Both the position numbers and the translations under genes were made by a program. From Halorubrum distributum JCM 10118 (GTDB lineage: Archaea; Halobacteriota; Halobacteria; Halobacteriales; Haloferacaceae), in NCBI RefSeq assembly GCF_000337335.1, contig NZ_AOJN01000023.1:50627-114626 (forward strand): DNA of 64,000 nucleotides, read 5' to 3'. Under the pieces are notes generated by a model that saw nothing but the letters and a program-made list of their open reading frames with translations, did no database searches and was not told the DNA's origin. Shown one piece after another: positions 1 through 64,000 of this stretch (the stretch's first letter is position 1; every line of letters starts with the position of its first letter).

Positions 1-375
1 GCGTCAGACTGGGGCAAGACCGGGAACAAGAAGCTCCACTCGTGGGCGTTCGACCGCATCTACCAGTACCTCGAATACAAAGGCGAGATGCGGGGTGTAG
101 AGGTACTGAAAGAGAACGAGTGGAACACCTCGAAAACGTGTTCACGATGTGGAGACGACACGAAATCGAACCGTGTCGAACGTGGCCTGTACGTCTGTTC
201 GTCGTGCGAGTTGGTAGCCAACGCAGATTGTAACGGGGCGGAGAATATGCGTCAGAAGATAACTCCGAGTCCTCACGGCGAGGATAGGAGTAACGGCTGT
301 GTGGCACAGCCATCGACATACTTGTTCGACCGCGAGAGCGGGACGTTTCACACGAGAGAACAGGTCGTGTCGTAG
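1..375 (+). CDS. tnpB: TnpB, RNA-guided nuclease of IS200/IS605 elements (C-terminal part)
   Basis: Open from the window edge with no start visible; 124 residues remain. TnpB proteins are RuvC-like nucleases guided by an RNA made from the element's right end; they bias element maintenance by cutting empty donor sites. A four-cysteine zinc ribbon is visible (C47xxC50 and C66xxC69 of the fragment), followed at once by the third RuvC aspartate (D76) in the family motif NADCNGAENM. The 48 residues after D76 are a normal haloarchaeal tail. The frame is intact up to the TAG stop. Activity cannot be judged without the N-terminal RuvC-I aspartate and RuvC-II glutamate, which lie outside the window. 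Confidence 0.85.
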   Translation, partial: ASDWGKTGNKKLHSWAFDRIYQYLEYKGEMRGVEVLKENEWNTSKTCSRCGDDTKSNRVERGLYVCSSCELVANADCNGAENMRQKITPSPHGEDRSNGCVAQPSTYLFDRESGTFHTREQVVS

Positions 376-407
376 ACCAGCAAATATCCCACCTGCGATA
401 CGGGAAG

Positions 408-427
408 CCTCTCCGTTTACGGCGAGG
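408..427. repeat. subterminal hairpin of the IS right end
   Basis: CCTCTCCG (408-415) and CGGCGAGG (420-427) pair at seven of eight positions around the loop TTTA. It lies about 30 bases after the tnpB stop. In this family the right-end hairpin serves as the TnpA site and as the 3' part of the TnpB guide RNA. If this element makes such an RNA, its guide would begin just past about position 430, inside the 3' end of the neighbouring gene. Confidence 0.5.
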
Positions 428-433
428 AGGATG

Positions 434-889
434 TCACCCGGACAGCTCCCGTTTCGCCTTCCGCGCCCGCTCGGACATCTCTCCGTTGCCGTCGACGTCC
501 GCGAGCGTCTCGATCGCCTCCAGCTTCCGGACCGAGTCGTCGAGGAACGAGAGCACGTCGCCGGTGTAGGCGTACACCATGTAATCGTCGGTCATCACGT
601 CGACGATGGCCTGCGGGCCGAGCCCCTCGGCGCGCAGTTCGAGGACGTAGCGCATGAACTTCTCCTCGGGATGGCCGCAGTAGGGGTTCGAGTCGCAGTC
701 GCAGTCGAGGAAGTCCTCGGCGAAGTCGAGGACGCGGTCGCGGGTCGTCTCGTCGAGCTTCGAGAGGCCGTCGCCGGTGAAAAGCAGGTCGAGGGTGGCG
801 CCGGCGAACGCCCCCTTCGGGATGTTCGCCTCCAGCTGGGAGGCGAGTTGCCGGTGGTTTTTCACGTAGATCTTGTCGGTGAAGGCCAC
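434..889 (-). CDS. conserved haloarchaeal protein (DUF5814-like)
   Basis: 151 residues, acidic, no membrane segment and no signal peptide. The central part holds a cysteine-rich stretch, DCDCDSNPYCGH, which may bind metal, followed by a helical region (EEKFMRYVLELRAEGLG) and MTDDYMVYAY. I recall a conserved haloarchaeal family with this start and cysteine motif (possibly DUF5814), but its function is not known to me. The ATG at 889 gives the conserved start MAFTDKIYVKNH. The stop codon sits directly at the right end of the neighbouring insertion element, so the element probably inserted just downstream without truncating the protein. The C-terminus looks natural. Confidence 0.75.
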   Translation of the reverse strand: MAFTDKIYVKNHRQLASQLEANIPKGAFAGATLDLLFTGDGLSKLDETTRDRVLDFAEDFLDCDCDSNPYCGHPEEKFMRYVLELRAEGLGPQAIVDVMTDDYMVYAYTGDVLSFLDDSVRKLEAIETLADVDGNGEMSERARKAKRELSG

Positions 890-1048
890 AGTTACGCTCC
901 GATACGCCGCGGATCCTGAAAAGCGGCGCGGTGATCGGAGCAGCGCGCGACCCGTCGGCCGGACGCTCCGTCCCGGACGCCACTCGATGCCACGCCCGTC
1001 CGGGAGTCGTAACCGTTATTTACCGAAGCGGGGTACTTTGCGACGCGT

Positions 1049-1122
1049 GTCCGGGTTAGGGTAGTGGACTATCCTTCAGCCTTGTGGAGGCTGAGACGCG
1101 GGTTCGATTCTCGCACCCGGAC
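1049..1122 (+). tRNA. tRNA-His(GTG)
   Basis: The cloverleaf is complete: acceptor TCCGGGT (1050-1056) pairs perfectly with ACCCGGA (1115-1121). The anticodon arm is CAGCC/GGCTG with loop TTGTGGA, giving anticodon GTG. The T arm is GCGGG/CTCGC with loop TTCGATT. The G at 1049 is the extra G-1 of tRNA-His and faces C73 at 1122, so the identity pair is encoded in the DNA. CCA is not encoded. A TATA-like TTATTTA lies at 1016-1022 and a T run follows the gene from 1124. Confidence 0.97.
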
Positions 1123-1150
1123 CTTTTCGCGAAACGTGACGACGAACCGA

Positions 1151-1885
1151 TTAGAACTCGATCCGCTCGCCGTCCTCCGGAACCAGCACGTCCTCGGTCT
1201 CCGCCCGAAGCTCCTCGCGCGAGAGCAGGCAGTGGTTGATCGCCTCCATGTGGACCACGGCGACCGCGGCGTCGGTGGCCTCGCGCACGGCGGTCACGTC
1301 GTTGACGCCCATCGTGATCGGCTCGCCCTCGTTGAACCGCGCCGCGCCGCCGTTGAGGAGGACCGCGTCGGGCTCGAACCGCGCGAGCGTCTCCGCGACG
1401 GGCTCGTACCAGACCGTGTCGCCGGCGAGGTACAGCGTCTCGGCGCCCTCGAAGACGAACCCGGAGACGGGGCCCATCTGCTCGGCCAACTCCCCGTGTC
1501 CGTGGCGGCCGGGCGTCCGGCGGAGCGTGACGCCGTCGAACGAGGCCGTCTCCTCGACCGGTCGCACGTCGGTGAAGCCGTCCTCGACGAACGCGTCCTC
1601 TTCGGCCGGCTGGCAGAACAGCGGCACGTCCGCGTCGAGCTCCGCTGCCGCCGCCTCGTCGAAGTGGTCCGGGTGGCGGTGGGTGACGACCACCGCGTCG
1701 TGCGTGAGATCGACCTCGGGCATCGAGACGAGCGGGTTGTTCCGGTCGTTCGGAGTGTTATCGATCGGGGGCAGCGCGCCCCGCGAGGCGAACAGCGGAT
1801 CGACGAGGAAGGACGTCTCGTCCACGGTCGCGAGGACCGTGGCGTTGCGGGCGAGGGTGACGTCGAGGTCGGCGTCTGTCGGCAT
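1151..1885 (-). CDS. MBL-fold metallo-hydrolase (UlaG-like)
   Basis: 244 residues. The metallo-beta-lactamase signature is complete: THRHPDH supplies H69, H71, D73 and H74, AGDT supplies the bridging aspartate, and a C-terminal HMEAINHC supplies a further histidine. The short insert-free layout resembles the UlaG/YtnP-like branch of zinc hydrolases rather than RNase Z or beta-CASP enzymes. The substrate cannot be read from the sequence. It is cytoplasmic with no signal peptide. The gene stands alone, with its 3' end facing tRNA-His. Confidence 0.88.
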   Translation of the reverse strand: MPTDADLDVTLARNATVLATVDETSFLVDPLFASRGALPPIDNTPNDRNNPLVSMPEVDLTHDAVVVTHRHPDHFDEAAAAELDADVPLFCQPAEEDAFVEDGFTDVRPVEETASFDGVTLRRTPGRHGHGELAEQMGPVSGFVFEGAETLYLAGDTVWYEPVAETLARFEPDAVLLNGGAARFNEGEPITMGVNDVTAVREATDAAVAVVHMEAINHCLLSREELRAETEDVLVPEDGERIEF

Positions 1886-2067
1886 ACCTCTCTTTCGGGG
1901 AGCCGCGGGTTGTGACTTGTGGCGCGCTCACTCGGCGCACGCGGCGGCGAACTCGCGGCACGCACGCTCGAACGCCGCCGATACGGGCTCTCTTCGGCGT
2001 CGACGCGGCCGGCCGCCGCTCCGCTCACGGGCGAGTTTTATTCCGATGGGAGGAGATCCCTCGGAGT

Positions 2068-2274
2068 ATGACCGAACCCCACAGGCGTCTGAACCGACGG
2101 GACGCGATTCGGGCCGACGCGGCGGTAGAGGCCGGATTTCTCAGCGCTCTCGATGGGTGTCCCGATCGCCACGGCACCGCGTTTGAGGAGGGGTTCGAGG
2201 GCGGACTCGGCGGTCGAGCGATCGGTCCCGAGCGCGACGCCGACGAACTCGCGGCGTGCGTCGGGCGGCGATGA
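2068..2274 (+). CDS. small hypothetical protein overlapping a membrane gene
   Basis: 68 residues beginning MTEPHRRLNRRD, rich in arginine and glutamate; no family recognised. Support: TTTTATT at 2036-2042 places the transcript start only a few bases before the ATG, so the message would be near-leaderless. The stop codon also overlaps the next start as ATGA (2271-2274), the arrangement of translationally coupled genes. Codon usage is less extreme than in the neighbours. It could instead be a leader ORF that sets translation of the downstream membrane protein. Confidence 0.5.
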   Translation: MTEPHRRLNRRDAIRADAAVEAGFLSALDGCPDRHGTAFEEGFEGGLGGRAIGPERDADELAACVGRR

Positions 2275-3347
2275 CCGGTCCGGCGGGGGCGACGTCGGGC
2301 ACGGACGACGCTCCCGACGCCGACAGCAGCGCGGACACCGCCGACACGATGCGCGAGCGCGCCGGCGAGAACCGGGTGAAGCTCTGGCTGCTGTTGCGCG
2401 CGAACCGGCTCGTCGTCGCGGCGGTCCTGACGTTCGCCGTCTTCGTCGCGTTCGTCGCCGTCGCGGTCGCGCTCTCGCCGTCGCTCGCGACGAAGGTCGG
2501 CGCGAGCGACCCGATCGAGACGCTGTTCGCGTCGATGATCACGGCGATCGTCACCGGGGCGACCCTCGTCGTCACGATCGGACAGCTCGTGCTCACGCAG
2601 GAGAACGGCCCGCTCGGCGACCAGCGGGAGCGCATGGACGACACGCTCGCGGTCCGGGACGACATCGCGGACCTGACCGACGGGCCGACGCCCACGGACC
2701 CGGCCGCGTTCCTCGACGCGATCCTCGGCGCCGCGGCGGGGCACGCCCAAGACCTCCGCGACTCGGTGGACGACGAGGGAGACGACGCCGACGGGTCGGG
2801 CCGGGACGCGCTCCGAGCGGAGGTCGACGACCTCGTGACGGGACTCACCGAGAACGCCGACGCGGTTCGCGGCCAGCTCGACGGCGCCGAGTTCGGCTCC
2901 TTCGACGTCGTCTTCGCCGCGCTCAACTTCGACTACGGCCCGAAGATCGGACAGATCGAGCGCATCGCCGCCGACCACGACGAGGCGCTCACCGACGACG
3001 AACGGGGACGCCTCGGGGAGCTGAAAGCGACCGTGTCGCTGTTCGGGCCCGCCCGCGAGCACGTCAAGACGCTGTACTTCCAGTGGGCGCTGATCGACCT
3101 CTCGCGGCTCATCCTGTACGCCGCGGTGCCGGCGCTGGTCGTCGCGGGCCTCATGCTCACGGCGGTCGACGCCGGGACGTTCCCGGGTCGCACCCTCGGC
3201 GTCGACCACGTGACGCTCGCCGTCGGGGGCGCGTTCGCGGTCGCGCTCCTCCCGTTCTCGCTTTTCGTCTCCTATCTGCTCCGCGTGCTCACCCTCGCGA
3301 AGCGCACGCTCGCCATCGGGCCGCTGGTGTTGCGCGACTCGGAGTGA
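2271..3347 (+). CDS. four-pass membrane protein of unknown function
   Basis: 358 residues. The first 35 residues are acidic and disordered. Hydrophobic segments lie near residues 45-68 (LVVAAVLTFAVFVAFVAV) and 88-112. A soluble, very acidic helical domain spans about 115-260, and two further membrane segments lie near 280-302 and 312-338. The domain between the pairs would face one side of the membrane. I do not recognise a named family; similar proteins occur in haloarchaea. The ATG at 2271, overlapping the upstream stop, was chosen over a start five codons earlier because the overlap indicates coupling. Confidence 0.8.
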   Translation: MTGPAGATSGTDDAPDADSSADTADTMRERAGENRVKLWLLLRANRLVVAAVLTFAVFVAFVAVAVALSPSLATKVGASDPIETLFASMITAIVTGATLVVTIGQLVLTQENGPLGDQRERMDDTLAVRDDIADLTDGPTPTDPAAFLDAILGAAAGHAQDLRDSVDDEGDDADGSGRDALRAEVDDLVTGLTENADAVRGQLDGAEFGSFDVVFAALNFDYGPKIGQIERIAADHDEALTDDERGRLGELKATVSLFGPAREHVKTLYFQWALIDLSRLILYAAVPALVVAGLMLTAVDAGTFPGRTLGVDHVTLAVGGAFAVALLPFSLFVSYLLRVLTLAKRTLAIGPLVLRDSE

Positions 3348-3396
3348 GCTCGCTGTCGCTCTCGAACGTGCGGGACGCTCGGACGCGTCAGAATGT

Positions 3397-3410
3397 CGCC
3401 CGCGACACTA
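3397..3410 (+). repeat. left direct repeat flanking the DUF433/DUF5615 cassette
   Basis: CGCCCGCGACACTA occurs here and again at 4162-4175 in the same orientation, each preceded by AATGT. It lies about 90 bases before the antitoxin gene. Confidence 0.75.
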
Positions 3411-3422
3411 CCGGACGAAAAT

Positions 3423-3432
3423 CTACTAGTAG
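3423..3432. promoter_or_regulatory. palindrome upstream of the antitoxin gene
   Basis: CTACTAGTAG is a perfect 10-base palindrome about 70 bases before the antitoxin ATG. DNA-binding antitoxins often repress their own operon, so it could be an operator. The TATA-like stretch nearest the start (about 3473-3480) is some 40 bases further on, which weakens the case. Confidence 0.3.
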
Positions 3433-3501
3433 GCTCGGTGGAAGTAAATGGGGTGAATTCCGGCCCAGACGTTCAAGTATGGTGGCGGCGTAGCGTACTG
3501 T

Positions 3502-3783
3502 ATGAGCCAGGTGACGAGACGTATCGTACAGGAACTTCATGACGAACCGCATCTCGAAGGCAGACGGATTACTGTTCAGTTCATCAAAGAACAGATCGAA
3601 GAGCGGGAGCTCGACCCGAGAACAGTCGCCGATCGCCACGATCTAGACGTAGCTGATGTCTATCGAGCGCTCACGTACTACCACGACCATCCCGAGGAGA
3701 TGCGTACGGTTGAACGCCAGCGGCGATCTGCGATTGAAGACCACGATCACCTGACGACAGACCCCGACGACGTGCGTGGCTGA
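3502..3783 (+). CDS. DUF433-type antitoxin of a toxin-antitoxin pair
   Basis: 93 residues. The central region (EELELDPRTVADRHDLDVADVYRALTYYHDHPEEM in outline) matches the DUF433 pattern: a short helix-turn-helix in which a period-like helix is followed by an ADVYRALTYYHDHP segment. DUF433 proteins are usually paired with DUF5615 PIN-like toxins, and exactly such a gene follows with a one-base overlap (TGATG). The role is presumably to bind and neutralise the toxin and to repress the operon. Base composition is visibly less GC-rich than the neighbours, and direct repeats flank the pair, which suggests acquisition as a cassette. Confidence 0.8.
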   Translation: MSQVTRRIVQELHDEPHLEGRRITVQFIKEQIEERELDPRTVADRHDLDVADVYRALTYYHDHPEEMRTVERQRRSAIEDHDHLTTDPDDVRG

Positions 3784-4124
3784 TGGGGTATCGAATTCTC
3801 GCAGACGAAAACGTTGAGCAGGCGACGATCAATTATCTGCGGAAACTCGGTCACGATGTCGAGTGGGTCGGCGATGTCGAGGAGCTCGATCTCGGCGCTG
3901 ACGACAGGGCGATCGCTACGTACGGACGCGAGACGAACCGTCTCGTTCTCACCCAAGATGACGACTTCTTTACTCAGTTCGACATCGAAGATACTGCTGG
4001 AATCCTCTTTCAGAAGGATCAGACGCTTTCGGCCCGAGAGGTAGGAGATGTCGTGCACGAACTCTCCGAGCATATCGACCAGTCCGACGTGACGCTCGAA
4101 TACGTGAGTCGAAACTGGCTGTAG
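3783..4124 (+). CDS. DUF5615 PIN-like toxin
   Basis: 113 residues. The opening GYRILADENV carries the first acidic residues of the PIN-like (Mut7-C related) fold. LVLTQDDDFF supplies the second conserved aspartate cluster, and GILFQKD follows, all hallmarks of DUF5615. Such proteins are predicted Mg-dependent ribonucleases; the substrate is unknown. It overlaps the antitoxin stop by one base, so translation is probably coupled. Low-GC codons (for example ATT, AAT, TTT) contrast with the surrounding genes. All visible acidic motifs are present, so the toxin looks intact. Confidence 0.82.
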   Translation: MGYRILADENVEQATINYLRKLGHDVEWVGDVEELDLGADDRAIATYGRETNRLVLTQDDDFFTQFDIEDTAGILFQKDQTLSAREVGDVVHELSEHIDQSDVTLEYVSRNWL

Positions 4125-4161
4125 AACTGACGTTAGGAACCAATAGCATAGTCGAAATGTA

Positions 4162-4175
4162 CGCCCGCGACACTA
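4162..4175 (+). repeat. right direct repeat flanking the DUF433/DUF5615 cassette
   Basis: Second copy of CGCCCGCGACACTA, preceded by AATGTA, about 40 bases after the toxin stop. It matches the repeat at 3397-3410 in sequence and orientation. The rest of 4176-4395 is GC-rich with no convincing gene. Confidence 0.75.
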
Positions 4176-4395
4176 ACGACCGGTCTCATCTCCGGCGGCG
4201 TGCCGCGTCGACCGGGAAACCCTCGTGGCGGGCGGTCGCCTGCGCGGCGACGGGCGGGTCGCGTCAGCGACCGATGTAGCGCGCCTGGGTTCTCCGCGCT
4301 GTCATCGCTCCCATCGGGGAGTACTCGGGCGGGGACTAATGGCGCGCGCTCGACGGTAGCCGCCCGGCGCGTTTAAAAGGTCCGCTGGGAGACCG

Positions 4396-6081
4396 TCACT
4401 CTCGTTTTTCGCTGCCACCGACGCTGATCGTGTCCGCTTCCGGCTCCTGCGGTTCCGACACGGAGACGGGGTCGATCCCGCGTCGATTGGCGTCGAACTC
4501 GGAGAGCAGATAGACGAGCGCGACGAGTATCAGGACCCCGACCGGGAGCAGCACGAACGGCGTGATCCCGAGGAAGCCCCACACGAGCAGCAACGCCACC
4601 GAGACGAGCCCCACGGTGACCGCGTAGTAGATCTGCGTGCGGACGTGGTCGATGAGGTCCGCGCCGGTGAACGTCGCGGACAGCACCGTCGTGTCGGAGA
4701 TAGGCGAGCTGTGGTCGCCGAAGATGGCCCCGGAGAAGATGACGCCGACCATCACCGCGACGAGGGTGTGCCCCTCCGCGCCGCCCCCGGTGACCTCCCA
4801 GGCGATGGGGACCGCGATGGGCGTCATGATCCCCATCGTCCCCCAAGAGGTCCCGGTCGAGAAGGCGATGAACCCGGCGACGACCATCACGAGCGCCGGG
4901 AGGACGGCCTGCGGGACCGTTCCGACCGTCGCCTCGGCGACGTACTGGCCCGTCTCCAGCGCGGAGATCACCTCGCCGATCCCCCACGCCAGCACGAGGA
5001 TCGACACCGCGGTGAGCATGATCCCGAACCCGTCGACGGTGTACTCAGTCGCGTCGCCGAAGCCGAAGACCCGGTAGACCTTTCCGAGGACGAACCCGGA
5101 CAACACCATGCCGAAGGCGCCGATCATCAGCGCGGTCGCGAAGTCCGCGTTGATGACCGCGTTCCACAGGCGGTCGCCCGCGCTCCCGAACTGGGCCGCC
5201 AGGAGGTCCGACAGGAAGCCGGTCGGCGCGAAGCCGCCGGACCAGAACGCGGTCGCGACCGTGACGACGATCAGGACGCCGACCGGCGCGAAGAAGTTGA
5301 TCAGCCGCGGCGTCGACGCCGGCGGCTCCCCCAGTTCGCCGGCCACGTCCTGCATCGGCTCCGCGCCCTCGCGGGTGACCCGCCCGGTCGTCCACGACCG
5401 GTGTTCGGCCGTCAGCATCTCGCCGTAGTCGCGACCCCACAGCACCACGATGGCGACCATCGCGATCGCGAGGATCGCGTACATGTTGAACGGAATAGAG
5501 GAGAGGAACACCTCGAAGGTGCTGGGCCGGTTCGCCTCGGCGACGCCCGCCTCCGCGTATCCCTCCTCGATCAGCGACAGCTGGAACGCGACCCACGAGG
5601 AGATCCCGAGCGTGGCGACGGGGGCGGCGGTGGAGTCGACGATGTACGAGAGCTTCTCGCGGGAGATCCGGAGCTGGTCGGAGACGTCCTTCATCGCCGA
5701 GCCGACGATTGCGGTGTTGGCGTAGTCGTCGAAGAAGAGGACGATCCCGAGCACCCACGCCGCCAGCCCCGCCTTGCGCTGCGTGTCGAGGCGCTCGATC
5801 GCCCAGTCGCGGATCGCGTACGTCCCGCCGAGGTTCCACACCAGCGCCACGCCGGAGCCGAGCAGCAGCGTGAACACGAGGATCGTCGCTTGGAACCCGT
5901 CGTCGGCGATGATCGCCGCCACGATCCAGTCGAACGTCTGGACGATCCCGAGCCCGCCCGTGTAGATAACGGCCCCCGACCAGATGCCGAGGAACAGCGA
6001 GAGGATCGCCTTGCGGGTGAGGATCGCCAGCGCGATGGCGAGCAGCGGCGGGACGATCGAGAGCGCTCCGAACTCGGACAT
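4396..6081 (-). CDS. Na+/H+ antiporter, NhaC family
   Basis: 561 residues with about a dozen hydrophobic segments and a short acidic cytoplasmic tail. The motif FFDDYANTAIVG and the later ISDTTVLSATFTGADLIDH, with GTSWGTMGIMTP between them, are characteristic of the NhaC superfamily. Members exchange Na+ for H+ or swap organic anions at the plasma membrane. Exporting Na+ would suit a halophile, but the exact substrate is not proven. A TTTTAAATAT box (6104-6113, minus strand) lies about 27 bases before the ATG at 6081. I therefore prefer MSEFGALSI as a leaderless start over an in-frame ATG at 6105, which lies inside the box. Confidence 0.88.
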   Translation of the reverse strand: MSEFGALSIVPPLLAIALAILTRKAILSLFLGIWSGAVIYTGGLGIVQTFDWIVAAIIADDGFQATILVFTLLLGSGVALVWNLGGTYAIRDWAIERLDTQRKAGLAAWVLGIVLFFDDYANTAIVGSAMKDVSDQLRISREKLSYIVDSTAAPVATLGISSWVAFQLSLIEEGYAEAGVAEANRPSTFEVFLSSIPFNMYAILAIAMVAIVVLWGRDYGEMLTAEHRSWTTGRVTREGAEPMQDVAGELGEPPASTPRLINFFAPVGVLIVVTVATAFWSGGFAPTGFLSDLLAAQFGSAGDRLWNAVINADFATALMIGAFGMVLSGFVLGKVYRVFGFGDATEYTVDGFGIMLTAVSILVLAWGIGEVISALETGQYVAEATVGTVPQAVLPALVMVVAGFIAFSTGTSWGTMGIMTPIAVPIAWEVTGGGAEGHTLVAVMVGVIFSGAIFGDHSSPISDTTVLSATFTGADLIDHVRTQIYYAVTVGLVSVALLLVWGFLGITPFVLLPVGVLILVALVYLLSEFDANRRGIDPVSVSEPQEPEADTISVGGSEKRE

Positions 6082-6143
6082 AGCGTGCGAGTACCACGCA
6101 CCCATATTTAAAAGGGATCACCGAGCGACGGAGAACGCACGAC

Positions 6144-6216
6144 CGCGACCGGATCGCACCGGCCCGCGAGCGCGACCGGACCGCACGGCCCGCGGGCGCG
6201 ACCGGACCGCGACCGG
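6144..6216 (+). repeat. imperfect GC-rich tandem repeat
   Basis: A unit of about 27 bases starting CGCGACCGGA is repeated: 6144-6170, 6171-6196 with one base deleted, and a partial copy 6197-6216. It lies between the divergent nhaC-type gene and asd. No function is evident. Confidence 0.7.
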
Positions 6217-6270
6217 CGGTATCGACGCCTATCCGAACGCACTTACGTCCCTGTCACGGACCCACGCGCA

Positions 6271-7317
6271 ATGTCTGTCCGAGTAGGCATCCTCGGCGCG
6301 ACGGGCGCCGTGGGCCAGCGATTCATCCAGTTGCTCGACGACCACCCGACGTTCGACCTCGCCGCGGTCACGGCGAGCTCGGAGAGCGCGGGCGAGACGT
6401 ATCGCGAGGCGGCCAAGTGGCGCGTCGACACGCCCATCCCGGCGGACGTGGCCGGGATGGAGGTCGCGGAGACGACGCCCGCGGGCATCGCGGGCGACGA
6501 CGTCGACCTCCTCTTCTCCTCGCTCCCCTCGGGCGTCGCGGCCGAGGTCGAGCCGGCCTTCCTGGAGGAGGGGTACGTCGTCTCCTCGAACTCCTCGAAC
6601 GACCGGATGGCGGCGGACGTGCCGCTCACCATCCCGGAGATCAACCCCGACCACCTCGACCTGATCGAGGTCCAGCGCGACGAGCGGGGCTGGGACGGCG
6701 CCCTCGTGAAGAACCCGAACTGCTCGACGATCACGATGGTGCCGACGCTCGCGGCGATCGACGAGTTCGGCCTGGAGAGCGTCCGCGTCTCGACGCTTCA
6801 GGCCGTCTCGGGCGCCGGCTACTCCGGCGTCACCTCGATGGAGATCATCGACAACGCCATCCCGCACATCGGCGGCGAGGAGGAGAAGATGGAGACGGAG
6901 TCGCGCAAGCTGCTCGGCGAGTTCGACGGCGCCGAAGTCGCGCTCCACGACGCCGACGTGGCCGCCTCCTGTAACCGGATCCCCACGCTCGACGGCCACC
7001 TGGAGAACGTCTTCGCCGAGTTCGCCGACGACCCATCGCCGGCGGACCTCCGCGAGGCGATGCGCTCGTTCGAGGGCGTCGGCGACCTCCCGAGCTCGCC
7101 CGACCAGCTGATCAAGGTGTTCGGCGACGACGAGCCCGAACGCCCGCAGCCCCGCCTCGACCGCACGTACGCGGACGGGATGGGCATCGTCGCCGGCGGC
7201 GTCCAGTCGACGGACGCCGGCGCGAAGTACAACTGCCTCGCGCACAACACGATCCGCGGCGCGGCCGGCGCCTCCCTGCTCAACGGCGAACTGCTCGTCG
7301 AGGAAGGGTACGTCTGA
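6271..7317 (+). CDS. asd: aspartate-semialdehyde dehydrogenase
   Basis: 348 residues. It reduces aspartyl phosphate with NADPH to aspartate semialdehyde, the branch point to lysine, threonine and methionine. The N-terminal nucleotide-binding loop is GILGATGAVGQRF. The catalytic cysteine is C151 in KNPNCSTIT, and QAVSGAGYSG with the later histidine-containing ESRK segment fits the archaeal/fungal-type ASADH. The length is normal. A weak TATA-like sequence lies about 30 bases before the ATG. The gene is alone on its strand and other pathway genes are not adjacent. Confidence 0.95.
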   Translation: MSVRVGILGATGAVGQRFIQLLDDHPTFDLAAVTASSESAGETYREAAKWRVDTPIPADVAGMEVAETTPAGIAGDDVDLLFSSLPSGVAAEVEPAFLEEGYVVSSNSSNDRMAADVPLTIPEINPDHLDLIEVQRDERGWDGALVKNPNCSTITMVPTLAAIDEFGLESVRVSTLQAVSGAGYSGVTSMEIIDNAIPHIGGEEEKMETESRKLLGEFDGAEVALHDADVAASCNRIPTLDGHLENVFAEFADDPSPADLREAMRSFEGVGDLPSSPDQLIKVFGDDEPERPQPRLDRTYADGMGIVAGGVQSTDAGAKYNCLAHNTIRGAAGASLLNGELLVEEGYV

Positions 7318-7374
7318 GCAACTCGCGCGCCGACCGATACTCACTTTATTCTCCGCGTTCCGTTCGCCGACGCC

Positions 7375-7587
7375 ATGGCAGCGCCAACCGCGAAACGGTC
7401 CCTCCGCCGAGGCGTCGCCGTCCTCCTGATCCCGCTTTCGGGGGCGACGACGCTGCCGGACTTCGTCGAGTCCGCGCTCCCCGGCGTCTCTGACGCCGTC
7501 GGTATCGTGCTCTTCGTCGCCGCCGTCGCGTACCTCGTCGGGAGCGTCGGCAGGCAGGTGGCCGCGGCGGCCGACACGCCCCTGTAG
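7375..7587 (+). CDS. small membrane protein
   Basis: 70 residues. It starts with a basic stretch (KRSLRRG), a short hydrophobic segment follows, then PDFVESALPGVSDAV, and a clear membrane helix lies near residues 42-58 (GIVLFVAAVAYLVGSVG). ACTTTATT at about 7342-7349 sits close to 28 bases before the ATG, which supports a leaderless message. No family recognised. Strong third-position GC also supports coding. Confidence 0.6.
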   Translation: MAAPTAKRSLRRGVAVLLIPLSGATTLPDFVESALPGVSDAVGIVLFVAAVAYLVGSVGRQVAAAADTPL

Positions 7588-7664
7588 GCGGCTCCGGGCC
7601 GGGCTCGCCCGCACTGTCTCGGCGACCGAAGCGTTGAACAGGCGCGTCGCGGAACGGGTCTCGC

Positions 7665-8291
7665 ATGGTCGAGAAAGACGCCGTCCGCCGCGGATACGAC
7701 CGGATCGCGGCGGCGTACGCCGCCGACCGCGTCGAGGACGGCACCGGGCGCGCGGTGCTCGCCGAGTTCCGCGAGTCGCTGCCGGCGGCCGCGCGCGTCC
7801 TCGACGCGGGCTGTGGACAGGGGACCCCTGTCCTCGCCGACCTGAGCGCGTCGGCGGCCGCGGTGGGGACCGACATCTCGCGGACGCAGTTGGATCTGGC
7901 TGCCGAGCGCGTCCCGAACGCGGCGCTCGCACAGGGGGACATCGCCGCCCTCCCGTTCCGCGACGGCGCCTTCGACGCGGTGACGGCGTTCCACTCGCTC
8001 ATCCACGTCCCGGCGGCGGAACACCAGTCCGTCGTCGACGAGTTCGCCCGCGTACTCGGAGCGGGCGGTCGGCTGCTCTGTTCGGAGGGCCCGGAGGAGT
8101 GGACCGGCGCGAACCCCGACTGGCTCGACACCGGCGTCGAGATGCAGTGGCACATCGCCGGCGCCGAAGCGACGCGGACGCAGCTCCGGAACGCCGGGTT
8201 CGTCATCGAGCGCGAGCGGACCGTCGGCGACTCGCTCGCCGAGGGCGACGACGCGCGCTGGACGTTCTTCGCGGCGCGGCTGGCCGAGTGA
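7665..8291 (+). CDS. class I SAM-dependent methyltransferase
   Basis: 208 residues, of which about 40-150 form a Rossmann methyltransferase core. Motif I is VLDAGCGQGTP, motif II ends in GTDISRTQLDLA, and ALAQGDIAALPF and FDAVTAFHSLIHVP follow; RVLGAGGRLLCSEGPEEW is the post-II loop. The layout is that of small-molecule or quinone-type methyltransferases (UbiE-like), but the acceptor cannot be named. It is cytoplasmic, and the chain is intact. The gene converges with the fatty-acid oxidation gene downstream. Confidence 0.85.
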   Translation: MVEKDAVRRGYDRIAAAYAADRVEDGTGRAVLAEFRESLPAAARVLDAGCGQGTPVLADLSASAAAVGTDISRTQLDLAAERVPNAALAQGDIAALPFRDGAFDAVTAFHSLIHVPAAEHQSVVDEFARVLGAGGRLLCSEGPEEWTGANPDWLDTGVEMQWHIAGAEATRTQLRNAGFVIERERTVGDSLAEGDDARWTFFAARLAE

Positions 8292-8313
8292 GCCGCCGCG
8301 GACCGCTATTCGT

Positions 8314-10335
8314 TCACTTCCCTTCGAACTCGGGCTCGCCGTCGCCCATGAACGCCGTGACCCCCTCCATGAGGTCGTCGGTGTTCATCACGTGGCCGAA
8401 GCCCATCGCCTCGACCTCCAGGCCGGCCTCGTTGTCCGTCCGCCCGGCGTGGATCGCGCGCTTCGTGTACTTCTGGGCGATCGGCGGGCCGCCGGCCAGC
8501 TGCTCGGCCAGCTCGCGGGCCCGCTCGTCGAGCTCGTCGTCGGGGACGACCTCGTTGACGAAGTCGTAGTCGGCCATCGTCTCGGCGTCGTAGCGGTCGG
8601 CGGTGAGGATGATCTCTTTCGCGCGCCCCTCGCCGACGATCCGGGCGAGGCGCTGCGTGCCGCCCCACCCCGGGAGCAGGCCGAGGTCGAGCTCGGGCTG
8701 GCCGAGCTCGGAGCGCTCCGAGGCGATCCGCATGTCCGCCGCGGTCGCGAGCTCCATCCCGCCGCCGAGGCAGTAGCCGTCGATGGCGGCGACCACGGGC
8801 TTGTCCGACTCCTCGAACTTGCCGAACGTCTGCTGTCCCTGTCGGGAGAGCTCGACGGCGTGGATCGGGTCGGCGCCGCCGGCGGCCATGCTCTGGACGT
8901 CTGCGCCCGCGGAGAAGGCGCGGTCGCCGGCGCCGGACAGGAGGATCGCCCGGACCTCGTCGTCGGCGTCGAGCCGGTCGATCGCCTCGGCGAGCTCGTC
9001 GAGCACCTCGCCGCTGATGGTGTTCATCCGGTGCGGGCGGTCGATCTCAACGTGGCCGACTCGGCCGTCGACCTCCACGTTCAGCACCTCGTAGTCGGGG
9101 CCGCCCTCGGCGTCGCTCGCGTCGCCCGCGGCGCCCCGGAACCCGCCGGATTCGGCGGCCTCACGGAGGTAGTCGGTCGCCTCGTAGCGCGCCTCGCCGG
9201 TCTCCTCGGCGAGCGCGTCGAGCGTCTCGACGAGCGTGTCGAGCCCCTCCTCGTCCGCGAGCTTGGCCGGGCCGTCGGGGAAGCCGGCGCCGAGCTTGAC
9301 GGCCTCGTCGATGTCGTCGGCGTCGGCCACGTCGTTGCCGATGAGGCCGGCCGTCTCGTTGGCCATCACCGCGAGCAGGCGGCGGCGGACGTCGGCGTCG
9401 ATCGCGTCGCTGGGTATCTGGGCGCCGTCGCCGTCCTCGTAGTCGTAGAAGCCCTTCCCGGTCTTCTTGCCGAGGTTTTCCGCCTCGACCTTCTCGCCGA
9501 GCAGGGGGCAAGGGCGGTAGGCGTCGCCGAGGACCTCGTGCATGTACTCCAACACGTGGTACCCCACGTCGACGCCGACCTGGTCGGCGAGCTCGAACGA
9601 GCCCATCGGCAGGCCCATGTCGAACTTCGTCGTGGAGTCGACCGCCTCCATCGTCGCGTCGCCGGACTCGACGATCCACGCCGCCTCGTTCATCAGCGGG
9701 ACGAGGATACGGTTGACGATGAAACCGGGGCTGTCCTTCCGGACGCGGACCGGGGTCTTCCCCATCGACTCCGCGAGCCCCTCGATCAGTTCGAGGGTGT
9801 CCTCGCTCGTGTGCTTCCCGGAGATGACCTCGACGAGGTCCATCCGCACCGGCGGGTTGAAGAAGTGCATGCCGCAGAAGCGCTCGGGCCGATCGGTGAC
9901 CTCGGAGAGCTCGGTGATCGAGAGGCTGGAGGTGTTGGTGACGAAGACGGCCTCGTCGGGGGCGTGCTCGACGACCTCGTCGTACACGTCCTTCTTGATC
10001 GCCATCTTCTCGGGGACGACCTCGACGACGACGTCGGCGCCGTCGAGCGCGTCCTCGAGGTCGACGAACGCCTCGACGCGGTCGAGCGCCGCGTCGGCCT
10101 CGTCGCCGCCGATCCGGTCCTTCTCGGCGAGCTTGCCGAGCGACCACTCGATCTGGTCGTATCCGTTCTGGACGAGTTCGTCGTTGATGTCGCGGAGCGA
10201 CACGTCGTAGCCGGCGAGCGCCGCCACTTCCGCGATGCCGTGCCCCATGTTTCCGGCACCGAGCACTGCCACGCGCTGAACGTCTTCGAGCTGCATACCC
10301 GAACGGTCGGAACCGTCATGGTTGAACGTTTTCAT
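8314..10335 (-). CDS. 3-hydroxyacyl-CoA dehydrogenase / enoyl-CoA hydratase fusion
   Basis: 673 residues. The N-terminal half is a 3-hydroxyacyl-CoA dehydrogenase: NAD loop VAVLGAGNMGHGIAE, then FVTNTSSLSITEL and GMHFFNPPVRMDLVEV. The C-terminal 260 residues are a crotonase domain with oxyanion-hole segments AFSAGADVQSM and GYCLGGGMELA. It would perform two successive steps of beta-oxidation (hydration and NAD-linked oxidation) or the reverse. The domain order, dehydrogenase first, is that of archaeal fusions and opposite to bacterial FadB. A TATA-like box at 10357-10370 on this strand fits the ATG at 10335. The usual family start, MQLEDVQRV at 10296, is an alternative. Confidence 0.93.
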   Translation of the reverse strand: MKTFNHDGSDRSGMQLEDVQRVAVLGAGNMGHGIAEVAALAGYDVSLRDINDELVQNGYDQIEWSLGKLAEKDRIGGDEADAALDRVEAFVDLEDALDGADVVVEVVPEKMAIKKDVYDEVVEHAPDEAVFVTNTSSLSITELSEVTDRPERFCGMHFFNPPVRMDLVEVISGKHTSEDTLELIEGLAESMGKTPVRVRKDSPGFIVNRILVPLMNEAAWIVESGDATMEAVDSTTKFDMGLPMGSFELADQVGVDVGYHVLEYMHEVLGDAYRPCPLLGEKVEAENLGKKTGKGFYDYEDGDGAQIPSDAIDADVRRRLLAVMANETAGLIGNDVADADDIDEAVKLGAGFPDGPAKLADEEGLDTLVETLDALAEETGEARYEATDYLREAAESGGFRGAAGDASDAEGGPDYEVLNVEVDGRVGHVEIDRPHRMNTISGEVLDELAEAIDRLDADDEVRAILLSGAGDRAFSAGADVQSMAAGGADPIHAVELSRQGQQTFGKFEESDKPVVAAIDGYCLGGGMELATAADMRIASERSELGQPELDLGLLPGWGGTQRLARIVGEGRAKEIILTADRYDAETMADYDFVNEVVPDDELDERARELAEQLAGGPPIAQKYTKRAIHAGRTDNEAGLEVEAMGFGHVMNTDDLMEGVTAFMGDGEPEFEGK

Positions 10336-10445
10336 CTTCCAAACGCGAAACGTACTGTAAGTTTATTAGGGCAGGCTACGCCGGATCGCCCCGCGCCGGG
10401 GAACGGAACCGAACGTACTCGTGCGTGCGGTCCCGTCTCCCGGAC

Positions 10446-11042
10446 ATGGACGACGACGTCGCGGCGACGCTGCGCGAGGACCCCACGATGGCGGCGCTGG
10501 TCGACCGACACGGCCCGCTCGACGTCGCGCCCGCGGACGACGAGTTCGGTCGGCTCTGTACCTCGATCGTGAACCAGCAGCTCTCGACCGCCTCTGCGAA
10601 CGCGATCCGCGAGCGGTTCCTGGACGTGCTGGGCGGCGACCCGACCCCCGACCGCGTCCTCGCTGCCGAGGAAGATGCGTTGCGCGAGGCCGGGCTCAGC
10701 GGTACGAAGGTCGAGTACCTGCGCAACGTCGCGACCGCGTTCCGCGACGACGAGCGCGACTTCACCCGGGAAGGGCTGGCCGGCGTGAGCGACGAGGCCG
10801 TCGCCGACCGCCTGACTGAGATTCGTGGGGTGGGCGAGTGGACCGCGCGGATGTTCTTGATCTTCGCGCTCGGCCGCGAGGACGTGCTCCCGCTCGGCGA
10901 CCTCGCGGTCCGGAAGGGGATCGAACAGGTGTACCACAGCGGCGAAAAGCTGTCGCGCGCGGAGATGCGCGAGATCGGCGAGGCGTGGCGCCCCTACCGG
11001 AGCTACGGCACGCGGTACATCTGGGCCGAATACGAGTCGTAA
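10446..11042 (+). CDS. DNA-3-methyladenine glycosylase, AlkA-like (HhH-GPD)
   Basis: 198 residues. It removes alkylated bases from DNA, starting base excision repair. The helix-hairpin-helix motif reads LTEIRGVGEWTARMFLIF, and the catalytic aspartate is D152 in LPLGDLAVRKG. The upstream CTSIVNQQLSTASANAI matches the substrate-pocket helix of AlkA-type enzymes. The protein lacks the extra N-terminal domain of bacterial AlkA, as archaeal short forms do. I chose the ATG at 10446 (MDDDVAATL) over one seven codons earlier because it matches the family start. Confidence 0.9.
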   Translation: MDDDVAATLREDPTMAALVDRHGPLDVAPADDEFGRLCTSIVNQQLSTASANAIRERFLDVLGGDPTPDRVLAAEEDALREAGLSGTKVEYLRNVATAFRDDERDFTREGLAGVSDEAVADRLTEIRGVGEWTARMFLIFALGREDVLPLGDLAVRKGIEQVYHSGEKLSRAEMREIGEAWRPYRSYGTRYIWAEYES

Positions 11043-11196
11043 TCGGTTGGGTATGGATCGCTCGTGAGCGTTGTCCGAGTGCCAGTCGTTCGGCCGGGCG
11101 ACGGTGAATCTTATAAAGGGCCGATCGTCGCGACTACCACCGAAGCCTCAGCCGCTCGGCGATGCGTGGCTGGCCACCGATCGGCGGCGAACACTT
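11043..11196 (-). repeat. satellite units next to structured element A
   Basis: Part of the 428-base intergenic stretch 11043-11470, which has no gene. Read on the minus strand after element A, two degenerate units begin GCGGCTGGGGCTTTGG and GCGGCTGAGGCTTCGG, and the second ends near CCTTTATAAGA (about 11110-11120). They match the units of the tandem array at 26908-27183. The first 60 bases after the glycosylase stop show nothing recognisable. Confidence 0.5.
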
Positions 11197-11443
11197 CCAA
11201 AGCCCCAGCCGCGAGGCGGACGTACGCTCGTTGCGGTCCTCAGTCGCTCGCGTCGCTCGCTCCTTGCGGTCCTTACGTCGCCTACGCCAGCCTCGCGGCT
11301 GCCCCTTTGAGTCCCGCCCGACCGCGACCGCACCTCACGCCTCCCCAGCCTCGTCGGCCTCCCTTCGGTCGGCCGACTCCCTCGCGCGGTGCCGTTCGCG
11401 GCCGCCTCCGGCGGCCGCTCACGGGCACGCGCCACCGCAACTG
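11197..11443 (-). repeat. dispersed structured element, copy A
   Basis: One of four related elements. Arms CAGCCGCGAGGC (11206-11217) and GCCTCGCGGCTG (11290-11301) form a perfect stem. A second hairpin pairs GTCGGCC (11353-11359) with GGCCGAC (11371-11377). A third has inner arms GCGGCCGCC/GGCGGCCGC (11398-11418) inside a longer GC stem. The conserved unpaired blocks are CCTCACGCCTCCCCAGCCTCG and CCCCTTTGAGTCCCGCC as read on the plus strand. The orientation is assigned from the other copies. This copy has no TATA-like sequence at its outer end, unlike B, C and D. Confidence 0.75.
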
Positions 11444-11470
11444 ATCCCGTCTCGTCGACCGCGTCTCCGT

Positions 11471-12826
11471 CTACTCCTCTTCTTCGAGGATCTCGCCCGC
11501 CTCGTCGCGCTCCGTTTCGTCGGTGTCGGCACGTCGGCGCACGTCGACCCGGTAGTCGGTGAGGATGTCGCGGCCGAGGAGCAGGGGGTACTCCATGTGC
11601 CCGCGGTCCTCGACGCTCGCGGTGACGGTGTGCTGGTTGCCCCCGATACCGATGACGAGGTCGACCACGGGGCGGGCCTTCCCGCCCTTCATGCTGCCCG
11701 ACTTGACGCGCGTCATGCTCTTGATCGGGCCGGCGCCGATCTCGGCGGCCAGCTGGGTGTCGATACTCGTCCGGGTCGCGCCCGTGTCCGACTTCGCGAG
11801 CGCCTGCGTCGAGCCGGAGGTGCCGGTGACGACGACCTCCTCGATGTAGCCGATGTCTGGCTGCTCGGTCGAGCTCGGCTTCGGCGCGGGCGCACAGGAG
11901 GGCCGCGAGTCGTCGAGACTGGCGGCGACGCGCTCGACCGCCTCGTCGTCCACCTCGCCGCCGACCGTCTCGATCGCGAGCTTCGCGATGTGCGGGGCGG
12001 GGCTCGTGCCGGTCGCCTCGAAGAGGCCCTTGAAGCCGGCGGTCGGGTTCACCTCGAGGACGTACCAGCCGTCGTACCCCTCGACGAGGTCGACGCCGGC
12101 GTAGTCGAGCCCCATCACCTCGGCCGCGTAGAGGGCGGTGTCGGCGGCCTCCTGGGGCATGTCGTCGGTCGCGTCCTCGACCGCGCCGCCGAGCGCGACG
12201 TTGGTGCGCCAGTCGCCCTCGGGCGCGTAGCGGTACATCGAGCCGACGATCTCGTCGCCGACGACGTACACCCGCAGGTCGCGGTGCTTCTCGTCGTCGC
12301 GGTCGATCAGCTGCTGGAGGAACGCCTGCCGGTTCCCCACCTTCGGGTTCACGCGCTCGGTCAGGTCGACCTTCCACGTCCCGCCGCCGTGGGTCCCGAT
12401 CGCGGTCTTGTACACGCCCACGTCGCCGAACCGCTCGCGGCCCTCGTTGAGGCGGTCGTTCGAGAGCGCGAGCAGCGCGTCGGGCACGCGGATGTTCCAG
12501 TCGGCGAGCGTCGCGGCCGTCGCGAACTTGTGGATCGACGCGAGCACCGCGTCCGGCTCGTTCAGCATCGGTCGGATGCGCTCGAACGTCGTCGCCAGCC
12601 CCAGCAGCTCCGCGGGCTGGTCGGTGTTCGAGAGGAGGAGCCGGTTCGCGATCACGTCGACCGCGGGCTCGACGGAGACGTCGCCGTCCTCGACGCTGAC
12701 CGCCGCGTTCTCCTCGCGGAGCCACACGGGCTCGTGGCCGAGGTCCTCGACCGCGTTGCAGATCGCCTTCGTCTCCTTGCTGTTGTGCAGCGACAACACT
12801 CCCACCCGAACGGAGTCCGAACTCAT
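11471..12826 (-). CDS. RimK-type ATP-grasp ligase fused to a retropepsin-like protease domain
   Basis: 451 residues. The N-terminal 300 residues form an ATP-grasp ligase of the RimK family: HKFATAATLADWNIRVPD, GTHGGGTWKVD, and the metal-binding LEVNPTAGFKG. RimK enzymes add glutamate or similar residues to a protein or small molecule. The C-terminal 110 residues form a retropepsin-like domain of the RimB or ATP-dependent zinc protease type, with active-site loop SDTGATRTSI and a closing LLLGRDIL. It runs divergently from an AstE-like deacylase. CTTTTAGGA on the minus strand near 12850-12857 supports a leaderless start at 12826, preferred over a much longer reading frame that would cover the neighbour. 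Confidence 0.88.
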   Translation of the reverse strand: MSSDSVRVGVLSLHNSKETKAICNAVEDLGHEPVWLREENAAVSVEDGDVSVEPAVDVIANRLLLSNTDQPAELLGLATTFERIRPMLNEPDAVLASIHKFATAATLADWNIRVPDALLALSNDRLNEGRERFGDVGVYKTAIGTHGGGTWKVDLTERVNPKVGNRQAFLQQLIDRDDEKHRDLRVYVVGDEIVGSMYRYAPEGDWRTNVALGGAVEDATDDMPQEAADTALYAAEVMGLDYAGVDLVEGYDGWYVLEVNPTAGFKGLFEATGTSPAPHIAKLAIETVGGEVDDEAVERVAASLDDSRPSCAPAPKPSSTEQPDIGYIEEVVVTGTSGSTQALAKSDTGATRTSIDTQLAAEIGAGPIKSMTRVKSGSMKGGKARPVVDLVIGIGGNQHTVTASVEDRGHMEYPLLLGRDILTDYRVDVRRRADTDETERDEAGEILEEEE

Positions 12827-12849
12827 ACCTGCTCCTGCGCGGGCCGTCC

Positions 12850-12910
12850 TAAAAGACGCGCCGATCGGTTCGGCGGTCGCCCCCCGAATCTCCGGGCCGC
12901 CATATATATA
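12850..12910. promoter_or_regulatory. divergent promoter region
   Basis: CATATATATA (12901-12910) lies about 30 bases before the ATG at 12935 on the plus strand. CTAAAAG (12850-12856), read as CTTTTAG on the minus strand, lies about 27 bases before the ATG at 12826. The two genes therefore share this 108-base gap, and both should be nearly leaderless. Confidence 0.7.
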
Positions 12911-12934
12911 CCCGGCCCCGCGCTCCGCTTTGGC

Positions 12935-13978
12935 ATGAGCGACGACCGGGCGTTCACGTACAACGGCGGGGCGGTGCCGCCCGGCGAGACGCAGAACATC
13001 CGCTACGGGATCAGCGAGACGTACCTCGGCGACCCGGTGCGGATCCCGGTCACCATCGTCAACGGCGAGCGCGACGGGCCGACCGCGTTCCTCACCGCGG
13101 CCGCCCACGGCGACGAGCTGAACGGGATCGAGGTCGTCCGCGAGGTCGCCCACGAGTGGGACCTCTCGCGGCTGGCCGGCACCCTCGTCTGTCTCCCAGT
13201 CCTCAACGTCCCCGGCTTCCTCGCGCAACAGCGGTACCTCCCGGTGTACGACCGCGACCTGAACCGGTCGTTCCCCGGGAAACCGGGGTCGACCAGTTCG
13301 AAGCGGATGGCCCATCAGATCTACGAGAACTTCATCGCGCCGTGCGACTTCGGGCTCGACTTCCACACCTCCACCCGCGGCCGGACGAACATGCTTCACG
13401 TCCGCGCGGACATGACCGACGAGGCGGTCCACCGGCTCGCGATGGCGTTCGGCTCGAAGGTGATAATCGACAGCGACGGCCCGGGCGGCACCCTCCGCGG
13501 CGAGGCGACCGACGACGGCATCCCGACGATCACGATCGAGATGGGGGAGGCCCACCGGTTCCAGCGCCCGCTGATCGACGACGCGCTCGCGGGCGTCCGC
13601 TCCGTCTTCGCGGAGTACGGCCTGCTGGAGACCGACACGGTGCGCTGGCCCGGCTGGCGCACGATCGTCGCCGGCGCGGGCGAGAAGACGTGGCTGCGCG
13701 CCGACTCCGGCGGCATCGTCGACACCCACTTCGAGAGCGGGTCGCTCGTCCGCGAGGGCGACCGCATCGCGACGATCACCAACCCGTTCAAGGAGGACGC
13801 GGTCGGCATCGAGGCCCCCTTCACCGGCCTCCTCATCGGCCTGTTGGAGAACCCGGTCGTCTACCCCGGCAACCCCCTCTGTCACCTCGTCGAGGTCGGC
13901 GAGTCGACCCGCCGGGCGATCGAGGCCGGCGACGCGCCGAAGCCCGTGGGGCAGCCGGCGTCGACGTCGCGGCAGTGA
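12935..13978 (+). CDS. succinylglutamate desuccinylase/aspartoacylase family protein
   Basis: 347 residues. Zinc ligands of the M14-like carboxypeptidase fold are visible: H58 and E61 in AAAHGDELNG, and a later histidine in GLDFHTSTRGR. A catalytic glutamate is likely in ITIEMGEAHRF. The C-terminal 90 residues are a biotinyl/lipoyl-like beta domain (GAGEKTWLRADSGGIVDTH...) typical of this branch. Members cleave amide bonds to glutamate- or aspartate-like groups. Its head-to-head position with a RimK-protease fusion suggests that it removes or processes what the ligase adds. That link is inference. The substrate is unknown. Confidence 0.88.
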   Translation: MSDDRAFTYNGGAVPPGETQNIRYGISETYLGDPVRIPVTIVNGERDGPTAFLTAAAHGDELNGIEVVREVAHEWDLSRLAGTLVCLPVLNVPGFLAQQRYLPVYDRDLNRSFPGKPGSTSSKRMAHQIYENFIAPCDFGLDFHTSTRGRTNMLHVRADMTDEAVHRLAMAFGSKVIIDSDGPGGTLRGEATDDGIPTITIEMGEAHRFQRPLIDDALAGVRSVFAEYGLLETDTVRWPGWRTIVAGAGEKTWLRADSGGIVDTHFESGSLVREGDRIATITNPFKEDAVGIEAPFTGLLIGLLENPVVYPGNPLCHLVEVGESTRRAIEAGDAPKPVGQPASTSRQ

Positions 13979-13986
13979 GGCCGCGG

Positions 13987-14027
13987 TGCGGCGGGTCGCC
14001 GTCGCGATGCGGCGGGTCGCCGTCGCG
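13987..14027 (+). repeat. 21-base tandem duplication
   Basis: TGCGGCGGGTCGCCGTCGCG is present twice in direct tandem (13987-14007 and 14008-14027) between two converging genes. No function is evident. Confidence 0.8.
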
Positions 14028-14042
14028 CCGAAATCGGCACCG

Positions 14043-14570
14043 TCACTCCTCTCCGGCGAGCCGCTCCCGGAGCCCGACCGCGGCGCCGGCGACGACCGCG
14101 AGGAAGCCGACGAGGAACGCGACCGGCTGGAGGAAGACCCGCTGCGCGACGACGGCGCCCGGCTCGCGCTCGACGGTCCGGGTCCAGAACTCGTAGCGCT
14201 CGCCGTCGCGCTCGACGATCAGCAGCCCGTCCCCGAGCGTCGGCTCCGTCGGGTACGACAGCGAGTCGACGCGCTCGTCCGGGTCCTCGACGCCGAACCC
14301 GCCCTCCGGCGCGTCGCGGGCCCGGTCGAACGCCTCTCGGACTTCGGGCGCGAGGTCGGCGTACGCGACGACCGCGTCCGAGGCGTTGGAGCCGTTCGCG
14401 GTGCCGGTCGCCGGCGACCCGATGCCGGCGACCGACCCCTCGCCCACCGGCTGAACCGTGTGCGTGTAGGCGGGGTTCGGCTCGCCGACCGAGACGGGGA
14501 GGAACAGGGGGTTCGCCATCAGGAGGACGCCGAGCGCGACGAGCCCGGCGGCCGCGAGCGGGGTGCGCAT
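14043..14570 (-). CDS. membrane-anchored hypothetical protein
   Basis: 175 residues. An N-terminal membrane segment (about 4-24, LAAAGLVALGVLLMANPLF) may be a signal anchor, and a second lies near 148-165 (FLQPVAFLVGFLAVVAGAA). Between them is an acidic, probably extracellular domain of about 115 residues holding AYADLAPEVREAFDRA and DGLLIVERDGERYEFWTRTV, a pattern common in small haloarchaeal surface proteins of unknown function. It converges with the AstE-like gene. No named family is assigned. Confidence 0.78.
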   Translation of the reverse strand: MRTPLAAAGLVALGVLLMANPLFLPVSVGEPNPAYTHTVQPVGEGSVAGIGSPATGTANGSNASDAVVAYADLAPEVREAFDRARDAPEGGFGVEDPDERVDSLSYPTEPTLGDGLLIVERDGERYEFWTRTVEREPGAVVAQRVFLQPVAFLVGFLAVVAGAAVGLRERLAGEE

Positions 14571-14629
14571 GGCTCGGGGTTTGGCGGGCCGGGAGTTGAG
14601 CCTTTCCGACCTTACTCGGGTTTATAATC

Positions 14630-14745
14630 TGTGTCAGCCGTCTCGGCAGATCGTTTATAAGTGGACAGCGGCTCTGCTATGAACTTCTTAAAAGCCCTCA
14701 CTGCTCAGTTATGAGCCGCTACTGACGGAGCGATGGCGGACACCG
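14630..14745 (-). other. satellite-like sequence next to structured element B
   Basis: This lies in the gene-free stretch 14571-15092 (522 bases). On the minus strand, element B is followed by CGGTGTCCGCCATCGCTCC, then by ACTTATAAACGA and GATTATAAAC. These resemble the degenerate TATA-bearing units after element C. Two small inverted repeats, AGCGGCTC/GAGCCGCT (in part), are present. No gene is seen. Confidence 0.35.
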
Positions 14746-15017
14746 CCAAAGCCCCAGCCACGAGGGCGGCGCACGCTTGCTGCGCGCCTCGGTCGCTCAC
14801 TTCGTTCGCTCCCTGCGGTGCTTGCGTCGCCTGCGCCGCCCTCGTGACTGCCCCTTTGAGTCCCGCCCCATACCGCACGGCAACCGCACCTCACACCTCC
14901 CCAGCCTCGTCAGTCGGCCTCCGCTGCGCTCCGGCCGACTGACTCCCTCGCACGCGCTCCTCGTGGCCGCCGACGGCGGCCACTCGGAGGCGCGCGCCAC
15001 CGCAGTTCGTTTATAAA
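14746..15017 (-). repeat. dispersed structured element, copy B
   Basis: The long stem uses CAGCCACGAGGGCGGCGC (14755-14772) against GCGCCGCCCTCGTGACTG (14833-14850). The only non-canonical position is a U.G pair when read on the minus strand, but A-C on the plus strand. The second hairpin is GTCAGTCGGCC/GGCCGACTGAC (about 14909-14943), and the third has inner arms GTGGCCGCC/GGCGGCCAC. TTTATAAA (15010-15017) lies just outside, placed so that minus-strand transcription would begin at the base of the third hairpin. Confidence 0.8.
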
Positions 15018-15092
15018 CAATCGTCGCCGTCGCTCCTGGTCATTTAAATACTGTATCGCGTCCGGCGGTGGCGCACGTACCCCCGCTGTCCC

Positions 15093-15863
15093 CTACCGCC
15101 CGATCGTCCCCTGCCGCGTCACGGGCGCGTCCGGGTCGACGAGGAAGGCGACGACGGTCGCGCCCTCGTCGCCCGCGGTCACGGTCGGCGGGGCGCCGTC
15201 GCCGGTCCACAGTGCGCTCTCCGTCTCGGCGAGGTCGGCGCCGTCGACCGCGGCGGTCCCCTCGAACACGTACATGTAGGCGTCGCGACCCTCGATCTCG
15301 GGGAGCGTCGCGCCCGCGTCCGCGTCGAGGCGGACGTCGTAGCAGTCCACCGCGTTGCGCACGGTGAACGGGTGGTCTGCGCCCGCAGGGGCGAACACGC
15401 GACGCCACTCGTTCGGCTCGGGCTCGGGCAGCGGGCCGTGCTGGATCCCGGGCTCCAACCCGATCTCCTGTGGGCGGACGAAGATCTGGAGCATCCGAAG
15501 CGGCGGGTCGTCCGCCAGCGTCTCCTCGGCGTGCCAGAACCCGGACCCGGCGTTCATCACGAGGAGGTGTTCCGAGTCGGTGACGAGCTCGTTGCCCTCG
15601 CGGTCGTCGTGGCGCATCACGCCCGCGGGCACCCACGAGACGATCTCCTCGTCGCGGTGCTGGTGCATCCGGATCAGCGTGCCGGGATCCATGAACGACT
15701 CGACGACCGTCGAGAGCGGGCCGTACCCGTGGTCGTCGTGGTCCGGGAGGTTCCGCCCGGGGAAGTTGAACCGCGTGCGGAACTTCCCCTGATCTTGAAA
15801 GACCTCGGAGCGGGGCGCCGGGTGGAGGCCGCGGTCGGCGGCGGTGGTGGAGTCCATTACCAA
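15093..15863 (-). CDS. pirin family protein
   Basis: 256 residues, a two-cupin protein. The N-terminal cupin carries the metal ligands of pirins: MHQHRDEEIVSWVPAG supplies two histidines, and the later NAGSGFWHAE supplies a histidine and a glutamate. Pirins are iron proteins linked to quercetin oxidation or redox-dependent regulation; the role here is unknown. It may start at 15863 (MVM...) or 15857 (MDS...). An inverted repeat covers both starts. A TATA-like TTTTGAC on the minus strand, near 15882-15888, puts the transcript start at the ATG. Confidence 0.88.
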   Translation of the reverse strand: MVMDSTTAADRGLHPAPRSEVFQDQGKFRTRFNFPGRNLPDHDDHGYGPLSTVVESFMDPGTLIRMHQHRDEEIVSWVPAGVMRHDDREGNELVTDSEHLLVMNAGSGFWHAEETLADDPPLRMLQIFVRPQEIGLEPGIQHGPLPEPEPNEWRRVFAPAGADHPFTVRNAVDCYDVRLDADAGATLPEIEGRDAYMYVFEGTAAVDGADLAETESALWTGDGAPPTVTAGDEGATVVAFLVDPDAPVTRQGTIGR

Positions 15864-15870
15864 ATGGTAA
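15857..15870. promoter_or_regulatory. operator-like inverted repeat over the pirin start
   Basis: TTACCA and TGGTAA face each other with a two-base spacer, covering the predicted transcript start and the first codons of the pirin gene. A repressor bound here would block initiation. The binding protein is not known. Confidence 0.45.
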
Positions 15871-15941
15871 AATCTCCGCGGTCAAAAGCCGTCCGGTGGG
15901 GGCGACGCGCTCTTTTGTCCCGCGCCCCGCGTTCCGATATC

Positions 15942-16550
15942 GTGCCGACCGTCCTCTCGGACCGCGACCGCCGCAAGCGCGACGACCGCCCCGACGAGAC
16001 GTTCTACGCCGAGCCGCGGTTCGTCACCCACGCGGACGACGCGTTCCTCGCGCGGCTGACCGAACTGTACGCCTCGGTGACCGAGCCCGGCGACCGCGTC
16101 CTCGACGCGATGAGCAGCTGGGTGTCGCACCTGCCCGACGTCGAATACGCCCGCGTCGTCGGCCACGGGCTCAACGAGGCGGAGCTGGCCGCCAACGACC
16201 GCCTCGACGAGTTCGTCGTCAGCGACCTCAACGCCGACCAGTCGCTGCCGTTCGCCGACGGCTCGTTCGACGTCGTCTGCTGTGCGCTGTCGGTCCAGTA
16301 CCTCCAGTTCCCGGGGCCCACGTTCGCCGAGTTCGCCCGCGTTCTAGCCCCCGGCGGCACCGTCGTCGTCAGCTTCTCGAACCGCATGTTCCCGACGAAG
16401 GCGGTCCGCGCGTGGCGGGCCGCCTCGATGGCCGAGCGGGCTGACCTCGTCGAGCGGTACCTCGACGCGGGCGGGTTCGCGGTCACCGACCGGATCGCGG
16501 AACGCCCGGGTGGGGACCCGTTCTACGCCTTAGTTGGGACGCTCCCGTGA
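15942..16550 (+). CDS. SAM-dependent methyltransferase family protein
   Basis: 202 residues. The core is methyltransferase-like: VLDAMSSWVSHLP takes the place of motif I without the usual GxGxG, ADGSFDVVCCALSVQYLQFP is the acidic loop, and RVLAPGGTVVVSFSNRMFP is the motif after it. The same unusual motif I is seen in a conserved group, so a catalytic role is likely but the substrate is unknown. The GTG at 15942 was chosen because CTCTTTTGT (15911-15919) lies about 27 bases before it, giving a leaderless message. The last 21 bases overlap the converging MFS gene. Confidence 0.78.
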   Translation: MPTVLSDRDRRKRDDRPDETFYAEPRFVTHADDAFLARLTELYASVTEPGDRVLDAMSSWVSHLPDVEYARVVGHGLNEAELAANDRLDEFVVSDLNADQSLPFADGSFDVVCCALSVQYLQFPGPTFAEFARVLAPGGTVVVSFSNRMFPTKAVRAWRAASMAERADLVERYLDAGGFAVTDRIAERPGGDPFYALVGTLP

Positions 16551-17879
16551 CGCCTCGGGCGACTCCAGCCCCGAGCCGCTCGGCGGGCGGAGGACGAAGG
16601 TCGCCAGCCCCGCCGCGACCGCCAGCCCGCCGCCGAGGACGAAGGTGGCGTTCCACCCTGTCGACGCGACGAGGTAGCCGGCGACGACGCCGGAGAAGAC
16701 GCCGCCGCCGACCTTCGCGGTGTACAGGACCGCGTAGTTGCCGGAAGAGTTGGCCGCGCCGTAGTAATCGGCCAAGAGCGAGGGGAAGAACACGTACAGC
16801 GGCGAGGAGAAGAACATCGCCCCGAGGACGAACGCGACGAAGACCGCCCCGTTGCCCGCCTCCCCGGCGCCGACGAGACCGATCCGGAACAGGCCGGCGA
16901 GGAGGAACGACCCGGCCATCACGCGCTTGCGGTCGAAGCGGTCGGTCGCCTCGCCGAGGATCAGCCGCGAGACGCCCGCGGCGACGGGCAGCAGGGTCGC
17001 GGAGAGCGTGGCGATCAACGCCGCGAGCCCGAAGTTCTCCGCGAACCGGACCACGTTCGCGATGACGAGCAGGTCGGCGCTCGCCATCGCGATGAACATC
17101 GCGTACAGCAGCCAGAACTGCCACGTCGAGAGCATCTCGCGCGTCGAGTAGTTGCGGCCCCGGATCGACGCCGCGAGCCCCTCGTCGTCGTCGTCACCGT
17201 CTTTCCGATCCAGCCAGTCCTCCGGCGGGTCCCGGAGGAGGAACGAGCCGACGAGCGTGACGACCAGGATGCCGATCCCGATGTTGCGGAGCACGTCGCT
17301 GTACGCCGCGACGGTCGCGTTCGCGCGGACGTACGGGACGACGAGGGCGCTCCCGGCGGCGAACGCCATCGTCCCGACGCCGGTCGTCAGCCCCGTCCGG
17401 TCCGGGAACCACTTGACCGCGGTGTTGACCGCGACCGTGTAGACGATACCGACGCCGACCGCGCCGAGCGAGTAGAGGAGGTACAGCTGCCAGAGGCTCG
17501 TCGCGTACGCGAGGCCGATGTACCCGCCGCCGGCCAGCACCGCCGCGAGGAACGTGAGCGCGCCCGGTCCGCGGCTGTCTCGCCACTTCCCCGCGGGGAA
17601 CTGCGAGAGGGACTGGAACACGACGTAAAACGAGAACACCGCGCCGAGCGCCGGCAGCGCGATGTCGAGCCCCTCCGAGAGCGCCGGAGAGATGGACGAC
17701 CAGACGTACTGGTACGGGCTCACCGCGGCCATCATCCCAGCCGCGGCGGCGATCTGCCACCACCGCGAGAAGCCGAGGACGTCGGCCGCGCGCGCGGCGT
17801 AGTCGATCCCGACGGCCGAATTGTCGCCGGTCTCTCCGTCGGTCTCGGCGGTCGAGGCGTCCGGTTCGTCGTTACCCAT
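16530..17879 (-). CDS. MFS transporter (OFA-like)
   Basis: 449 residues. After an acidic 35-residue N-terminus there are twelve hydrophobic segments. GKWRDSRGP follows segment 2 and matches the conserved MFS loop. FPDRTGLTTGVGTMAFAAGSALVVP in the middle and a central acidic loop (KDGDDDDEGL) resemble the oxalate/formate antiporter (OFA) branch. Substrates of haloarchaeal members are unproven. The 3' end overlaps the methyltransferase gene by 21 bases in convergent orientation, so the two messages are antisense at their ends. Confidence 0.85.
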   Translation of the reverse strand: MGNDEPDASTAETDGETGDNSAVGIDYAARAADVLGFSRWWQIAAAAGMMAAVSPYQYVWSSISPALSEGLDIALPALGAVFSFYVVFQSLSQFPAGKWRDSRGPGALTFLAAVLAGGGYIGLAYATSLWQLYLLYSLGAVGVGIVYTVAVNTAVKWFPDRTGLTTGVGTMAFAAGSALVVPYVRANATVAAYSDVLRNIGIGILVVTLVGSFLLRDPPEDWLDRKDGDDDDEGLAASIRGRNYSTREMLSTWQFWLLYAMFIAMASADLLVIANVVRFAENFGLAALIATLSATLLPVAAGVSRLILGEATDRFDRKRVMAGSFLLAGLFRIGLVGAGEAGNGAVFVAFVLGAMFFSSPLYVFFPSLLADYYGAANSSGNYAVLYTAKVGGGVFSGVVAGYLVASTGWNATFVLGGGLAVAAGLATFVLRPPSGSGLESPEASRERPN

Positions 17880-18209
17880 CGTCGTTCGTCGGCTGCGTGC
17901 TGTTGGTCCGTGTCATGTGATCCGGTCGGACCGGAGTCGCCGCGAACCGCGGTCGACCCGGTTCGGTGGCTTCGTGTGTCTACTCCTCGCTCCTCGACTA
18001 AAACGCGTCGTTGCTCCGAGTCCGTCCGACCGGGCGCCCGCCGACTTTCGGGGGGATCCCGGGCGCACTGCGATCCCGGCCGCGGTAGGGAATCACGACC
18101 GGCCGATAAATTATGATAATCGTCTATCCTGTCGAAAATTGTTAAGATGCGTCCGCTCGTAGGCGAATTCGAACGCGGAGTCGTTTATCCGACGGCCCGC
18201 ACCGAACAC
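17880..18209. other. gene-free divergent region
   Basis: 330 bases between the MFS and Usp genes. The last 110 bases are AT-rich for this genome (CGATAAATTATGATAATCG and GAAAATTGTTAAG), and GTTTATCC at 18183-18190 is the likely Usp TATA box. No ORF with coding bias is seen in the rest. Confidence 0.6.
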
Positions 18210-18719
18210 ATGTCCACCGACATCAACGCCACCGACTCGCCGAGCGAAATCGCGATCGCCTCTCGCGAGGCCGATAGCGCCGCAGGGGGCTCCCCGCCCG
18301 GGCGCTTCGAGCGCGTGCTGGTCGTCACGACCGACGACCCGGCCGGGCGGGCGGCGGCGTCGACGGCAGTCGACCTCGCCGCGGCCCACGATGCGACCGT
18401 GGACGCGCTGTACGTCGTCGACACGACCGAGGGGTGGGACATGGTCGTCGAGCGTCGCGAGCGGGCCGGCGAGGCGCTCGTCGAGTCGGTCGAGGCCGCG
18501 GGCGCGTCGGTCGGCGTCGACGTCGAGAAGTGGTTCCGCTACGGGACCCCGCACCGCGAGGCGGTCGACTTCGCCGCCGCGCACGACGCGGACCTCGTGG
18601 TGATCGGCAGCGCCCGCCGGACCGGGCTCGACCGGCTCCTCCATCCCGACCCGGTCCCGGCCCGCGTCCGGCGCGGCGCCGACGCACCGGTGATGGTCGT
18701 CGGCCCGGACGACGCCTGA
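18210..18719 (+). CDS. universal stress protein (UspA family)
   Basis: 169 residues. After a 30-residue acidic tail the Usp fold starts at FERVLVVTTDDPAGRAAASTAVDLA. The first loop has TTDDPAG rather than the usual VDGS, and the C-terminal nucleotide loop is weak (VIGSARRTGLDRLL instead of GxxGxxxxxxGS). ATP binding is therefore doubtful. The ATG at 18210 is about 25 bases after the TATA box, and an in-frame ATG 63 bases earlier is rejected as lying upstream of that box. Two other Usp genes are at 22032 and 55003. Confidence 0.82.
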   Translation: MSTDINATDSPSEIAIASREADSAAGGSPPGRFERVLVVTTDDPAGRAAASTAVDLAAAHDATVDALYVVDTTEGWDMVVERRERAGEALVESVEAAGASVGVDVEKWFRYGTPHREAVDFAAAHDADLVVIGSARRTGLDRLLHPDPVPARVRRGADAPVMVVGPDDA

Positions 18720-18810
18720 CCGAGCCTCGCGCCGTCGCTTCCTCCTTCCCGTCTCGTCCCCGTTTCGCCCGCACGCCACCGGTTAAGTGGGTCGAACCCT
18801 AACGATCGGT

Positions 18811-19854
18811 GTGACTGACGTAGGCATCGTCGGCGCGGGCGCGGGGGCGGCCGCGGCGGCGTTCGTGGTCGACGGCACCGTACCCGACGCGGACGTGACC
18901 GTGCTGGAGAAGTCCGGCGGGCTCTGCGGGCGCGCGGCGACCCGACGCCACGACGACCTCACGTACGACTACGGGGCGAACTACCTGAAGAGCGACGACG
19001 ACCGCGTCGTCGAACTGATCACCGAAACGCTCGACGACGAGGGGCTCGTCGACGTGACGGACCCGGTGTACACCTTCGCGGCCGACGGGGCGGTGTCCCC
19101 CGGCCGCGACGCCGACGAGCACAAGTGGAGCTACCGGCGGGGGCTCACCCAGATCGCGAAGCGCCTGTTCGGCCGCACCGACGCGACCGTCCACCGCCGG
19201 ACTCGCGTCGAGACGGTGCGACGAGTCGAGGCCGACAGTAAGTGGGAACTCGACGACGCGGACGGCGAGACCCACGGTCCGTTCGACGTCCTCCTCCTGA
19301 ACCCGCCGGCCCCGCAGACGGCCGAGCTGCTCCGGACCGCCCAGTGGGACGACCCGCTCCGCGAGACACTCGTCGAGGCCGTCGGCGCGGTCGAGTACCG
19401 CAGCGTCTGGACCGCGGTCCTCCGCTACCCGTTCGCGCTCGATGTCCCCTACTACGCGCTCGTCAACACCGACAAGGAGCACGCGGTCGGCTGGATATCC
19501 CGCGAGGAGTGTAAGGCCGGCCACGTCCCCGACGGCGAGACGCTGCTCGTCGTTCAGGCGAGCGACGCGTGGTCCGACGCCCACTACGACGACGACCCGG
19601 CGGAGAACGTCGCCGCGCTCGCCGACCACGTCGCCGAGATCGTCGGCGACGAGCGGCTGGCCGACCCCGCCTGGACCGACCATCAGGGGTGGCGCTACGC
19701 GCAGCCGGAGGGCGGCGTCGACCGCGGGCCGGTCGATTCGGCGCGCGACGCGGGGCTGTACCTCCTCGGCGACTGGGTCGCGGGCGAGGGGCGGCTCCAC
19801 GCCGCGCTCGCGAACGGGCTCGACGTCGGCGAGCGCGTCGCGTACGGTATTTGA
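18811..19854 (+). CDS. FAD-dependent oxidoreductase, renalase/amine-oxidase-like
   Basis: 347 residues. The N-terminal dinucleotide fold reads VGIVGAGAGAAAAAF, and the second flavin motif is EKSGGLCGRAATRR; these are FAD-binding signatures of the monoamine oxidase/renalase group. DVLLLNPPAPQTAELL is in the middle, and the C-terminal GLYLLGDWVAGEGRLHAALANGLDVGERV is the closing FAD motif. The substrate is unknown. GTTAAGTGG (18782-18790) lies about 27 bases before the GTG at 18811, so that codon is taken as a leaderless start in place of an ATG eight codons upstream. Confidence 0.85.
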   Translation: MTDVGIVGAGAGAAAAAFVVDGTVPDADVTVLEKSGGLCGRAATRRHDDLTYDYGANYLKSDDDRVVELITETLDDEGLVDVTDPVYTFAADGAVSPGRDADEHKWSYRRGLTQIAKRLFGRTDATVHRRTRVETVRRVEADSKWELDDADGETHGPFDVLLLNPPAPQTAELLRTAQWDDPLRETLVEAVGAVEYRSVWTAVLRYPFALDVPYYALVNTDKEHAVGWISREECKAGHVPDGETLLVVQASDAWSDAHYDDDPAENVAALADHVAEIVGDERLADPAWTDHQGWRYAQPEGGVDRGPVDSARDAGLYLLGDWVAGEGRLHAALANGLDVGERVAYGI

Positions 19855-19956
19855 AAACAGGGGGCGCCGCCGCGGTCGACCGCGGCGTCGCTGCCGGGGG
19901 AACGAGTCTTTTCTGAAAGAGCGATTCGAGAGCGGACCGATCCGCGACCGGAGCGC

Positions 19957-20244
19957 TTAGTTCGTCGTGATGCGGTACTCGACGGTCCCCAGACCGGGGA
20001 GCGTGAGCGTCTGGACGCGCCCGCTGCGCCGGCGCAGAGTCCGCAGGACCGACCGCGAGAGGACGGCGAGCGCGACGGTGCCGGTCAGCAGCGCGACGGT
20101 CGCGACGGGGTACGCGAGCGCGACGAACGGTGCGAGGATGAGCGCGAGGAACGCGAGCGTTCCCAGCGGCGAGCGACTGCCCGGCGGCGACTCGGAGCCG
20201 ATCGGCCGGTGCGCCTCCGCCGAGGTGATGGAACCTTGGTACAT
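19957..20244 (-). CDS. small membrane protein
   Basis: 95 residues. A 28-residue polar N-terminus precedes two hydrophobic segments, about 29-47 (LGTLAFLALILAPFVALA) and 49-68 (VATVALLTGTVALAVLS). A basic, soluble C-terminus follows (RTLRRRSGRVQTLTLPGLG). No family recognised. It is divergent from the gene at 20582 across a 337-base AT-rich gap with several inverted repeats. Confidence 0.65.
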   Translation of the reverse strand: MYQGSITSAEAHRPIGSESPPGSRSPLGTLAFLALILAPFVALAYPVATVALLTGTVALAVLSRSVLRTLRRRSGRVQTLTLPGLGTVEYRITTN

Positions 20245-20283
20245 ATCTCACCGTACGCGCTCCGCCGACTAAAACCTTTCACT

Positions 20284-20302
20284 TCTCAAATATGTTTTGA
20301 GA
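20284..20302. promoter_or_regulatory. inverted repeat in the 20245-20581 gap
   Basis: TCTCAAA and TTTGAGA face each other around TATGT, about 40 bases upstream of the small membrane gene (minus strand). It lies near its expected promoter and looks like an operator. The rest of the 337-base gap is AT-rich up to about 20410, then GC-rich, and no gene is seen in it. Confidence 0.45.
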
Positions 20303-20328
20303 AACGGTACCACGGACCATGTCCGTAA

Positions 20329-20347
20329 AACAACTGAAACAGTTGTT
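20329..20347. promoter_or_regulatory. second inverted repeat in the same gap
   Basis: AACAACTG and CAGTTGTT form a perfect 8-base inverted repeat with a three-base AAA spacer. It could be an operator for either divergent gene or a short hairpin. A third short one, CTCAAAAATCTGTGAG, lies near 20391. Confidence 0.45.
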
Positions 20348-20581
20348 CATGCGGTGTAAGATGTACCATGCTACTCATTAGTACACCTCTCAAAAATCTG
20401 TGAGTTAGTATCGGTGACGGCGTCGAAGTCCCGGTCGCAGGGAGTCGCCCGCCGCGGACCGCGCTCGCGGCCCCGGAGTCGAATCCGCTCACCCGGGCGG
20501 AGGGGGACGGTCCCGAGACGCGGCCCGGCGGTGCTTTTATTTCGCTTCGACTCTTCTCGTAGATACGGACAGCTACACACG

Positions 20582-20881
20582 ATGACACTCGACACTCCCA
20601 CCACCGACCCAACGGTCGTCGTTTCGGCGCCGGAGCGCAGACGCGTGGTCGCCGGCCTCGCCGACGGCACCGTCGAGACGGTCGCGGATCTGCGTGTTCG
20701 CGGGCGGGCCGACGAGATCGCCGCCGAGCTCCGCGAGACGCACCTTCCGGCCTTAGAGGAGGCCGGCTACATCGAGTGGGACCGCGAGGCCGGCACCATC
20801 AGGCCCGGCCCGAACTTCGAGGAGGCCGCGGGCCACGTCGACGACCTCCCGATGCCGGACATCGAGCCCTCGGACGACTGA
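20582..20881 (+). CDS. small haloarchaeal winged-helix-like protein (DUF7344-like)
   Basis: 99 residues. The pattern APERRRVVAGLADGTVETVADLRVR, then ELRETHLPALEEAGYIEWDREAGTIRPGPNFEE, is that of a winged-helix domain of the haloarchaeal DUF7344 kind: a first helix, a recognition region HLPALEEAGYIEWD, and a beta wing. It probably binds DNA as a transcriptional regulator; targets are unknown. CTTTTATTT (20534-20542) lies about 45 bases upstream, so a leader of roughly 15-20 bases is likely. The nearby inverted repeats could be its own operators. Confidence 0.72.
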   Translation: MTLDTPTTDPTVVVSAPERRRVVAGLADGTVETVADLRVRGRADEIAAELRETHLPALEEAGYIEWDREAGTIRPGPNFEEAAGHVDDLPMPDIEPSDD

Positions 20882-20994
20882 CCGGCGCGGTCGACCGACC
20901 GTCGCGGCCGGCCGAGCGGACGCGGCCCGGAGGCCGATCATCGCGGACGCGGCCCGAGACGTTTATCCCCGGGCGCGGGCGACACCCGACAGCC

Positions 20995-21915
20995 ATGGCC
21001 GAGCCGATCCTGAAGTGGGCCGGCGGGAAGCGGCAGCTGCTCGACGAGCTGTACGCCCGGTTCCCGTCGGCGTTCGGCCGGTACCACGAGCCGTTCGTCG
21101 GCGGCGGGGCCGTCTTCTTCGACCTCGAACCCGCCCGCGCGACGGTCAACGACGCCAACCCGCGGCTCGTGAACTTCTACGAGCAGGTCCGCGACCGCCC
21201 CGACGAGCTGCTCTCGCGGCTGGCCGCGTTCGACGACCCCGAGGGCGACCCCGACCCGGACCTCCCGTACGCCGAGGAGACGGCGCGCGGTCGGGACGTG
21301 GAGGCCTACTACTACCAGCAGCGCGCGCGGTTCAACCGCCGGCCGTACGAGGGGGAGTTCGACCCGCTGGAGGAGGCCGCCCTCCTCCTCTACCTCAACC
21401 GGACCTGCTACAACGGGCTCTACCGCGAGAACGCGGACGGCGGGTTCAACGTCCCGATCGGTCGGTACGCCGACCCCGACTGGGTCCAGCGCGACCGGGT
21501 CCGTCGGGCGAGCGACCTGCTCGCCGACGCGGAGGTCCGCAACGAGGACTTCGCGTACGTCCTCGACGCCGCCGAGCCCGGCGACCTCGTCTACTTCGAC
21601 CCGCCCTACGAGCCGATGAGCGCGACCGCGAGCTTCAACGAGTACAGCGCGGCCGGGTTCGACCGCGAGGACCAGCGCCGGCTGCTCGACGTCGCCGGCG
21701 AGCTCGACGACGCCGGGGTGTGGGTCGTGCTCTCGAACAGCGGCGTGATGTACGACGCGTACGCCGAGGCGGGCTTCCGCGTCGACCGCGAGGGCGCGAC
21801 CCGCGCGATCAACAGCGACGCCGACAGCCGCGACGCGGTCGACGAGATCGTCGCGACGAACGTCCCGCCGGCCGAGCGCCGTGAGGTCGGTCAGCGGGAA
21901 CTGTCCGGATACTGA
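20995..21915 (+). CDS. dam: D12-class DNA adenine methylase (Dam-like)
   Basis: 306 residues. It transfers methyl from SAM to the N6 of adenine in DNA. The alpha-class order is intact: KWAGGKRQLLDEL at the start, SAM-binding EPFVGGGAVFFDL, then NRTCYNGLYRENADGGFNVPIGRY, and the catalytic DPPY at residues 202-205. No restriction nuclease is adjacent, so it is probably an orphan methylase. GTTTATCC (20961-20968) lies about 30 bases before the ATG. The specificity cannot be read with certainty, although the GGFNVPIG segment resembles GATC-type enzymes. Confidence 0.92.
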   Translation: MAEPILKWAGGKRQLLDELYARFPSAFGRYHEPFVGGGAVFFDLEPARATVNDANPRLVNFYEQVRDRPDELLSRLAAFDDPEGDPDPDLPYAEETARGRDVEAYYYQQRARFNRRPYEGEFDPLEEAALLLYLNRTCYNGLYRENADGGFNVPIGRYADPDWVQRDRVRRASDLLADAEVRNEDFAYVLDAAEPGDLVYFDPPYEPMSATASFNEYSAAGFDREDQRRLLDVAGELDDAGVWVVLSNSGVMYDAYAEAGFRVDREGATRAINSDADSRDAVDEIVATNVPPAERREVGQRELSGY

Positions 21916-22031
21916 GTCGGCCACGATCGGGGCAGCCCGGCGGCACGTGCCGCGGTCGCCGCCGTCGGTTTCCGGTCGCGGACCGCGGCAATGGGGCGGG
22001 CTTTTTGACCTCCCCCGCCGAGTGGTCGGGT

Positions 22032-22481
22032 ATGACCGATCTCGACATCGACCTCGTCCTCGTGCCCGTCGACGGCAGCGAGGAGTCGCACGAGGCGGTC
22101 GATTACGCCATCGCGGTCGCGAGCGAGTACGGCGCGAGCGTCCACGCGCTGTACGTCCTCGACGAGGAGGTCGTCCGCGCCATCGACCACGGCGTGGTCG
22201 ACGAGAGCGAGGTTGCGGACGACTCCGAGGCGTTCACCGACTCCGTCGCGCGCCGCGCGGAGGCCGCCGGAGTCCCCCACAGCAACTCCATCGCCTACGG
22301 CTTCTCCACGTCGGTGAAGACCGTCCACCCGGGAAGCGTCGTCCTCGACACGGCCGAGGAGCTTGAGTCCGACTTCATCGTCGTCCCGCGCGAGCCGGTC
22401 TCCGGCGACCCCGGCGAGGTGTTGGGGAAGGCCGCGGAGTACGTCCTCCTGTACGCGAGCCAACCCGTTCTGTCGGTCTGA
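22032..22481 (+). CDS. universal stress protein (UspA family)
   Basis: 149 residues, a single Usp domain. VLVPVDGSEESHEAVDYAIAVASEYGASVHALYVLD is a classic Usp opening. The C-terminal part DFIVVPREPVSGDPGEVLGKAAEYVLLYASQPVLSV lacks the GxxGxxxxxxGS ATP loop, so this form probably does not bind ATP. CTTTTTGACC about 28 bases upstream suggests a leaderless message. Its stop overlaps the next start as TGATG, so it is coupled to the DUF63 membrane gene. Confidence 0.87.
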   Translation: MTDLDIDLVLVPVDGSEESHEAVDYAIAVASEYGASVHALYVLDEEVVRAIDHGVVDESEVADDSEAFTDSVARRAEAAGVPHSNSIAYGFSTSVKTVHPGSVVLDTAEELESDFIVVPREPVSGDPGEVLGKAAEYVLLYASQPVLSV

Positions 22482-23290
22482 TGGTCGGCGGCCTCCTCCC
22501 GGCGGGCACGACGCTGCCGCCCGCACCGCACCTCCTCGTCGTCCTGCTCGCGACCGGCGCGGTCGTCGCCGCGCTCCGCCGCCGCCGGCCCCGAGTGACC
22601 GCCCGCCGCGTGCTCGCGCTCGCCCCGTGGATGGCGCTCGGCTCCGCGGCCCACGTCCTCTACGTCGTCGACGCGCTCCCGTCCTCGCTCGCGCCGTTCG
22701 CCGGCTCGCCGACCGTCTACCTCACGGTGGGGACGCTCGCCGGCGCGGCGTGGCTCGCCGCCGACGCCGCGCGCCCGGACCGCGTCGCGGCGACGCTCGC
22801 GGCCGCCGGCGTCCTCCTGCTCGTCCCCGTCGTCGCCGTCGCGGTCGCTACCGGCCTCTCGCCGATCGGCGCGCGCTGGTCGGCGGTCGCGCTCGCGCTC
22901 GCGATTCCGATCGCGGCCGCCGCCTGGGTCGGCCTGACTCGCTTCCGGCCCGAGGCCGCGGTCACCGGTTCCGTCGGCGCCCTCGCGGTGTTCGGGCACG
23001 CGCTCGACGGGGTCTCGACCGCGGTGGGGACCACCCAGCTCGGATTCGGCGAGCGCACGCCGCTCTCGCGGATCCTGCTGGAGATCGGCGGACTGCCGTC
23101 GCTCCCGGTGATCGGCGAAGGGGGGCTGTTCCTCCTCGTGAAGCTCGCCGTCGCGAGCGCGGTCGTGTGGCTGTTCGCGGCCTACGTCCGCGAGGAGCCG
23201 GCGGAGGGGTACCTCCTCCTCGGCTTCGTCGCGGCGATGGGCCTCGGCCCGGCCGCGCACAACCTGCTGCTGTTCTCCGTGGCGGCGTGA
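22481..23290 (+). CDS. DUF63 family membrane protein
   Basis: 269 residues with about seven or eight hydrophobic segments. The conserved archaeal DUF63 pattern is visible: PWMALGSAAHVLYV near residue 50, HALDGVSTAVGTTQLGFGERTPLSR near 170-195, and a terminal LGPAAHNLLLFS. Histidine and aspartate residues within the membrane segments suggest an enzyme or metal site, but the function is unknown. It overlaps the Usp stop by one base and is probably co-expressed with it. Confidence 0.85.
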   Translation: MVGGLLPAGTTLPPAPHLLVVLLATGAVVAALRRRRPRVTARRVLALAPWMALGSAAHVLYVVDALPSSLAPFAGSPTVYLTVGTLAGAAWLAADAARPDRVAATLAAAGVLLLVPVVAVAVATGLSPIGARWSAVALALAIPIAAAAWVGLTRFRPEAAVTGSVGALAVFGHALDGVSTAVGTTQLGFGERTPLSRILLEIGGLPSLPVIGEGGLFLLVKLAVASAVVWLFAAYVREEPAEGYLLLGFVAAMGLGPAAHNLLLFSVAA

Positions 23291-23322
23291 GGAAGGGCCC
23301 GACCGGCGCGTTCCCGGTCGCC

Positions 23323-23805
23323 TCACAGGACCGCCAGCGCGAACGCGACCGTGACGCCGGCGAGCAGGACGGCCTGGACGAACGCGCTGGCGAGCGCGCC
23401 GACCACCGCGTAGGCCGCCTGTCGAGCGGCCTCGCGCGTGTCGCCGTCGCGTTCGTTCAGCGCGGCGAGGAAGACGGTGCCGCCAAGTCCGACGACGAGC
23501 CCGATCGGGCCGAGCGGGATCAGGAGCACGATTCCCACCAGCGTCCCGACGACGACGGTCCGGGTCGATGCGCCGCCGAGCTTCCCGGAGACCATCCCCG
23601 ACGCGACGTCCGCGGCGGAGGCCAGCAGCGAGACGACGACGAGCGCGACCACCACGGCGGGGCTCGGTGCCGCGAACCCGGTGGTGTACGCGTAGCCGAC
23701 GACGGTCAGCGCCGCGAGGACGCCGCCCGGCACCAGCGGGACGAACGAGCTGGCCGTCCAGACGACGAGCAGCGCGATCGCCAGTCCGGCCGCGAGAGTC
23801 ACCAT
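23323..23805 (-). CDS. DUF456 family membrane protein
   Basis: 160 residues. Four or five hydrophobic segments; the start LLVVWTASSFVPLVPGGVLAAL and the glycine-rich GKLGGASTRTVVVGTLVGIVLLIPLGPIGLVVG are typical of DUF456. Function unknown; a role in membrane or small-molecule handling has only been guessed at. It converges with DUF63 and starts 75 bases after the DUF2150 gene on the same strand. Confidence 0.83.
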   Translation of the reverse strand: MVTLAAGLAIALLVVWTASSFVPLVPGGVLAALTVVGYAYTTGFAAPSPAVVVALVVVSLLASAADVASGMVSGKLGGASTRTVVVGTLVGIVLLIPLGPIGLVVGLGGTVFLAALNERDGDTREAARQAAYAVVGALASAFVQAVLLAGVTVAFALAVL

Positions 23806-23879
23806 ACGGAACGGACGCTACGTGCGCTGAAAACACTTCACCACGGTCGGCCCGACGGGAGCGGGTCCGCCGACCCCGC

Positions 23880-24461
23880 TCAGTCTTCTTCTTCGACGAC
23901 TTCCGGGTCCTCGATGGCCGACTGGAGGGAGTCGAGCCCGTTGACCCACTCGGAGACGAGGCCGTACTCGAGGTCCTCGACGAGCTCGATGTCGAGCGCC
24001 TCGCCGTCGATGACGCGCGTGCCGGCCTGGACGACGTAGCCGAGCGCGGCGTCGAGGTCGTCGCCCTCCTCGGCCTCGGCGGCCGCGCGCACGAACTCGC
24101 TCACGTCGCCGTCGACGACGCCGCCGACGACGTACTCCTCGGCCGCGTAGAAGACGGGGACCAGCGAGGTCTGGACGCCGTCGATCAGCATCACCTTGTC
24201 CTCGTCGTCGAACTCGACGTCTGCGAGGACGATCTCGCGGATGTCGCGGACCTCCTCGACGGCGCGCTCCTCGTCGATGCGGTCCTCGTCGAACGCGGCG
24301 AGCACCTTCACCACGGCGATGGCGGCGTCGTCCTGGAGGTTCAAGAGGAGCCGCGCGGAGTCCTCGTTCTCGGGGTCGAGTTCCTCTTCGGCCAGCCTGT
24401 CGAGCCAGTTCTGCCAGCGTTCGTCGGTATAGAACGTTTCAACGGCGTCGTCGTCGGTCAT
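23880..24461 (-). CDS. DUF2150 family protein
   Basis: 193 residues, very acidic and fully helical in appearance. FYTDERWQNWLDRLAEEELDPENEDSARLLLNLQDD is the conserved opening of the archaeal DUF2150 family. It is a cytoplasmic protein of unknown function. I placed the start at 24461, as an in-frame ATG nine codons earlier lies within or before the probable promoter (ATTTGAGTAG, about 24481-24490 on the minus strand). Confidence 0.85.
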   Translation of the reverse strand: MTDDDAVETFYTDERWQNWLDRLAEEELDPENEDSARLLLNLQDDAAIAVVKVLAAFDEDRIDEERAVEEVRDIREIVLADVEFDDEDKVMLIDGVQTSLVPVFYAAEEYVVGGVVDGDVSEFVRAAAEAEEGDDLDAALGYVVQAGTRVIDGEALDIELVEDLEYGLVSEWVNGLDSLQSAIEDPEVVEEED

Positions 24462-24545
24462 GTCCCGTACGTCGCCCGGACTACTCAAATGCCTTTCCTA
24501 TCGATCGCCGCCCGAGATAGCGTCTCACGCGTGAGAATCCCGGAA

Positions 24546-25403
24546 TCAGACCTCTCGTTCGAGCGTCGCCTCGGTGTCGATTCCGTACACCGCGCGGGGG
24601 GTCTCGACGTGCGCCCGCCGGACCGCCTCGTCGTGTTCCCCCTCCAACAGCCAGCGCACCCGCCGCGGGACGGTCTTCGGTCCGAGCACCATCCCCGGTC
24701 GTTCCGGGTCGTCGACGAAGTCCGTCTCCATCAGGAACGGCTCGCCGGCCTCGGCCGCGCGCTCCAGCCGCTCCTTGTCGCTCATCACGCTCGGGGTGAC
24801 GCCCGCCAGCTCGCCGGCCGCGTAGTGTTTGACGACGCGCGAGGGGTCGAGGCCGACATCCTCGGCGACCGCGGCGAGGTCGGTCAGGTCCTCGGTGGCC
24901 TCGGTGTGGAGCTGGACCGCGCAGTCGACGTCGGCGCCCAGCTCGAACGCGCGCCGCGTCACCGCGTTCGACGCGTCCCAGACCGCGTCGCTCACGTCGT
25001 AGTGAGGCCGCCCGGACTTCAGCGCGAGCGCGTCCCCGTCGGCGACGTACTCGCTCGCGACCTCCAGCCCGCCGCGCATGAGGTCGCGGGCCTCGTCGGG
25101 CGCGAAGTCGCGCTCGTCGACGAGCCGACTGATCAGCCCCGGATGAACGCCCAGGACGGGCCACGCGCGGCCCGGGAGCGCGTCCGTCGCGGCCGCGACG
25201 GTCTCCAGCGTCTCCTCGAAGACGGCCCGGAAGTCGGCCGGCTCGTCCGGCTCGACGCCGAGCAGCCACGAGGGCTTGTTCACCACGAGCAGGTGGGTCC
25301 CGCCGAGCCGCGCGAACTCCTCGACGGCCTCGATCCCGCGGCCGTGTCGCGGGTCGAGGTGGAGGTGGTTGTCCAGCACCGGCGTGCCGAGGTCCTCTGT
25401 CAT
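24546..25403 (-). CDS. TatD-related metal-dependent hydrolase
   Basis: 285 residues, TIM-barrel amidohydrolase-like. Metal ligands are visible in DNHLHLDPRHGRG (HxH near residue 13), in the central QLHTEATEDL histidine, in VVKHYAAG, and in the late LMETDFVDDP aspartate. This is the TatD branch, whose members act as 3'-5' nucleases or other phosphodiesterases. The archaeal subgroup is less studied. The HLHLD in place of HTHLD is a minor difference. The ATG at 25403 is the only reasonable start. Confidence 0.85.
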   Translation of the reverse strand: MTEDLGTPVLDNHLHLDPRHGRGIEAVEEFARLGGTHLLVVNKPSWLLGVEPDEPADFRAVFEETLETVAAATDALPGRAWPVLGVHPGLISRLVDERDFAPDEARDLMRGGLEVASEYVADGDALALKSGRPHYDVSDAVWDASNAVTRRAFELGADVDCAVQLHTEATEDLTDLAAVAEDVGLDPSRVVKHYAAGELAGVTPSVMSDKERLERAAEAGEPFLMETDFVDDPERPGMVLGPKTVPRRVRWLLEGEHDEAVRRAHVETPRAVYGIDTEATLEREV

Positions 25404-25502
25404 GCGAGATGGTTCGGCCGCGCGCGATTAGAAGGATCGGTCCGTGGCGGTCGGCGCGGTCGGCGACCGCGGGAGGCTCGTCGCGGCGCGCCGGGGCGCG
25501 GT

Positions 25503-26531
25503 TCAGTCGGCGCGGTTCGCCGCAAACGCTGTGTCGGTCCCGGGGACGGTCACGTCGGCGAGGCCAGATTCGATCTCCTCGCGTCGGTCCTCGAACCGCC
25601 CGGGCAACACCAGCCGGTCCCCGAGCGCGTCGAGGGGCTCGTCGCTCGCGTACCCCGGGTCGGCGGTGGCGAGCTCGAAGAGGACGCCCGCGAACTCCCG
25701 GAAGTAGACGGACCGGAACCAGTGGCGGTCGATCTGTTCGGTCGGGCGGAGGCCCATCGACGCGACCGCGTCGCGCATCCCGGACTGGTCGGCGTCCGTC
25801 GGCGTCTGGAACGCGACGTGGTGGACCGTGCCGCGCCCCGAGCTTCCCTGCCGATCAGTTTCGACGACGTCCACGTACTTCCCCACGGCGCCGCCCGCGG
25901 CGAAGCGAGTCCGGTCGTTGCCGGTCGCGGCGTCGGCCTCGGACTCGGTCTCGGTCAGCCCCATCGTCCGCAGGAGCCCCTCGGTTCGGTCGGGGTCGTC
26001 GAGCCACAGCGTCACGGAGTGGAAGCCGCGGATCGCGGCCGACTCGGGGACGTGCGCGGTCCACGCGGTCGTCGGGTCGTCGTCCGGGATCTCGACTTCG
26101 ACCAGCTCGACCGGGAGCCCGTCGGGGTCGCGGAAGGGGAGGACCGTCTCGCCGAAGCGCTCCTCGCGGGCGTCGTAGTCGACGCCGCGCTCGTCGAACC
26201 GCCCCTCCCAGTAGTCGAGGCTCCCCTCGGGCACGCGGAACGCGGTGCGGGAGACCTGCCCGGCGCCGACCTCGCCCTCCGGCAGGTCCGTCCACGGGAA
26301 GAACGTCATGCTCGTGCCGGGCGTGCCCTCGGCGTCCCCGTAGAAGAAGTGGTACGTCCCGGGGTCGTCCTGGTTGATCGAGCGCTTCACGAGGCGGAGC
26401 CCGAGCGTCTCGACCCAGAAGTCGAGGTTGCGCTGCGGGTCGCCCGCGACGCAGGTGACGTGGTGGATTCCCGGGGTGGGAGTCGGGCCGTCCTCGGTTC
26501 CGGCGCCTGCGGAGTCGGATTCGTCTGTCAT
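25503..26531 (-). CDS. ring-cleaving dioxygenase, two-domain VOC protein (MhqO-like)
   Basis: 342 residues built from two vicinal-oxygen-chelate modules, about 18-165 and 180-320. Metal-binding histidines are in GIHHVTCV (module 1) and in HSVTLW and VHHVAF (module 2), with ELVEVE and VLFELAT as glutamate-bearing closing strands. FYGDAEGTPGTSMTFFPW is strongly conserved in the MhqO/YkcA group, which is linked to extradiol cleavage of hydroquinones and to quinone or thiol stress. The substrate here is unproven. No regulator is adjacent. Confidence 0.85.
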   Translation of the reverse strand: MTDESDSAGAGTEDGPTPTPGIHHVTCVAGDPQRNLDFWVETLGLRLVKRSINQDDPGTYHFFYGDAEGTPGTSMTFFPWTDLPEGEVGAGQVSRTAFRVPEGSLDYWEGRFDERGVDYDAREERFGETVLPFRDPDGLPVELVEVEIPDDDPTTAWTAHVPESAAIRGFHSVTLWLDDPDRTEGLLRTMGLTETESEADAATGNDRTRFAAGGAVGKYVDVVETDRQGSSGRGTVHHVAFQTPTDADQSGMRDAVASMGLRPTEQIDRHWFRSVYFREFAGVLFELATADPGYASDEPLDALGDRLVLPGRFEDRREEIESGLADVTVPGTDTAFAANRAD

Positions 26532-26661
26532 ACTTCCAGATACGCTCCGGAGGGACTTGAATCGGTGCGGACACGGGTGTTACCGGGTCGAGTACGAGCC
26601 CACGACGATGGCCGAGGGCGGGATTCGATCGATACCTGAACCCCGATCGGCTGCGACATCA

Positions 26662-26925
26662 TTTATAAACGAAGTGCGGTGGCGCGTGCCGACGAGCGCC
26701 CGTCAGGGCGCGAGTCGCACGCGCGAGGGACGCGGTGAGCGCTCGAAGAGCGCGAACCGCGAGGCTGGGGAGGCGTGAGGTGCGGTGCTGTGCGGGGCGG
26801 GGTGGGGCTCAAAGGGGCAGTCGCGAGGGCGGCGTAGGCGACGCAAGCACCGCAGCGAAGGAGCGTCAGCGACTGAGCGAGGAGCGCAGCGAGCGTACGC
26901 CGCCCTCGCGACTGGGGCTTTGGAG
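26662..26925 (+). repeat. dispersed structured element, copy C
   Basis: The only copy oriented on the plus strand. It lies in the gene-free stretch 26532-27305 (774 bases). TTTATAAA at 26662-26669 precedes hairpin 3, with inner arms GCGCCC/GGGCGC and outer GCGCGTGC/GCACGCGC (26682-26733). Hairpin 2 follows with CGCGGT/ACCGCG (about 26731-26762), then the conserved GAGGCTGGGGAGGCGTGAGG, GGGCTCAAAGGGGC, and the long stem CAGTCGCGAGGGCGGCGTA/TACGCCGCCCTCGCGACTG, which is 19 perfect pairs. It runs directly into the 54-base tandem array. Confidence 0.8.
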
Positions 26926-27183
26926 GCGGTCACCGCAGAGCGAGAGATCACGTACAGCCGAGCGGCTGGGGCTTTGGAGGCGGTCACCGCAGAGCGAGGG
27001 ATCACGTACAGTCGAGCGGCTGGGGCTTTGGAGGCGGTCACCGCAGAGCGAGGGATCACGTACAGTCGAGCGGCTGGGGCTTTGGAGGTGTGTTCCAACG
27101 GTTCGTGGTCGAGTGTTTATAAACGAGCGGCTGGGGCTTCGGCGGTGTTCGCCGCCGCTCCGCAAGCAACTATTTATAAGCGA
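26908..27183 (+). repeat. tandem array of 54-57 base satellite units
   Basis: Three nearly identical 54-base units begin GCG(A/G)CTGGGGCTTTGG at 26908, 26962 and 27016. Two diverged 57-base units (27070, 27127) end in GTTTATAAACGA and ATTTATAAGCGA, and a remnant starts at 27184. Each unit holds a small hairpin such as GCGGT/ACCGC or GGCGGTGTTCGCCGCC. Units are contiguous without unique spacers, so this is not CRISPR. The remaining bases to 27305 show only another TTTTATAAATA (27223-27233). Confidence 0.85.
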
Positions 27184-27305
27184 GCGACCGGGGATGTGTA
27201 GGCCTACTCCCCGCCCGCTCTCTTTTATAAATATCGTCGGAGTTCCTCCACGATACGACCGGAATGCGGCCGCCCGCGGGTACTTCATCGGATCGAATCG
27301 ACTGA

Positions 27306-28172
27306 TCAGCGAGCTCGCGCCATGGCCCGTTCGATCCGCTCCCTGAGCATCTCCAGCTGGTCGCCGACCGCGCCAACGGCCGCGAGAACCGGATACGTGA
27401 CGTCGAGGTCCTGGTAGCAGTACCCCGGCAGGTCGAGCTCGTCGCCGAGCGCGAGCCGGCGCTCGTGGTCTGCGAGCACGCGCTGGCGGCGGGCCGCGAT
27501 CCGGTCGCAGTCGTCGCGGAGGGCCCCGATCCGGGTCCGGCAGGCGTCGAGCGCGCCGAACCCGGCGGCCGCCGAGTCGTCTCCTTCACCGCCGATCTCC
27601 GCTTCGATCGCCCCGATCTCCGTCCGGATCGGTTCGAGGCGGGACCCAGCGCGCTCGACCGACTCGATCTCCGACTCCACGGCGTCGAGGAACGCCTCGC
27701 GCTCCTGAACGGCGGTCTCGACCGCGCACAGCAACGAGCGCTTGTACTCCTCGTGGAAGCAGTCCGTGCGGGTGAGCACGTAGGCGAGCTCGGGACCGAA
27801 CTCCTCGGCGACGCTCCGCTCGTAGGTGTCGTCGTACTCCGCCTCGTAGTGCGGGACCGACATCACCGTGGCGCGGTACGCGTCCCGGACCGCGACGAGC
27901 CGAGACCCGGGCGGCGCCGCACCGTCGGCTCCCCCGGTCGCTCCCCCGATCGCGCCGCGGACGCCGGCCGGTCCGCCCGCGCCGGCGAATCCTCCGCCCG
28001 CGCCCGGGTCCGTCGGGTCGACGCGCCCGCTCTCGTTCGGGATCGAGGAGACCCGGCCGCGAAACGCTCGGAACGCCTCCCGCTCGTCGACGACTCGACG
28101 CCGCTCGACCCGGAGCTTCGCCCGCGCCGCCCGGATCGGGTCGCTCCCCTCGTCCGCGTGAGTCGCTGCCAT
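27306..28172 (-). CDS. haloarchaeal coiled-coil protein (DUF7260-like)
   Basis: 288 residues. It opens with a helical, arginine/glutamate-rich stretch (RAARAKLRVERRRVVDEREAF), then a glycine-rich low-complexity linker (about 50-90). A domain with VRDAYRATVMSVPHYEAEYDDTYERSVAEEFG and two cysteines (TDCFHEEYKRSLLC) follows, then long heptad-like helices ending in QVLADHERRLALGDELDLPGYCY. I recall a haloarchaeal family of this type, possibly DUF7260; the function is unknown. It is soluble. The ATG at 28172 is used because a TATA-like CATATAAGCG lies about 33 bases upstream. Confidence 0.75.
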   Translation of the reverse strand: MAATHADEGSDPIRAARAKLRVERRRVVDEREAFRAFRGRVSSIPNESGRVDPTDPGAGGGFAGAGGPAGVRGAIGGATGGADGAAPPGSRLVAVRDAYRATVMSVPHYEAEYDDTYERSVAEEFGPELAYVLTRTDCFHEEYKRSLLCAVETAVQEREAFLDAVESEIESVERAGSRLEPIRTEIGAIEAEIGGEGDDSAAAGFGALDACRTRIGALRDDCDRIAARRQRVLADHERRLALGDELDLPGYCYQDLDVTYPVLAAVGAVGDQLEMLRERIERAMARAR

Positions 28173-28354
28173 ACGTCGCGGCACGTCGAGGCCCCTCGTA
28201 AGCGCTTATATGAGTGGTATCGCGGAGGGCAGAGACGTCCGGGCCGCTCCGGAGCGGTATATACTCCCCTCGCCGTCCCCGTCGGTTGCGGCCGCGGTCG
28301 CTCGTACCGGCCCCGGTGGACAGCGACTTTACCGCGCCGCCCCCGACCGACAGT

Positions 28355-28720
28355 ATGGAGAAGGTGTCCCTTGCCGAGGCGTTCGACTCGTTCGACGAGA
28401 CGTGGTCGCCGCGGCTCGCGGGCGAGCTCAACGGGCAGGCGGTGAAACTCGCGAAGGCGGACGGGGAGTTCGTCTGGCACAGCCACGCGGAGGCCGACGA
28501 GCTGTTCCTCGTCAACGCGGGTCGACTCCGGATCGAGTTCCGCGACGAGGCGGACGCGGTGCTGGAGGCGGGCGAGTTCACGATCGTTCCGCGCGGGACC
28601 GAACACCGGCCCGTCGCCGAGCCCGAGGCCGAAATCGTCCTCTTCGAGCCGAGCGAGACGCGCAACACGGGCGACGTCGAGACCGACGAGACGGTGACCG
28701 ACTTGAAGAGCCTCGACTGA
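28355..28720 (+). CDS. cupin domain protein
   Basis: 121 residues, one cupin barrel. Motif 1 is WHSHAEADELFLVNAGRLRIEF, with two histidines and a glutamate as metal ligands. Motif 2 is EFTIVPRGTEHRPVAEPEAEIVLFEP, with the last histidine. Small cupins of this shape include isomerases and dioxygenases, so the activity is open. GACTTTACC (28325-28333) lies about 27 bases before the ATG and indicates a leaderless message. A stronger TATA-like GGTATATAC (28256-28264) lies further up and may serve another transcript. It converges with the membrane gene at 28724. Confidence 0.85.
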   Translation: MEKVSLAEAFDSFDETWSPRLAGELNGQAVKLAKADGEFVWHSHAEADELFLVNAGRLRIEFRDEADAVLEAGEFTIVPRGTEHRPVAEPEAEIVLFEPSETRNTGDVETDETVTDLKSLD

Positions 28721-28723
28721 CCC

Positions 28724-29107
28724 TCACGCCACCGCGGCCCGCGCCAGCGACCCGAACAGCGGCAGCCCCAGCCCCGCGCCGACCGTGACGTAGACGACCG
28801 GGAACATGTCCGACGCCGCCCCGGCCGCCGGCCCGAGCGAGAGCACGAACGCGGCGAGACAGACCACGCCGGCGCCGAAGGCGTACCCCGCTCCACGACG
28901 CGCCGTCGGCGCCGGGAGCGACGCGAGCGCGCCCGCCGCGATAAGCCCGAGCCAGTGGACCGACGCGACCCCGACGCCGACGGCGAGCGCGGCGACCACC
29001 GCGACCGCGTGCGGTCCCGGCTCGGTCCTGACGCGGTCGCGGAGCGCGGTCGACTCCGAAGACACGTTCGACTCCGAATTTCCGGGCGACTCCGACGCGT
29101 CGCTCAT
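28724..29107 (-). CDS. small membrane protein coupled to the acylase gene
   Basis: 127 residues. A 40-residue acidic N-terminus is followed by four hydrophobic segments (for example HAVAVVAALAVGVGVASVHWL and GYAFGAGVVCLAAFVLSLGPAAG). No family recognised; similar short membrane proteins occur in haloarchaea. Its ATG overlaps the TGA of the penicillin-acylase-family gene (ATGA at 29104-29107), so the two are probably translated together. Confidence 0.7.
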   Translation of the reverse strand: MSDASESPGNSESNVSSESTALRDRVRTEPGPHAVAVVAALAVGVGVASVHWLGLIAAGALASLPAPTARRGAGYAFGAGVVCLAAFVLSLGPAAGAASDMFPVVYVTVGAGLGLPLFGSLARAAVA

Positions 29108-31593
29108 CGGGACCCCTCCGTCGACGGCTCGAACCGGACCACCGGGTCGCTCCCGCCCCCGAGCGGCATCGGCCGCTGGTTGTTGTCGAGCCAGCGCCGG
29201 AGCTGGTCGTCGTAGTGCGCCGAGAAGTAGTCGCCGGAGTTGCCGCCCGGCAGGACCGCGGTCGCGTCCGTCCCCGGCCGCACGGCCATCCGCCAGCTCG
29301 ACCCGATCGCGGACTCGACGCGGTAGTTCTTCACCGTCGCGGGCGAGCCGTCCGCGGGCAGCTCCTCGTAGTTCAGGAACGGCGCCTCGCCGCCCAGCGG
29401 GTGCGCCATCGCGCGGGTGGTGTTGTAGTCGCCGTACCGGTCCCAGTCCTCCGAGCCGGCCGCCCCGATCTCGTCGAGCGCGTCTCGGAGGGCCGCGACC
29501 GCGAGGTCGCCCCGCGAGCGCCCGTCGAAGAGCGGGTCGTCGTCGGGGAGCCGCGCGAGCGTCCGGTCGTTCGGGTAGTACGACTCGCCGTGGTCGGCGT
29601 CCGAGAACGCGGGCCCGAAGACGCGCTCGCGGAATTTCGGGAGGTAGCGGGCGAAGATCAGCGCGGCGCGCGAGTCGCGTTCCATCCGGTAGTCCCAGTC
29701 GTCGAGGTCGTTGGCGGCGTCGATGACAGCGGGCCTGAAGCCGTGCCGGTCGCGGACCGCCTCGACCAGCTCGGGGACGAGTTCGGCCGCGCGGCCGTCG
29801 CGCACGTCGTTCTGGAGCGCGCGGTGGAAGTCGGGGTCGGTCGGTCCCTCCCCGCCGGCGTCGGCGTCGCCGCCCCCGCCGATCGCGTCGTCGAGCCGGT
29901 CGGCGATCCGCGCCCCGCGGTACGGCGTCGCGTAGTCGACGCCGACGTAGTGGACCGGGTCGTCGATCGGGCGCTGGTTGGCCGTCGAGAGGACGTCGGG
30001 ATCGATCGCGTGCGGCTTCTCCTCGAAGGGGACGAACCCCTCCCACGAGGACTCGCCGAACGGCTCGAACCCCCGCCACTCCCCCTCGCCCGCGGAGCCG
30101 TCGAAGATCCGGTCGCCGTCGACGACCTCGCCGTCGATACGCCGGATCGGCAGCCGACCGGTCGCGAAGTAAAGCGTCCGGCCGTCCGCGTCGGCGTAGA
30201 CGAGGTTCTGCGTCGGCAGGTCGAAGTCGCGCGTCGCCGCCAGCAGGTCGTCGATCCCCTCGCTGCGCCCGTAGGCCTCGATGGCGGCCGTGGTCCGCGT
30301 CGCGGTGTGGCCCGTCCACGCGACGCCGACCGTCCGTCCCTCGCGCTCGATCAGGGGACCGTGAACGGTGCGGCGCACGCGGAGCTCGCGGTCCTCGCCC
30401 CCCGCCACCGGGATCGTCTCGCGCTCGTCGGTCTCGAAGTCGCGCCACTCGCCCTCGTAGCGGTAGCGGTCGCCCGCGTCGTCGATCTCGTACCGGTAGC
30501 AGTCGAGGACGTCGGCACCGAGGTTTGTGAACGACCACGCGCCGCGGTCGTTCGCGCCGGCGATGACGAACGGGACGCCGGAGAACGTCGCGCCCCGCAC
30601 CGACCGCTCGGGGGTGTCGACCGACTGCTCGTACCACAGCGGCGGCGCCTGGAGGGAGAGGTGCGGGTCGTACGCGAGTATCGGCGTCCCGCTCGCGGTG
30701 TGCTCGCCGGAGACGACCCAGCTGTTCGAGCCGACGCCCGTCGGCGACTCGAAGCCCGAGAGCCAGTCGGTCAGGGCGGCGTCGATGGGGTCGGCGGCGT
30801 CGACGGGGTCGGCGGTGTCGACGGAGTCGGTCGACCCGTTCGAGACGGGTTCGCCTGGGGCCAGTTCGCCGCTTCTCGAGTCTCCGAGCCGCGTCTCCGT
30901 CCCGTCGAGGATCGGGTAGTCGTGGTCGTACCGCGTCGGAAACAGCGTCTCCGCGCGGTCCGCGCCGAGGCGGTCGGCGACGAGCGCGCGTCGCAGTTCG
31001 CTGAAGCTCCCCGTGAGCGTCCACGAGATCTGCTTTTCCATCAACATCGAGTCGACGGGGGTCCACGGCTCGGGCTCGTAGCCGATCAGCTCGAACTCCA
31101 GCGGGAGCGGCAGGTCGTCCATCGCCGCGTTGACGCCGTCGGCGAACGCCTCCACGAGGGGGCCGGCGCGCGTCTCGGCGACGACCTCCCAGGTCGCTTC
31201 CGCGGCGTCGGCGAACCCCATCGCGACGTTGAACTCGTCGCTGCCGAGCGTCGCCTCGCCGATCACCGCCGAGAGCCGGCCGCGCATGACGCGGCGCTGG
31301 AGGTCCATCGCGAACAGCCGGTCGAACGCCTGGCAGTAGCCGACCGCGAAGTACGCCGCGGGCTCGGCGTCCGCCTCGACCTGCGGGACGCCGAACTCGT
31401 CGCGGGCGACGGTCGCGGGCCCGTGCGGGCTCTCGACGGTCTCGGGGAGCGAGCGGTCGGCCGCGTCCCACGCCCGGCCCGACAGCGGGGCGAACGAGTC
31501 GAGGAGGTCGGCCGCGTCGCTCGCCGCCAGCCCGGCTGTCCCAGCGGCGAGGACGCTCGCGAGGACCGCGCGGCGCGTGGTGTCGCGTGTCAC
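29104..31593 (-). CDS. penicillin acylase family Ntn hydrolase
   Basis: 829 residues, exported. Family members are self-cleaving Ntn hydrolases that split amide bonds of penicillins, acyl-homoserine lactones or similar compounds. The nucleophile is S289 in GVGSNSWVVSG, close to where the beta chain starts in known enzymes, and AYDPHLSLQAPPLWYE follows as expected. The N-terminus reads TRDTTRRAVLASVLAAG, a twin-arginine signal. AAATTATAATG places a TATA box at about 31621-31629, just over the first ATG (31620). The leaderless start should therefore be the GTG at 31593, directly before the Tat motif. The start at 31620 is the alternative. Confidence 0.87.
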   Translation of the reverse strand: MTRDTTRRAVLASVLAAGTAGLAASDAADLLDSFAPLSGRAWDAADRSLPETVESPHGPATVARDEFGVPQVEADAEPAAYFAVGYCQAFDRLFAMDLQRRVMRGRLSAVIGEATLGSDEFNVAMGFADAAEATWEVVAETRAGPLVEAFADGVNAAMDDLPLPLEFELIGYEPEPWTPVDSMLMEKQISWTLTGSFSELRRALVADRLGADRAETLFPTRYDHDYPILDGTETRLGDSRSGELAPGEPVSNGSTDSVDTADPVDAADPIDAALTDWLSGFESPTGVGSNSWVVSGEHTASGTPILAYDPHLSLQAPPLWYEQSVDTPERSVRGATFSGVPFVIAGANDRGAWSFTNLGADVLDCYRYEIDDAGDRYRYEGEWRDFETDERETIPVAGGEDRELRVRRTVHGPLIEREGRTVGVAWTGHTATRTTAAIEAYGRSEGIDDLLAATRDFDLPTQNLVYADADGRTLYFATGRLPIRRIDGEVVDGDRIFDGSAGEGEWRGFEPFGESSWEGFVPFEEKPHAIDPDVLSTANQRPIDDPVHYVGVDYATPYRGARIADRLDDAIGGGGDADAGGEGPTDPDFHRALQNDVRDGRAAELVPELVEAVRDRHGFRPAVIDAANDLDDWDYRMERDSRAALIFARYLPKFRERVFGPAFSDADHGESYYPNDRTLARLPDDDPLFDGRSRGDLAVAALRDALDEIGAAGSEDWDRYGDYNTTRAMAHPLGGEAPFLNYEELPADGSPATVKNYRVESAIGSSWRMAVRPGTDATAVLPGGNSGDYFSAHYDDQLRRWLDNNQRPMPLGGGSDPVVRFEPSTEGSR

Positions 31594-31683
31594 CTCCCGA
31601 CCGAGGCCCCGATACCTCATTATAATTTGGATTAGACCGGGGGCGGGAAACGTACATCCGTCGCCCGACCGAAAGCCGGGTCG

Positions 31684-32424
31684 ATGGAGGTCGCGCTGAT
31701 CACGGTCGGGGACGAACTGCTCTCGGGCGACACGGTGAACACCAACGCCAACTGGCTCGCCGCGGAGCTGAGCGAGCGCGGCGTCGCCGTGGCGCGGATC
31801 CTCTCGATCCCAGACGACAGGGCCGAGATCGCGGCGCGCGTCCGTGAGTACGCCGCCGACTTCGACGCCGTGATCGTCACGGGCGGGATCGGCAGCACCC
31901 CGGACGACGTGACGATGGAGGGGGTCGCTGACGCGTTCGACCGCGAGATGGCCCCGACCGAGCTCACGCTCGAATCGGTCGAGCGCCGGCTGGCCGCGAT
32001 CCGCGAGCGCGTGCCCGACCGCGAGTTCGACGTCGACGTCGCGGCGGAGGCGTCGGTCCCCGAGGGGAGCCGCCCGCTGGTGACCGAAGCGGGGCTCGCG
32101 CCGGGCTGCGTCGTCGAGAACGCGTACGTCATGCCCGGGATCCCGGACGAGCTGAAGGCGACGTTCGAGACGGTCGCCGACGAGTTCGCGGGCGACCGGC
32201 GCTCGCGGTTCCTCTACACCGTCGAGCCGGAGTCGAACATCATCCCCGCGCTGAAGGAGGCGATGGACCGTTTCGACGTCGCCGTCGGCTGTTACCCCGA
32301 CCGCGAGGCCGACCACAACCGGCTGAAGGTGACCGCGACCGACGACGACGCGCTCGACGACGCCGCGGCGTGGCTGCTGGAGAACGTCGACGCGAGCGAG
32401 ACGCCGGTGTCGCGCGATTGGTGA
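31684..32424 (+). CDS. molybdopterin-binding domain protein (CinA N-terminal type)
   Basis: 246 residues. VALITVGDELLSGDTVNTNANWLAAEL and DAVIVTGGIGSTPDDVTMEGVADAF are the hallmark motifs of the MoaB/MogA-like fold in CinA-type proteins. Bacterial CinA adds a C-terminal NMN deamidase domain. This archaeal short form has only the N-terminal domain plus about 80 further residues, and may act as a pyrophosphatase on ADP-ribose or similar nucleotides, which is uncertain here. The stop overlaps a GTG (GTGA, 32421-32424) that opens the reading frame described next. Confidence 0.87.
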   Translation: MEVALITVGDELLSGDTVNTNANWLAAELSERGVAVARILSIPDDRAEIAARVREYAADFDAVIVTGGIGSTPDDVTMEGVADAFDREMAPTELTLESVERRLAAIRERVPDREFDVDVAAEASVPEGSRPLVTEAGLAPGCVVENAYVMPGIPDELKATFETVADEFAGDRRSRFLYTVEPESNIIPALKEAMDRFDVAVGCYPDREADHNRLKVTATDDDALDDAAAWLLENVDASETPVSRDW

Positions 32425-32729
32425 GGGACAGCTCGCGAGACGAGGAGAGCGACTACCACGAGCTGTCTCGGGCCGTCCGCGACGACGCCGCGGTCTGCGA
32501 CTACTGTTCGAGCGCGTTCGGCGTCGCGGACGCCGTCGCCGACGCCGGGCTGGCTACTCTCGCGGAGTACGACGGTCACTCGAGCATCCGCTCGCTGGTC
32601 GACGGAGACTACGAGATCATCACGTTCCGAGCGGGGACGGGTCTTACCGGTCGCCCGCGGGAGCGCCACCGCGGCCCCGCGGGAGCCGTGGGTCGCGTTC
32701 AGTACCGCGAGAAGTTGTCGTCCGGGTAG
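32421..32729 (+). pseudogene. possible remnant of a DsrE-like protein, coupled to the CinA-N gene
   Basis: A frame starting GTG at 32421 overlaps the previous stop. About 70 codons have the strong GC3 bias of real genes and read as a plausible folded protein: AVCDYCSSAFGVADAVADAG, then GHSSIRSLVDGDYEIITF. This layout resembles the C-terminal half of DsrE-like thiol-transfer proteins, with a CxxC-like pair. After ITF the sequence becomes arginine/glycine-rich and runs into the converging gene, so the natural end or the N-terminal half seems lost. It could be a decayed gene or a short functional protein. The family assignment is weak. Confidence 0.4.
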
Positions 32730-33262
32730 ACGTACCCGTCGTCGAGGTCGACGACGTCCAGCGTCGCCAGCCGACGCAGCCGCGAAGTCGCGTCGTCCTC
32801 GTCGATTCCCAGTTCGACCGCCCGCGCGAGCACCCGATCGCGGGTCGGAACCGACTCGACCAGCCCGTCGTCGTCTAAGACCATCTCCTCGGCGACGATG
32901 GCCTTCAGGACCGCGCCGTGTTGGCGCTTCGAGGGGGTCCGGTCGGCGCCGGTCCACTCGATGGAGAGTGACCCGTCGTCGCTGACGTGCGAGACGACGA
33001 ACCCGTCGGGGAGCGTCTCCGTCAGCGTGGCGACGAGCGCCGCCCGATCGAGCCGCGCCGTGAACCGATACCGGTGCCCGTCGCCCGACCGCCCCGTCAC
33101 CTCGACGTTCGCCCCGTCCTGCTCGACGGCGTCGGTCACCGCCGCCGCCAGTCGCTTCCCGACGTTCGCGGCTATCCGGTCGCGCTTTTTCGCGGCCCTG
33201 GCCGCCTCTCTCGCCGACGCCTCGTAGGCTTTCATGCGTTCGTGTAGCGGCGTGTCGTCCAT
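32699..33262 (-). CDS. hypothetical protein with a C-terminal helix-turn-helix-like region
   Basis: 187 residues. The first 45 residues form a basic, lysine/arginine-rich helix (MKAYEASAREAARAAKKRDRI), unusual for this acidic proteome. A middle alpha/beta part (RYRFTARLDRAALVATLTETLPDGFVV) is followed by a C-terminal segment, RVLARAVELGIDEDDATSRLRRLATLDVVDLDDGYV, which looks like a small winged-helix. A nucleic-acid-binding role is possible. No family recognised. GGTAATTCGG about 25 bases upstream on the minus strand is a candidate TATA box. Confidence 0.7.
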   Translation of the reverse strand: MDDTPLHERMKAYEASAREAARAAKKRDRIAANVGKRLAAAVTDAVEQDGANVEVTGRSGDGHRYRFTARLDRAALVATLTETLPDGFVVSHVSDDGSLSIEWTGADRTPSKRQHGAVLKAIVAEEMVLDDDGLVESVPTRDRVLARAVELGIDEDDATSRLRRLATLDVVDLDDGYVYPDDNFSRY

Positions 33263-33400
33263 GCCCCCTCACTCGGTGCCACCGAATTACCTCTTGTGTT
33301 GAGCGACCGGCCGATGGTGTGACCCGCGCCGTCGACGACCGGAACAGCGCCGACCGCTCCGACCGCTCGCGGTTCGGCTCCTTCGAAGCCAGCGGGCGAC

Positions 33401-33426
33401 CGTACGGGTTGGCGAGAATTCGAACC
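33401..33426 (-). repeat. degenerate copy of the tRNA-Val 3' end (att-like)
   Basis: CGTACGGGTTGGCGAGAATTCGAACC matches the 3' end of tRNA-Val and five flanking bases (38678-38703) at about 20 of 26 positions, in the same orientation. The T arm no longer pairs and no 5' half exists, so it is not a tRNA gene. It lies in the gene-free stretch 33263-33600. The other content of that stretch is an AT-rich promoter (TTTTTAATG near 33567) for the ABC operon. Confidence 0.5.
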
Positions 33427-33600
33427 TGCCGCCCGGCGCTGCGGTACCGGGTACGCCGGGCGCTCGCGGCGGCTGCTGCCGTTTCGACGTCCTCCCCGTC
33501 ACGCAATTTCACCGAGACCCGGAGGGCCTTAGAAAACATCAGTAAAAATATATGTTGACAAATAGGTTTTTAATGTAGAAGCATCGAGTGCGAGAGTGTC

Positions 33601-34722
33601 ATGTCCAACATGAAAAATATTGATGGATCCGAGACTACGGACGGTGAGCCCGTGATCAGTCGTCGGTCCATGCTCGCGACCGGGGGTACCGTCGTTGCCG
33701 GAACGGCTCTCTCCGGGTGTCTCGGCGGCGACGGCGGCGACGGCGGATCGGAATCGACGACGAATATCGCGATCGTCTCCAGTCCCGCCGGGTTCGACGA
33801 CAACGCGTTCAACGACTTGGCGGTCGACGGGCTCGAAACCGCACAGGAGGAGTACGACATCGAGATCAATCAGGTCGAGGAGACCGAGCAGTCGAACTAC
33901 CAGTCCACGCAGTCGACCCTCGCCGAGAGCAGCGACTACGACCTCATCGTGCTGGTCTCGTACAACCACACCGAGGCCCTCACGCAGAACGCCGCGGAGT
34001 ATCCGGACCAGAACTGGATGCTCATCAACGCGCACGTCGACGAGCCCAACGTGGCCGGGTACACGTGGGCCAACCACGAGATGTCCTACCTCGCAGGCGT
34101 CCTGGGCGGGACGATGACGACCGAGGAACTCTCTCACGAAGGCAACTCGAACGACCCGAGCAACGCCCACATCGGGTTCGTGGGCGGCGTCGACGGATCG
34201 CTCATCAACGCCTTCGAGCGGTCGTACGTCGCCGGCGCGGAGTGGGTCAACTCCGACGTCACCGTCGACGTCGGGTACATCGGCGATTACAGCGACACGG
34301 ACACCGCTGCCAGCATCGCCTCTTCGCAGTACGACAACGGCGCGGACATCGTTTACCACGCCGCAGCGGCGGCCGGACAGGGCGTCTTCGAGTCTGCCCA
34401 AGAGAACGACCGCTTCGCGATCGGCGTCGACGCGGATCAGTCCGTGACCCTCGAAGAGTTCCAAGACGTCATCATCGGCTCCGCGGTCAAGTATATCAAC
34501 GAGGGAACCCAGGAGGTCGCTTCGGCGGTCGCCGAGGGCGACTTCGAGAGCGTCACGGGCGCGAACACGCTCGGTCTCGACGAGGAGGGCGTCGACCTCG
34601 TGATCGGGCAGGCGTTCGAAGGCGAGATGCCCGATGTCGTGTCGCAGAACATTCAGGACGCGAAGGACGGAATCACGAGCGGCGATATCGAGGTTCCGTG
34701 TTCCGCATCGGGCTGTAACTAA
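33601..34722 (+). CDS. BMP-family substrate-binding lipoprotein (nucleoside ABC importer)
   Basis: 373 residues. The N-terminus combines a twin-arginine motif (SRRSMLATGG) with a lipobox ending LSGC, so it is a Tat lipoprotein on the outer face of the membrane. A glycine/aspartate-rich linker leads to a BMP/PnrA fold: NIAIVSSPAGFDDNAFNDLAVDGL, SYNHTEALTQNAAEYPDQNWMLIN, and FAIGVDADQS. BMP proteins bind purine or other nucleosides. It heads an operon with the ATPase and two permeases. TTTTTAATG sits about 30 bases before the ATG, and a second in-frame ATG lies three codons on. Confidence 0.92.
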   Translation: MSNMKNIDGSETTDGEPVISRRSMLATGGTVVAGTALSGCLGGDGGDGGSESTTNIAIVSSPAGFDDNAFNDLAVDGLETAQEEYDIEINQVEETEQSNYQSTQSTLAESSDYDLIVLVSYNHTEALTQNAAEYPDQNWMLINAHVDEPNVAGYTWANHEMSYLAGVLGGTMTTEELSHEGNSNDPSNAHIGFVGGVDGSLINAFERSYVAGAEWVNSDVTVDVGYIGDYSDTDTAASIASSQYDNGADIVYHAAAAAGQGVFESAQENDRFAIGVDADQSVTLEEFQDVIIGSAVKYINEGTQEVASAVAEGDFESVTGANTLGLDEEGVDLVIGQAFEGEMPDVVSQNIQDAKDGITSGDIEVPCSASGCN

Positions 34723-34774
34723 GGCCGTCGCGGTCGCTCGTTGGCATTTATGATCACCGTACTACGAAAAGACA

Positions 34775-36349
34775 ATGACAGCTAAGGAGACGCCACCCGC
34801 CGTCCGCATGGAGGGTATCACGAAACGGTTCGGCGACGTCGTGGCGAACGACGACGTCGATTTCACCTTGGAGAAGGGGTCGATACACGCGCTCCTCGGT
34901 GAGAACGGTTCCGGCAAGACGACGCTGATGAGCGTCCTCTACGGGCTCTACGAAAAGAACGCGGGGACGGTCCACATCGACGGAGAGCCGAAAACGTTCG
35001 AATCGCCCCGGGACGCGATGGACGCGGGCGTCGGCATGATCCACCAGCACTTCCAGCTCGTAGAGACGATGACCGTGCTACAGAACATCATTCTAGGCCA
35101 CGAACCGAGCGATAACGGGTTCGTCGATACCGCGACCGCCCGGTGGGATATCGAAGATATCTGCTCGCGCTACGACTTCCACGTCGACGAGTTCCTCGAC
35201 ACGAAGATTCGAGATCTCGACCTGGGCGCCCGCCAGCGCGTCGAGATCGTGAAAAGCCTCTATCGCGGCGCGGATATCCTCATCCTCGACGAGCCGACCG
35301 CGGTTCTCACTCCACAGGAGATCAGCGATCTGCTCGACCTGATGGGGGAACTCGCGGACGCCGGCCACTCGCTCATATTTATCACGCATAAGCTGGGGGA
35401 GGCGCTCGGCGCGGCCGACGAGATCACCGTGCTGCGAGACGGAGCGGCCATCGGGACGGTCGACGCCGCTGAGACATCGGAAACGGAACTCGCGCGGATG
35501 ATGGTCGGGAGAGAGATCCAGTTCGATCGCCCGCCTCGGGAGTCACCGGAAGGCGACGCCGTGCTCGACGTCGAGCAACTCCACGCACGGGGGAGCCGAG
35601 GTCTCGAACAGGTCAGCGGCGTCGACCTCACCGTCCAGGAAGGGGAAATCCTCGGAGTCGCCGGCGTTCAGGGGAACGGTCAGACAGAGCTGGTCGAAGC
35701 GCTGACCGGGCTCCGCGACGTCGAGTCCGGGTCCGTACGGTTGAACGGCGAGGAGATCACCGACACGAACCGCCGGCAGCGTATCGACGCCGGCATCGCG
35801 TACATTCCGGAAGATCGGACGACCGAGGGACTCGTACAGGACTACACCCTCGTTCGGAACGCGCTACTCGGGAACCAGACCGTCGACCCGTTCGTCGACA
35901 ACGGGCTAATCGACTGGGAGACCGTCCACGACCACGCCGGCGACATCATCCGGGAGTACGACGTACAGCCTCCGAACGAACGCTCCGAGGCGAAGTCGCT
36001 GTCGGGCGGGAACCAGCAGAAGTTCATCGTCGGGCGGGAGATCGAACACGATCCGGACGTTATGATCGCGTCCCACCCGACGCGAGGGGTCGACATCGGT
36101 TCGATCGAGTTCATCCACGACCGGCTACTGGAACTGCGTGAGGCGGGGATGGCGATCCTCGTCGTCTCCTCGAAGCTCGACGAGATTCGGAAGCTCTCCG
36201 ATCGGATCGTGGTGATGTACGAGGGCGAATTCGCGGGGGCGGTCGACCCGGTGGAAACGACCGAAGAGGAGCTCGGGATGCTGATGGCCGGCCACGACGC
36301 CGGCACCGACGACGGCGACAGCGAACCCAGCGGTGGTGTTCACTCGTGA
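34775..36349 (+). CDS. ABC transporter ATPase with two nucleotide-binding domains (nucleoside/sugar type)
   Basis: 524 residues. The first ABC domain has Walker A GENGSGKTT, a degenerate signature (LDLGARQRVEIVKSL) and Walker B LILDEPTAVLTP. The second has a Walker-A-like GVQGNGQTE, signature LSGGNQQKF, and VMIASHPTRGVD as Walker B. This unequal pair is normal for the RbsA/YufO-like class, where one site is weak. It powers nucleoside uptake with the adjoining permeases. It follows the binding-protein gene by 52 bases and overlaps the next start (GTGA). Confidence 0.93.
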   Translation: MTAKETPPAVRMEGITKRFGDVVANDDVDFTLEKGSIHALLGENGSGKTTLMSVLYGLYEKNAGTVHIDGEPKTFESPRDAMDAGVGMIHQHFQLVETMTVLQNIILGHEPSDNGFVDTATARWDIEDICSRYDFHVDEFLDTKIRDLDLGARQRVEIVKSLYRGADILILDEPTAVLTPQEISDLLDLMGELADAGHSLIFITHKLGEALGAADEITVLRDGAAIGTVDAAETSETELARMMVGREIQFDRPPRESPEGDAVLDVEQLHARGSRGLEQVSGVDLTVQEGEILGVAGVQGNGQTELVEALTGLRDVESGSVRLNGEEITDTNRRQRIDAGIAYIPEDRTTEGLVQDYTLVRNALLGNQTVDPFVDNGLIDWETVHDHAGDIIREYDVQPPNERSEAKSLSGGNQQKFIVGREIEHDPDVMIASHPTRGVDIGSIEFIHDRLLELREAGMAILVVSSKLDEIRKLSDRIVVMYEGEFAGAVDPVETTEEELGMLMAGHDAGTDDGDSEPSGGVHS

Positions 36350-37473
36350 GCCGCCTGTCGGGACGTCTCCGTGACGTCGTCGATCGGGCGGCGGGACGGA
36401 TGCTGCGCGCCTCGGTCGTCGAGCGATTAGCGATCGCGACCGCCTCGACGGCGTTGGCGCTGCTGATCGGCGTTACCATCGTCGCGGCGGCCGGCTACGA
36501 CCCGGTCCAGTTTCTCGTCAGCCTGATCAACGGAGCGGTCGGCGGAGAGTCGGCTATCGCACGAACGCTGCGGTTCTCGACGCTGTTCATCCTGACCGGC
36601 GTCGCGGTCGCGGTCGCGTTCCGAGCCGGTGTGTTCAATATCGGCGTCCAAGGGCAGTTCGTCGTTGGCGGCATCGCGACCGTCATGTCGATCATCTGGA
36701 CGGCGCCGCTGTTACCGGAAGGGACCGTCGGCGGCGCCGGACTGATTCTGATCGGCTTCGTTGCGGGAACGTTCGCGGGCGGCGTGTACGGTGCGTTACC
36801 CGGCGCGCTGAAGGCGTACGCGGACGCGAACGTGATAATCACCACCATCATGCTGAACTTCATCGCGACCGGCGTCGTCGGGTGGTTGGTCCAGAACCCG
36901 TTTCGCGGTGAAGGGAACGCGGCACCGAACACGGAGCGGATTCCGGAGTACGTCTCCTTTCCCAGTGTCGTGTTCGACAGTTCCGGATTCTCGGTCATCG
37001 GGTTAGCCATCGCGCTCGCGACCGTCGCGGTCATCTACGTCGTGATGGAACGCAGCCGATTCGGGTACGACATGGTAACGAGCGGCTACCAGGAATCGGC
37101 GGCGACGTACTCGGGCGTCAGCGCCAAGCGGACGGTCGTTCTGACGATGACCCTCTCCGGGATGGTGGCGGGAATCGCCGGGGCGGTCTTCGCAGTTATG
37201 ATTCAGGGGTACTACACCGACCCGAGCGGCATCGGGACGTACGGGTTCGACGCGATCGCTGTGAGTCTGCTCGCCGCGAACAATCCGCTCGGCATCGTTC
37301 CGGCCGGCTTGCTGTTCGGTGGTCTCGAGTCCGCCGGATCGCACATCGGGATCTACACCGACGTTCCCGTACAGCTCATCGACGGCGTCATCGGACTCGT
37401 CATTCTGTTCGTCGCCGTGCCGGAGCTGTTCCGCATGGCTGCCGTGCGGACCGGTCTCGGGGGTGACCGGTGA
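36346..37473 (+). CDS. ABC transporter permease 1 (YufP/BmpC-like)
   Basis: 375 residues with about ten hydrophobic segments. The conserved permease loop FRAGVFNIGVQGQFVVGG and later NPLGIVPAGLLFGGLESAG are typical of the BPD_transp_2 family for ribose and nucleosides. Start codon GTG overlaps the ATPase stop (GTGA, 36346-36349). It forms the membrane channel with permease 2. Codon usage is less GC-extreme than outside the operon. Confidence 0.92.
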   Translation: MSRLSGRLRDVVDRAAGRMLRASVVERLAIATASTALALLIGVTIVAAAGYDPVQFLVSLINGAVGGESAIARTLRFSTLFILTGVAVAVAFRAGVFNIGVQGQFVVGGIATVMSIIWTAPLLPEGTVGGAGLILIGFVAGTFAGGVYGALPGALKAYADANVIITTIMLNFIATGVVGWLVQNPFRGEGNAAPNTERIPEYVSFPSVVFDSSGFSVIGLAIALATVAVIYVVMERSRFGYDMVTSGYQESAATYSGVSAKRTVVLTMTLSGMVAGIAGAVFAVMIQGYYTDPSGIGTYGFDAIAVSLLAANNPLGIVPAGLLFGGLESAGSHIGIYTDVPVQLIDGVIGLVILFVAVPELFRMAAVRTGLGGDR

Positions 37474-38522
37474 TGAGCTTCGCCGAATACGCCAAGAGAA
37501 ACAGCCTCGGAATCGCGGGTATCGCCGTTCTCGTCGCTGGAGCGGCGATAGCAGCCGTGGCGATGGACCTGCCGTTCTGGGAAATCGTTACGATCGGATT
37601 CGTGGAGCGCTCGCTCCAGGCTGCGACCCCGATCGCCCTCACGGCGATCGGCGGGCTGTACGCGGAGAAAAGCGGCGTCTTCAACATCGGCGTCGAGGGG
37701 TTCATGATCTTCGGGGCAGCGACCGCGGCGACGATGATGTGGATCATCAGCGGAGGATCCCCCGGCCAGAGCGACGTCTGGCTGGCGATCCTCGCTTCGG
37801 TACTGGTCAGTCTGGTGTTCGCCGTCCTGTTTGCCGTCCTGCTGATCAGGTACGAAGCAGATCAGATCGTCGCGGGGCTGGCGCTCTGGTTCATCGGTCT
37901 CGGATTTGGTCCGTTCATGGCGGTCCTGGTCTGGGAGAGCCGAAACAGCCCGAGCCTTGAGAGCATCAACGACCTGACCGTGCCGGTGCTCGCGGATATT
38001 CCGGTGCTCGGTCCGATCTTCTTCGACACGTCGCCGCTGGTGATGGTCACCGCCGTCTTGGCCGTCGCTGCGTGGAAGTTCCTCAACGATACGAAATACG
38101 GGTATTGGATCCAGGCGGCCGGCGAGAATCCGGAAGCGCTCGACACCGCCGGCATCGACGTCACGCGTGTTCGGTACGCCGCGGTGATATTCTCGGGCGT
38201 GATGGCCGGCTTGGGCGGTGCGGTGTTGCTCGCGCAAGCGGGATCGTTCACCGGGACCGGCGAGACGATGGTCGGCGGCCGCGGCTGGATCGGCATCGTC
38301 GCCTACCTGTTCGGGAACTACAACCCCATCGGGGCAGCCGTCGCGGCACTCGTGTTCGGCGGACTGGATATGCTTCAGATCCAGTTACAGACGGTCGGTA
38401 TCAACGTTCCAAACCGACTCGTCAACCTGTTCCCGTACGCCGGCGTGATTCTCGTGCTCACCGTCTGGGGCTCCACACAGACGCCCTCTGCGGTCGGTGA
38501 GCCGTACGAAAGCGAGGAGTAA
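37473..38522 (+). CDS. ABC transporter permease 2 (YufQ/BmpD-like)
   Basis: 349 residues. It has the same fold as permease 1: AEKSGVFNIGVEGFMIFGA and a later YNPIGAAVAALVFGGLDMLQIQLQ. The ATG at 37473 overlaps the previous stop (TGATG); a GTG one codon earlier is possible. It is the last gene of the operon. The 160 bases to tRNA-Val hold nothing recognisable. Confidence 0.92.
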   Translation: MSFAEYAKRNSLGIAGIAVLVAGAAIAAVAMDLPFWEIVTIGFVERSLQAATPIALTAIGGLYAEKSGVFNIGVEGFMIFGAATAATMMWIISGGSPGQSDVWLAILASVLVSLVFAVLFAVLLIRYEADQIVAGLALWFIGLGFGPFMAVLVWESRNSPSLESINDLTVPVLADIPVLGPIFFDTSPLVMVTAVLAVAAWKFLNDTKYGYWIQAAGENPEALDTAGIDVTRVRYAAVIFSGVMAGLGGAVLLAQAGSFTGTGETMVGGRGWIGIVAYLFGNYNPIGAAVAALVFGGLDMLQIQLQTVGINVPNRLVNLFPYAGVILVLTVWGSTQTPSAVGEPYESEE

Positions 38523-38681
38523 CACCTTCGTCGCTTTACTTGTCCGGCGATTTTACGTTGTCGTAACCGCTGACCGTGATGGACCCGAACACGCCGACCT
38601 GTTATGGTCGAAAGTAGATTCAGTTCCCAAATCGCATAAGCTGACGAGGGTTGTCTCCTTCAAGAACGACCGGGGAACGTA

Positions 38682-38756
38682 TGGGTTGGGGCGGATTCGA
38701 ACCGCCGACCTGCTCCGTGTGAAGGAGCCGTCATAACCTGGCTAGACCACCAACCC
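38682..38756 (-). tRNA. tRNA-Val(CAC)
   Basis: On the minus strand, acceptor GGGTTGG pairs with CCAACCC, followed by discriminator A; CCA is not encoded. The anticodon arm is GCTCC/GGAGC with loop TTCACAC, giving anticodon CAC. The T arm is GGCGG/CCGCC with loop TTCGAAT. CTTAAG at 38784-38790 lies about 28 bases upstream of the 5' end and is the likely TATA box. No intron. It stands at the right edge of the ABC transporter operon. Confidence 0.97.
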
Positions 38757-38839
38757 GCTCGTGTCGAGGTATCCGACCTCCGAACTTAAGAGTTACCTTC
38801 CGCCGAATCGTTCATGTCCCACCCGCCCGGATCGCCCCC

Positions 38840-39367
38840 GTGACCCACGAACTCCGCTTCCTCGAACGCCTCCGCCAAGGCGTCGCGAGCCTCCTCCACG
38901 CGCCCCTGTCGCTTGTCGGGCTCTACGCAGAGCGCGAGACGCCTCGCGAGCAGTACGCGTTCACGCTCCGCGAGCCGTATCCGATCGTCGAGGCGCAGCT
39001 CCACCGACTCGGGTTCGTCCGCAACCTCGTCTCCTCGCTCAAGTACCGCGACTACGAGACGCCTCCGGAGACGACCGTCGCGAGCTGGGTGCGGTACCCC
39101 GAAGGCGCGCTCGCGAGCGACCACCAGCTCCACCTCGCGCTGTACGCCGGCGCCGACCGCTCGATGACCGACGTGTACGCCCACTGGGAGCCGTCGTGGA
39201 TCCGCCACCCGATCCGGCACTACCGCGCGACCGACGTCGACGCCGAGAAGGGAATCGAGCGGACGCGGTCACTGTTCGAGGAAGCGGGCATCGAGTACGC
39301 CGTGCTACCCGCCGAGGAGCGGATCGGTCACGACGCAGCCGCCGCGTCTGGACCGCCGATCCGATAA
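38840..39367 (+). CDS. conserved haloarchaeal hypothetical protein
   Basis: 175 residues, soluble, with no signal. The N-terminus is basic/hydrophobic (FLERLRQGVASLLHAPLSLVGLYAE). ETTVASWVRYPEGALASDHQLHLALYAG and a histidine/tryptophan-rich segment, YAHWEPSWIRHPIRHYRATD, follow. I do not recognise a named domain, though the pattern seems conserved in haloarchaea. The start is GTG at 38840. An ATG at 38814 is in another frame. It converges with the DUF7553-like gene. Confidence 0.7.
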   Translation: MTHELRFLERLRQGVASLLHAPLSLVGLYAERETPREQYAFTLREPYPIVEAQLHRLGFVRNLVSSLKYRDYETPPETTVASWVRYPEGALASDHQLHLALYAGADRSMTDVYAHWEPSWIRHPIRHYRATDVDAEKGIERTRSLFEEAGIEYAVLPAEERIGHDAAAASGPPIR

Positions 39368-39383
39368 GGAGTCCGCGGCGTGG

Positions 39384-39662
39384 CTACTCCGCGGCGGCGT
39401 CCTTGCCGCGGTACTCCGCGACGCGCTTCCGGGCGGACGCGACCGCCTCGCGGGCCTCGCCCTCCGCGCGCTCTTCCAGTTCTTTCAGGTCCGCTTGGAG
39501 CTTGTCCAGCCGCGAGGGTTCCGGTTCCGGTTCCTCGTCCTCGCGCCCGACGAGCTCCTTCACGCGAGCCTCGACCGGCTCTAACTCCTCGACGACCCCC
39601 GCCTTCGCGTGTTCCGCCGCTCGACCGAGGTAGTACCGTGCGTCTTCGAAGTGCTTGCTCAT
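39384..39662 (-). CDS. small helical haloarchaeal protein (DUF7553-like)
   Basis: 92 residues, nearly all helix. It opens MSKHFEDARYYLGRAAEHAKAG, followed by a charged linker (EDEEPEPEPSR) and a coiled-coil-like stretch to the end. Similar small proteins are common in haloarchaea; function unknown. GGTTATATC (about 39683-39692, minus strand) is a strong TATA box 27 bases before the ATG. An inverted repeat spans promoter and start codon. Confidence 0.78.
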   Translation of the reverse strand: MSKHFEDARYYLGRAAEHAKAGVVEELEPVEARVKELVGREDEEPEPEPSRLDKLQADLKELEERAEGEAREAVASARKRVAEYRGKDAAAE

Positions 39663-39689
39663 ATCTGTCCTTTGGACGAGGGCAGATAT
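39661..39689. promoter_or_regulatory. nested inverted repeat over promoter and start
   Basis: ATATCTG (39661-39667) and CAGATAT (39683-39689) are perfect inverted repeats, and GTCC/GGAC (39667-39677) is nested inside. The outer arm on the right overlaps the TATA box, and the left arm overlaps the ATG. A dimeric repressor could cover the whole core promoter. Confidence 0.45.
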
Positions 39690-39732
39690 AACCTTTGTGG
39701 CGGCGCGGCGGGGACAGGATCCCCCGGCCGGC

Positions 39733-40689
39733 TCACTCGCGCGCGCCGGGCGGTAGCGGGTCGGCGTGGTCGGCGATCGCCTCGGAGACGCGGTGCGGGT
39801 GTTCGTGAACCACCCAGTGGCTCGCCTCCTCGATCGCGAGCAGCCGGCCGTCGGCGCAGCGCTCGACGCTCTCGTTGGCCAGCCGGCGCGCGAGGAACCG
39901 GTCCTGACCGCCCCAAATCACCAGCGTCGGCACCGAGACCTCCGTCTTCGGCGGGTCAGGACGGTCGCGGACGATCGCGCGGTACCAGTTCACCATCGCC
40001 TCGAAGGCGCCGTCGCGGTTCCACGCCCGTCGGTACCGCCGCAGGTCCTCGTCGGTGAAGGTACCGGGCGCGCTCGTGTCGCGTAACGCGTCCGTCGCGA
40101 GCCGCCAGTTTCCGGCGCTCGCCACCGCCTCGGGGAGCTTCGGTAGCTGGAACGCGAGCATGTACCAGCTCTTGAGCCGCTGGTCCCACGAGCTGCGTAG
40201 CGCGCGCTCGAAGACGGTCGGGTGCGGGACGTTGATCGCGACCAGCTCCGAGACGCGCTCCTCGTGGCCGAGCGCGAGCCACCACGCCACCGCGGCGCCC
40301 CAGTCGTGGCCGGCGACGGCGGCCGTCTCGCGGTCGTAGGCGTCGATCAGCCCGACCACGTCGCGTGCGAGTTCGTCGATCCGGTAGTCGCGCACCTGCG
40401 ACGGCTTCGCGGAGCAGTTGTAGCCTCGCTGGTCGGGGACGATGACGCGGTAGCCCGCGTTCGCGAGCGGCGCGATCGCCTCGTGCCAGCCGTACCAGAA
40501 CTCCGGGAAGCCGTGAAGCAGGACCAGGAGCTTCCCGTCCTCGGGGCCGGCCTCAACGACGTGAAGCGGCACCCCGTTCGTCTCTATCGCGCGGGACCGG
40601 CCCGGCACCGACTCCGGAATCTCGTCGTCGGGGACCGGTTCCGGCAGCGCCGCCTCGTCGACCGGCCGGCCGGTGGGCGTCTCGTCCAT
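39733..40689 (-). CDS. alpha/beta hydrolase, epoxide-hydrolase-like
   Basis: 318 residues. The oxyanion motif HGFPEFWYGW and the nucleophile elbow GHDWGAAV (D129) are those of soluble epoxide hydrolases and haloalkane dehalogenases. The acid is probably in VIWGGQDRFL and the base in EASHWVVHEHP. A lid with tyrosines (SWYMLAFQLPKLPEA) suits epoxide opening better than dehalogenation. It is cytoplasmic. The ATG at 40689 follows CTATTTGAC by about 27 bases. An open frame extends 50 codons further up, but it lacks coding character and is left out. Confidence 0.87.
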   Translation of the reverse strand: MDETPTGRPVDEAALPEPVPDDEIPESVPGRSRAIETNGVPLHVVEAGPEDGKLLVLLHGFPEFWYGWHEAIAPLANAGYRVIVPDQRGYNCSAKPSQVRDYRIDELARDVVGLIDAYDRETAAVAGHDWGAAVAWWLALGHEERVSELVAINVPHPTVFERALRSSWDQRLKSWYMLAFQLPKLPEAVASAGNWRLATDALRDTSAPGTFTDEDLRRYRRAWNRDGAFEAMVNWYRAIVRDRPDPPKTEVSVPTLVIWGGQDRFLARRLANESVERCADGRLLAIEEASHWVVHEHPHRVSEAIADHADPLPPGARE

Positions 40690-40847
40690 ACCGATCCCGT
40701 GCGTCGGCACCGTCAAATAGGTACGCTCGCCCGTGATGTGGGGGATCGAAATCCTCAAGCGGCTGGCAACCACCCTTCCAACTATATCCGCGAATCCCGG
40801 CGTTCGCCCGCGGTGAGCGCGTTCTCCGGGGATTCGCACCGTACCCT

Positions 40848-42383
40848 ATGACATCCGATTCGTCGACCCCTTCAGCAGCGGACGCGGACGCGTCGAGCGA
40901 CGACGCGACCGTCTCGAACGTCGTCCTCGTCACGGTAGACTCCCTTCGCGCGGACGCCGTCTCCCCGTACGACACCGACCGCCGCTCGCCGGTCATCGAC
41001 GGGCTCGCAAACGGCGGCACCGTGTTCGACCGCGCGTTCGCGACGGGCAACTGGACCCCCTTCTCGTTCCCGTCGATCCTCGCGTCGGAGCCCGTGTTCG
41101 CCCGGTCGGGCGACATCGGCGTCGACGAGTCGGTGACGCTCGCGGAGGTGCTCTCCGACGCCGGCATCGCGACCGGCGGGTTCAACGCCGCGAACGGCTT
41201 CCTCACCGACCACTGGGGGTACCCCGACGGGTTCGACGAGTTCGAGCCGTTCGTCACGAGCGTCGGCTCCAGCCGCTACAGCCGGTACCTCGCCGCGCAT
41301 CCGACCGTCGAGGCGTGGATCCAGCTCGCGTCCTCGCCGATCCGCCGGCTCGGCTCGAAGGTCCGCGGCGAGAGCGACGACCGCCCGTTCCTCGACGCCT
41401 CGCGCATGTTCGACGTCGAAGACGCCGCAACCGGGTTCGTCGATGACACGGACGAGCCGTTCTTCCTGTGGGTCCACTACATGGACACCCACACCCCGTA
41501 CGTCCCCGCGCCGCGGTACATCCGCGAGGTCTCCGACGGCATCGTCGGCACCCACCAGATGCTCCACGCGCACGCTCGGACGAGCCTCGGTCTCGAAGTC
41601 GGCGAGCGGACCCTCCGCGAGCTCCGGACGCTGTACCAGGCGACGGTGCGACAGGTCGACGCCAGCATCGGCCGCCTGCTCGACAGCCTGGACGAGGCGG
41701 GCGTCGCCGACGACACCGCGGTGCTGCTCGCCGGCGACCACGGCGAGGAGTTCCAGGAACACGGCCACCTCGCCCACTATCCGAAGCTGTACGACGAGCT
41801 GATCCACGTCCCGTTCGTTGCCGACGTGCCCGGGCTCGACGGCGGCCGCGTCGACGGTCACGTCGGACTCGACGCTATTCCGCCCACGGTGGCCGACCTG
41901 CTCGGCGTCGACCCCGCGCCCGAGTGGCACGGCGAGTCGCTCGTGCCGGTGCTCTCCGGCGCCGACGAGACCGGATCGGCGGCCGACGACGACGCCGACG
42001 GTCCGGACGTCCCCGACGACCCCGTCGTCTCGGTGACCGTCCGCGGCGAGGAGGTGACCCAGCAGCCGATCCCGCGGTCGCTGGCCGACGGCGACCTGTT
42101 CGTCAGCGCGCGCGACGACGACTGGACGTACATCGAGAACGTCGACGCCGGCGAGCGGGAGCTGTACCACCGCCCCTCGGACCCGACCCAACAGGAGAAC
42201 CTCGCGGTCGACCCGAATGAGGAGGAACAGGCGGTCATCGACCGGTTCGAGCCGGTCGTCGACGCCCACGCGGAGCTGCTCCGCGAGCGCGGTGCCGCGG
42301 CGGAAGCGGCCGCGGCCGAGCGCGCCGAGGAGGAGGTCGACGAAGACCTCGAAGCCCGCCTCGAAGCGCTCGGGTATAAGTAA
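40848..42383 (+). CDS. sulfatase-superfamily protein with threonine at the nucleophile position
   Basis: 511 residues of the alkaline-phosphatase/sulfatase fold: NVVLVTVDSLRADAVSPYD binds metal through the aspartates, VHYMDTHTPYVPAPRYI follows, and DTAVLLAGDHGEEFQEHGHL is the second metal site. The formylglycine signature CxPSR is absent. The matching place reads GNWTPFSFPSI with T70, so a true sulfatase is unlikely; threonine nucleophiles occur in phosphoglycerol and phosphoethanolamine transferases and phosphatases. There are no membrane segments. The C-terminus is helical and acidic. Coupled to GtrA by TAATG. Confidence 0.83.
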   Translation: MTSDSSTPSAADADASSDDATVSNVVLVTVDSLRADAVSPYDTDRRSPVIDGLANGGTVFDRAFATGNWTPFSFPSILASEPVFARSGDIGVDESVTLAEVLSDAGIATGGFNAANGFLTDHWGYPDGFDEFEPFVTSVGSSRYSRYLAAHPTVEAWIQLASSPIRRLGSKVRGESDDRPFLDASRMFDVEDAATGFVDDTDEPFFLWVHYMDTHTPYVPAPRYIREVSDGIVGTHQMLHAHARTSLGLEVGERTLRELRTLYQATVRQVDASIGRLLDSLDEAGVADDTAVLLAGDHGEEFQEHGHLAHYPKLYDELIHVPFVADVPGLDGGRVDGHVGLDAIPPTVADLLGVDPAPEWHGESLVPVLSGADETGSAADDDADGPDVPDDPVVSVTVRGEEVTQQPIPRSLADGDLFVSARDDDWTYIENVDAGERELYHRPSDPTQQENLAVDPNEEEQAVIDRFEPVVDAHAELLRERGAAAEAAAAERAEEEVDEDLEARLEALGYK

Positions 42384-42805
42384 TGGTCCGCGCCCTGCTG
42401 CGCAACCTCGTTAGCGGACCGCTCGCGGTTCAAATGCGCCGGTTCGTAATGGTGGGCGCGTTCACCGCAGGGATACAGATGGGCCTGTTGTGGCTGTTCG
42501 ACGACGTCGCCGGACTGAACTATCTCCTCGCCGCGACGATCGCCATCGAGATCACGATCGTCCTCTCGTACGTCTTCAACAACGCGTGGACGTTTCAGGC
42601 GAGTCAGAACACCGGCCTGTCCGAGTACCTCGGCGGACTGCTTAAGACGAACCTGGTTCGCGGTACCGCGTGGCCGATACAGATCGGTGTGCTCTACGCG
42701 CTCGTCGAGTGGGGCGGGATGACCGCACTCGTCGCGAACGTCCCCGCGATCCTCATCAGCGGGCTCTACCGCTTCGCGCTCGACTCGCAGTGGACGTGGG
42801 GGTGA
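42383..42805 (+). CDS. GtrA family membrane protein
   Basis: 140 residues with four hydrophobic segments, as in GtrA. RRFVMVGAFTAGIQMGLLWLF and LSYVFNNAWTFQA are the family motifs, and SGLYRFALDSQWTW is the ending. GtrA proteins help move polyprenyl-linked sugars across the membrane for cell-surface glycans. The start overlaps the sulfatase-like gene stop by one base, which hints that the two act together on a surface polymer (inference). Confidence 0.9.
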   Translation: MVRALLRNLVSGPLAVQMRRFVMVGAFTAGIQMGLLWLFDDVAGLNYLLAATIAIEITIVLSYVFNNAWTFQASQNTGLSEYLGGLLKTNLVRGTAWPIQIGVLYALVEWGGMTALVANVPAILISGLYRFALDSQWTWG

Positions 42806-42830
42806 TATCCGCCTCGCCGCGTCGAGTCCA

Positions 42831-43532
42831 TCAGAACGGGAGCCGCGGCTCGACGCGCTCGACGAGGTCGCGGACCGCCTCCTGTTTGTAGTAGCCGACC
42901 GCGGACGCGGCCACGACGAGCGCGACGAGCGCCATCGCGGAGAGGAACCGGCCGCTCGCGAGCTCGCCGCCAGCGTACACCGTCAACACGTACGCCGGGA
43001 GGCGGCCGACGGCGATGACGCCGATGAAGGTGGGCAGCGACCACTTGGTGAGGCCGCTCAAAAAGCAGATGGCGTCGTCGGGAAGCCCGGGGATGATGAC
43101 GAACGCGAACAGCCCGGGAATTCCCACGGTGTCGACGAACCCGTCGAACCGCTCGATCACGTCCTCGTGGATGACGTTCTCGACGAAGGAGCGACCGTAG
43201 CGTTTCGACAGCGAGAAGGCGACCGCGCTGCCGATGAGCACGCCGGTGAGGCTGTACACCGTGCCCCAGAACGAACCGAAGAGGTAGCCCGCGACGAGGG
43301 CGACGACCTGTCCCGGGATCGGGGCGACGATGACCTGGAGGGCCTGGATGCCGATGAACACGATGGGGGCGAAGATACCGAACTGGTCGAGCCACGTCCG
43401 GAGGGCCTCGGCGTCGGTGATGAAGCCCGCGTAGCGGCTCACGAGGACGTAGAGCCCGACCGCGAGGACCGCGACGCCGACCACGGCCGCGATCCCCCGC
43501 CGGCGGTCCGCCCGCGAGGAGAAGAGTTTCAT
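42831..43532 (-). CDS. TVP38/TMEM64 family membrane protein (VTT domain)
   Basis: 233 residues with about six hydrophobic segments. The VTT/SNARE-associated motif region reads VIVAPIPGQVVALVAGYLFGSFWGTVYSLTG, then FVIIPGLPDDAICFLSGLTKWSLPTFIGVIAVGRLPAYVL. This family includes proposed lipid scramblases and transporters. The substrate is unknown. It converges with GtrA and starts 87 bases from the DUF429 gene stop on the same strand. Confidence 0.87.
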   Translation of the reverse strand: MKLFSSRADRRRGIAAVVGVAVLAVGLYVLVSRYAGFITDAEALRTWLDQFGIFAPIVFIGIQALQVIVAPIPGQVVALVAGYLFGSFWGTVYSLTGVLIGSAVAFSLSKRYGRSFVENVIHEDVIERFDGFVDTVGIPGLFAFVIIPGLPDDAICFLSGLTKWSLPTFIGVIAVGRLPAYVLTVYAGGELASGRFLSAMALVALVVAASAVGYYKQEAVRDLVERVEPRLPF

Positions 43533-43619
43533 TCGTGTCGTAGCGGGTGACAGAGGGTCTTGAAGCTTACCAACGCCGGGATCGACCGTCCCGAGACGGA
43601 CGCGGGGCGAGGAGGCGTC

Positions 43620-44390
43620 TCAATCCAGCCGCTCCGCGCTCCAGTACGCCATCCGCATCGGAATCCCCACGCCGTCGCGGTAGTCGGCGCCCTCCGGCAG
43701 GAACCGGAGCTCGTCGAGCGGACGGCGGGCGACGGCCGCCAGCCCGAGCGCGTCGACCGCGTCGTCGACGGTCGGGTCAGCGGCGACCGCGACGTCGCTC
43801 TGCGCCTCGGAGAGCACCCGACAGACCCGGCCGAGCGCCGCGTTCGGATCGTCGAGGTGGCCGTCGAGCGCGCCCAGTCGCTCGCCGACGCCCGGCACGC
43901 CGGTTTTCGAGTGTTCGAGCGGGCTGCCGTTGAGTCCGCGGAAGCACACCTCGGGGTGCGCCTCCAGAATCCGCTCTCGCGCGGCCTCGTCCTCGCGGAG
44001 GAACGCGTCGACCTCGCCGACCGCCGGCGCGATGTGGTACGACTGCCGGCTGAGCCCCTTGTCGAGGTCGGCGCGGTTCCGCTCGTTCACCGTCTCGTAG
44101 TTGGCCCCGTCCGTCGCGGCCTCGCACGCGCTCCGCGACGGGACGGGAAACACGCTGCTCGGACGCTCGGCGGCCGACCGCGCGGCCGAGTCGACGGCCT
44201 CGCGGGCCGCCAGCGTCTCCGCGTCGTGGGGGAGGCCGATCGGTACGTCGACCAGCATCCGGTCGACGCCGTCGTTCCACAGCGCTTCGAGGTCGCGTTC
44301 GAGGCGCGGCTCCGGTTCGTCGTCCTCGAACACGACCGCGAGCCACGCGCCGCCCGCCCAGTCGACGCCCGCGACGGTGTCGGGTGTCAT
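43620..44390 (-). CDS. DUF429 family protein (RNase H-like nuclease fold)
   Basis: 256 residues. VAGVDWAGGAWLAVVF at the start, MLVDVPIGLPHD, and a late ADPTVDDAVDALGLAAVA provide the spaced aspartates of an RNase H-like fold, as predicted for DUF429. EVCFRGLNGSPLEHSKTGVPGVGERL is also characteristic. Biochemical function is unknown. TTGAATAG about 27 bases before the ATG at 44390 supports a leaderless start. Confidence 0.87.
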   Translation of the reverse strand: MTPDTVAGVDWAGGAWLAVVFEDDEPEPRLERDLEALWNDGVDRMLVDVPIGLPHDAETLAAREAVDSAARSAAERPSSVFPVPSRSACEAATDGANYETVNERNRADLDKGLSRQSYHIAPAVGEVDAFLREDEAARERILEAHPEVCFRGLNGSPLEHSKTGVPGVGERLGALDGHLDDPNAALGRVCRVLSEAQSDVAVAADPTVDDAVDALGLAAVARRPLDELRFLPEGADYRDGVGIPMRMAYWSAERLD

Positions 44391-44495
44391 CGATCGATCG
44401 CTCGTTCCCGTGCCTATTCAATCGGTCCGGTCCGCGGACCGATCGCTCGGGGCATAGGGCCCTGCGAGGCGCGGTCGAAGCCGCGACGCGGCGCG

Positions 44496-45944
44496 CTACG
44501 GCGAGACGGGTACGTCGTCTGTCACGGGAACCGCCGGGTCGACGGTCACGTCGAACCGGACGCCGCCGCTCGCGCTGTCGCCGACCGAGATGTCCCACCC
44601 GTGGGCGTCGGCGATGCGCTCGACGATAGTCAGCCCGAACCCGGTCCCGTCCGTGGCGGTCGTGTATCCCGCTTCGAACACGCTCTCGCAGTCCGTCTCG
44701 TCGAGCCCCGGTCCGTCGTCGGCGACGTAGAACCCGTCGGCGGACGCCCCGATCGTCACGGTCACGGGCGACCCGCAGTGGTCGTCGACGTTGCGGAAGA
44801 GATTCTCGAGGAGCCGCCGGATCCGGGAGCGGTCGCCGGAGACGGTTATCTCGTCGTCCGCCACGTCGAGCGTGTCGGCCGGACAGCCGAACGGCTTCCA
44901 GGCCTCCGCGGCGAGCGCGCCGACGTCGACCGGCTCCGGCTCGGACACCGACTCGCCCTCCTTCGCGAGCGTGAGCAGCTCGTCGATCATCTGCTCCATC
45001 CGCTCGTGTTCCCGTTCGAGGGCCTCGAAGTGCGTCGCCTCGCCCTCGGCGCGAGCCATCTCCGCCGCCGTCTTCGCGTTCTGGAGGGGCGTCCGGAGGT
45101 CGTGCGACACGATCGACGTGAACTCGTCGAGCCGCTTGTTCTGTCTGATCAGCTCCTCGCGCTGCCGCTGTTCGCGCGTCGCGTCACGGAGGATCCCCAC
45201 GGACCCGCGGAACTCGTCGTCGAACGGGAGCGCGGCCATGTGGTCGTAACACGGCACCGTCTCGCCGTCTTTCGTGTGGATGTCCACCCCGAACTGCTGC
45301 GTCTCCGGCCCCGCGCTGGAGACGATCGTCGCGAGCATGCCGTTCGCCCGCTGGACACCCTCGTCGGACTTGATCTTGCCCGGCGGGCTGCCGATGATCG
45401 CCTCCCTGTCGTAGCCGACGAGGTCGAGGAACGCCTCGTTGACGTACTCGAACTCCGCCTCGGCGTTCACGACGTAGATCGGATAGTCGAGCGCCCGGAG
45501 GACCGTCGAGTATCGCTCCGACTCGATCTGGGCGCGGTACTCCGTCGCGGCGTGCTTGACCCGGTTGGCCAGGCGGCGGTGTTGGTCGGGGCCGCCCTTC
45601 TGGAGGTACCCGGTCACGCCGGCGTTGATCGCCTGCGCCGCGATCTCCTCGCTGCCCTTCCCCGTGTAGAGGATAAAGGGGAGGTCGGCGTAGTGATCGC
45701 GGACGGCGTCGAGCAGTTCGAGTCCGTCCGTCCCGGGCATCTCGTAGTCGCTCACGACGCAGTGGACGGACCGCTCGTCGAGCGTGTCGAGCACCGCGTC
45801 CGGACTGGCCACCGTGGTTATTTCCACGTCGCCGAGCTCCCGCTGGATGAAGGATTTGGTCAGGTCGAGAAACGCGGGATCGTCGTCGACATGTAAGACT
45901 TCGATCGACGCAGTGGCGGCTTCATTCGGGTTATCGATCGACAT
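44496..45944 (-). CDS. hybrid sensor: REC-PAS-histidine kinase
   Basis: 482 residues. Residues about 15-130 form a receiver domain (EVLHVDDDPAF, phospho-site aspartate in VVSDYEMPGTDG, YLQKGG lysine). A PAS domain (about 145-260; YPIYVVNAEAEFEYVNEAFLDLVGYDR) follows. A HisKA helix with VSHDLRTPLQN gives the phospho-histidine, and the HATPase end shows NLFRNVDDHC, YVADDGPGLD and GTGFGLTIV. It is soluble, with no membrane segment, so it senses something inside the cell. No partner response regulator is adjacent. GTTTAGAAC about 27 bases upstream supports the ATG at 45944. Confidence 0.93.
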   Translation of the reverse strand: MSIDNPNEAATASIEVLHVDDDPAFLDLTKSFIQRELGDVEITTVASPDAVLDTLDERSVHCVVSDYEMPGTDGLELLDAVRDHYADLPFILYTGKGSEEIAAQAINAGVTGYLQKGGPDQHRRLANRVKHAATEYRAQIESERYSTVLRALDYPIYVVNAEAEFEYVNEAFLDLVGYDREAIIGSPPGKIKSDEGVQRANGMLATIVSSAGPETQQFGVDIHTKDGETVPCYDHMAALPFDDEFRGSVGILRDATREQRQREELIRQNKRLDEFTSIVSHDLRTPLQNAKTAAEMARAEGEATHFEALEREHERMEQMIDELLTLAKEGESVSEPEPVDVGALAAEAWKPFGCPADTLDVADDEITVSGDRSRIRRLLENLFRNVDDHCGSPVTVTIGASADGFYVADDGPGLDETDCESVFEAGYTTATDGTGFGLTIVERIADAHGWDISVGDSASGGVRFDVTVDPAVPVTDDVPVSP

Positions 45945-46222
45945 TCCAACTACCGATCAAGAGGGGTTCTAAACGGAAAAATATCCGGCTGTAGTGTCTC
46001 GTTTCGAGAAGCCGATCGGGGAGACAATCGGCCGCTCGTCTCGAATCTCTTACACTTCAGATCGCCGGCGACGCGACCGCGATTTCCGCCGTTTCGGCCT
46101 CCCCGCTGCGCCCGGGAAACGCACGTCTCGGAACGCGGTGGTCGGGTGACATCCGCGGCGGAACACCGCGGCTTCACCAAAGGTAGGTACGCGTCTGTAG
46201 TCGGCGGAAAATGCGGGAGAAG
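45945..46222. other. gene-free stretch before tRNA-Pro
   Basis: Part of the 745 bases between the histidine kinase and the CHY gene. It holds the kinase promoter and a short inverted repeat, CCGCGG/CCGCGG, near 46154-46172. No coding bias is seen in any frame. Confidence 0.5.
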
Positions 46223-46295
46223 TGGGCCGGCACGAATTTGAATCGTGGTTACGGCCACCCGAAGGCCGAAGGATACCAAGCTACCCCACCGGCCC
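46223..46295 (-). tRNA. tRNA-Pro(CGG)
   Basis: On the minus strand, acceptor GGGCCGG pairs with CCGGCCC, with discriminator A. The anticodon arm is CGGCC/GGCCG with loop TTCGGGT, giving anticodon CGG. The T arm is CACGA/TCGTG with loop TTCAAAT. ATTAAAAG near 46318-46327 is the TATA box, about 27 bases upstream. CCA is not encoded and no intron is present. Confidence 0.97.
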
Positions 46296-46414
46296 GCACT
46301 CGACAGAAGGCCGCTCGTTCTTTTAATCCTTCCGAAAGGGGGCGATCGAGACGGACCGGAGGGACGAGGAGTCGATAGCATATCTAGGTCATCGACGCCA
46401 GACGCGGGTACCAC

Positions 46415-46697
46415 GAAGCCCCAGTCGCGAGGACTCGATGCGCTCGTTGCGGTCCTCAGTCGCTCGTTACACTCGCTCCCTGCGGTCCTTACGTCGCGCG
46501 TCTTCGTCCTCGCGACTGCCCCTTCGAGTCCCGCCCCGCACCGCAACCGCACCTCACGCCTCCCCAGCCTCGTCAGGCGCGTCCTGCGGGCTCCCTTCGG
46601 TCGCCCTCGTCGCGCCCGACTCCCTCGCGCGTGCTGACTCGCGCCCGTCGGGCGCTCGCAGGCACGCGCCACCGCTGCCGCGTCATCAATTATAAAT
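46415..46697 (-). repeat. dispersed structured element, copy D
   Basis: The long stem is CAGTCGCGAGGAC (46422-46434) with GTCCTCGCGACTG (46506-46518). The second hairpin pairs GTCAGGCGCG with CGCGCCCGAC; the single exception is G.U on the minus strand but A-C on the plus strand. The third hairpin has inner arms GCGCCC/GGGCGC and outer GCGCGTGC/GCACGCGC. ATTATAAAT (46689-46697) at the outer end overlaps the last codons of the CHY zinc-finger gene. Confidence 0.8.
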
Positions 46698-47127
46698 CGC
46701 CGTCGCCATCTCCGTCGACTGTCCCCCCCATCTCGAAGTATCGGTCGCGATGCTTCCGACAGCCGGGGTTGAACGCGGCGCCGCAGGCGGGGCAGGCGTC
46801 GTCGTCGGCCGCGAGGTATTCGCGGGCCGTGAGCGTCGTCCCGCAGGCGCCGCACAGGACCGCCGGATCGTCGAAGCGCTCGCGGGGCCACGGGACCGCC
46901 TCGTGGTCGGCGGCCGCGTCGTGGCAGGCGTCGCAGGGGTAGTACGCCTCACAGCAGCCGAACCGGAGCGCGACCACGTCAACGGGGGCGTCCCAGTGCG
47001 CACAGCGCGTCTCTGGGTCGACGGCGACGCCGCGCAGGGGGACGTCGAAGCGCGAGTCGGTGTCGGGCGCGGTCGTCGTCTCGCGGTCGGGCGTCGACGC
47101 GTCGCCGTCGGGTGGTGTCGCGGTCAT
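46690..47127 (-). CDS. CHY zinc finger protein
   Basis: 145 residues. A 30-residue acidic N-terminus precedes many zinc ligands: CAHW, CCEAYYPCDACHD, then a C-terminal CGACGTTLTAREYL and CPACGAAFNPGCRKHRDRYF. This spacing is the CHY zinc finger, also found alone in archaeal and fungal proteins of unknown role. The gene starts 11 bases after the trmY stop and is probably co-transcribed with it. Its 3' end overlaps the TATA-like end of structured element D. Confidence 0.85.
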   Translation of the reverse strand: MTATPPDGDASTPDRETTTAPDTDSRFDVPLRGVAVDPETRCAHWDAPVDVVALRFGCCEAYYPCDACHDAAADHEAVPWPRERFDDPAVLCGACGTTLTAREYLAADDDACPACGAAFNPGCRKHRDRYFEMGGTVDGDGDGDL

Positions 47128-47138
47128 CCGTCTCGCGG

Positions 47139-47753
47139 TCAGTAGCTGGCGTAGCCGTCGGTGTCGAGCCAGTTGTGGACGACGGTAACGGTGTGGTCCG
47201 CGTGGAGGGGTTCGGGGCCGACGCGCAGCCGCCGCTCCGCGCGGTCCGCGATCGCGTCCGCCTCCTGCTCGGCGAAGTCGTGGTGGTCCGAGAGCACGAA
47301 CACGGGGTCCGTCGGCGGCTCCGCGTCGCCCAGCGGGTCGCCCTCCTCGTGGAGCTGGACGAGCGTCCCGTCCGGACCGCGGCCGTCCCCGCCGACGAGC
47401 CGGTCGAGCGTCGCGTCGAGGCCCATCCGGCGGAGTTCGACGCCCGGAGAGACGTCGGCGGGCATGTGGCCGATCGCGTCGTCCCGCGCGGCGAGCGCGT
47501 CGCGGATCCGCGCGGCGACGTTGCGCTCGTCGGGGTGGAGGTGACGGAGCGTGTCCGAATCGAAGGTGACCGTGAACTCGTCGGCGACGACGAGGTGGAC
47601 CCGGACCGCCTCGCGGATCCCGTGCGAGAGGAAGACGCCCGCGCTCACGCACCGACAGAGCAGATCGAGCCGCCCGGCCCCCGGGATGTCCGACAGCGAT
47701 ATCGCGTCGGGATCGGTGGGCACGTCGCGGCCGATGACGACGAACTGGCGCAT
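47139..47753 (-). CDS. trmY: tRNA pseudouridine(54) N1-methyltransferase
   Basis: 204 residues. TrmY methylates pseudouridine 54 in the T loop of archaeal tRNA, giving 1-methylpseudouridine. The fold is SPOUT-type. MRQFVVIGRDVPTDPDAISL, SAGVFLSHGIREAVRVHLVV and DPVFVLSDHHDFAEQEADAI (the knotted SAM loop) are the family motifs. The start at 47753 follows a CCTTATGA box by about 27 bases; a frame 14 codons longer is rejected since it covers that box. The same box faces the small zinc gene on the other strand. Confidence 0.93.
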   Translation of the reverse strand: MRQFVVIGRDVPTDPDAISLSDIPGAGRLDLLCRCVSAGVFLSHGIREAVRVHLVVADEFTVTFDSDTLRHLHPDERNVAARIRDALAARDDAIGHMPADVSPGVELRRMGLDATLDRLVGGDGRGPDGTLVQLHEEGDPLGDAEPPTDPVFVLSDHHDFAEQEADAIADRAERRLRVGPEPLHADHTVTVVHNWLDTDGYASY

Positions 47754-47775
47754 ATCCGGGGCTCGCCCCCGACCC

Positions 47776-47783
47776 TCATAAGG
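47776..47783. promoter_or_regulatory. shared TATA-like box of two divergent leaderless genes
   Basis: TCATAAGG lies about 24 bases before the GTG at 47804 on the plus strand and, read as CCTTATGA, about 27 bases before the trmY ATG at 47753. The two start codons are only 50 bases apart, so a single bidirectional site may serve both. Confidence 0.6.
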
Positions 47784-47803
47784 CGTGCGACCCAACCGCC
47801 GCC

Positions 47804-47944
47804 GTGAGCCTCACCGGACTCTGCCAGGTCTGCGAGGCGGCGACCGCGACCCGCACTTGCGACCGCTGCGGGCGCGCCGTCTGCGACGACCACTGGGACG
47901 AGCGGGCCCGCGCCTGTTCCGGGTGCGCCGCCGGGCGCGGGTAG
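47804..47944 (+). CDS. very small zinc-finger protein
   Basis: 46 residues, too short for many gene finders. GLCQVCEAATATRTCDRCG and AVCDDHWDERARACSGC give three cysteine pairs and a histidine, enough for one or two zinc sites, as in haloarchaeal mini zinc-finger proteins. The GTG start at 47804 sits at the right distance from a TATA-like box. High third-position GC and the cysteine spacing argue for a real gene. It is divergent from trmY and converges with pyrF. Function unknown. Confidence 0.68.
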   Translation: MSLTGLCQVCEAATATRTCDRCGRAVCDDHWDERARACSGCAAGRG

Positions 47945-47986
47945 CTCGACCCGGGCGCTCGGCCGAACGGTCGCGCCGTCCGCGAC

Positions 47987-48817
47987 CTACCGGTGCCGGT
48001 TCAGCCGCTTTCTGAGCCGCTTCGCCGCGTCGCCCGCGGCGCCGAAGTACGTCGCCTCGTCGCCGGGGCGGCTCGACTCCTCGCCGGCGAAGATGATCCC
48101 CCGCGAGGAGTTCACGAGCCCCACGTCGACCGGGAGACCGGGGCGCTCCGCGAGCCCGTGTTGGACCGCGGCCTCGGCGTCGCCCCCCTGCGCGCCGACG
48201 CCGGGCACGAGGAAGGGGATCTCGGGGACGATCTCGCGGACCGTCTCCAGCTCGTCGGGCGTCGTCGCGCCCACGACGAGGCCGACGTTGCCGTTCGCAT
48301 TCCAGGTGTCCGCGAGCGCGGCGACGCGCTCGTAGAGGGGCTCACCCGAGGCAAGTTCGAGGTCCTGGAGGTCGGCCCCGCCCGGGTTCGAGGTGCGACA
48401 GAGCGCGAACACGCCCTTGTCCGCGCGGTCGAGGAACGGCTGGAGCGAGTCGCGTCCGAGGTACGGGTTCACGGTGATCGCGTCGACGTGGTCGAGGACC
48501 TCGGCGTACCGCCGCGCCGTGTTGCCGATGTCGCCGCGCTTCGCGTCGAGCAGGACGGGGACGCCCTTCCCCTCGGCGTACGCGGCGGTCTCGCGGAGCG
48601 CGCGCCAGCCGTCCGGGTCCTCGTAGAAGGCGGCGTTCGGCTTGTAGCAGGCGGCGTGCTCGTGGGTCACGTCGATGATCCGTCGGTTGAACGCCCACCG
48701 CGGGAGGTCGGCGTCGGTCACGGTCTCGGGGAGCCGGCTCGGGTCGGGGTCGAGCCCGACCGAGACGACGCTGTCGACCGCGTCGATCCGGTCCGCGAGC
48801 GTCTCGAAGAAGCCCAT
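47987..48817 (-). CDS. pyrF: orotidine 5'-phosphate decarboxylase
   Basis: 276 residues. It makes UMP from OMP, the last step of pyrimidine synthesis. The catalytic segment LLDAKRGDIGNT has the conserved Lys and Asp residues; VSVGLDPDPSRLP is the opening and LVPGVGAQGGD the phosphate loop. The size and layout match the longer PyrF subfamily (type 2) of haloarchaea and some bacteria. No other pyr gene is adjacent. It stands alone, divergent from the MFS gene. Confidence 0.95.
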   Translation of the reverse strand: MGFFETLADRIDAVDSVVSVGLDPDPSRLPETVTDADLPRWAFNRRIIDVTHEHAACYKPNAAFYEDPDGWRALRETAAYAEGKGVPVLLDAKRGDIGNTARRYAEVLDHVDAITVNPYLGRDSLQPFLDRADKGVFALCRTSNPGGADLQDLELASGEPLYERVAALADTWNANGNVGLVVGATTPDELETVREIVPEIPFLVPGVGAQGGDAEAAVQHGLAERPGLPVDVGLVNSSRGIIFAGEESSRPGDEATYFGAAGDAAKRLRKRLNRHR

Positions 48818-48979
48818 ACGCGCCCTGCGGCGGGGGGCCCACTAACCGTTGTGTTCCGCGGTCGCCCGCGACCGGGGTGTTCGTCGGTCGAACGTACCGG
48901 ACGGTCCGACGTATGTGCCGATCGGGGGATCCCGTAATAACAGGATACACCAGTCGGCCCCTCGTCGGTCGCCACACGC

Positions 48980-50236
48980 ATGGCCGGTAGCACTGGCGGT
49001 GGCCTTCGGGAGTCGCTCTCCGGACCGATCCTGAAGTACTACGCCTACAAGGCGACGAAGGCGGTCGAGTTCTACCGGCCGATCATGTACCTCTTCTTCC
49101 TGGCGCAGGATATCTCCTTCACCCAGATCGCCGTTCTGGAGGCGCTGTACAACCTGACGACGCTGTTCGGCGAGATCCCGACCGGCTACGTCGGCGACCG
49201 CGTTGGGCGTCGCAACAGCCTCCTCATCGGGACCGGGCTCATCTCGCTGACGCTCCTCGGTATCGGTTTATCGAGTTCGTTCCTCCAACTGGCCGTCCTC
49301 TACGTCTGCTGGTCGCTGGGGTACAACTTCCGCTCCGGAAGCGAGGACGCGTGGCTCTACGACACGCTCACCGACGACCTCTCGGAGGACGAGTTCGCCC
49401 GCGTCCGGGGCCGCGGGGAGTCGGCGGCGCTGGCCGTCGGCGCCGTCGCGGCGATCCTCGGCGGGTATCTCGGAAGCGTCGACCTCTCGTACCCGTGGTT
49501 CGTCGCGGCGGGCGTGACGAGCCTTGGGGTCCCGGTACTGCTCACGCTCGACGAAGCCGAGACGTACAGGCAGACCGATACTGGCGACCTGAGCCTCCGC
49601 CGGACGGTCGGCATCGTGAAAGACGTCCTCTCGCGCCGTCGGTTGCGGTCGTTCCTGCTGTACTACTACGTCCTGTACGCCGCGGTCACGTACCTCGTGT
49701 TCGTCTTTCTCCAGCCGATCTTCGAGACCGTCGTTCTCGACCTCGGGATCCGGCAGCCGCGGGTCGAATCGCTGCTGGGGTGGTTCTACGCGGCGTACAG
49801 CCTCGTCGGCGCGGTGCTCACCTACTACACGGGTGCTATCAGGGAACGGATCGGACTGCGGACGTGGTTCCTCCTCCTGCCGTTCGCCGTCGGCGGCGCG
49901 CTGATCGGGATGTACTTCGTCCCGGTGCTCGCGCTCCCGACGTTCCTCCTGATCCGCGGGGTGTCGGACGTCACCCGGTCGTTCGCCGGACAGTACATCA
50001 ACGACCGGGTCGAGTCGCTCGGCCGGGCCACCGTCTTGAGCGCGATGGCGATGGTCAGCGGTCTCGCGGTCGTCCCGTTCCAGCTCGGCAGCGGCCTCCT
50101 CTCCGACGCCGTCTCCCCGCTGTTTGCGCTGGGCGTTGGCGGCGCCATCCTCGTCGTCGGGGCGACGGCCATCTTGCTCTGGGAGGTCCCCGTCGGCGAC
50201 GACGCGGTCGACGCTCCGAACGACGACCGGGCGTGA
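48980..50236 (+). CDS. MFS transporter
   Basis: 418 residues, about twelve hydrophobic segments. The loop GYVGDRVGRRNSLLIG between segments 2 and 3 is the canonical MFS motif A, and LWSLGYNFRSGSEDAWLYDTL is typical of a subgroup of archaeal/bacterial MFS permeases of unknown substrate. The opening YYAYKATKAVEFYRPIMYLFFLAQ is also subgroup-specific. It is followed by a converging ATP-grasp gene. Confidence 0.87.
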   Translation: MAGSTGGGLRESLSGPILKYYAYKATKAVEFYRPIMYLFFLAQDISFTQIAVLEALYNLTTLFGEIPTGYVGDRVGRRNSLLIGTGLISLTLLGIGLSSSFLQLAVLYVCWSLGYNFRSGSEDAWLYDTLTDDLSEDEFARVRGRGESAALAVGAVAAILGGYLGSVDLSYPWFVAAGVTSLGVPVLLTLDEAETYRQTDTGDLSLRRTVGIVKDVLSRRRLRSFLLYYYVLYAAVTYLVFVFLQPIFETVVLDLGIRQPRVESLLGWFYAAYSLVGAVLTYYTGAIRERIGLRTWFLLLPFAVGGALIGMYFVPVLALPTFLLIRGVSDVTRSFAGQYINDRVESLGRATVLSAMAMVSGLAVVPFQLGSGLLSDAVSPLFALGVGGAILVVGATAILLWEVPVGDDAVDAPNDDRA

Positions 50237-50269
50237 TCGGCGGCCCAGTCCGTGCGAAACGCCGGCGAC

Positions 50270-51583
50270 CTAACAGGAGCAGTAGTACTCGCGGTCGACG
50301 AACTCCGTCTCGAACAGCTTCGCGGCCGGTCCCGGGTCGGAGGGGCGGTAGACGCCGGTCGTCAGGGTCCCCTCGTGCTCGAACGCGCCGGAGACGAGCC
50401 GGCGCCAGTCGGCGGCCGACAGCTGGTCCCAGAACGCGTCGTCGCCAGCGAGCAGCGAGAGGTAGTCGCGGAGGTACACCCACCGCGTCGGCTCGATCCC
50501 GCCGGACGCGTAGGTCGCGTCGGTGACCGCGGCGTACGCCGCCATCGGGAGGTTCGCGCCCGCGGCGACCGGCATCGAGATCCACTTCCACGGCCGGGTG
50601 TTGACGTCGAGCAGCAGGAACTCCTCGCGGGCCTCGTCGTAGACGAACTCGGACTCGCTGATCCCGTGGTAGCCGGCGTCGTCGAGGACGGCGAGCGCGC
50701 GCTCCTCGATCGCGGGCTCGTCCGCGGTCTCCACGAGACAGGAGGTGCCGAAGTTGCGCGGGTACCGCACCGCGGCGTTGCCGACGACCGCGAGCGCGTC
50801 GTCGCGCCCGGACGGTGGCACGTACGACGCCAGCGAGTGGTCGCGGCCGGTCGCGATGTCGACGCGCCGCTGGGCCATCACGGCGATCCCCTCCTCGCTC
50901 GCGGCCGCGACGACGTCGGCGAACTCCTCGCGGTCCGCGACCTCGATCACGTTGGTGCCGAACGCCTCCTCGAAGTCGCGCTTGAGCTCCGGCTTCACCA
51001 CGAGCGGGAAGCCGAGCGCCGCCGCGGCCTCGTCGACCGTCGCGTCCGCCTCGCGCGTCCCCGCGGCCGCGGTCTCGGCCAAGCGGTACGTCTCCGGGTA
51101 GGGGACGCCGAGCCGCTCGCAGGTCGCGTACAGCTCCGACTTGTTCAACACGTCGTCGAGCGTGTCGCTGCCGGCGAAGGGGAGCCGCACGCCGTCGGGG
51201 TCGGCCTCGGCGTACGACAGCGCCCACTCGTCCATACAGCCGAACGCGACCGCCTCGGTGCCCGCGGCGTCGACGATCGCCTCCACGTCCTCGCGGAACC
51301 CGTCGAGGTCGTCGAGCGGGTACGTCACCGCGCCGGCGAAGTCGACCGCGTCCGACGGCGGCGCGAGCCCGTCGTGGGTGACCGTCCCGTTCTCGGCGCC
51401 CCCGTCGGCGGCGTCGCCGCTGGCCCGGTCGAGCGCGATCACTGGCACGTCGTGGGCGTCGAGCGCGCGAGCGACGCCGAGCCCGGTGATGTGCGCGTTG
51501 CTGACGAGCGCCGGCGGCCGCTCGAACTCGGCGTCCGCGAGCGCGTCGATCAGTCCCTCGGTGGACCGAAAGGTGTCTGCCAT
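50270..51583 (-). CDS. ATP-grasp ligase of unknown substrate
   Basis: 437 residues. ALVSNAHITGLGVARALDAHDVPVIALDR is a PurK/carboxylate-amine-like N-domain. LGFPLVVKPELKRDFEEAFG starts the ATP-grasp core, and a late ESEFVYDEAREEFLLLDVNTRPWKW supplies Mg-binding residues (ExDxN). This type (carbamoyl-phosphate-synthase-like ATP-grasp) joins a carboxylate to an amine or thiol. It ends YYCSC, a cysteine-bearing tail of unknown meaning. CTTTTGTGC about 27 bases upstream supports the ATG at 51583; a longer frame of 86 codons is left out. Confidence 0.85.
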   Translation of the reverse strand: MADTFRSTEGLIDALADAEFERPPALVSNAHITGLGVARALDAHDVPVIALDRASGDAADGGAENGTVTHDGLAPPSDAVDFAGAVTYPLDDLDGFREDVEAIVDAAGTEAVAFGCMDEWALSYAEADPDGVRLPFAGSDTLDDVLNKSELYATCERLGVPYPETYRLAETAAAGTREADATVDEAAAALGFPLVVKPELKRDFEEAFGTNVIEVADREEFADVVAAASEEGIAVMAQRRVDIATGRDHSLASYVPPSGRDDALAVVGNAAVRYPRNFGTSCLVETADEPAIEERALAVLDDAGYHGISESEFVYDEAREEFLLLDVNTRPWKWISMPVAAGANLPMAAYAAVTDATYASGGIEPTRWVYLRDYLSLLAGDDAFWDQLSAADWRRLVSGAFEHEGTLTTGVYRPSDPGPAAKLFETEFVDREYYCSC

Positions 51584-51739
51584 ACCCGGTCTCGGCGGTC
51601 GACGCACAAAAGGGACCGACGTACCGGCTCGCTGTGCCCGTATCGGTGACGCGGGCGACGAGGTCCGCCACGACGCCGAGGGCGGGACCCGCGCGGGCGA
51701 CGCGAGCGGCTTTTCAGGGCGCGTCGCCTCCGGATCGGT

Positions 51740-52291
51740 ATGCGCGAAACCGAGGGCGACGACGCCGAGAACGCCGACGGCGAGGGCGACGGGCCGACCG
51801 ACGAACTCCCCGACCGGGTCCGGCGGGCGTTCGCGGACCACGGCTCCTTCGAGCGCGACGGCGACGGGTGGGTCTCGACGACGACCGCGTTCGACGGGCG
51901 CGTCCGCGCCGAGCCGGCCGAAGAGGGGAGAGTCGAGTTCACGGTCGCCGTCCGCGTGCCGACGCTGTCGGCGGTCACCGCCGACGAGGTCGCCGACGTG
52001 GTCGAGGACGGCTGGGCCGACACGTTCGAGCGCCGCGCGGTCGACGTCGGCGGCGTCACCCGGAAACGGCGGGAGTTCGATCCCGTCGTCGAGCGCGAGG
52101 GCGACGAGATCGCGGTCATCTACGAGCTCGCCGACATCAACGAGCGGCGCGGGGTCGACGACGCGGGCGCGCTGATCGACTTCGTCGAGGGGACGTACGT
52201 TCAGGGCGTCATCCCCGGCTACGAGTACACGGCGCCCGTCTCGGACCTGCTCTCGGCCGCGCGCCAGCAGGGCGGCGGCGGGCCGGTCTGA
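51740..52291 (+). CDS. DUF5813 family protein
   Basis: 183 residues, very acidic, soluble. AFADHGSFERDGDGWVSTTTAFDGRV, LSAVTADEVADVVEDGWADTFERR and RREFDPVVEREGDEIAVIYELADINERRGVDDAGALIDFVEGTYVQG are strongly conserved in a haloarchaeal family I recall as DUF5813. Function unknown. It is likely a cytoplasmic housekeeping protein. The first in-frame ATG after the promoter region is used. Confidence 0.82.
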   Translation: MRETEGDDAENADGEGDGPTDELPDRVRRAFADHGSFERDGDGWVSTTTAFDGRVRAEPAEEGRVEFTVAVRVPTLSAVTADEVADVVEDGWADTFERRAVDVGGVTRKRREFDPVVEREGDEIAVIYELADINERRGVDDAGALIDFVEGTYVQGVIPGYEYTAPVSDLLSAARQQGGGGPV

Positions 52292-52390
52292 GGGACCGCG
52301 GGCCGGTCAGCGGGAGGGCCGGCCGGGCCGACGGGGCGGCGGCCGGGCTGCGGCCGATAGGGGGAAGTGTCGGCGGTCCGTACGGCGACC

Positions 52391-52714
52391 ATGCTCGCGC
52401 TGTTCGGGTTCGGCAGCCTCCTCGCCTTGGTGGCGTTCCACACGTTCCTCGCCGGTGTCGCGACCCGTTTCTTCCGGATTCAGCTCTCGACGTCGTGGGG
52501 GTCGGTCGTGTACACCCTCGTGTTGACTCCCCTGCTGTTGCTCGTCTCGACGCTCGTGTTCACGGGCGCGCTCGGCGTCGGGACCGGGATCAACGTCGGG
52601 AGCTCGACCATCCTGCTGGCGCTGCTCGTCGCGCTCCCGCTGGCGCTCGGCGTCGCGATCGACTACCTCTACGTCCCGTCGCCCGACGAGTACGAGCTGC
52701 CGGACACGCGCTGA
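52391..52714 (+). CDS. small haloarchaeal membrane protein
   Basis: 107 residues with three hydrophobic segments (about 2-25, 35-62, 72-94) and a short acidic tail. GIDYLYVPSPDEYELPDTR (in part) at the end is a recurrent haloarchaeal ending. No function known. The start at 52391 (MLALFGFGS) is preferred to an ATG eight codons earlier because it begins directly at the first membrane helix. Confidence 0.72.
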   Translation: MLALFGFGSLLALVAFHTFLAGVATRFFRIQLSTSWGSVVYTLVLTPLLLLVSTLVFTGALGVGTGINVGSSTILLALLVALPLALGVAIDYLYVPSPDEYELPDTR

Positions 52715-52775
52715 GAGCCCTCGGACTCGCGCTGAGAACTCCGGATACCGCTGAGAACGCTCGAACGGGACGGCT

Positions 52776-53369
52776 TCAGCGGTCGACCAATCCGGCCACG
52801 ACCTCCTCGACCCGCGCCACCACGTCCTCCGGCGCGCGCGTGGCGTCGACGCGGTGGAACCGTCCGGGGTCGGCGTCGATCAGGCGCTCGTAGTTGTCGC
52901 GCACGGCCGCGAGGTAGCCGTCGCGCTCGAACTTGTCGGTCCGGCCGGCGCGCTCGGCCGCGGTCTTCGGGTCCAGATCGAGGTAGATCGTCGCGTCCGG
53001 CGGGCGGGAAAACGCGGCGTGGATCCCGCGGACGTACTCCACCGGTCGCTCGATTCCGGCGTCGGCGCGCGCGAGCGTCGCCCCCTGATAGGCGAACCGC
53101 GAGTCCGAGTAGCGGTCGGAGATCACCAGGTCGCCGTCGGCGAGCGCCGGCCGCACCGTCTCCGAGAGGTGGTTCGCGTGGTCGGCGGTGTACAAGAACA
53201 GCTCCGCGAGCGGGTCGGCGTCCGGGTCGCCCATCGAGCGCCCCACCGCCTCGCCGTACCAGCTGTCGGTGGGTTCGCGGGTGAACGTCGCGTCGGGGTA
53301 CACGTCCTGGAGCGCCTCCCAGACCGTCGTCTTACCGCTGCCGTCGAGCCCCTCCAGCGTGATCAGCAT
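52776..53369 (-). CDS. tmk: thymidylate kinase
   Basis: 197 residues. It phosphorylates dTMP to dTDP. P-loop GLDGSGKTT spans residues 7-15. The [13 protein letters not shown] motif (DRY/H) and the LID-like region [29 protein letters not shown] are present. The length is standard. An upstream extension of the frame across neighbouring DNA is rejected, and the ATG at 53369 gives the expected MLITLEG start. Confidence 0.93.
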
Positions 53370-53493
53370 GGTGGCGTTCCGCCGTGGCGAGGAATAAACG
53401 GCGCGGGTCCGGTCCGTGCGTCCGAGCCCCCCTCGGTCCGAGCGCGGGTCCGCCCGACGGCCCTTTTTAGTGACCCCTCCCCGAACGGCCGGC

Positions 53494-53544
53494 ATGGTCG
53501 ACGACTCGTCAGCACCACGCGCGCTCGGGGGAGACGGATGGTAG
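53494..53544 (+). CDS. leaderless upstream ORF overlapping the CNNM-like gene start
   Basis: CCTTTTTAGTG (53462-53472) puts the transcript start at about the ATG at 53494. That ATG opens a 16-codon frame, [16 protein letters not shown], ending in TAG at 53542-53544. The main gene starts at 53538 in another frame, within the uORF's penultimate codons. GGGGGAG (53526-53532) could guide re-initiation. The ORF is too short to assess coding bias. Confidence 0.4.
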
Positions 53545-54908
53545 CGATCGCCGTCTCGCTCTCGCGGGTGGCGGCCGCCCTCGTGTTGGTCGTCCTGAAC
53601 GGCTTCTTCGTCGCCTCGGAGTTCGCGTTCGTCAGGATACGGGCCACCTCGGTCGACCAGCTGGTCGAGGACGGGAAGGCGGGCGCGGAGACGCTCCAGG
53701 AGGTGATGACCAACCTCGACGACTACCTCGCGGCGACGCAGCTCGGGATCACGCTCGCGTCGCTCGGACTGGGGTGGATCGGCGAGCCAGCCGTCGCGGC
53801 GCTCATCGAGCCCGTCCTCGGCCCGCTCCTGCCCGAGGGGCTGGTCCACCTCGTCGCGTTCGCGATCGGGTTCTCCTTCATCACCTTCCTCCACGTCGTC
53901 TTCGGCGAGCTCGCGCCGAAGACGATCGCCATCGCGCAGGCCGAGCGGATCTCGCTTCTGCTCGCGCCGCCGATGAAGCTCTCGTACCTGATCTTCTCGC
54001 CCGGCATCGCGGTGTTCAACGGCACCGCGAACGCGTTCACGAGCCTGATCGGCGTACCGCCCGCCTCGGAGAGCGACGAGACGCTCGAAGAGCGGGAGAT
54101 ACGGCGCGTGCTGGCCCGCGCGGGGGAGGCCGGCCACGTCGACGAGTCCGAGGTCGCCATGATCGAGGGCGTCTTCGAGCTCGACGACACCGCGGCCCGC
54201 GAGCTGATGGTCCCCCGCCCGGACGTCGTCTCGCTGCCCGCGGACGCGTCGCTCTCGGCGATCCGCGAGACGGTCCTCGAGGCGGGCCACACCCGGTACC
54301 CGGTCGTCGAGAACGACGACGCCGACCGCGTCGTCGGCTTCGTGGACGTGAAGGACGTGCTGCGCGCGACCGAGACGGGCGACGACGGCGCGACCGCGAG
54401 CGACCTCGCCCGAGAGATCCTCGTCGTCCCGGAGACGACGAGCGCGAGCGACCTCCTCGTCCAGTTCCGCGACGAGCGCCGGCAGATGGCGGCGGTGATC
54501 GACGAGTGGGGCGCCTTCGAGGGGATCGCCACGGTCGAGGACGTCGCCGAGGCGCTCGTCGGCGACCTCCGGGACGAGTTCGACGTGGCCGACGGCCGGC
54601 ACACCATCCGGCGGACCGGCGACCGGACGCACGAGGCCGACGGCTCGGTCGCGCTCCTCGACGTCAACGACGCGCTCGGCACCGACCTCAGCGGCGACGG
54701 CTACGAGACGCTCGGCGGGTTCGTCCTCGACCGCATCGGGCGGTCCCCCGAGGTCGGCGACGTCGCGGAGACTGAGGCGTACGCCTTCGAGGTCACCGCG
54801 GTCGACGGCGCGCGCATCTCGACGGTACGCGTCACGCGGCGCGACGATCCCTCGGAGTCGGCGGACGACGGCGACGGTGAGGGTTCGCCCAATGGGGACG
54901 CGGCGTAA
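53538..54908 (+). CDS. CNNM/CorC-like (HlyC) membrane protein with CBS pair
   Basis: 456 residues. Residues about 5-190 form the DUF21/CNNM transmembrane domain ([37 protein letters not shown]). CBS domains lie at about 210-330 ([46 protein letters not shown]), and a CorC_HlyC C-terminal domain follows ([30 protein letters not shown]). The family mediates Mg2+ or Co2+ efflux or its control, with the CBS pair sensing ATP-Mg. The start overlaps an apparent leaderless upstream ORF. Confidence 0.9.
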
Positions 54909-55002
54909 CGGCGCCGAGCGAGTTCGGCCGTGAACGGGAGCGGGCGACCCCGCCGGCGCGACGACGCGAGCGTTTTTCACCCGCGGGCGCGACCGGGGGC
55001 GT

Positions 55003-55866
55003 ATGTACGACCGGATCTGCGTCCCCACCGACGGCAGCGACGCGGCCGCGGCGGCCTTCGAGCACGTGCTGGCGATCGCCGCCGACCACGGCGCGACGGT
55101 TCAGCTCCTCCACGTCGCGGACACGACCCGCGACAGCGTGACCCGGATCGGCGGCGACGTGGTCGACGTGCTGGAACGGGAGGGCGAGTCGATCGTCGAG
55201 GAGGCGGCGGCCCGCGCCGCCGACCGCGGCGTCGACGCGGAGACGGCCGTCCGGCAGGGGGGCGTGCCCGAGACGGTCGCCTCGTACGCCGAGGAGCTCG
55301 ACGCCGACCTCGTCGCGATGTCGACGCGCGGGCGGGAGGGGGTCGAACACCTCGTCGGCAGCACGACCGAGCGCGTCGTCCGGCAGTCGCCCGTACCGGT
55401 GCTGGCGCTCCGCCCGGGCGACGAGACCGTCCCGTATCCGTACGAGGACGTCCTAGTGCCGACCGACGGGAGCCCTGCCGCGACCGCCGCGCTCGACCGC
55501 GCGCTCCCGATCGCGGAGCGGGCGGGCGCGACGGTCCACGTCCTCTCGGTCGTCGACACCGGCGGGATCGGTATCGGGGACCACGTCGAGGTGGACGTCC
55601 TCTCGGAGTACGCCGACGACGCGGTCGCCGAGGGCGTCGAACGCGTCGAGGCTGCCGGGCTGGAGGCGGTCGGCGCCGTCGAGGTCGCCTCCTCGGCCGC
55701 GCGCGGGATCCGGGCGTACGTCGACGACCCCGGCGTCGACCTCGTGGCGATGGGGACGCACGGCCGGACCGGCGTGGGGCGGTACCTGCTGGGGAGCGTC
55801 GCCGAGCGCACCCTCCGGACTGCCCCCGTCCCGGTGCTGACGGTCCCGGTTCCCGAGGCGGAGTAG
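55003..55866 (+). CDS. two-domain universal stress protein
   Basis: 287 residues, two Usp domains in tandem (about 1-140 and 146-287). Both carry the nucleotide loop: [21 protein letters not shown] and [22 protein letters not shown] match GxxGxxxxxxGS. Both open with VPTDGS. ATP binding is therefore likely at two sites. It is cytoplasmic. In contrast to the Usp proteins at 18210 and 22032, this one has the intact loop. Confidence 0.93.
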
Positions 55867-55964
55867 TCCGGCCGTTCCCGTCAACGTCAGCCGCCGATGC
55901 GTCGAATTTCCAGAGCGTCTGACGCCGCGGTAGGTTTACGGGGCTTCCACGCGATAAGACTCGC

Positions 55965-56861
55965 ATGAAAGTGTTGGTAGCCGGCGGGACCGGGTTCATC
56001 GGGTCGTACCTCTGTCGCGCGCTCGCGGACGACGGCCACGCGGTGACCGCGCTCTCGCGATCGCCCGAGGAGGCGCCGGAGGGCGTGACGGGCGTCACCG
56101 GCGACGTGACCGACTACGACTCCATCGCGTCGGCCGTCGACGGCCACGACGCGGTCGTGAACCTCGTCGCGCTCTCGCCGCTGTTCGAACCGGACGGCGG
56201 CAACCGGATGCACGACCGGATCCACCGCGGCGGGACCGAGAACCTCGTCCGCGCGGCCGAGGACGGCGGGGTCGACGGCTTCGTCCAGCTGAGCGCGCTC
56301 GGCGCGGACCCGAACGGCGACACCGCCTACATCCGCGCGAAGGGCGAGGCCGAGGAGATCGTCCGCGAGAGCGGCCTCGACTGGACGATATTCCGCCCCT
56401 CGGTCGTCTTCGGCGAGGGCGGGGAGTTCGTCTCGTTCACCAAGCGGCTGAAGGGGATGTTCGCGCCGGGCGTCCCGCTGTACCCGCTTCCGGGCGGCGG
56501 GAAGACGCGGTTCCAGCCGATCCACGTCGAGGACCTCGTGCCGATGATCGCCGCCGCGGTGACCGACGACGAGCACGCCGGCGAGACGTACGAGGTCGGC
56601 GGGCCGGAGGTGCTCACGCTCCGGCAGGTGACGGACCTCGTCTACGAGGCGGAAAAGAAGGGCGTCACCATCGTCCCGCTCCCGATGCCGCTCGCGAAGA
56701 TAGGCCTCTCGGTCCTCGGCGCGGTCCCCGGGTTCCCGATGGGCGCGGACCAGTACCGCTCGCTGAAGTTCGACAACACGACCGCCGACAACGACGTCGG
56801 CGCGTTCGGCGTCGACACGGCCGAACTGACCACGCTCGGCGAACACCTCGGGATCCGATGA
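55965..56861 (+). CDS. NAD(P)-binding protein, complex I NDUFA9-like
   Basis: 298 residues, an extended SDR. MKVLVAGGTGFIGSYLCRAL is the dinucleotide loop, followed by DAVVNLVALSPLFEPDGG and FVQLSALGADPNGDTAYIRAKGEAEEIV, where the catalytic YxxxK is kept in part (Y-I-R-A-K). GGGKTRFQPIHVEDLVPMI and the C-terminal helix are typical of the NDUFA9/ycf39 group. These are linked to electron-transport or quinone chemistry; the role in archaea is unknown. It is followed by cetZ with a separate promoter. Confidence 0.85.
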   Translation: MKVLVAGGTGFIGSYLCRALADDGHAVTALSRSPEEAPEGVTGVTGDVTDYDSIASAVDGHDAVVNLVALSPLFEPDGGNRMHDRIHRGGTENLVRAAEDGGVDGFVQLSALGADPNGDTAYIRAKGEAEEIVRESGLDWTIFRPSVVFGEGGEFVSFTKRLKGMFAPGVPLYPLPGGGKTRFQPIHVEDLVPMIAAAVTDDEHAGETYEVGGPEVLTLRQVTDLVYEAEKKGVTIVPLPMPLAKIGLSVLGAVPGFPMGADQYRSLKFDNTTADNDVGAFGVDTAELTTLGEHLGIR

Positions 56862-56970
56862 GCCGGAGAACGAACGTGTCAACTGTCCTAATCTCAACGC
56901 TGGTAACCGCAACCGAAGGCTTATATACGAGATCACGTTCTGTTCAGTTCAAACGCGGAGGGAGCACACG

Positions 56971-58149
56971 ATGAAACTCGCAATGATCGGATTCGGACAG
57001 GCGGGGGGCAAAGTCGTCGACAAGTTCTTGGAGTACGATAAGCGGACGGGCTCCGAGATCGTTCGGGCCGCAGCGGCCGTCAACACGGCGAAGGCGGACC
57101 TCATGGGGCTCGAACACATCGCCGAGGACCAGCGCGTCCTCATCGGCCAGTCGCGCGTGAAGGGCCACGGCGTCGGCGCTGACAACGAACTGGGCGCGGA
57201 GATCGCCGAGGAGGACATCGACGAGGTCCAGGGGGCGATCGACTCGATCCCGGTCCACGAGGTCGACGCCTTCCTCGTCGTCGCCGGGCTCGGCGGCGGG
57301 ACGGGCTCCGGCGGCGCGCCGGTGCTCGCGAAACACCTCAAGCGGATCTACACCGAGCCGGTCTACGGGCTCGGCATCCTGCCGGGCAGCGACGAGGGGG
57401 GCATCTACCCCCTCAACGCGGCCCGTTCGTTCCAGACGTTCGTCCGCGAGGTGGACAACCTGATGGTGTTCGACAACGACGCCTGGCGGAAGACGGGCGA
57501 GTCCGTCCAGGGCGGCTACGAAGAGATCAACGAGGAGATCGTCCGGCGGTTCGGCATCCTCTTCGGCGCCGGCGAGATCCAGCAGGGCCAGGAGGTCGCC
57601 GAGAGCGTCGTCGACTCCTCGGAGATCATCAACACGCTCTCCGGCGGCGGCGTCTCCACGGTCGGCTACGCGGAGGAGGAGGTCGAGGAGCGCTCCTCGG
57701 GCGGCCTGCTCTCGCGGCTGCGCGACGACGGCGACGACGAGGAGCTCGACAGCGCCCACACCACGAACCGGATCACCAGCCTCGTGCGCAAGGCGGCGCT
57801 CGGCCGGCTCACGCTCCCCTGCGAGATCGAGGGCGCCGAGCGCGCACTCCTCGTGCTCGCTGGCCCGCCGGAGTACCTCAACCGGAAGGGTATCGAGCGC
57901 GGGCGGAAGTGGCTCGAAGAGCAGACCGGCTCGATGGAGGTCCGGGGCGGGGACTACCCGTACCGCGGCGCCGGCTTCGTCGCGACCGTCATCCTGCTCG
58001 CGGGCGTCACGAACGTCCCGCGGATCAAGGAGCTCCAGCAGGTCGCCATCGAGGCGCAGGACAACCTCGACGAGATCCGCGAGGAGAGCGACGAGAACCT
58101 CGACGAGCTCGTCAGCGACGACAGCGACGAGCTGGAATCCCTGTTCTAG
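56971..58149 (+). CDS. cetZ: CetZ tubulin/FtsZ-like cytoskeletal protein
   Basis: 392 residues. CetZ proteins are GTPases that shape haloarchaeal cells and support motility. The N-terminal MKLAMIGFGQAGGKVVDKF is the CetZ form, and the tubulin signature is GLGGGTGSGGAPV. The T7 region and the acidic tail ending DELESLF match CetZ1. The CetZ1 subgroup is my inference. The promoter TTATATACG (56921-56929) gives a leader of about 20 bases with a strong Shine-Dalgarno GGAGGGAG (56957-56964), six bases before the ATG, unlike the leaderless genes around it. Confidence 0.93.
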   Translation: MKLAMIGFGQAGGKVVDKFLEYDKRTGSEIVRAAAAVNTAKADLMGLEHIAEDQRVLIGQSRVKGHGVGADNELGAEIAEEDIDEVQGAIDSIPVHEVDAFLVVAGLGGGTGSGGAPVLAKHLKRIYTEPVYGLGILPGSDEGGIYPLNAARSFQTFVREVDNLMVFDNDAWRKTGESVQGGYEEINEEIVRRFGILFGAGEIQQGQEVAESVVDSSEIINTLSGGGVSTVGYAEEEVEERSSGGLLSRLRDDGDDEELDSAHTTNRITSLVRKAALGRLTLPCEIEGAERALLVLAGPPEYLNRKGIERGRKWLEEQTGSMEVRGGDYPYRGAGFVATVILLAGVTNVPRIKELQQVAIEAQDNLDEIREESDENLDELVSDDSDELESLF

Positions 58150-58167
58150 GGCCCGCCGTCCGCTGCG

Positions 58168-58815
58168 ATGGAGGTCATCGTCCCCTTTTCGACCGACCGC
58201 CCGAAGTCGCGACTCTCCGATGTCCTCTCGCCCGACGAGCGACGTGACTTCGCGAGAGCGATGCTCGACGACGTACTCGACGCGGTCGCGGCCGCCGACG
58301 GCGAGCCGCGCGTCCTCGCCACCGACCCGGTCGACGTCGACTCGCCGGTCACCGTCGACGACCGCCCGCTGACAGACGCGGTGAACGCGGCGCTGGACGC
58401 GCGGCTGGGAGCGGACAGCGAACGCGGAGGAGCAGTTGAGCCGGTCGCCGTCGTGATGGCCGACCTCGCGCTCGCGACGCCGGCCGCGCTCGACCGCCTG
58501 TTCGAGGCCGGCCGCGACGCGGACGTGGCCGTGGCGCCGGGCCGCGGCGGCGGCACGAACGCGTTCGTGGCCTCGCACCCGGAGTTCCAGGTGGACTACC
58601 ACGGCGCGTCGTACCTCGACCACCGCGAGATCGCGAGCGAAATCGACGCGGCGTTCAGGACGGTCGACTCCCATCGGCTCGGCACCGACGTCGACGAGCC
58701 GGCCGACCTCGCGGAGGTGCTGATCCACGCCGAGGGGCGGGCCGCGGCGTGGCTCCGCGAGGCCGGCTTCGCGCTCGACGCGGAAGAGGGGCGCGTGGCG
58801 GCGGTTCGAGAGTGA
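58168..58815 (+). CDS. cofC: 2-phospho-L-lactate guanylyltransferase
   Basis: 215 residues. CofC activates phospholactate with GTP for coenzyme F420 synthesis. [29 protein letters not shown] is the nucleotidyl-transfer opening, and [20 protein letters not shown] and [13 protein letters not shown] are further motifs. The usual F420 residues are present, but the insert around 75-85 is glutamate-rich. It follows cetZ by 18 bases and may be read with it. cofG lies 650 bases downstream, beyond an opposing gene. Confidence 0.9.
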
Positions 58816-58878
58816 GGCGCCGCCGAACCGCGCCGCGCGCCTCCCGCCCCGTCCGCGGTCAGTGACGCGACAGTGAGG

Positions 58879-59274
58879 TCACCGCCGAGTCAACTCGCCC
58901 GTTTCTTGGATGTCGAAGAGAAGGGCCTCCGTCTCGTCCCCCGACGGGACGAAGTGAACGTGGCCCTCGTCGGTCAGCGTCGAGTTCTCTTCGTACGCGC
59001 GATAGCGGACGAGATACCGTCCCGCGTCGACGACCCCCTCGGCCGTCGCCTCCCCGTCGGGCCCGACGTCGAACGACGAACTGAACGCTCTCGCCGCGGC
59101 CTCCGTCGCACCGTCGTCGCCGTAGAACGCTACTTCGACGGTGTAGGGTGCGTCCGTCTGGTTGAACACGGTCACGTCGATTCGAGCGCCGCGCGATCGG
59201 AGCCGCGAACAGCCGGCGAAGGCACCGGCCGCGGCGGCACCAGCTGCCCGAAGCGCGGATCGTCGGGAGGGCAT
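58879..59274 (-). CDS. small lipoprotein between cofC and cofG
   Basis: 131 residues. PSRRSALRAAGAAAAGAFAGC shows a twin-arginine-like start and a lipobox ending AGC, so it is probably exported and lipid-anchored. The rest is a beta-rich domain (DVTVFNQTDAPYTVEVAFYGDDG, GRYLVRYRAYEENSTLTDEGHVHFVPSG) like small haloarchaeal surface proteins. Function unknown. It interrupts the cofC-cofG pair on the opposite strand. Confidence 0.78.
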   Translation of the reverse strand: MPSRRSALRAAGAAAAGAFAGCSRLRSRGARIDVTVFNQTDAPYTVEVAFYGDDGATEAAARAFSSSFDVGPDGEATAEGVVDAGRYLVRYRAYEENSTLTDEGHVHFVPSGDETEALLFDIQETGELTRR

Positions 59275-59464
59275 GGCTTCATCGTCGAGAGACGCGGGTT
59301 ATCGGCTTTCGGCTCGCTTCCGACCCGAACCGCGCGTCCCCTCTCGCGCGGAGGCCGGCTCTGTTGTCCGACCCGTGTCGGCCGGCCGCGGCGTAACCGG
59401 ATCCGGTGTCGTCGAGGGATCCGCAACCGCGATTCTTTTTAAACGCCGACCGCGAGTGACGGCC

Positions 59465-60628
59465 GTGTTCGCCGGAGCCGACGAGTACGACGTCGACGTG
59501 ACGGTCGACGAGCGGGCGGTCGAGCGGCTGCTCTCGGTCCGCCCGACCGACGTCGACGCGGCCGACCGGCTCACCTTCGCGCGCAACGTCTTCATCCCGC
59601 TCACGACGGCGTGCCGGTACTCCTGTACGTACTGTACCTACTACGACGTGCCCGGCGAGGCGTCGCTCCTGTCGCCCGAGGAGGTGCGCGAGCAGTGCCG
59701 CGTCGGCGCCGACGCGGGCTGTACGGAGGCGCTTTTCACCTTCGGCGACGAGCCCGACGAGCGGTACACCGAGATCCACGAGACGCTCGCGGAGTGGGGG
59801 TTCGACTCGGTCCACGACTACCTCTACCGCGCCTGCGAGATCGCCTTGGAGGAGGGGCTGCTCCCCCACTCGAACCCCGGCGACCTGACCGAGGGCCAGT
59901 TCGCCGACCTCCGCGAGGTGAACGCGTCGATGGGCGTCATGCTGGAGACGACCGCCGACGTCGACGCGCACAGCGGTGGCCGCCGGAAGACGCCCGGCCA
60001 GCGGCTCAACACGATCCGCGCGGCGGGTCGGCAGGGCGTCCCGTTCACCACCGGAATCTTGGTCGGGATCGGGGAGGACTGGCGCGACCGCGCCGAGAGC
60101 CTGCTCGCGATCCGCGAGCTCCACGAGCGACACGGTCACGTCCAGGAGGTCATCGTCCAGAACGTCGTCCCCAACGAGCGCTCCGACTTCCCGAAGCCCG
60201 ACCTCGCGACGATGCGCCGAGTCGTGGCGATGGCCCGCGCGGCGCTCCCGCCCGAGGTGTCGGTTCAGGTGCCGCCGAACCTCTCGCCGGCGGCGGACCT
60301 CGTCGACTGCGGGATCGACGACCTGGGCGGCGTCTCGCCGGTGACGGACGACTACATCAACCCGGCGTACGAGTGGCCAGACCACGGGGAGCTCGAAGCG
60401 GTGGCGGACGCCGGCGGCGTCCCCCTCCGCGAGCGCCTCCCGACGTACGCGCGGTTCCTCCCTGACGAAATCCGGCCCGCGGGCGTCGACCCCGCCCCGG
60501 AGCCCGACGGTCGCGAGGCGTGGATCCCGCCGACGGTCCGAGAACGGATCGCCGCGGACGACGTCCACGGGCGCCGGCTGCGAGCGGTCGCGCGCGGCGA
60601 CGGGCCGCTCGCGGTTCGGAGCGACTGA
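59465..60628 (+). CDS. cofG: 7,8-didemethyl-8-hydroxy-5-deazariboflavin synthase subunit CofG
   Basis: 387 residues, radical SAM. With CofH it makes the F0 chromophore of coenzyme F420. The cluster cysteines are C50, C54 and C57 in ACRYSCTYCTYY. GDEPDERYTEIHETLAEWGFDSVHDYL and PHSNPGDLTEGQF are CofG-type motifs. TTTTTAAACG (59436-59445) is about 26 bases before the GTG at 59465, so that is the leaderless start; a frame 101 codons longer is rejected. cofH is not in the window. Confidence 0.93.
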   Translation: MFAGADEYDVDVTVDERAVERLLSVRPTDVDAADRLTFARNVFIPLTTACRYSCTYCTYYDVPGEASLLSPEEVREQCRVGADAGCTEALFTFGDEPDERYTEIHETLAEWGFDSVHDYLYRACEIALEEGLLPHSNPGDLTEGQFADLREVNASMGVMLETTADVDAHSGGRRKTPGQRLNTIRAAGRQGVPFTTGILVGIGEDWRDRAESLLAIRELHERHGHVQEVIVQNVVPNERSDFPKPDLATMRRVVAMARAALPPEVSVQVPPNLSPAADLVDCGIDDLGGVSPVTDDYINPAYEWPDHGELEAVADAGGVPLRERLPTYARFLPDEIRPAGVDPAPEPDGREAWIPPTVRERIAADDVHGRRLRAVARGDGPLAVRSD

Positions 60629-60723
60629 CGCGCCGCCGCTTCGGGGCGATCGACGCCTCGCGCCGGACGTAAACAACCGCGCTGCCAGTAGCTTCTTTAT
60701 ATAGTCTCGTGAAAGAGTCTCTG

Positions 60724-61584
60724 ATGGCTCCCTTACAGTTCGACGCGATCACGAACGCGGTCGACGTGGCGGCGCTCGCGACCACGGCGCTCCGGTTCGT
60801 CGCCGGCTTCCTCGCCGTGTTGTTGCTCGGAAGACTCGTCCTGATTCCCGGGCTCCGGCGGGTCGTCAGGTCGCGCGGGTTCGACGAGGCCGTGTTGAGC
60901 CTCGGGACGAACGTCCTCAACGCCGTCATCTGGGTGGCCGCGATCGCGATCGGCTTCGCCGTGGCCGGCTACGGGAGCTTCCTCTCGGCGTTCGCGGTGT
61001 TCGGCGGCGCCATCGCGCTCGCGGTCGGCTTCGCCGCGCAGGACCTCCTCGGGAACTTCGTCGCCGGCGTGTTCATCCTCAAGGACAAGCCGTTCGCGGT
61101 CGGCGACTGGATCGAGTGGGGCGGCAACTCCGGTCGCGTCGAGGAGATCGACCTTCGCGTCTCGCGGGTCCGGACGTTCGACAACGAGCTGGTGACGGTG
61201 CCGAACGGCGACCTCGCGAACAGCGCGGTGACGAACCCCGTCGCCTACGACACGCTCCGACAGAAGTTCGTCTTCGGGATCGGGTACGACGACGACATCG
61301 AGACGGCGACCGACATCATCGTCGAGAAGGCCGAGGCCCACGAGGAGATCCTCGACGACCCCGGCGTCTCGGTCCGGCTCGTCGAGCTCGGCGACTCGGC
61401 CGTCGGGCTCCAGTCGCGCTGGTGGATCGCCGACCCCGACCGCGGCGACTTCGTCCGCGTGCGCTCCGAGTACGTCACCGCGGTGAAGGAGGCGTTCGAC
61501 GACGCCGGCATCGACATGCCGTACGTCCACCGGCAGCTCACCGGGAGCGTCGAAGTGATCGAGGACGTCGCCGCCGACGAGTAG
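60724..61584 (+). CDS. small-conductance mechanosensitive channel (MscS family)
   Basis: 286 residues. Three N-terminal hydrophobic segments, with the pore helix near residues 90-120 (GGAIALAVGFAAQDLLGNFVAGVFIL). This is followed by the MscS beta domain (KPFAVGDWIEWGGNSGRVEEIDLRVSRVRTFDNELVTVPNGDLANSAVTN). It opens under membrane tension and protects against hypo-osmotic shock, relevant for a halophile. CTTTATATAGTC (60693-60704) favours the ATG at 60724 over a GTG at 60709. The 3' end lies three bases from the converging MATE gene. Confidence 0.93.
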   Translation: MAPLQFDAITNAVDVAALATTALRFVAGFLAVLLLGRLVLIPGLRRVVRSRGFDEAVLSLGTNVLNAVIWVAAIAIGFAVAGYGSFLSAFAVFGGAIALAVGFAAQDLLGNFVAGVFILKDKPFAVGDWIEWGGNSGRVEEIDLRVSRVRTFDNELVTVPNGDLANSAVTNPVAYDTLRQKFVFGIGYDDDIETATDIIVEKAEAHEEILDDPGVSVRLVELGDSAVGLQSRWWIADPDRGDFVRVRSEYVTAVKEAFDDAGIDMPYVHRQLTGSVEVIEDVAADE

Positions 61585-61587
61585 GCC

Positions 61588-63039
61588 TCACCCGACCTCT
61601 TCCTCCGCGTCGCCCGCGTCGGGCCGGTACTGCCGGCTGACCGCCTGCCAGCGGTTCGAGCGGAACCGGTAGCCGTTCAGTCCGGCCGGCACGAGCTTCT
61701 CCGCCACCAGCGCCGCGTAGAGGCCGCCGACGCCGAGCGGCGTGACGAGCCCGACCAGCGCGACCGGGAGCGCGAACGCGTACAGCCCGATCATCGACGC
61801 GACGAAGGGCCACCGCGTGTCGCCCGCGCCGCGCAGCGACCCCGTGATCGAGCCGTCGACGCCGAGCGGGACCGCCGAGACCGCGGCGGCGACGACGAAC
61901 GCCGCCGTCGCGCTCACCGCGGCCGGGTCGTCGACGAACACGCCGGCGATCGGCGCGGCGGCGGCGATCACGGCGGCCGACGCGAGGACGTAGACGACCG
62001 CAGACAGGGCGATCACGTCGCGGCCGTACGCGGTCGCGAGCGACTCCTCGCCCGCGCCGAGCCGCTGGCCGACGAGCGTGCTCGCGGCGATCGAGAACCC
62101 CCAGCTGAAGGAGCCGAGCAGGGCCCTGACGCGGCGGCCGACCTCCAGGGCGGCGACCGTCGCGGAGCCGAACGACGACGCGATCCAGAGGAGGGGGAAG
62201 ACGACGACACCCTCGGCAACCCGCCGCGCGATGAGCGGTGCGGACACGCGGAGCAGCTGTCGGGTGAGCCCCGCGTCGAGCCACGGCCCGGAAACGCCGA
62301 CCGGCACGGGCGAGGCGCCGCGGCCGAAGTACGAGCGCCCGGTCATCCCCCACGCGAGGACGAGCCCGACGGCGGCGATGGAGACCGCGGTGCCGAGCCC
62401 CGCGCCGAACACGCCCAGTCCCGCGCCGAGGACGAGCCACGTCGTGAGGACGACGTTCAGCATCGCGCCGCCGGCGCGCGCGACCATCGGGGTGCGGGTG
62501 TCGCCGACGCCGGCGTACGTCCGGCTGGCGATCATGTTGAAGAACTCGAAGGCGAGCGCTGGCGCCGTCACGACGAGGTAGGTCGTCCCCGCGGACAGCG
62601 CCGCCCCGTCGCCGCCGACGAGGCCGATCAGCCGCTCCGCGCCGAGGACGTAGCCCGCGACGATCGGCGCGACGAGCAGCGCGGCCACGAGCAGCGACTG
62701 CTTGACGACCAATCCCGCCCGCTCGCTCTCGTCGCCGCCGTAGTTCTGCGAGACGAGCGAGACGGTGCCGCCCGCGAGTCCGATGGAGACGAACTTCGCG
62801 AGCTGCCAGAACGCGAAGGCGTACCCGAGCCCGGCGACCGCCGAGACGCCGAGCGCGTACCCGATCACGGCGAGGTCGACGGTGTTCTTCGACATGATCG
62901 CGAACCCCGTCACGATCCTGGGCCACGCGAGTCCCATCGTCTCGTCGAGCCGCGATCGGTCGATGACGCCGGCCCGGTCGAGAGCGCCCGCGACCGCCTC
63001 GCCGACGCGGACGGCGCCGTTCCGGAGCCGGGATAACAT
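61588..63039 (-). CDS. MATE family efflux transporter
   Basis: 483 residues, about twelve hydrophobic segments in two homologous halves. The opening SRLDETMGLAWPRIVTGFAIMSKNTVDLAVIG and FAGVGDTRTPM-like AGVGDTRTPMVARAG (and the second-half GSLRGAGDTRWPFVAS) are MATE signatures. It exports cationic compounds with Na+ or H+ as driving ion. A conserved acidic residue in the first segment is present. The substrate is unknown. Confidence 0.92.
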   Translation of the reverse strand: MLSRLRNGAVRVGEAVAGALDRAGVIDRSRLDETMGLAWPRIVTGFAIMSKNTVDLAVIGYALGVSAVAGLGYAFAFWQLAKFVSIGLAGGTVSLVSQNYGGDESERAGLVVKQSLLVAALLVAPIVAGYVLGAERLIGLVGGDGAALSAGTTYLVVTAPALAFEFFNMIASRTYAGVGDTRTPMVARAGGAMLNVVLTTWLVLGAGLGVFGAGLGTAVSIAAVGLVLAWGMTGRSYFGRGASPVPVGVSGPWLDAGLTRQLLRVSAPLIARRVAEGVVVFPLLWIASSFGSATVAALEVGRRVRALLGSFSWGFSIAASTLVGQRLGAGEESLATAYGRDVIALSAVVYVLASAAVIAAAAPIAGVFVDDPAAVSATAAFVVAAAVSAVPLGVDGSITGSLRGAGDTRWPFVASMIGLYAFALPVALVGLVTPLGVGGLYAALVAEKLVPAGLNGYRFRSNRWQAVSRQYRPDAGDAEEEVG

Positions 63040-63152
63040 TGGACCGCGGTACGGACCGGGCGGGCTTGTGTCTGTCCGTCCGACCCGCGTCCCCGGGCTC
63101 GCCCGTCCGCGGAGCGCAACCGTTTTTACCTGACTATCCGCTTGTACCACGC

Positions 63153-63785
63153 ATGAATATCGGCGGGTGGCAGACGTATCTCGTCACGGCGACGAGCCGC
63201 TCCGCGGGGCGCACGACGCCGGAGGTGGTCGCGGCCGCGCTGGACGGTGGCGTTGACGTCGTCCAGCTCCGCGACAAAGCGGCGAGTGCGCGGGAGCGCT
63301 ACGAGACGGGGCTTCGGCTCCGCGAGCTGACCGCCGAGGCGGGCGTCCCGCTCGTGGTGAACGACCGGATCGACCTCGCCGCCGCGGTCGACGCCGACGG
63401 CGTCCACCTCGGGCAGTCGGACCTCCCGGTCGCGGTCGCCCGCGAACAGCTGGGCGAGGAGGCCGTCGTCGGCGTCTCGGCCTCGACGGTCGAACAGGCC
63501 GAGGCGGCCGAGGCCGCGGGCGCGGACTACCTCGGCGTCGGCGCCGTCTACGGCACCGACTCGAAGGACGTCTCCGGCGACCGGAACGGGATCGGCGTCG
63601 AGCGGATCGCCGCGGTCGCCGACGCGGTCGAGATACCCGTGATCGGGATCGGCGGCATCGACGCGGGGAACGCGGCGCCGGTGGTTGCGGCGGGCGCGAC
63701 CGGCGTCGCGGTCCTGTCGGCGATCACGGCCGCCGAGGACCCGGCGGCGGCGACCGCGGCGATCCGGGAGGCGGTGACGGAGTGA
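63153..63785 (+). CDS. thiE: thiamine phosphate synthase
   Basis: 210 residues, TIM barrel. It joins HMP-PP and HET-P to make thiamine phosphate. GVDVVQLRDKAASARE, VVNDRIDLAAAVDADGVHLGQSDLP, and GADYLGVGAVYGTDSKDV with IGGIDAGNAAPVV are all family motifs. The length is normal. GTTTTTACC (63122-63130) lies about 27 bases upstream of the ATG at 63153. Confidence 0.95.
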   Translation: MNIGGWQTYLVTATSRSAGRTTPEVVAAALDGGVDVVQLRDKAASARERYETGLRLRELTAEAGVPLVVNDRIDLAAAVDADGVHLGQSDLPVAVAREQLGEEAVVGVSASTVEQAEAAEAAGADYLGVGAVYGTDSKDVSGDRNGIGVERIAAVADAVEIPVIGIGGIDAGNAAPVVAAGATGVAVLSAITAAEDPAAATAAIREAVTE

Positions 63786-63819
63786 GGCGAACGCGGCCGG
63801 ACCGACGCGTCCGGCTCGT

Positions 63820-64000
63820 TCACCACTCGCGTTCGAACTCGGGGGCGAACAGCCGCGCCGACATCGGCGCCGGGTCGCCCTCGGTGAGGTTGTACTCCGA
63901 GAAGTCGGTGACGCCAGCCTCGCGGAGGAGCTCTTCGTCGTAGAAGCTCTCGCCCGTGCACTCCGCCGGGTCGCGCGCGAGGATCTCGAGGACCGCGTCG
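63820..64000 (-). CDS. C-terminus of an SDR-type oxidoreductase (HSDL2-like)
   Basis: 60 residues remain; the start is beyond the window. ILARDPAECTGESFYDEELLREAGVTDFSEYN resembles the C-terminal segment of HSDL2-type short-chain dehydrogenases. The stop is TGA at 63820-63822 (minus strand). The catalytic YxxxK motif lies outside the window, so the family call rests on the tail only. Confidence 0.55.
   Translation of the reverse strand, partial: DAVLEILARDPAECTGESFYDEELLREAGVTDFSEYNLTEGDPAPMSARLFAPEFEREW

Follow-up and report, generated by a model that had tools for sequence, protein, structure and literature searches.

Do the hairpin-bearing elements scattered over one stretch of the Halorubrum distributum JCM 10118 genome belong to a single family, and does that family behave as RNA, as mobile DNA or as both? 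The stretch analysed here, referred to as the window, is 64,000 nucleotides long. The original prediction had described four dispersed elements (A-D) that share sequence blocks and hairpins. All four were found to be real, and the quoted blocks and stems are present in every one of them as described. Element C is oriented opposite to A, B and D, and the homology of the four becomes apparent once C is read on the forward strand and the others on the reverse strand. They share a strand-specific architecture that runs from a TATA-like box through hairpins H1 and H2, GAGGCTGGGGAGG, a G-rich linker, CTCAAAGGGGC, hairpin H3 and GGGGCTTTGG to a tail.

Elements A-D in the window

Boundaries were set with a profile built from the copies in the genome (nhmmer); the slightly longer ends originally given for B, C and D include the TTTATAA box. 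The features are as follows.

11194-11438, reverse strand: element A (H1-H2-block-H3), without a proximal TATA-like box (nhmmer profile match; alignment)
11197-11311, reverse strand: H3 domain of A (covariance model R1, 131.6 bits)
11333-11352, reverse strand: conserved block GAGGCTGGGGAGGCGTGAGG of A (sequence)
14743-15003, reverse strand: element B (nhmmer profile match)
14746-14860, reverse strand: H3 domain of B (covariance model R1, 131.5 bits)
15010-15017, reverse strand: proximal TTTATAAA box of B, preceding the conserved GCGGTGG start by 14 nt (sequence; box enrichment)
15042-15048, reverse strand: distal TTTAAAT box of B, preceding the proximal one by 31 bp (sequence; spacing)
26662-26669, forward strand: proximal TTTATAAA box of C (sequence)
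26676-26926, forward strand: element C (nhmmer profile match; RNA fold z = -6.6)
26808-26923, forward strand: H3 domain of C (covariance model R1, 133.6 bits)
26908-27088, forward strand: tail of C, a 54-bp tandem repeat of its 3' end, 3.4 copies with 97% matches (TRF)
46410-46675, reverse strand: element D (nhmmer profile match)
46413-46528, reverse strand: H3 domain of D (covariance model R1, 112.9 bits)
46690-46696, reverse strand: TTTATAA box of D, preceding the conserved start by 21 nt (sequence)

The H3 covariance model scores A-D at 112.9-133.6 bits (E = 1e-22 to 3e-27), and chance is excluded because the next-best match in the window has an E-value of 0.2 and at most 16.6 bits. The predicted fold of element C has an energy of -160.3 kcal/mol as against -130.3 +/- 4.6 for dinucleotide shuffles, which places it 6.6 SD below them. 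Two side observations were made in the window. The 54-bp minisatellite at 26908-27088 differs in unit number and sequence in a close relative, G517, and a C-terminal TnpB fragment (PF07282, E = 7.6e-20, 134-aa frame) is located at the window's edge (49-249).

Pairing and covariation

The arms of the hairpins had been reported to differ between copies and still pair, with selection acting on pairing rather than on sequence. Our analysis bears this out, as H3, H1 and H2 all exceeded their shuffled or chimeric controls and H3 also yielded pairs in a tree-aware test. Among 94 Halorubrum sequences with 36 proposed H3 pairs, 93.0% of the cells are standard pairs, compared to 80.0% when partners are shuffled, and changes on both sides were observed in 27 of the 36 pairs. 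The covariation score is 0.320 against 0.114 for shuffled and 0.019-0.045 for slid partners. When the same substitutions were redistributed on a FastTree phylogeny, five pairs among 6328 remained significant (E < 0.05), and all five lie inside the proposed helices. RNAalifold recovered the same H3 architecture unaided. In the order-wide alignment, which was itself fitted to the structure model, 91.7% of the cells pair and the score is 0.632 as against 0.163 after shuffling. A closing stem (P0) between the 5' GCGGTG and CACCGC of the tail was predicted by folding and discarded, since covariation gives it no support.

The tip of H3 consists of 2-bp steps in series, with tandem G.A pairs between them. 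The G.A pairs were retained in about 79-94 of the 94 copies (86 or more at most positions), while the flanking pairs covary. The length of the tip arms varies mostly by 4-nt modules and H3 as a whole measures 107-126 nt, its length changes not being multiples of 3. Single covarying pairs (46-89 and 49-86) were also found inside the conserved H3 loops. Tandem G.A pairs on one strand would appear as C.T mismatches on its complement; the strand that folds must therefore be the G/A-rich one, which reads GAGGCTGGGGAGG. Within helices, G.T exceeds A.C by 56 to 48 in the raw count and by 56 to 26 after removal of one misaligned column pair. Of 100 copies, 62 show full complementarity in the 3-bp helix of H1 that adjoins the GA step (shuffled mean 17, maximum 28). 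A terminal H2 helix of at least 6 bp was counted in 52 of 102 copies, whereas chimeras assembled from different copies gave 6.6.

Exchange of hairpins between copies

Copies in our genome and in G517 were observed to have near-identical flanks while H1, H2 and H3 differ together. At site A, for example, the upstream flank is identical over ~70 bp and all three hairpins differ, each of them still pairing. In our genome, H2 is identical in 14 pairs of copies, yet their H1/H3 identities (0.76/0.81) show no more likeness than those of random pairs (0.79/0.80). Hairpins are therefore transferred between copies as whole units, for which ectopic gene conversion via the conserved blocks is the simplest mechanism. 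The "compensatory" arm changes of the original prediction therefore need rewording: pairing is kept, but much of the difference reflects whole-hairpin exchange rather than stepwise compensation. Nothing points to a recent burst of the family, and nearest-neighbour identity does not exceed 0.90 among 37 parsed copies of our genome. The elements thus offer a natural laboratory for hairpin evolution under a pairing constraint, in which hairpin-by-hairpin exchange yields covariation that would otherwise be taken for stepwise compensation.

Such palindromes might also be kept through templated repair of the DNA or conversion of one arm by the other, while the folded strand itself is unselected. Perfect palindromes are prone to arm-to-arm correction, and the wholesale replacement of hairpins between close relatives would fit a process of this kind. 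Templated repair would not, however, account for the order-wide conservation of one-strand G.A tandems and of internal loops, nor for the single covarying pairs in the conserved loops, and the non-complementary tandem G.A pairs conserved at fixed places oppose it as the whole story. We consider this explanation very improbable.

A two-hairpin insert of the TCGCCGGC..GCCGGCTGCCAGAGGG..CCCTCGCTGGA type was noted inside H1, H2 or H3 of several copies (L044, L053, L061, L071, L125 and L127), and also in a copy of G517 (L280, 8638-8938) and in the site C copy of another genome, G126 (L247). It resembles a small mobile repeat with hairpins as its target (compare the SMR-A elements, PMC3119063).

Family size and distribution

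Element A alone, used as a BLAST query, retrieved at least 40 near full-length copies in the 3.3-Mb genome, and the H3 covariance model gave 138 matches at E <= 1e-3 among the best 150 scored candidates. H. distributum JCM 10118 thus carries roughly 130 copies of the ~250-base element. An exact search for the 15-mer GACTCAAAGGGGCAG matched 30 of 30 Halorubrum genomes but none of the other genera in the taxonomic family. The restriction to Halorubrum that this exact-motif search suggested was overturned by the covariance model, which matches every Halorubrum genome tried, 20 of 28 genera of the taxonomic family and, order-wide, 67 of 117 genomes and 30 of 48 genera. Outside the order, the model found no match among the 197 genomes of the phylum that were searched, and none in 148 kb of unrelated loci. 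Elements A-D are members of a single family whose copies are dispersed, non-coding and intergenic and which extends over Halobacteria.

At distant loci, the H3 consensus reads GGGtGGGACTGAAAGGGGC, stem, GAcGcAAGCACyGCA, tip, GARGmGCGCAGCGAG, stem, GGGGGCTTTC. H3 is the universal core of the family; in Halorubrum it is accompanied by H1, H2 and the tandem tail, and some other genera likewise retain H1/H2 together with the GGCTGGGGAGG block. Six matches were located on plasmids, with no annotated features on them. Viral contigs were considered as carriers and rejected, the core-motif matches there being chance occurrences without a profile match. H3 domains in other genera (L215, L229, L235, L269, L271 and L278) often form head-to-head pairs ~40 bp apart (110 bp in L269), some of which flank a central CCGGYTGG-YCARCCGG-like palindrome. 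With 138 H3 matches in 3.3 Mb, the family is among the commonest intergenic features of Halorubrum, and it extends over the order while standing outside the curated RNA families.

Gain and loss of sites

Comparison of orthologous positions in different species showed gains or losses of elements. At site B, our genome, G517, G119 and G100 carry a copy, whereas G071, G129 and G126 have none. Copies at site C were found in our genome, G119, G100, G126 and G517, where the copy is truncated within H3; G071 and G129 lack one. G517 also has one extra copy adjoining A. The mobility contained in the original prediction of an RNA-like mobile element is therefore backed by occupied versus empty sites, although the empty sites could instead be deletions. 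Neither target duplications nor terminal inverted repeats were visible at the empty and occupied sites B and C, where the flanks have diverged and the element ends are undefined. One G517 element occupies the place of a gene called at 7665-8291 in our genome (window 7313-8316), a case of deletion-coupled insertion or replacement.

Placement relative to genes

Context statistics refer to individually retrieved loci, with genes called from codon usage by a purpose-built caller. None of the 115 copies overlaps a called gene. They lie in convergent (51), divergent (17) and tandem gaps (22 in the same and 25 in the opposite direction to the neighbours), so that promoter (divergent) gaps are under-used and no strand preference relative to the neighbours is seen. 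The copies tend to sit close to gene ends. Among 687 neighbouring proteins we found no recurrent family, no transposase cluster, no autonomous partner gene adjoining the copies and no TnpB or IscB gene as a recurrent neighbour. The regulatory RNA half of the original prediction is not supported, given the lack of strand bias and the under-use of divergent gaps. A cis-regulatory leader or riboswitch would keep a consistent strand and position towards some class of genes, which the 22/25 split in tandem gaps and the diversity of the neighbours do not show.

More broadly, the element could act in cis on neighbouring mRNAs as a terminator, insulator, 3'-UTR stabiliser or leader. The preference for convergent gaps and the closeness to gene ends agree with such a role, as does site B, where the tail repeats place TATA-like boxes next to a gene start. 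Against this, strand is random in tandem gaps, orthologous sites do not retain their copies, the neighbours have no function in common and archaeal terminators are T-rich. A cis-acting role is accordingly judged unlikely.

TATA-like boxes

A TTTATAA-like box was found in 61 of 106 copies compared to 2 of 318 background 30-mers, and in most cases its first base lies 13-16 nt ahead of the conserved GCGGTGG. Farther upstream, 34 of 106 copies have a distal TTTAAAT box. Both boxes were scored in 25 copies, 17 of which have them 31 bp apart. Most copies also have a downstream tail unit with its own TTTATAA. The near-fixed position of these boxes suggests that the copies may be transcribed from them.

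The chief rival of a mobile element is a family of multicopy non-coding RNA genes. Each intact copy would then be transcribed from a TATA box of its own, and its folded RNA would act in trans, for instance by binding protein, and/or the family would spread in a SINE-like manner via an RNA intermediate. The near-fixed boxes, the complex covarying fold with its one-strand G.A tandems and excess of G.T over A.C, and placement independent of the strand of neighbouring genes would all be expected of such genes, although a strand-specific fold fits RNA and single-stranded DNA alike. The proximal box is, however, absent from 45 of 106 copies and lies too near: the usual archaeal TATA-to-start distance is about 25 nt, and only the distal box would yield a full-length RNA. 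Some copies are moreover truncated (site C in G517) and no partner protein was found. We regard these RNA genes as a possible but tentative explanation. Rather doubtful is the form in which the family would be an undescribed order-wide haloarchaeal structured RNA, made of GA-tandem hairpin modules and expressed from its own TATA boxes in scores of copies per genome, that would help to disperse itself and have its modules swapped from copy to copy. If the copies are transcribed, they would constitute a large and so far unknown class of archaeal RNA.

A proposed palindrome-associated mobile element

The reading that we prefer, with a probability of about 0.5, is that the family is mobile, old and non-autonomous and belongs with palindrome-associated elements of the IS605/PATE-like kind, whose single-strand fold is recognised and whose hairpins are swapped by recombination. 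The resemblance to palindrome-associated transposable elements (PATEs) and IS605 follows from the intergenic, strand-indifferent placement, the gain and loss of sites, the hairpin anatomy and the lack of near-identical copies. When the DNA becomes single-stranded, the folded strand would be what the mobilising machinery recognises, with a transposase presumably acting in trans. After insertion, homologous recombination through the conserved blocks would swap hairpins between copies, so that hairpins would diversify rapidly and always as matched arm pairs. Mobilisation via a single-stranded hairpin is what we infer from these features; if the family is mobile as DNA, it would extend the theme of single-strand hairpin transposons to very long folds.

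TnpB-type transposons of Halorubrum also have a long hairpin upstream of tnpB. A GA-tandem tip like that of H3 was observed in such hairpins in 6 of 30 TnpB loci (L286, L287, L291, L296, L298 and L306), at coding-strand positions 304-404 in L286, about 324-356 in L287 and near 481 in the other four. Covariance models R1/R2 gave weak matches upstream of tnpB in two TnpB loci (33.5, 31.7 and 31.2 bits). This likeness is weak (31-33 bits) and could represent convergence on a stable hairpin. The IS200-type Y1 transposase (Y1_Tnp), which would mobilise a PATE/IS605-derived element, was detected in 9 of 12 Halorubrum genomes searched and was undetected in the other three (G138, G139 and G511), of which G138 and G139 carry dozens of copies. 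The presence of copies in genomes without a detected Y1 transposase, the absence of recent copies and the lack of an adjoining transposase count against the mobile-element reading. The TATA-like boxes and the order-wide 115-nt internal-loop fold likewise exceed the known needs of a transposon end.

Comparison with known systems

That no named family would fit proved correct for Rfam. At gathering score, only two tRNAs were matched in the window, and in a permissive search with element C the best sub-threshold matches were noise. We found no description of the family in the literature on haloarchaeal structured repeats that was searched, most subscription papers lying outside it.

Omega RNAs and HEARO RNAs, which are associated with TnpB, IscB and their relatives, are structured RNAs of a few hundred bases that occur in many copies, often away from the protein. 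The family resembles them as a structured RNA-like element of this size and multiplicity but differs in that its copies have no recurring TnpB or IscB neighbour and no Rfam match, the likeness being confined to the region upstream of tnpB. As in REP/BIME repeats with RAYT, the palindromes are dispersed and intergenic. Those repeats, however, are 20-40 nt palindromes with a cognate RAYT transposase, whereas the unit here is ~250 bp and has three different hairpins and internal-loop motifs. The elements are short, non-coding, dispersed and present in many copies, like MITEs, but at sites B and C neither the terminal inverted repeats nor the target-site duplication of MITEs could be seen, the exact element ends being undefined.

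PATEs are known from Haloquadratum, with haloarchaeal IS605-type ends alongside (PMC3119063). Like PATEs, the family has hairpins, no transposase, low identity between copies and presence/absence between strains, and the lack of near-identical copies is also a PATE property (PMC3119063). Copy number is comparable, with about 180 PATE copies per genome, and in both cases small repeats are inserted inside palindromes (PMC3119063). As in PATEs, the unit is too short for a transposase gene (~250 bp, with no overlap with called genes). PATEs insert at a specific short target and do not duplicate it; the elements may behave alike, no duplication being visible at sites B and C with their diverged flanks. 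The near-terminal palindromes of PATEs are short, for example 22 bp (PMC3119063), whereas H3 is a fold of 107-126 nt with internal loops conserved order-wide. The family further differs in its TATA-like boxes and tandem tail. We describe it as PATE-like and claim no membership in PATEs. The structured element appears to represent a new family, to which palindrome-based non-autonomous elements are the nearest known kind.
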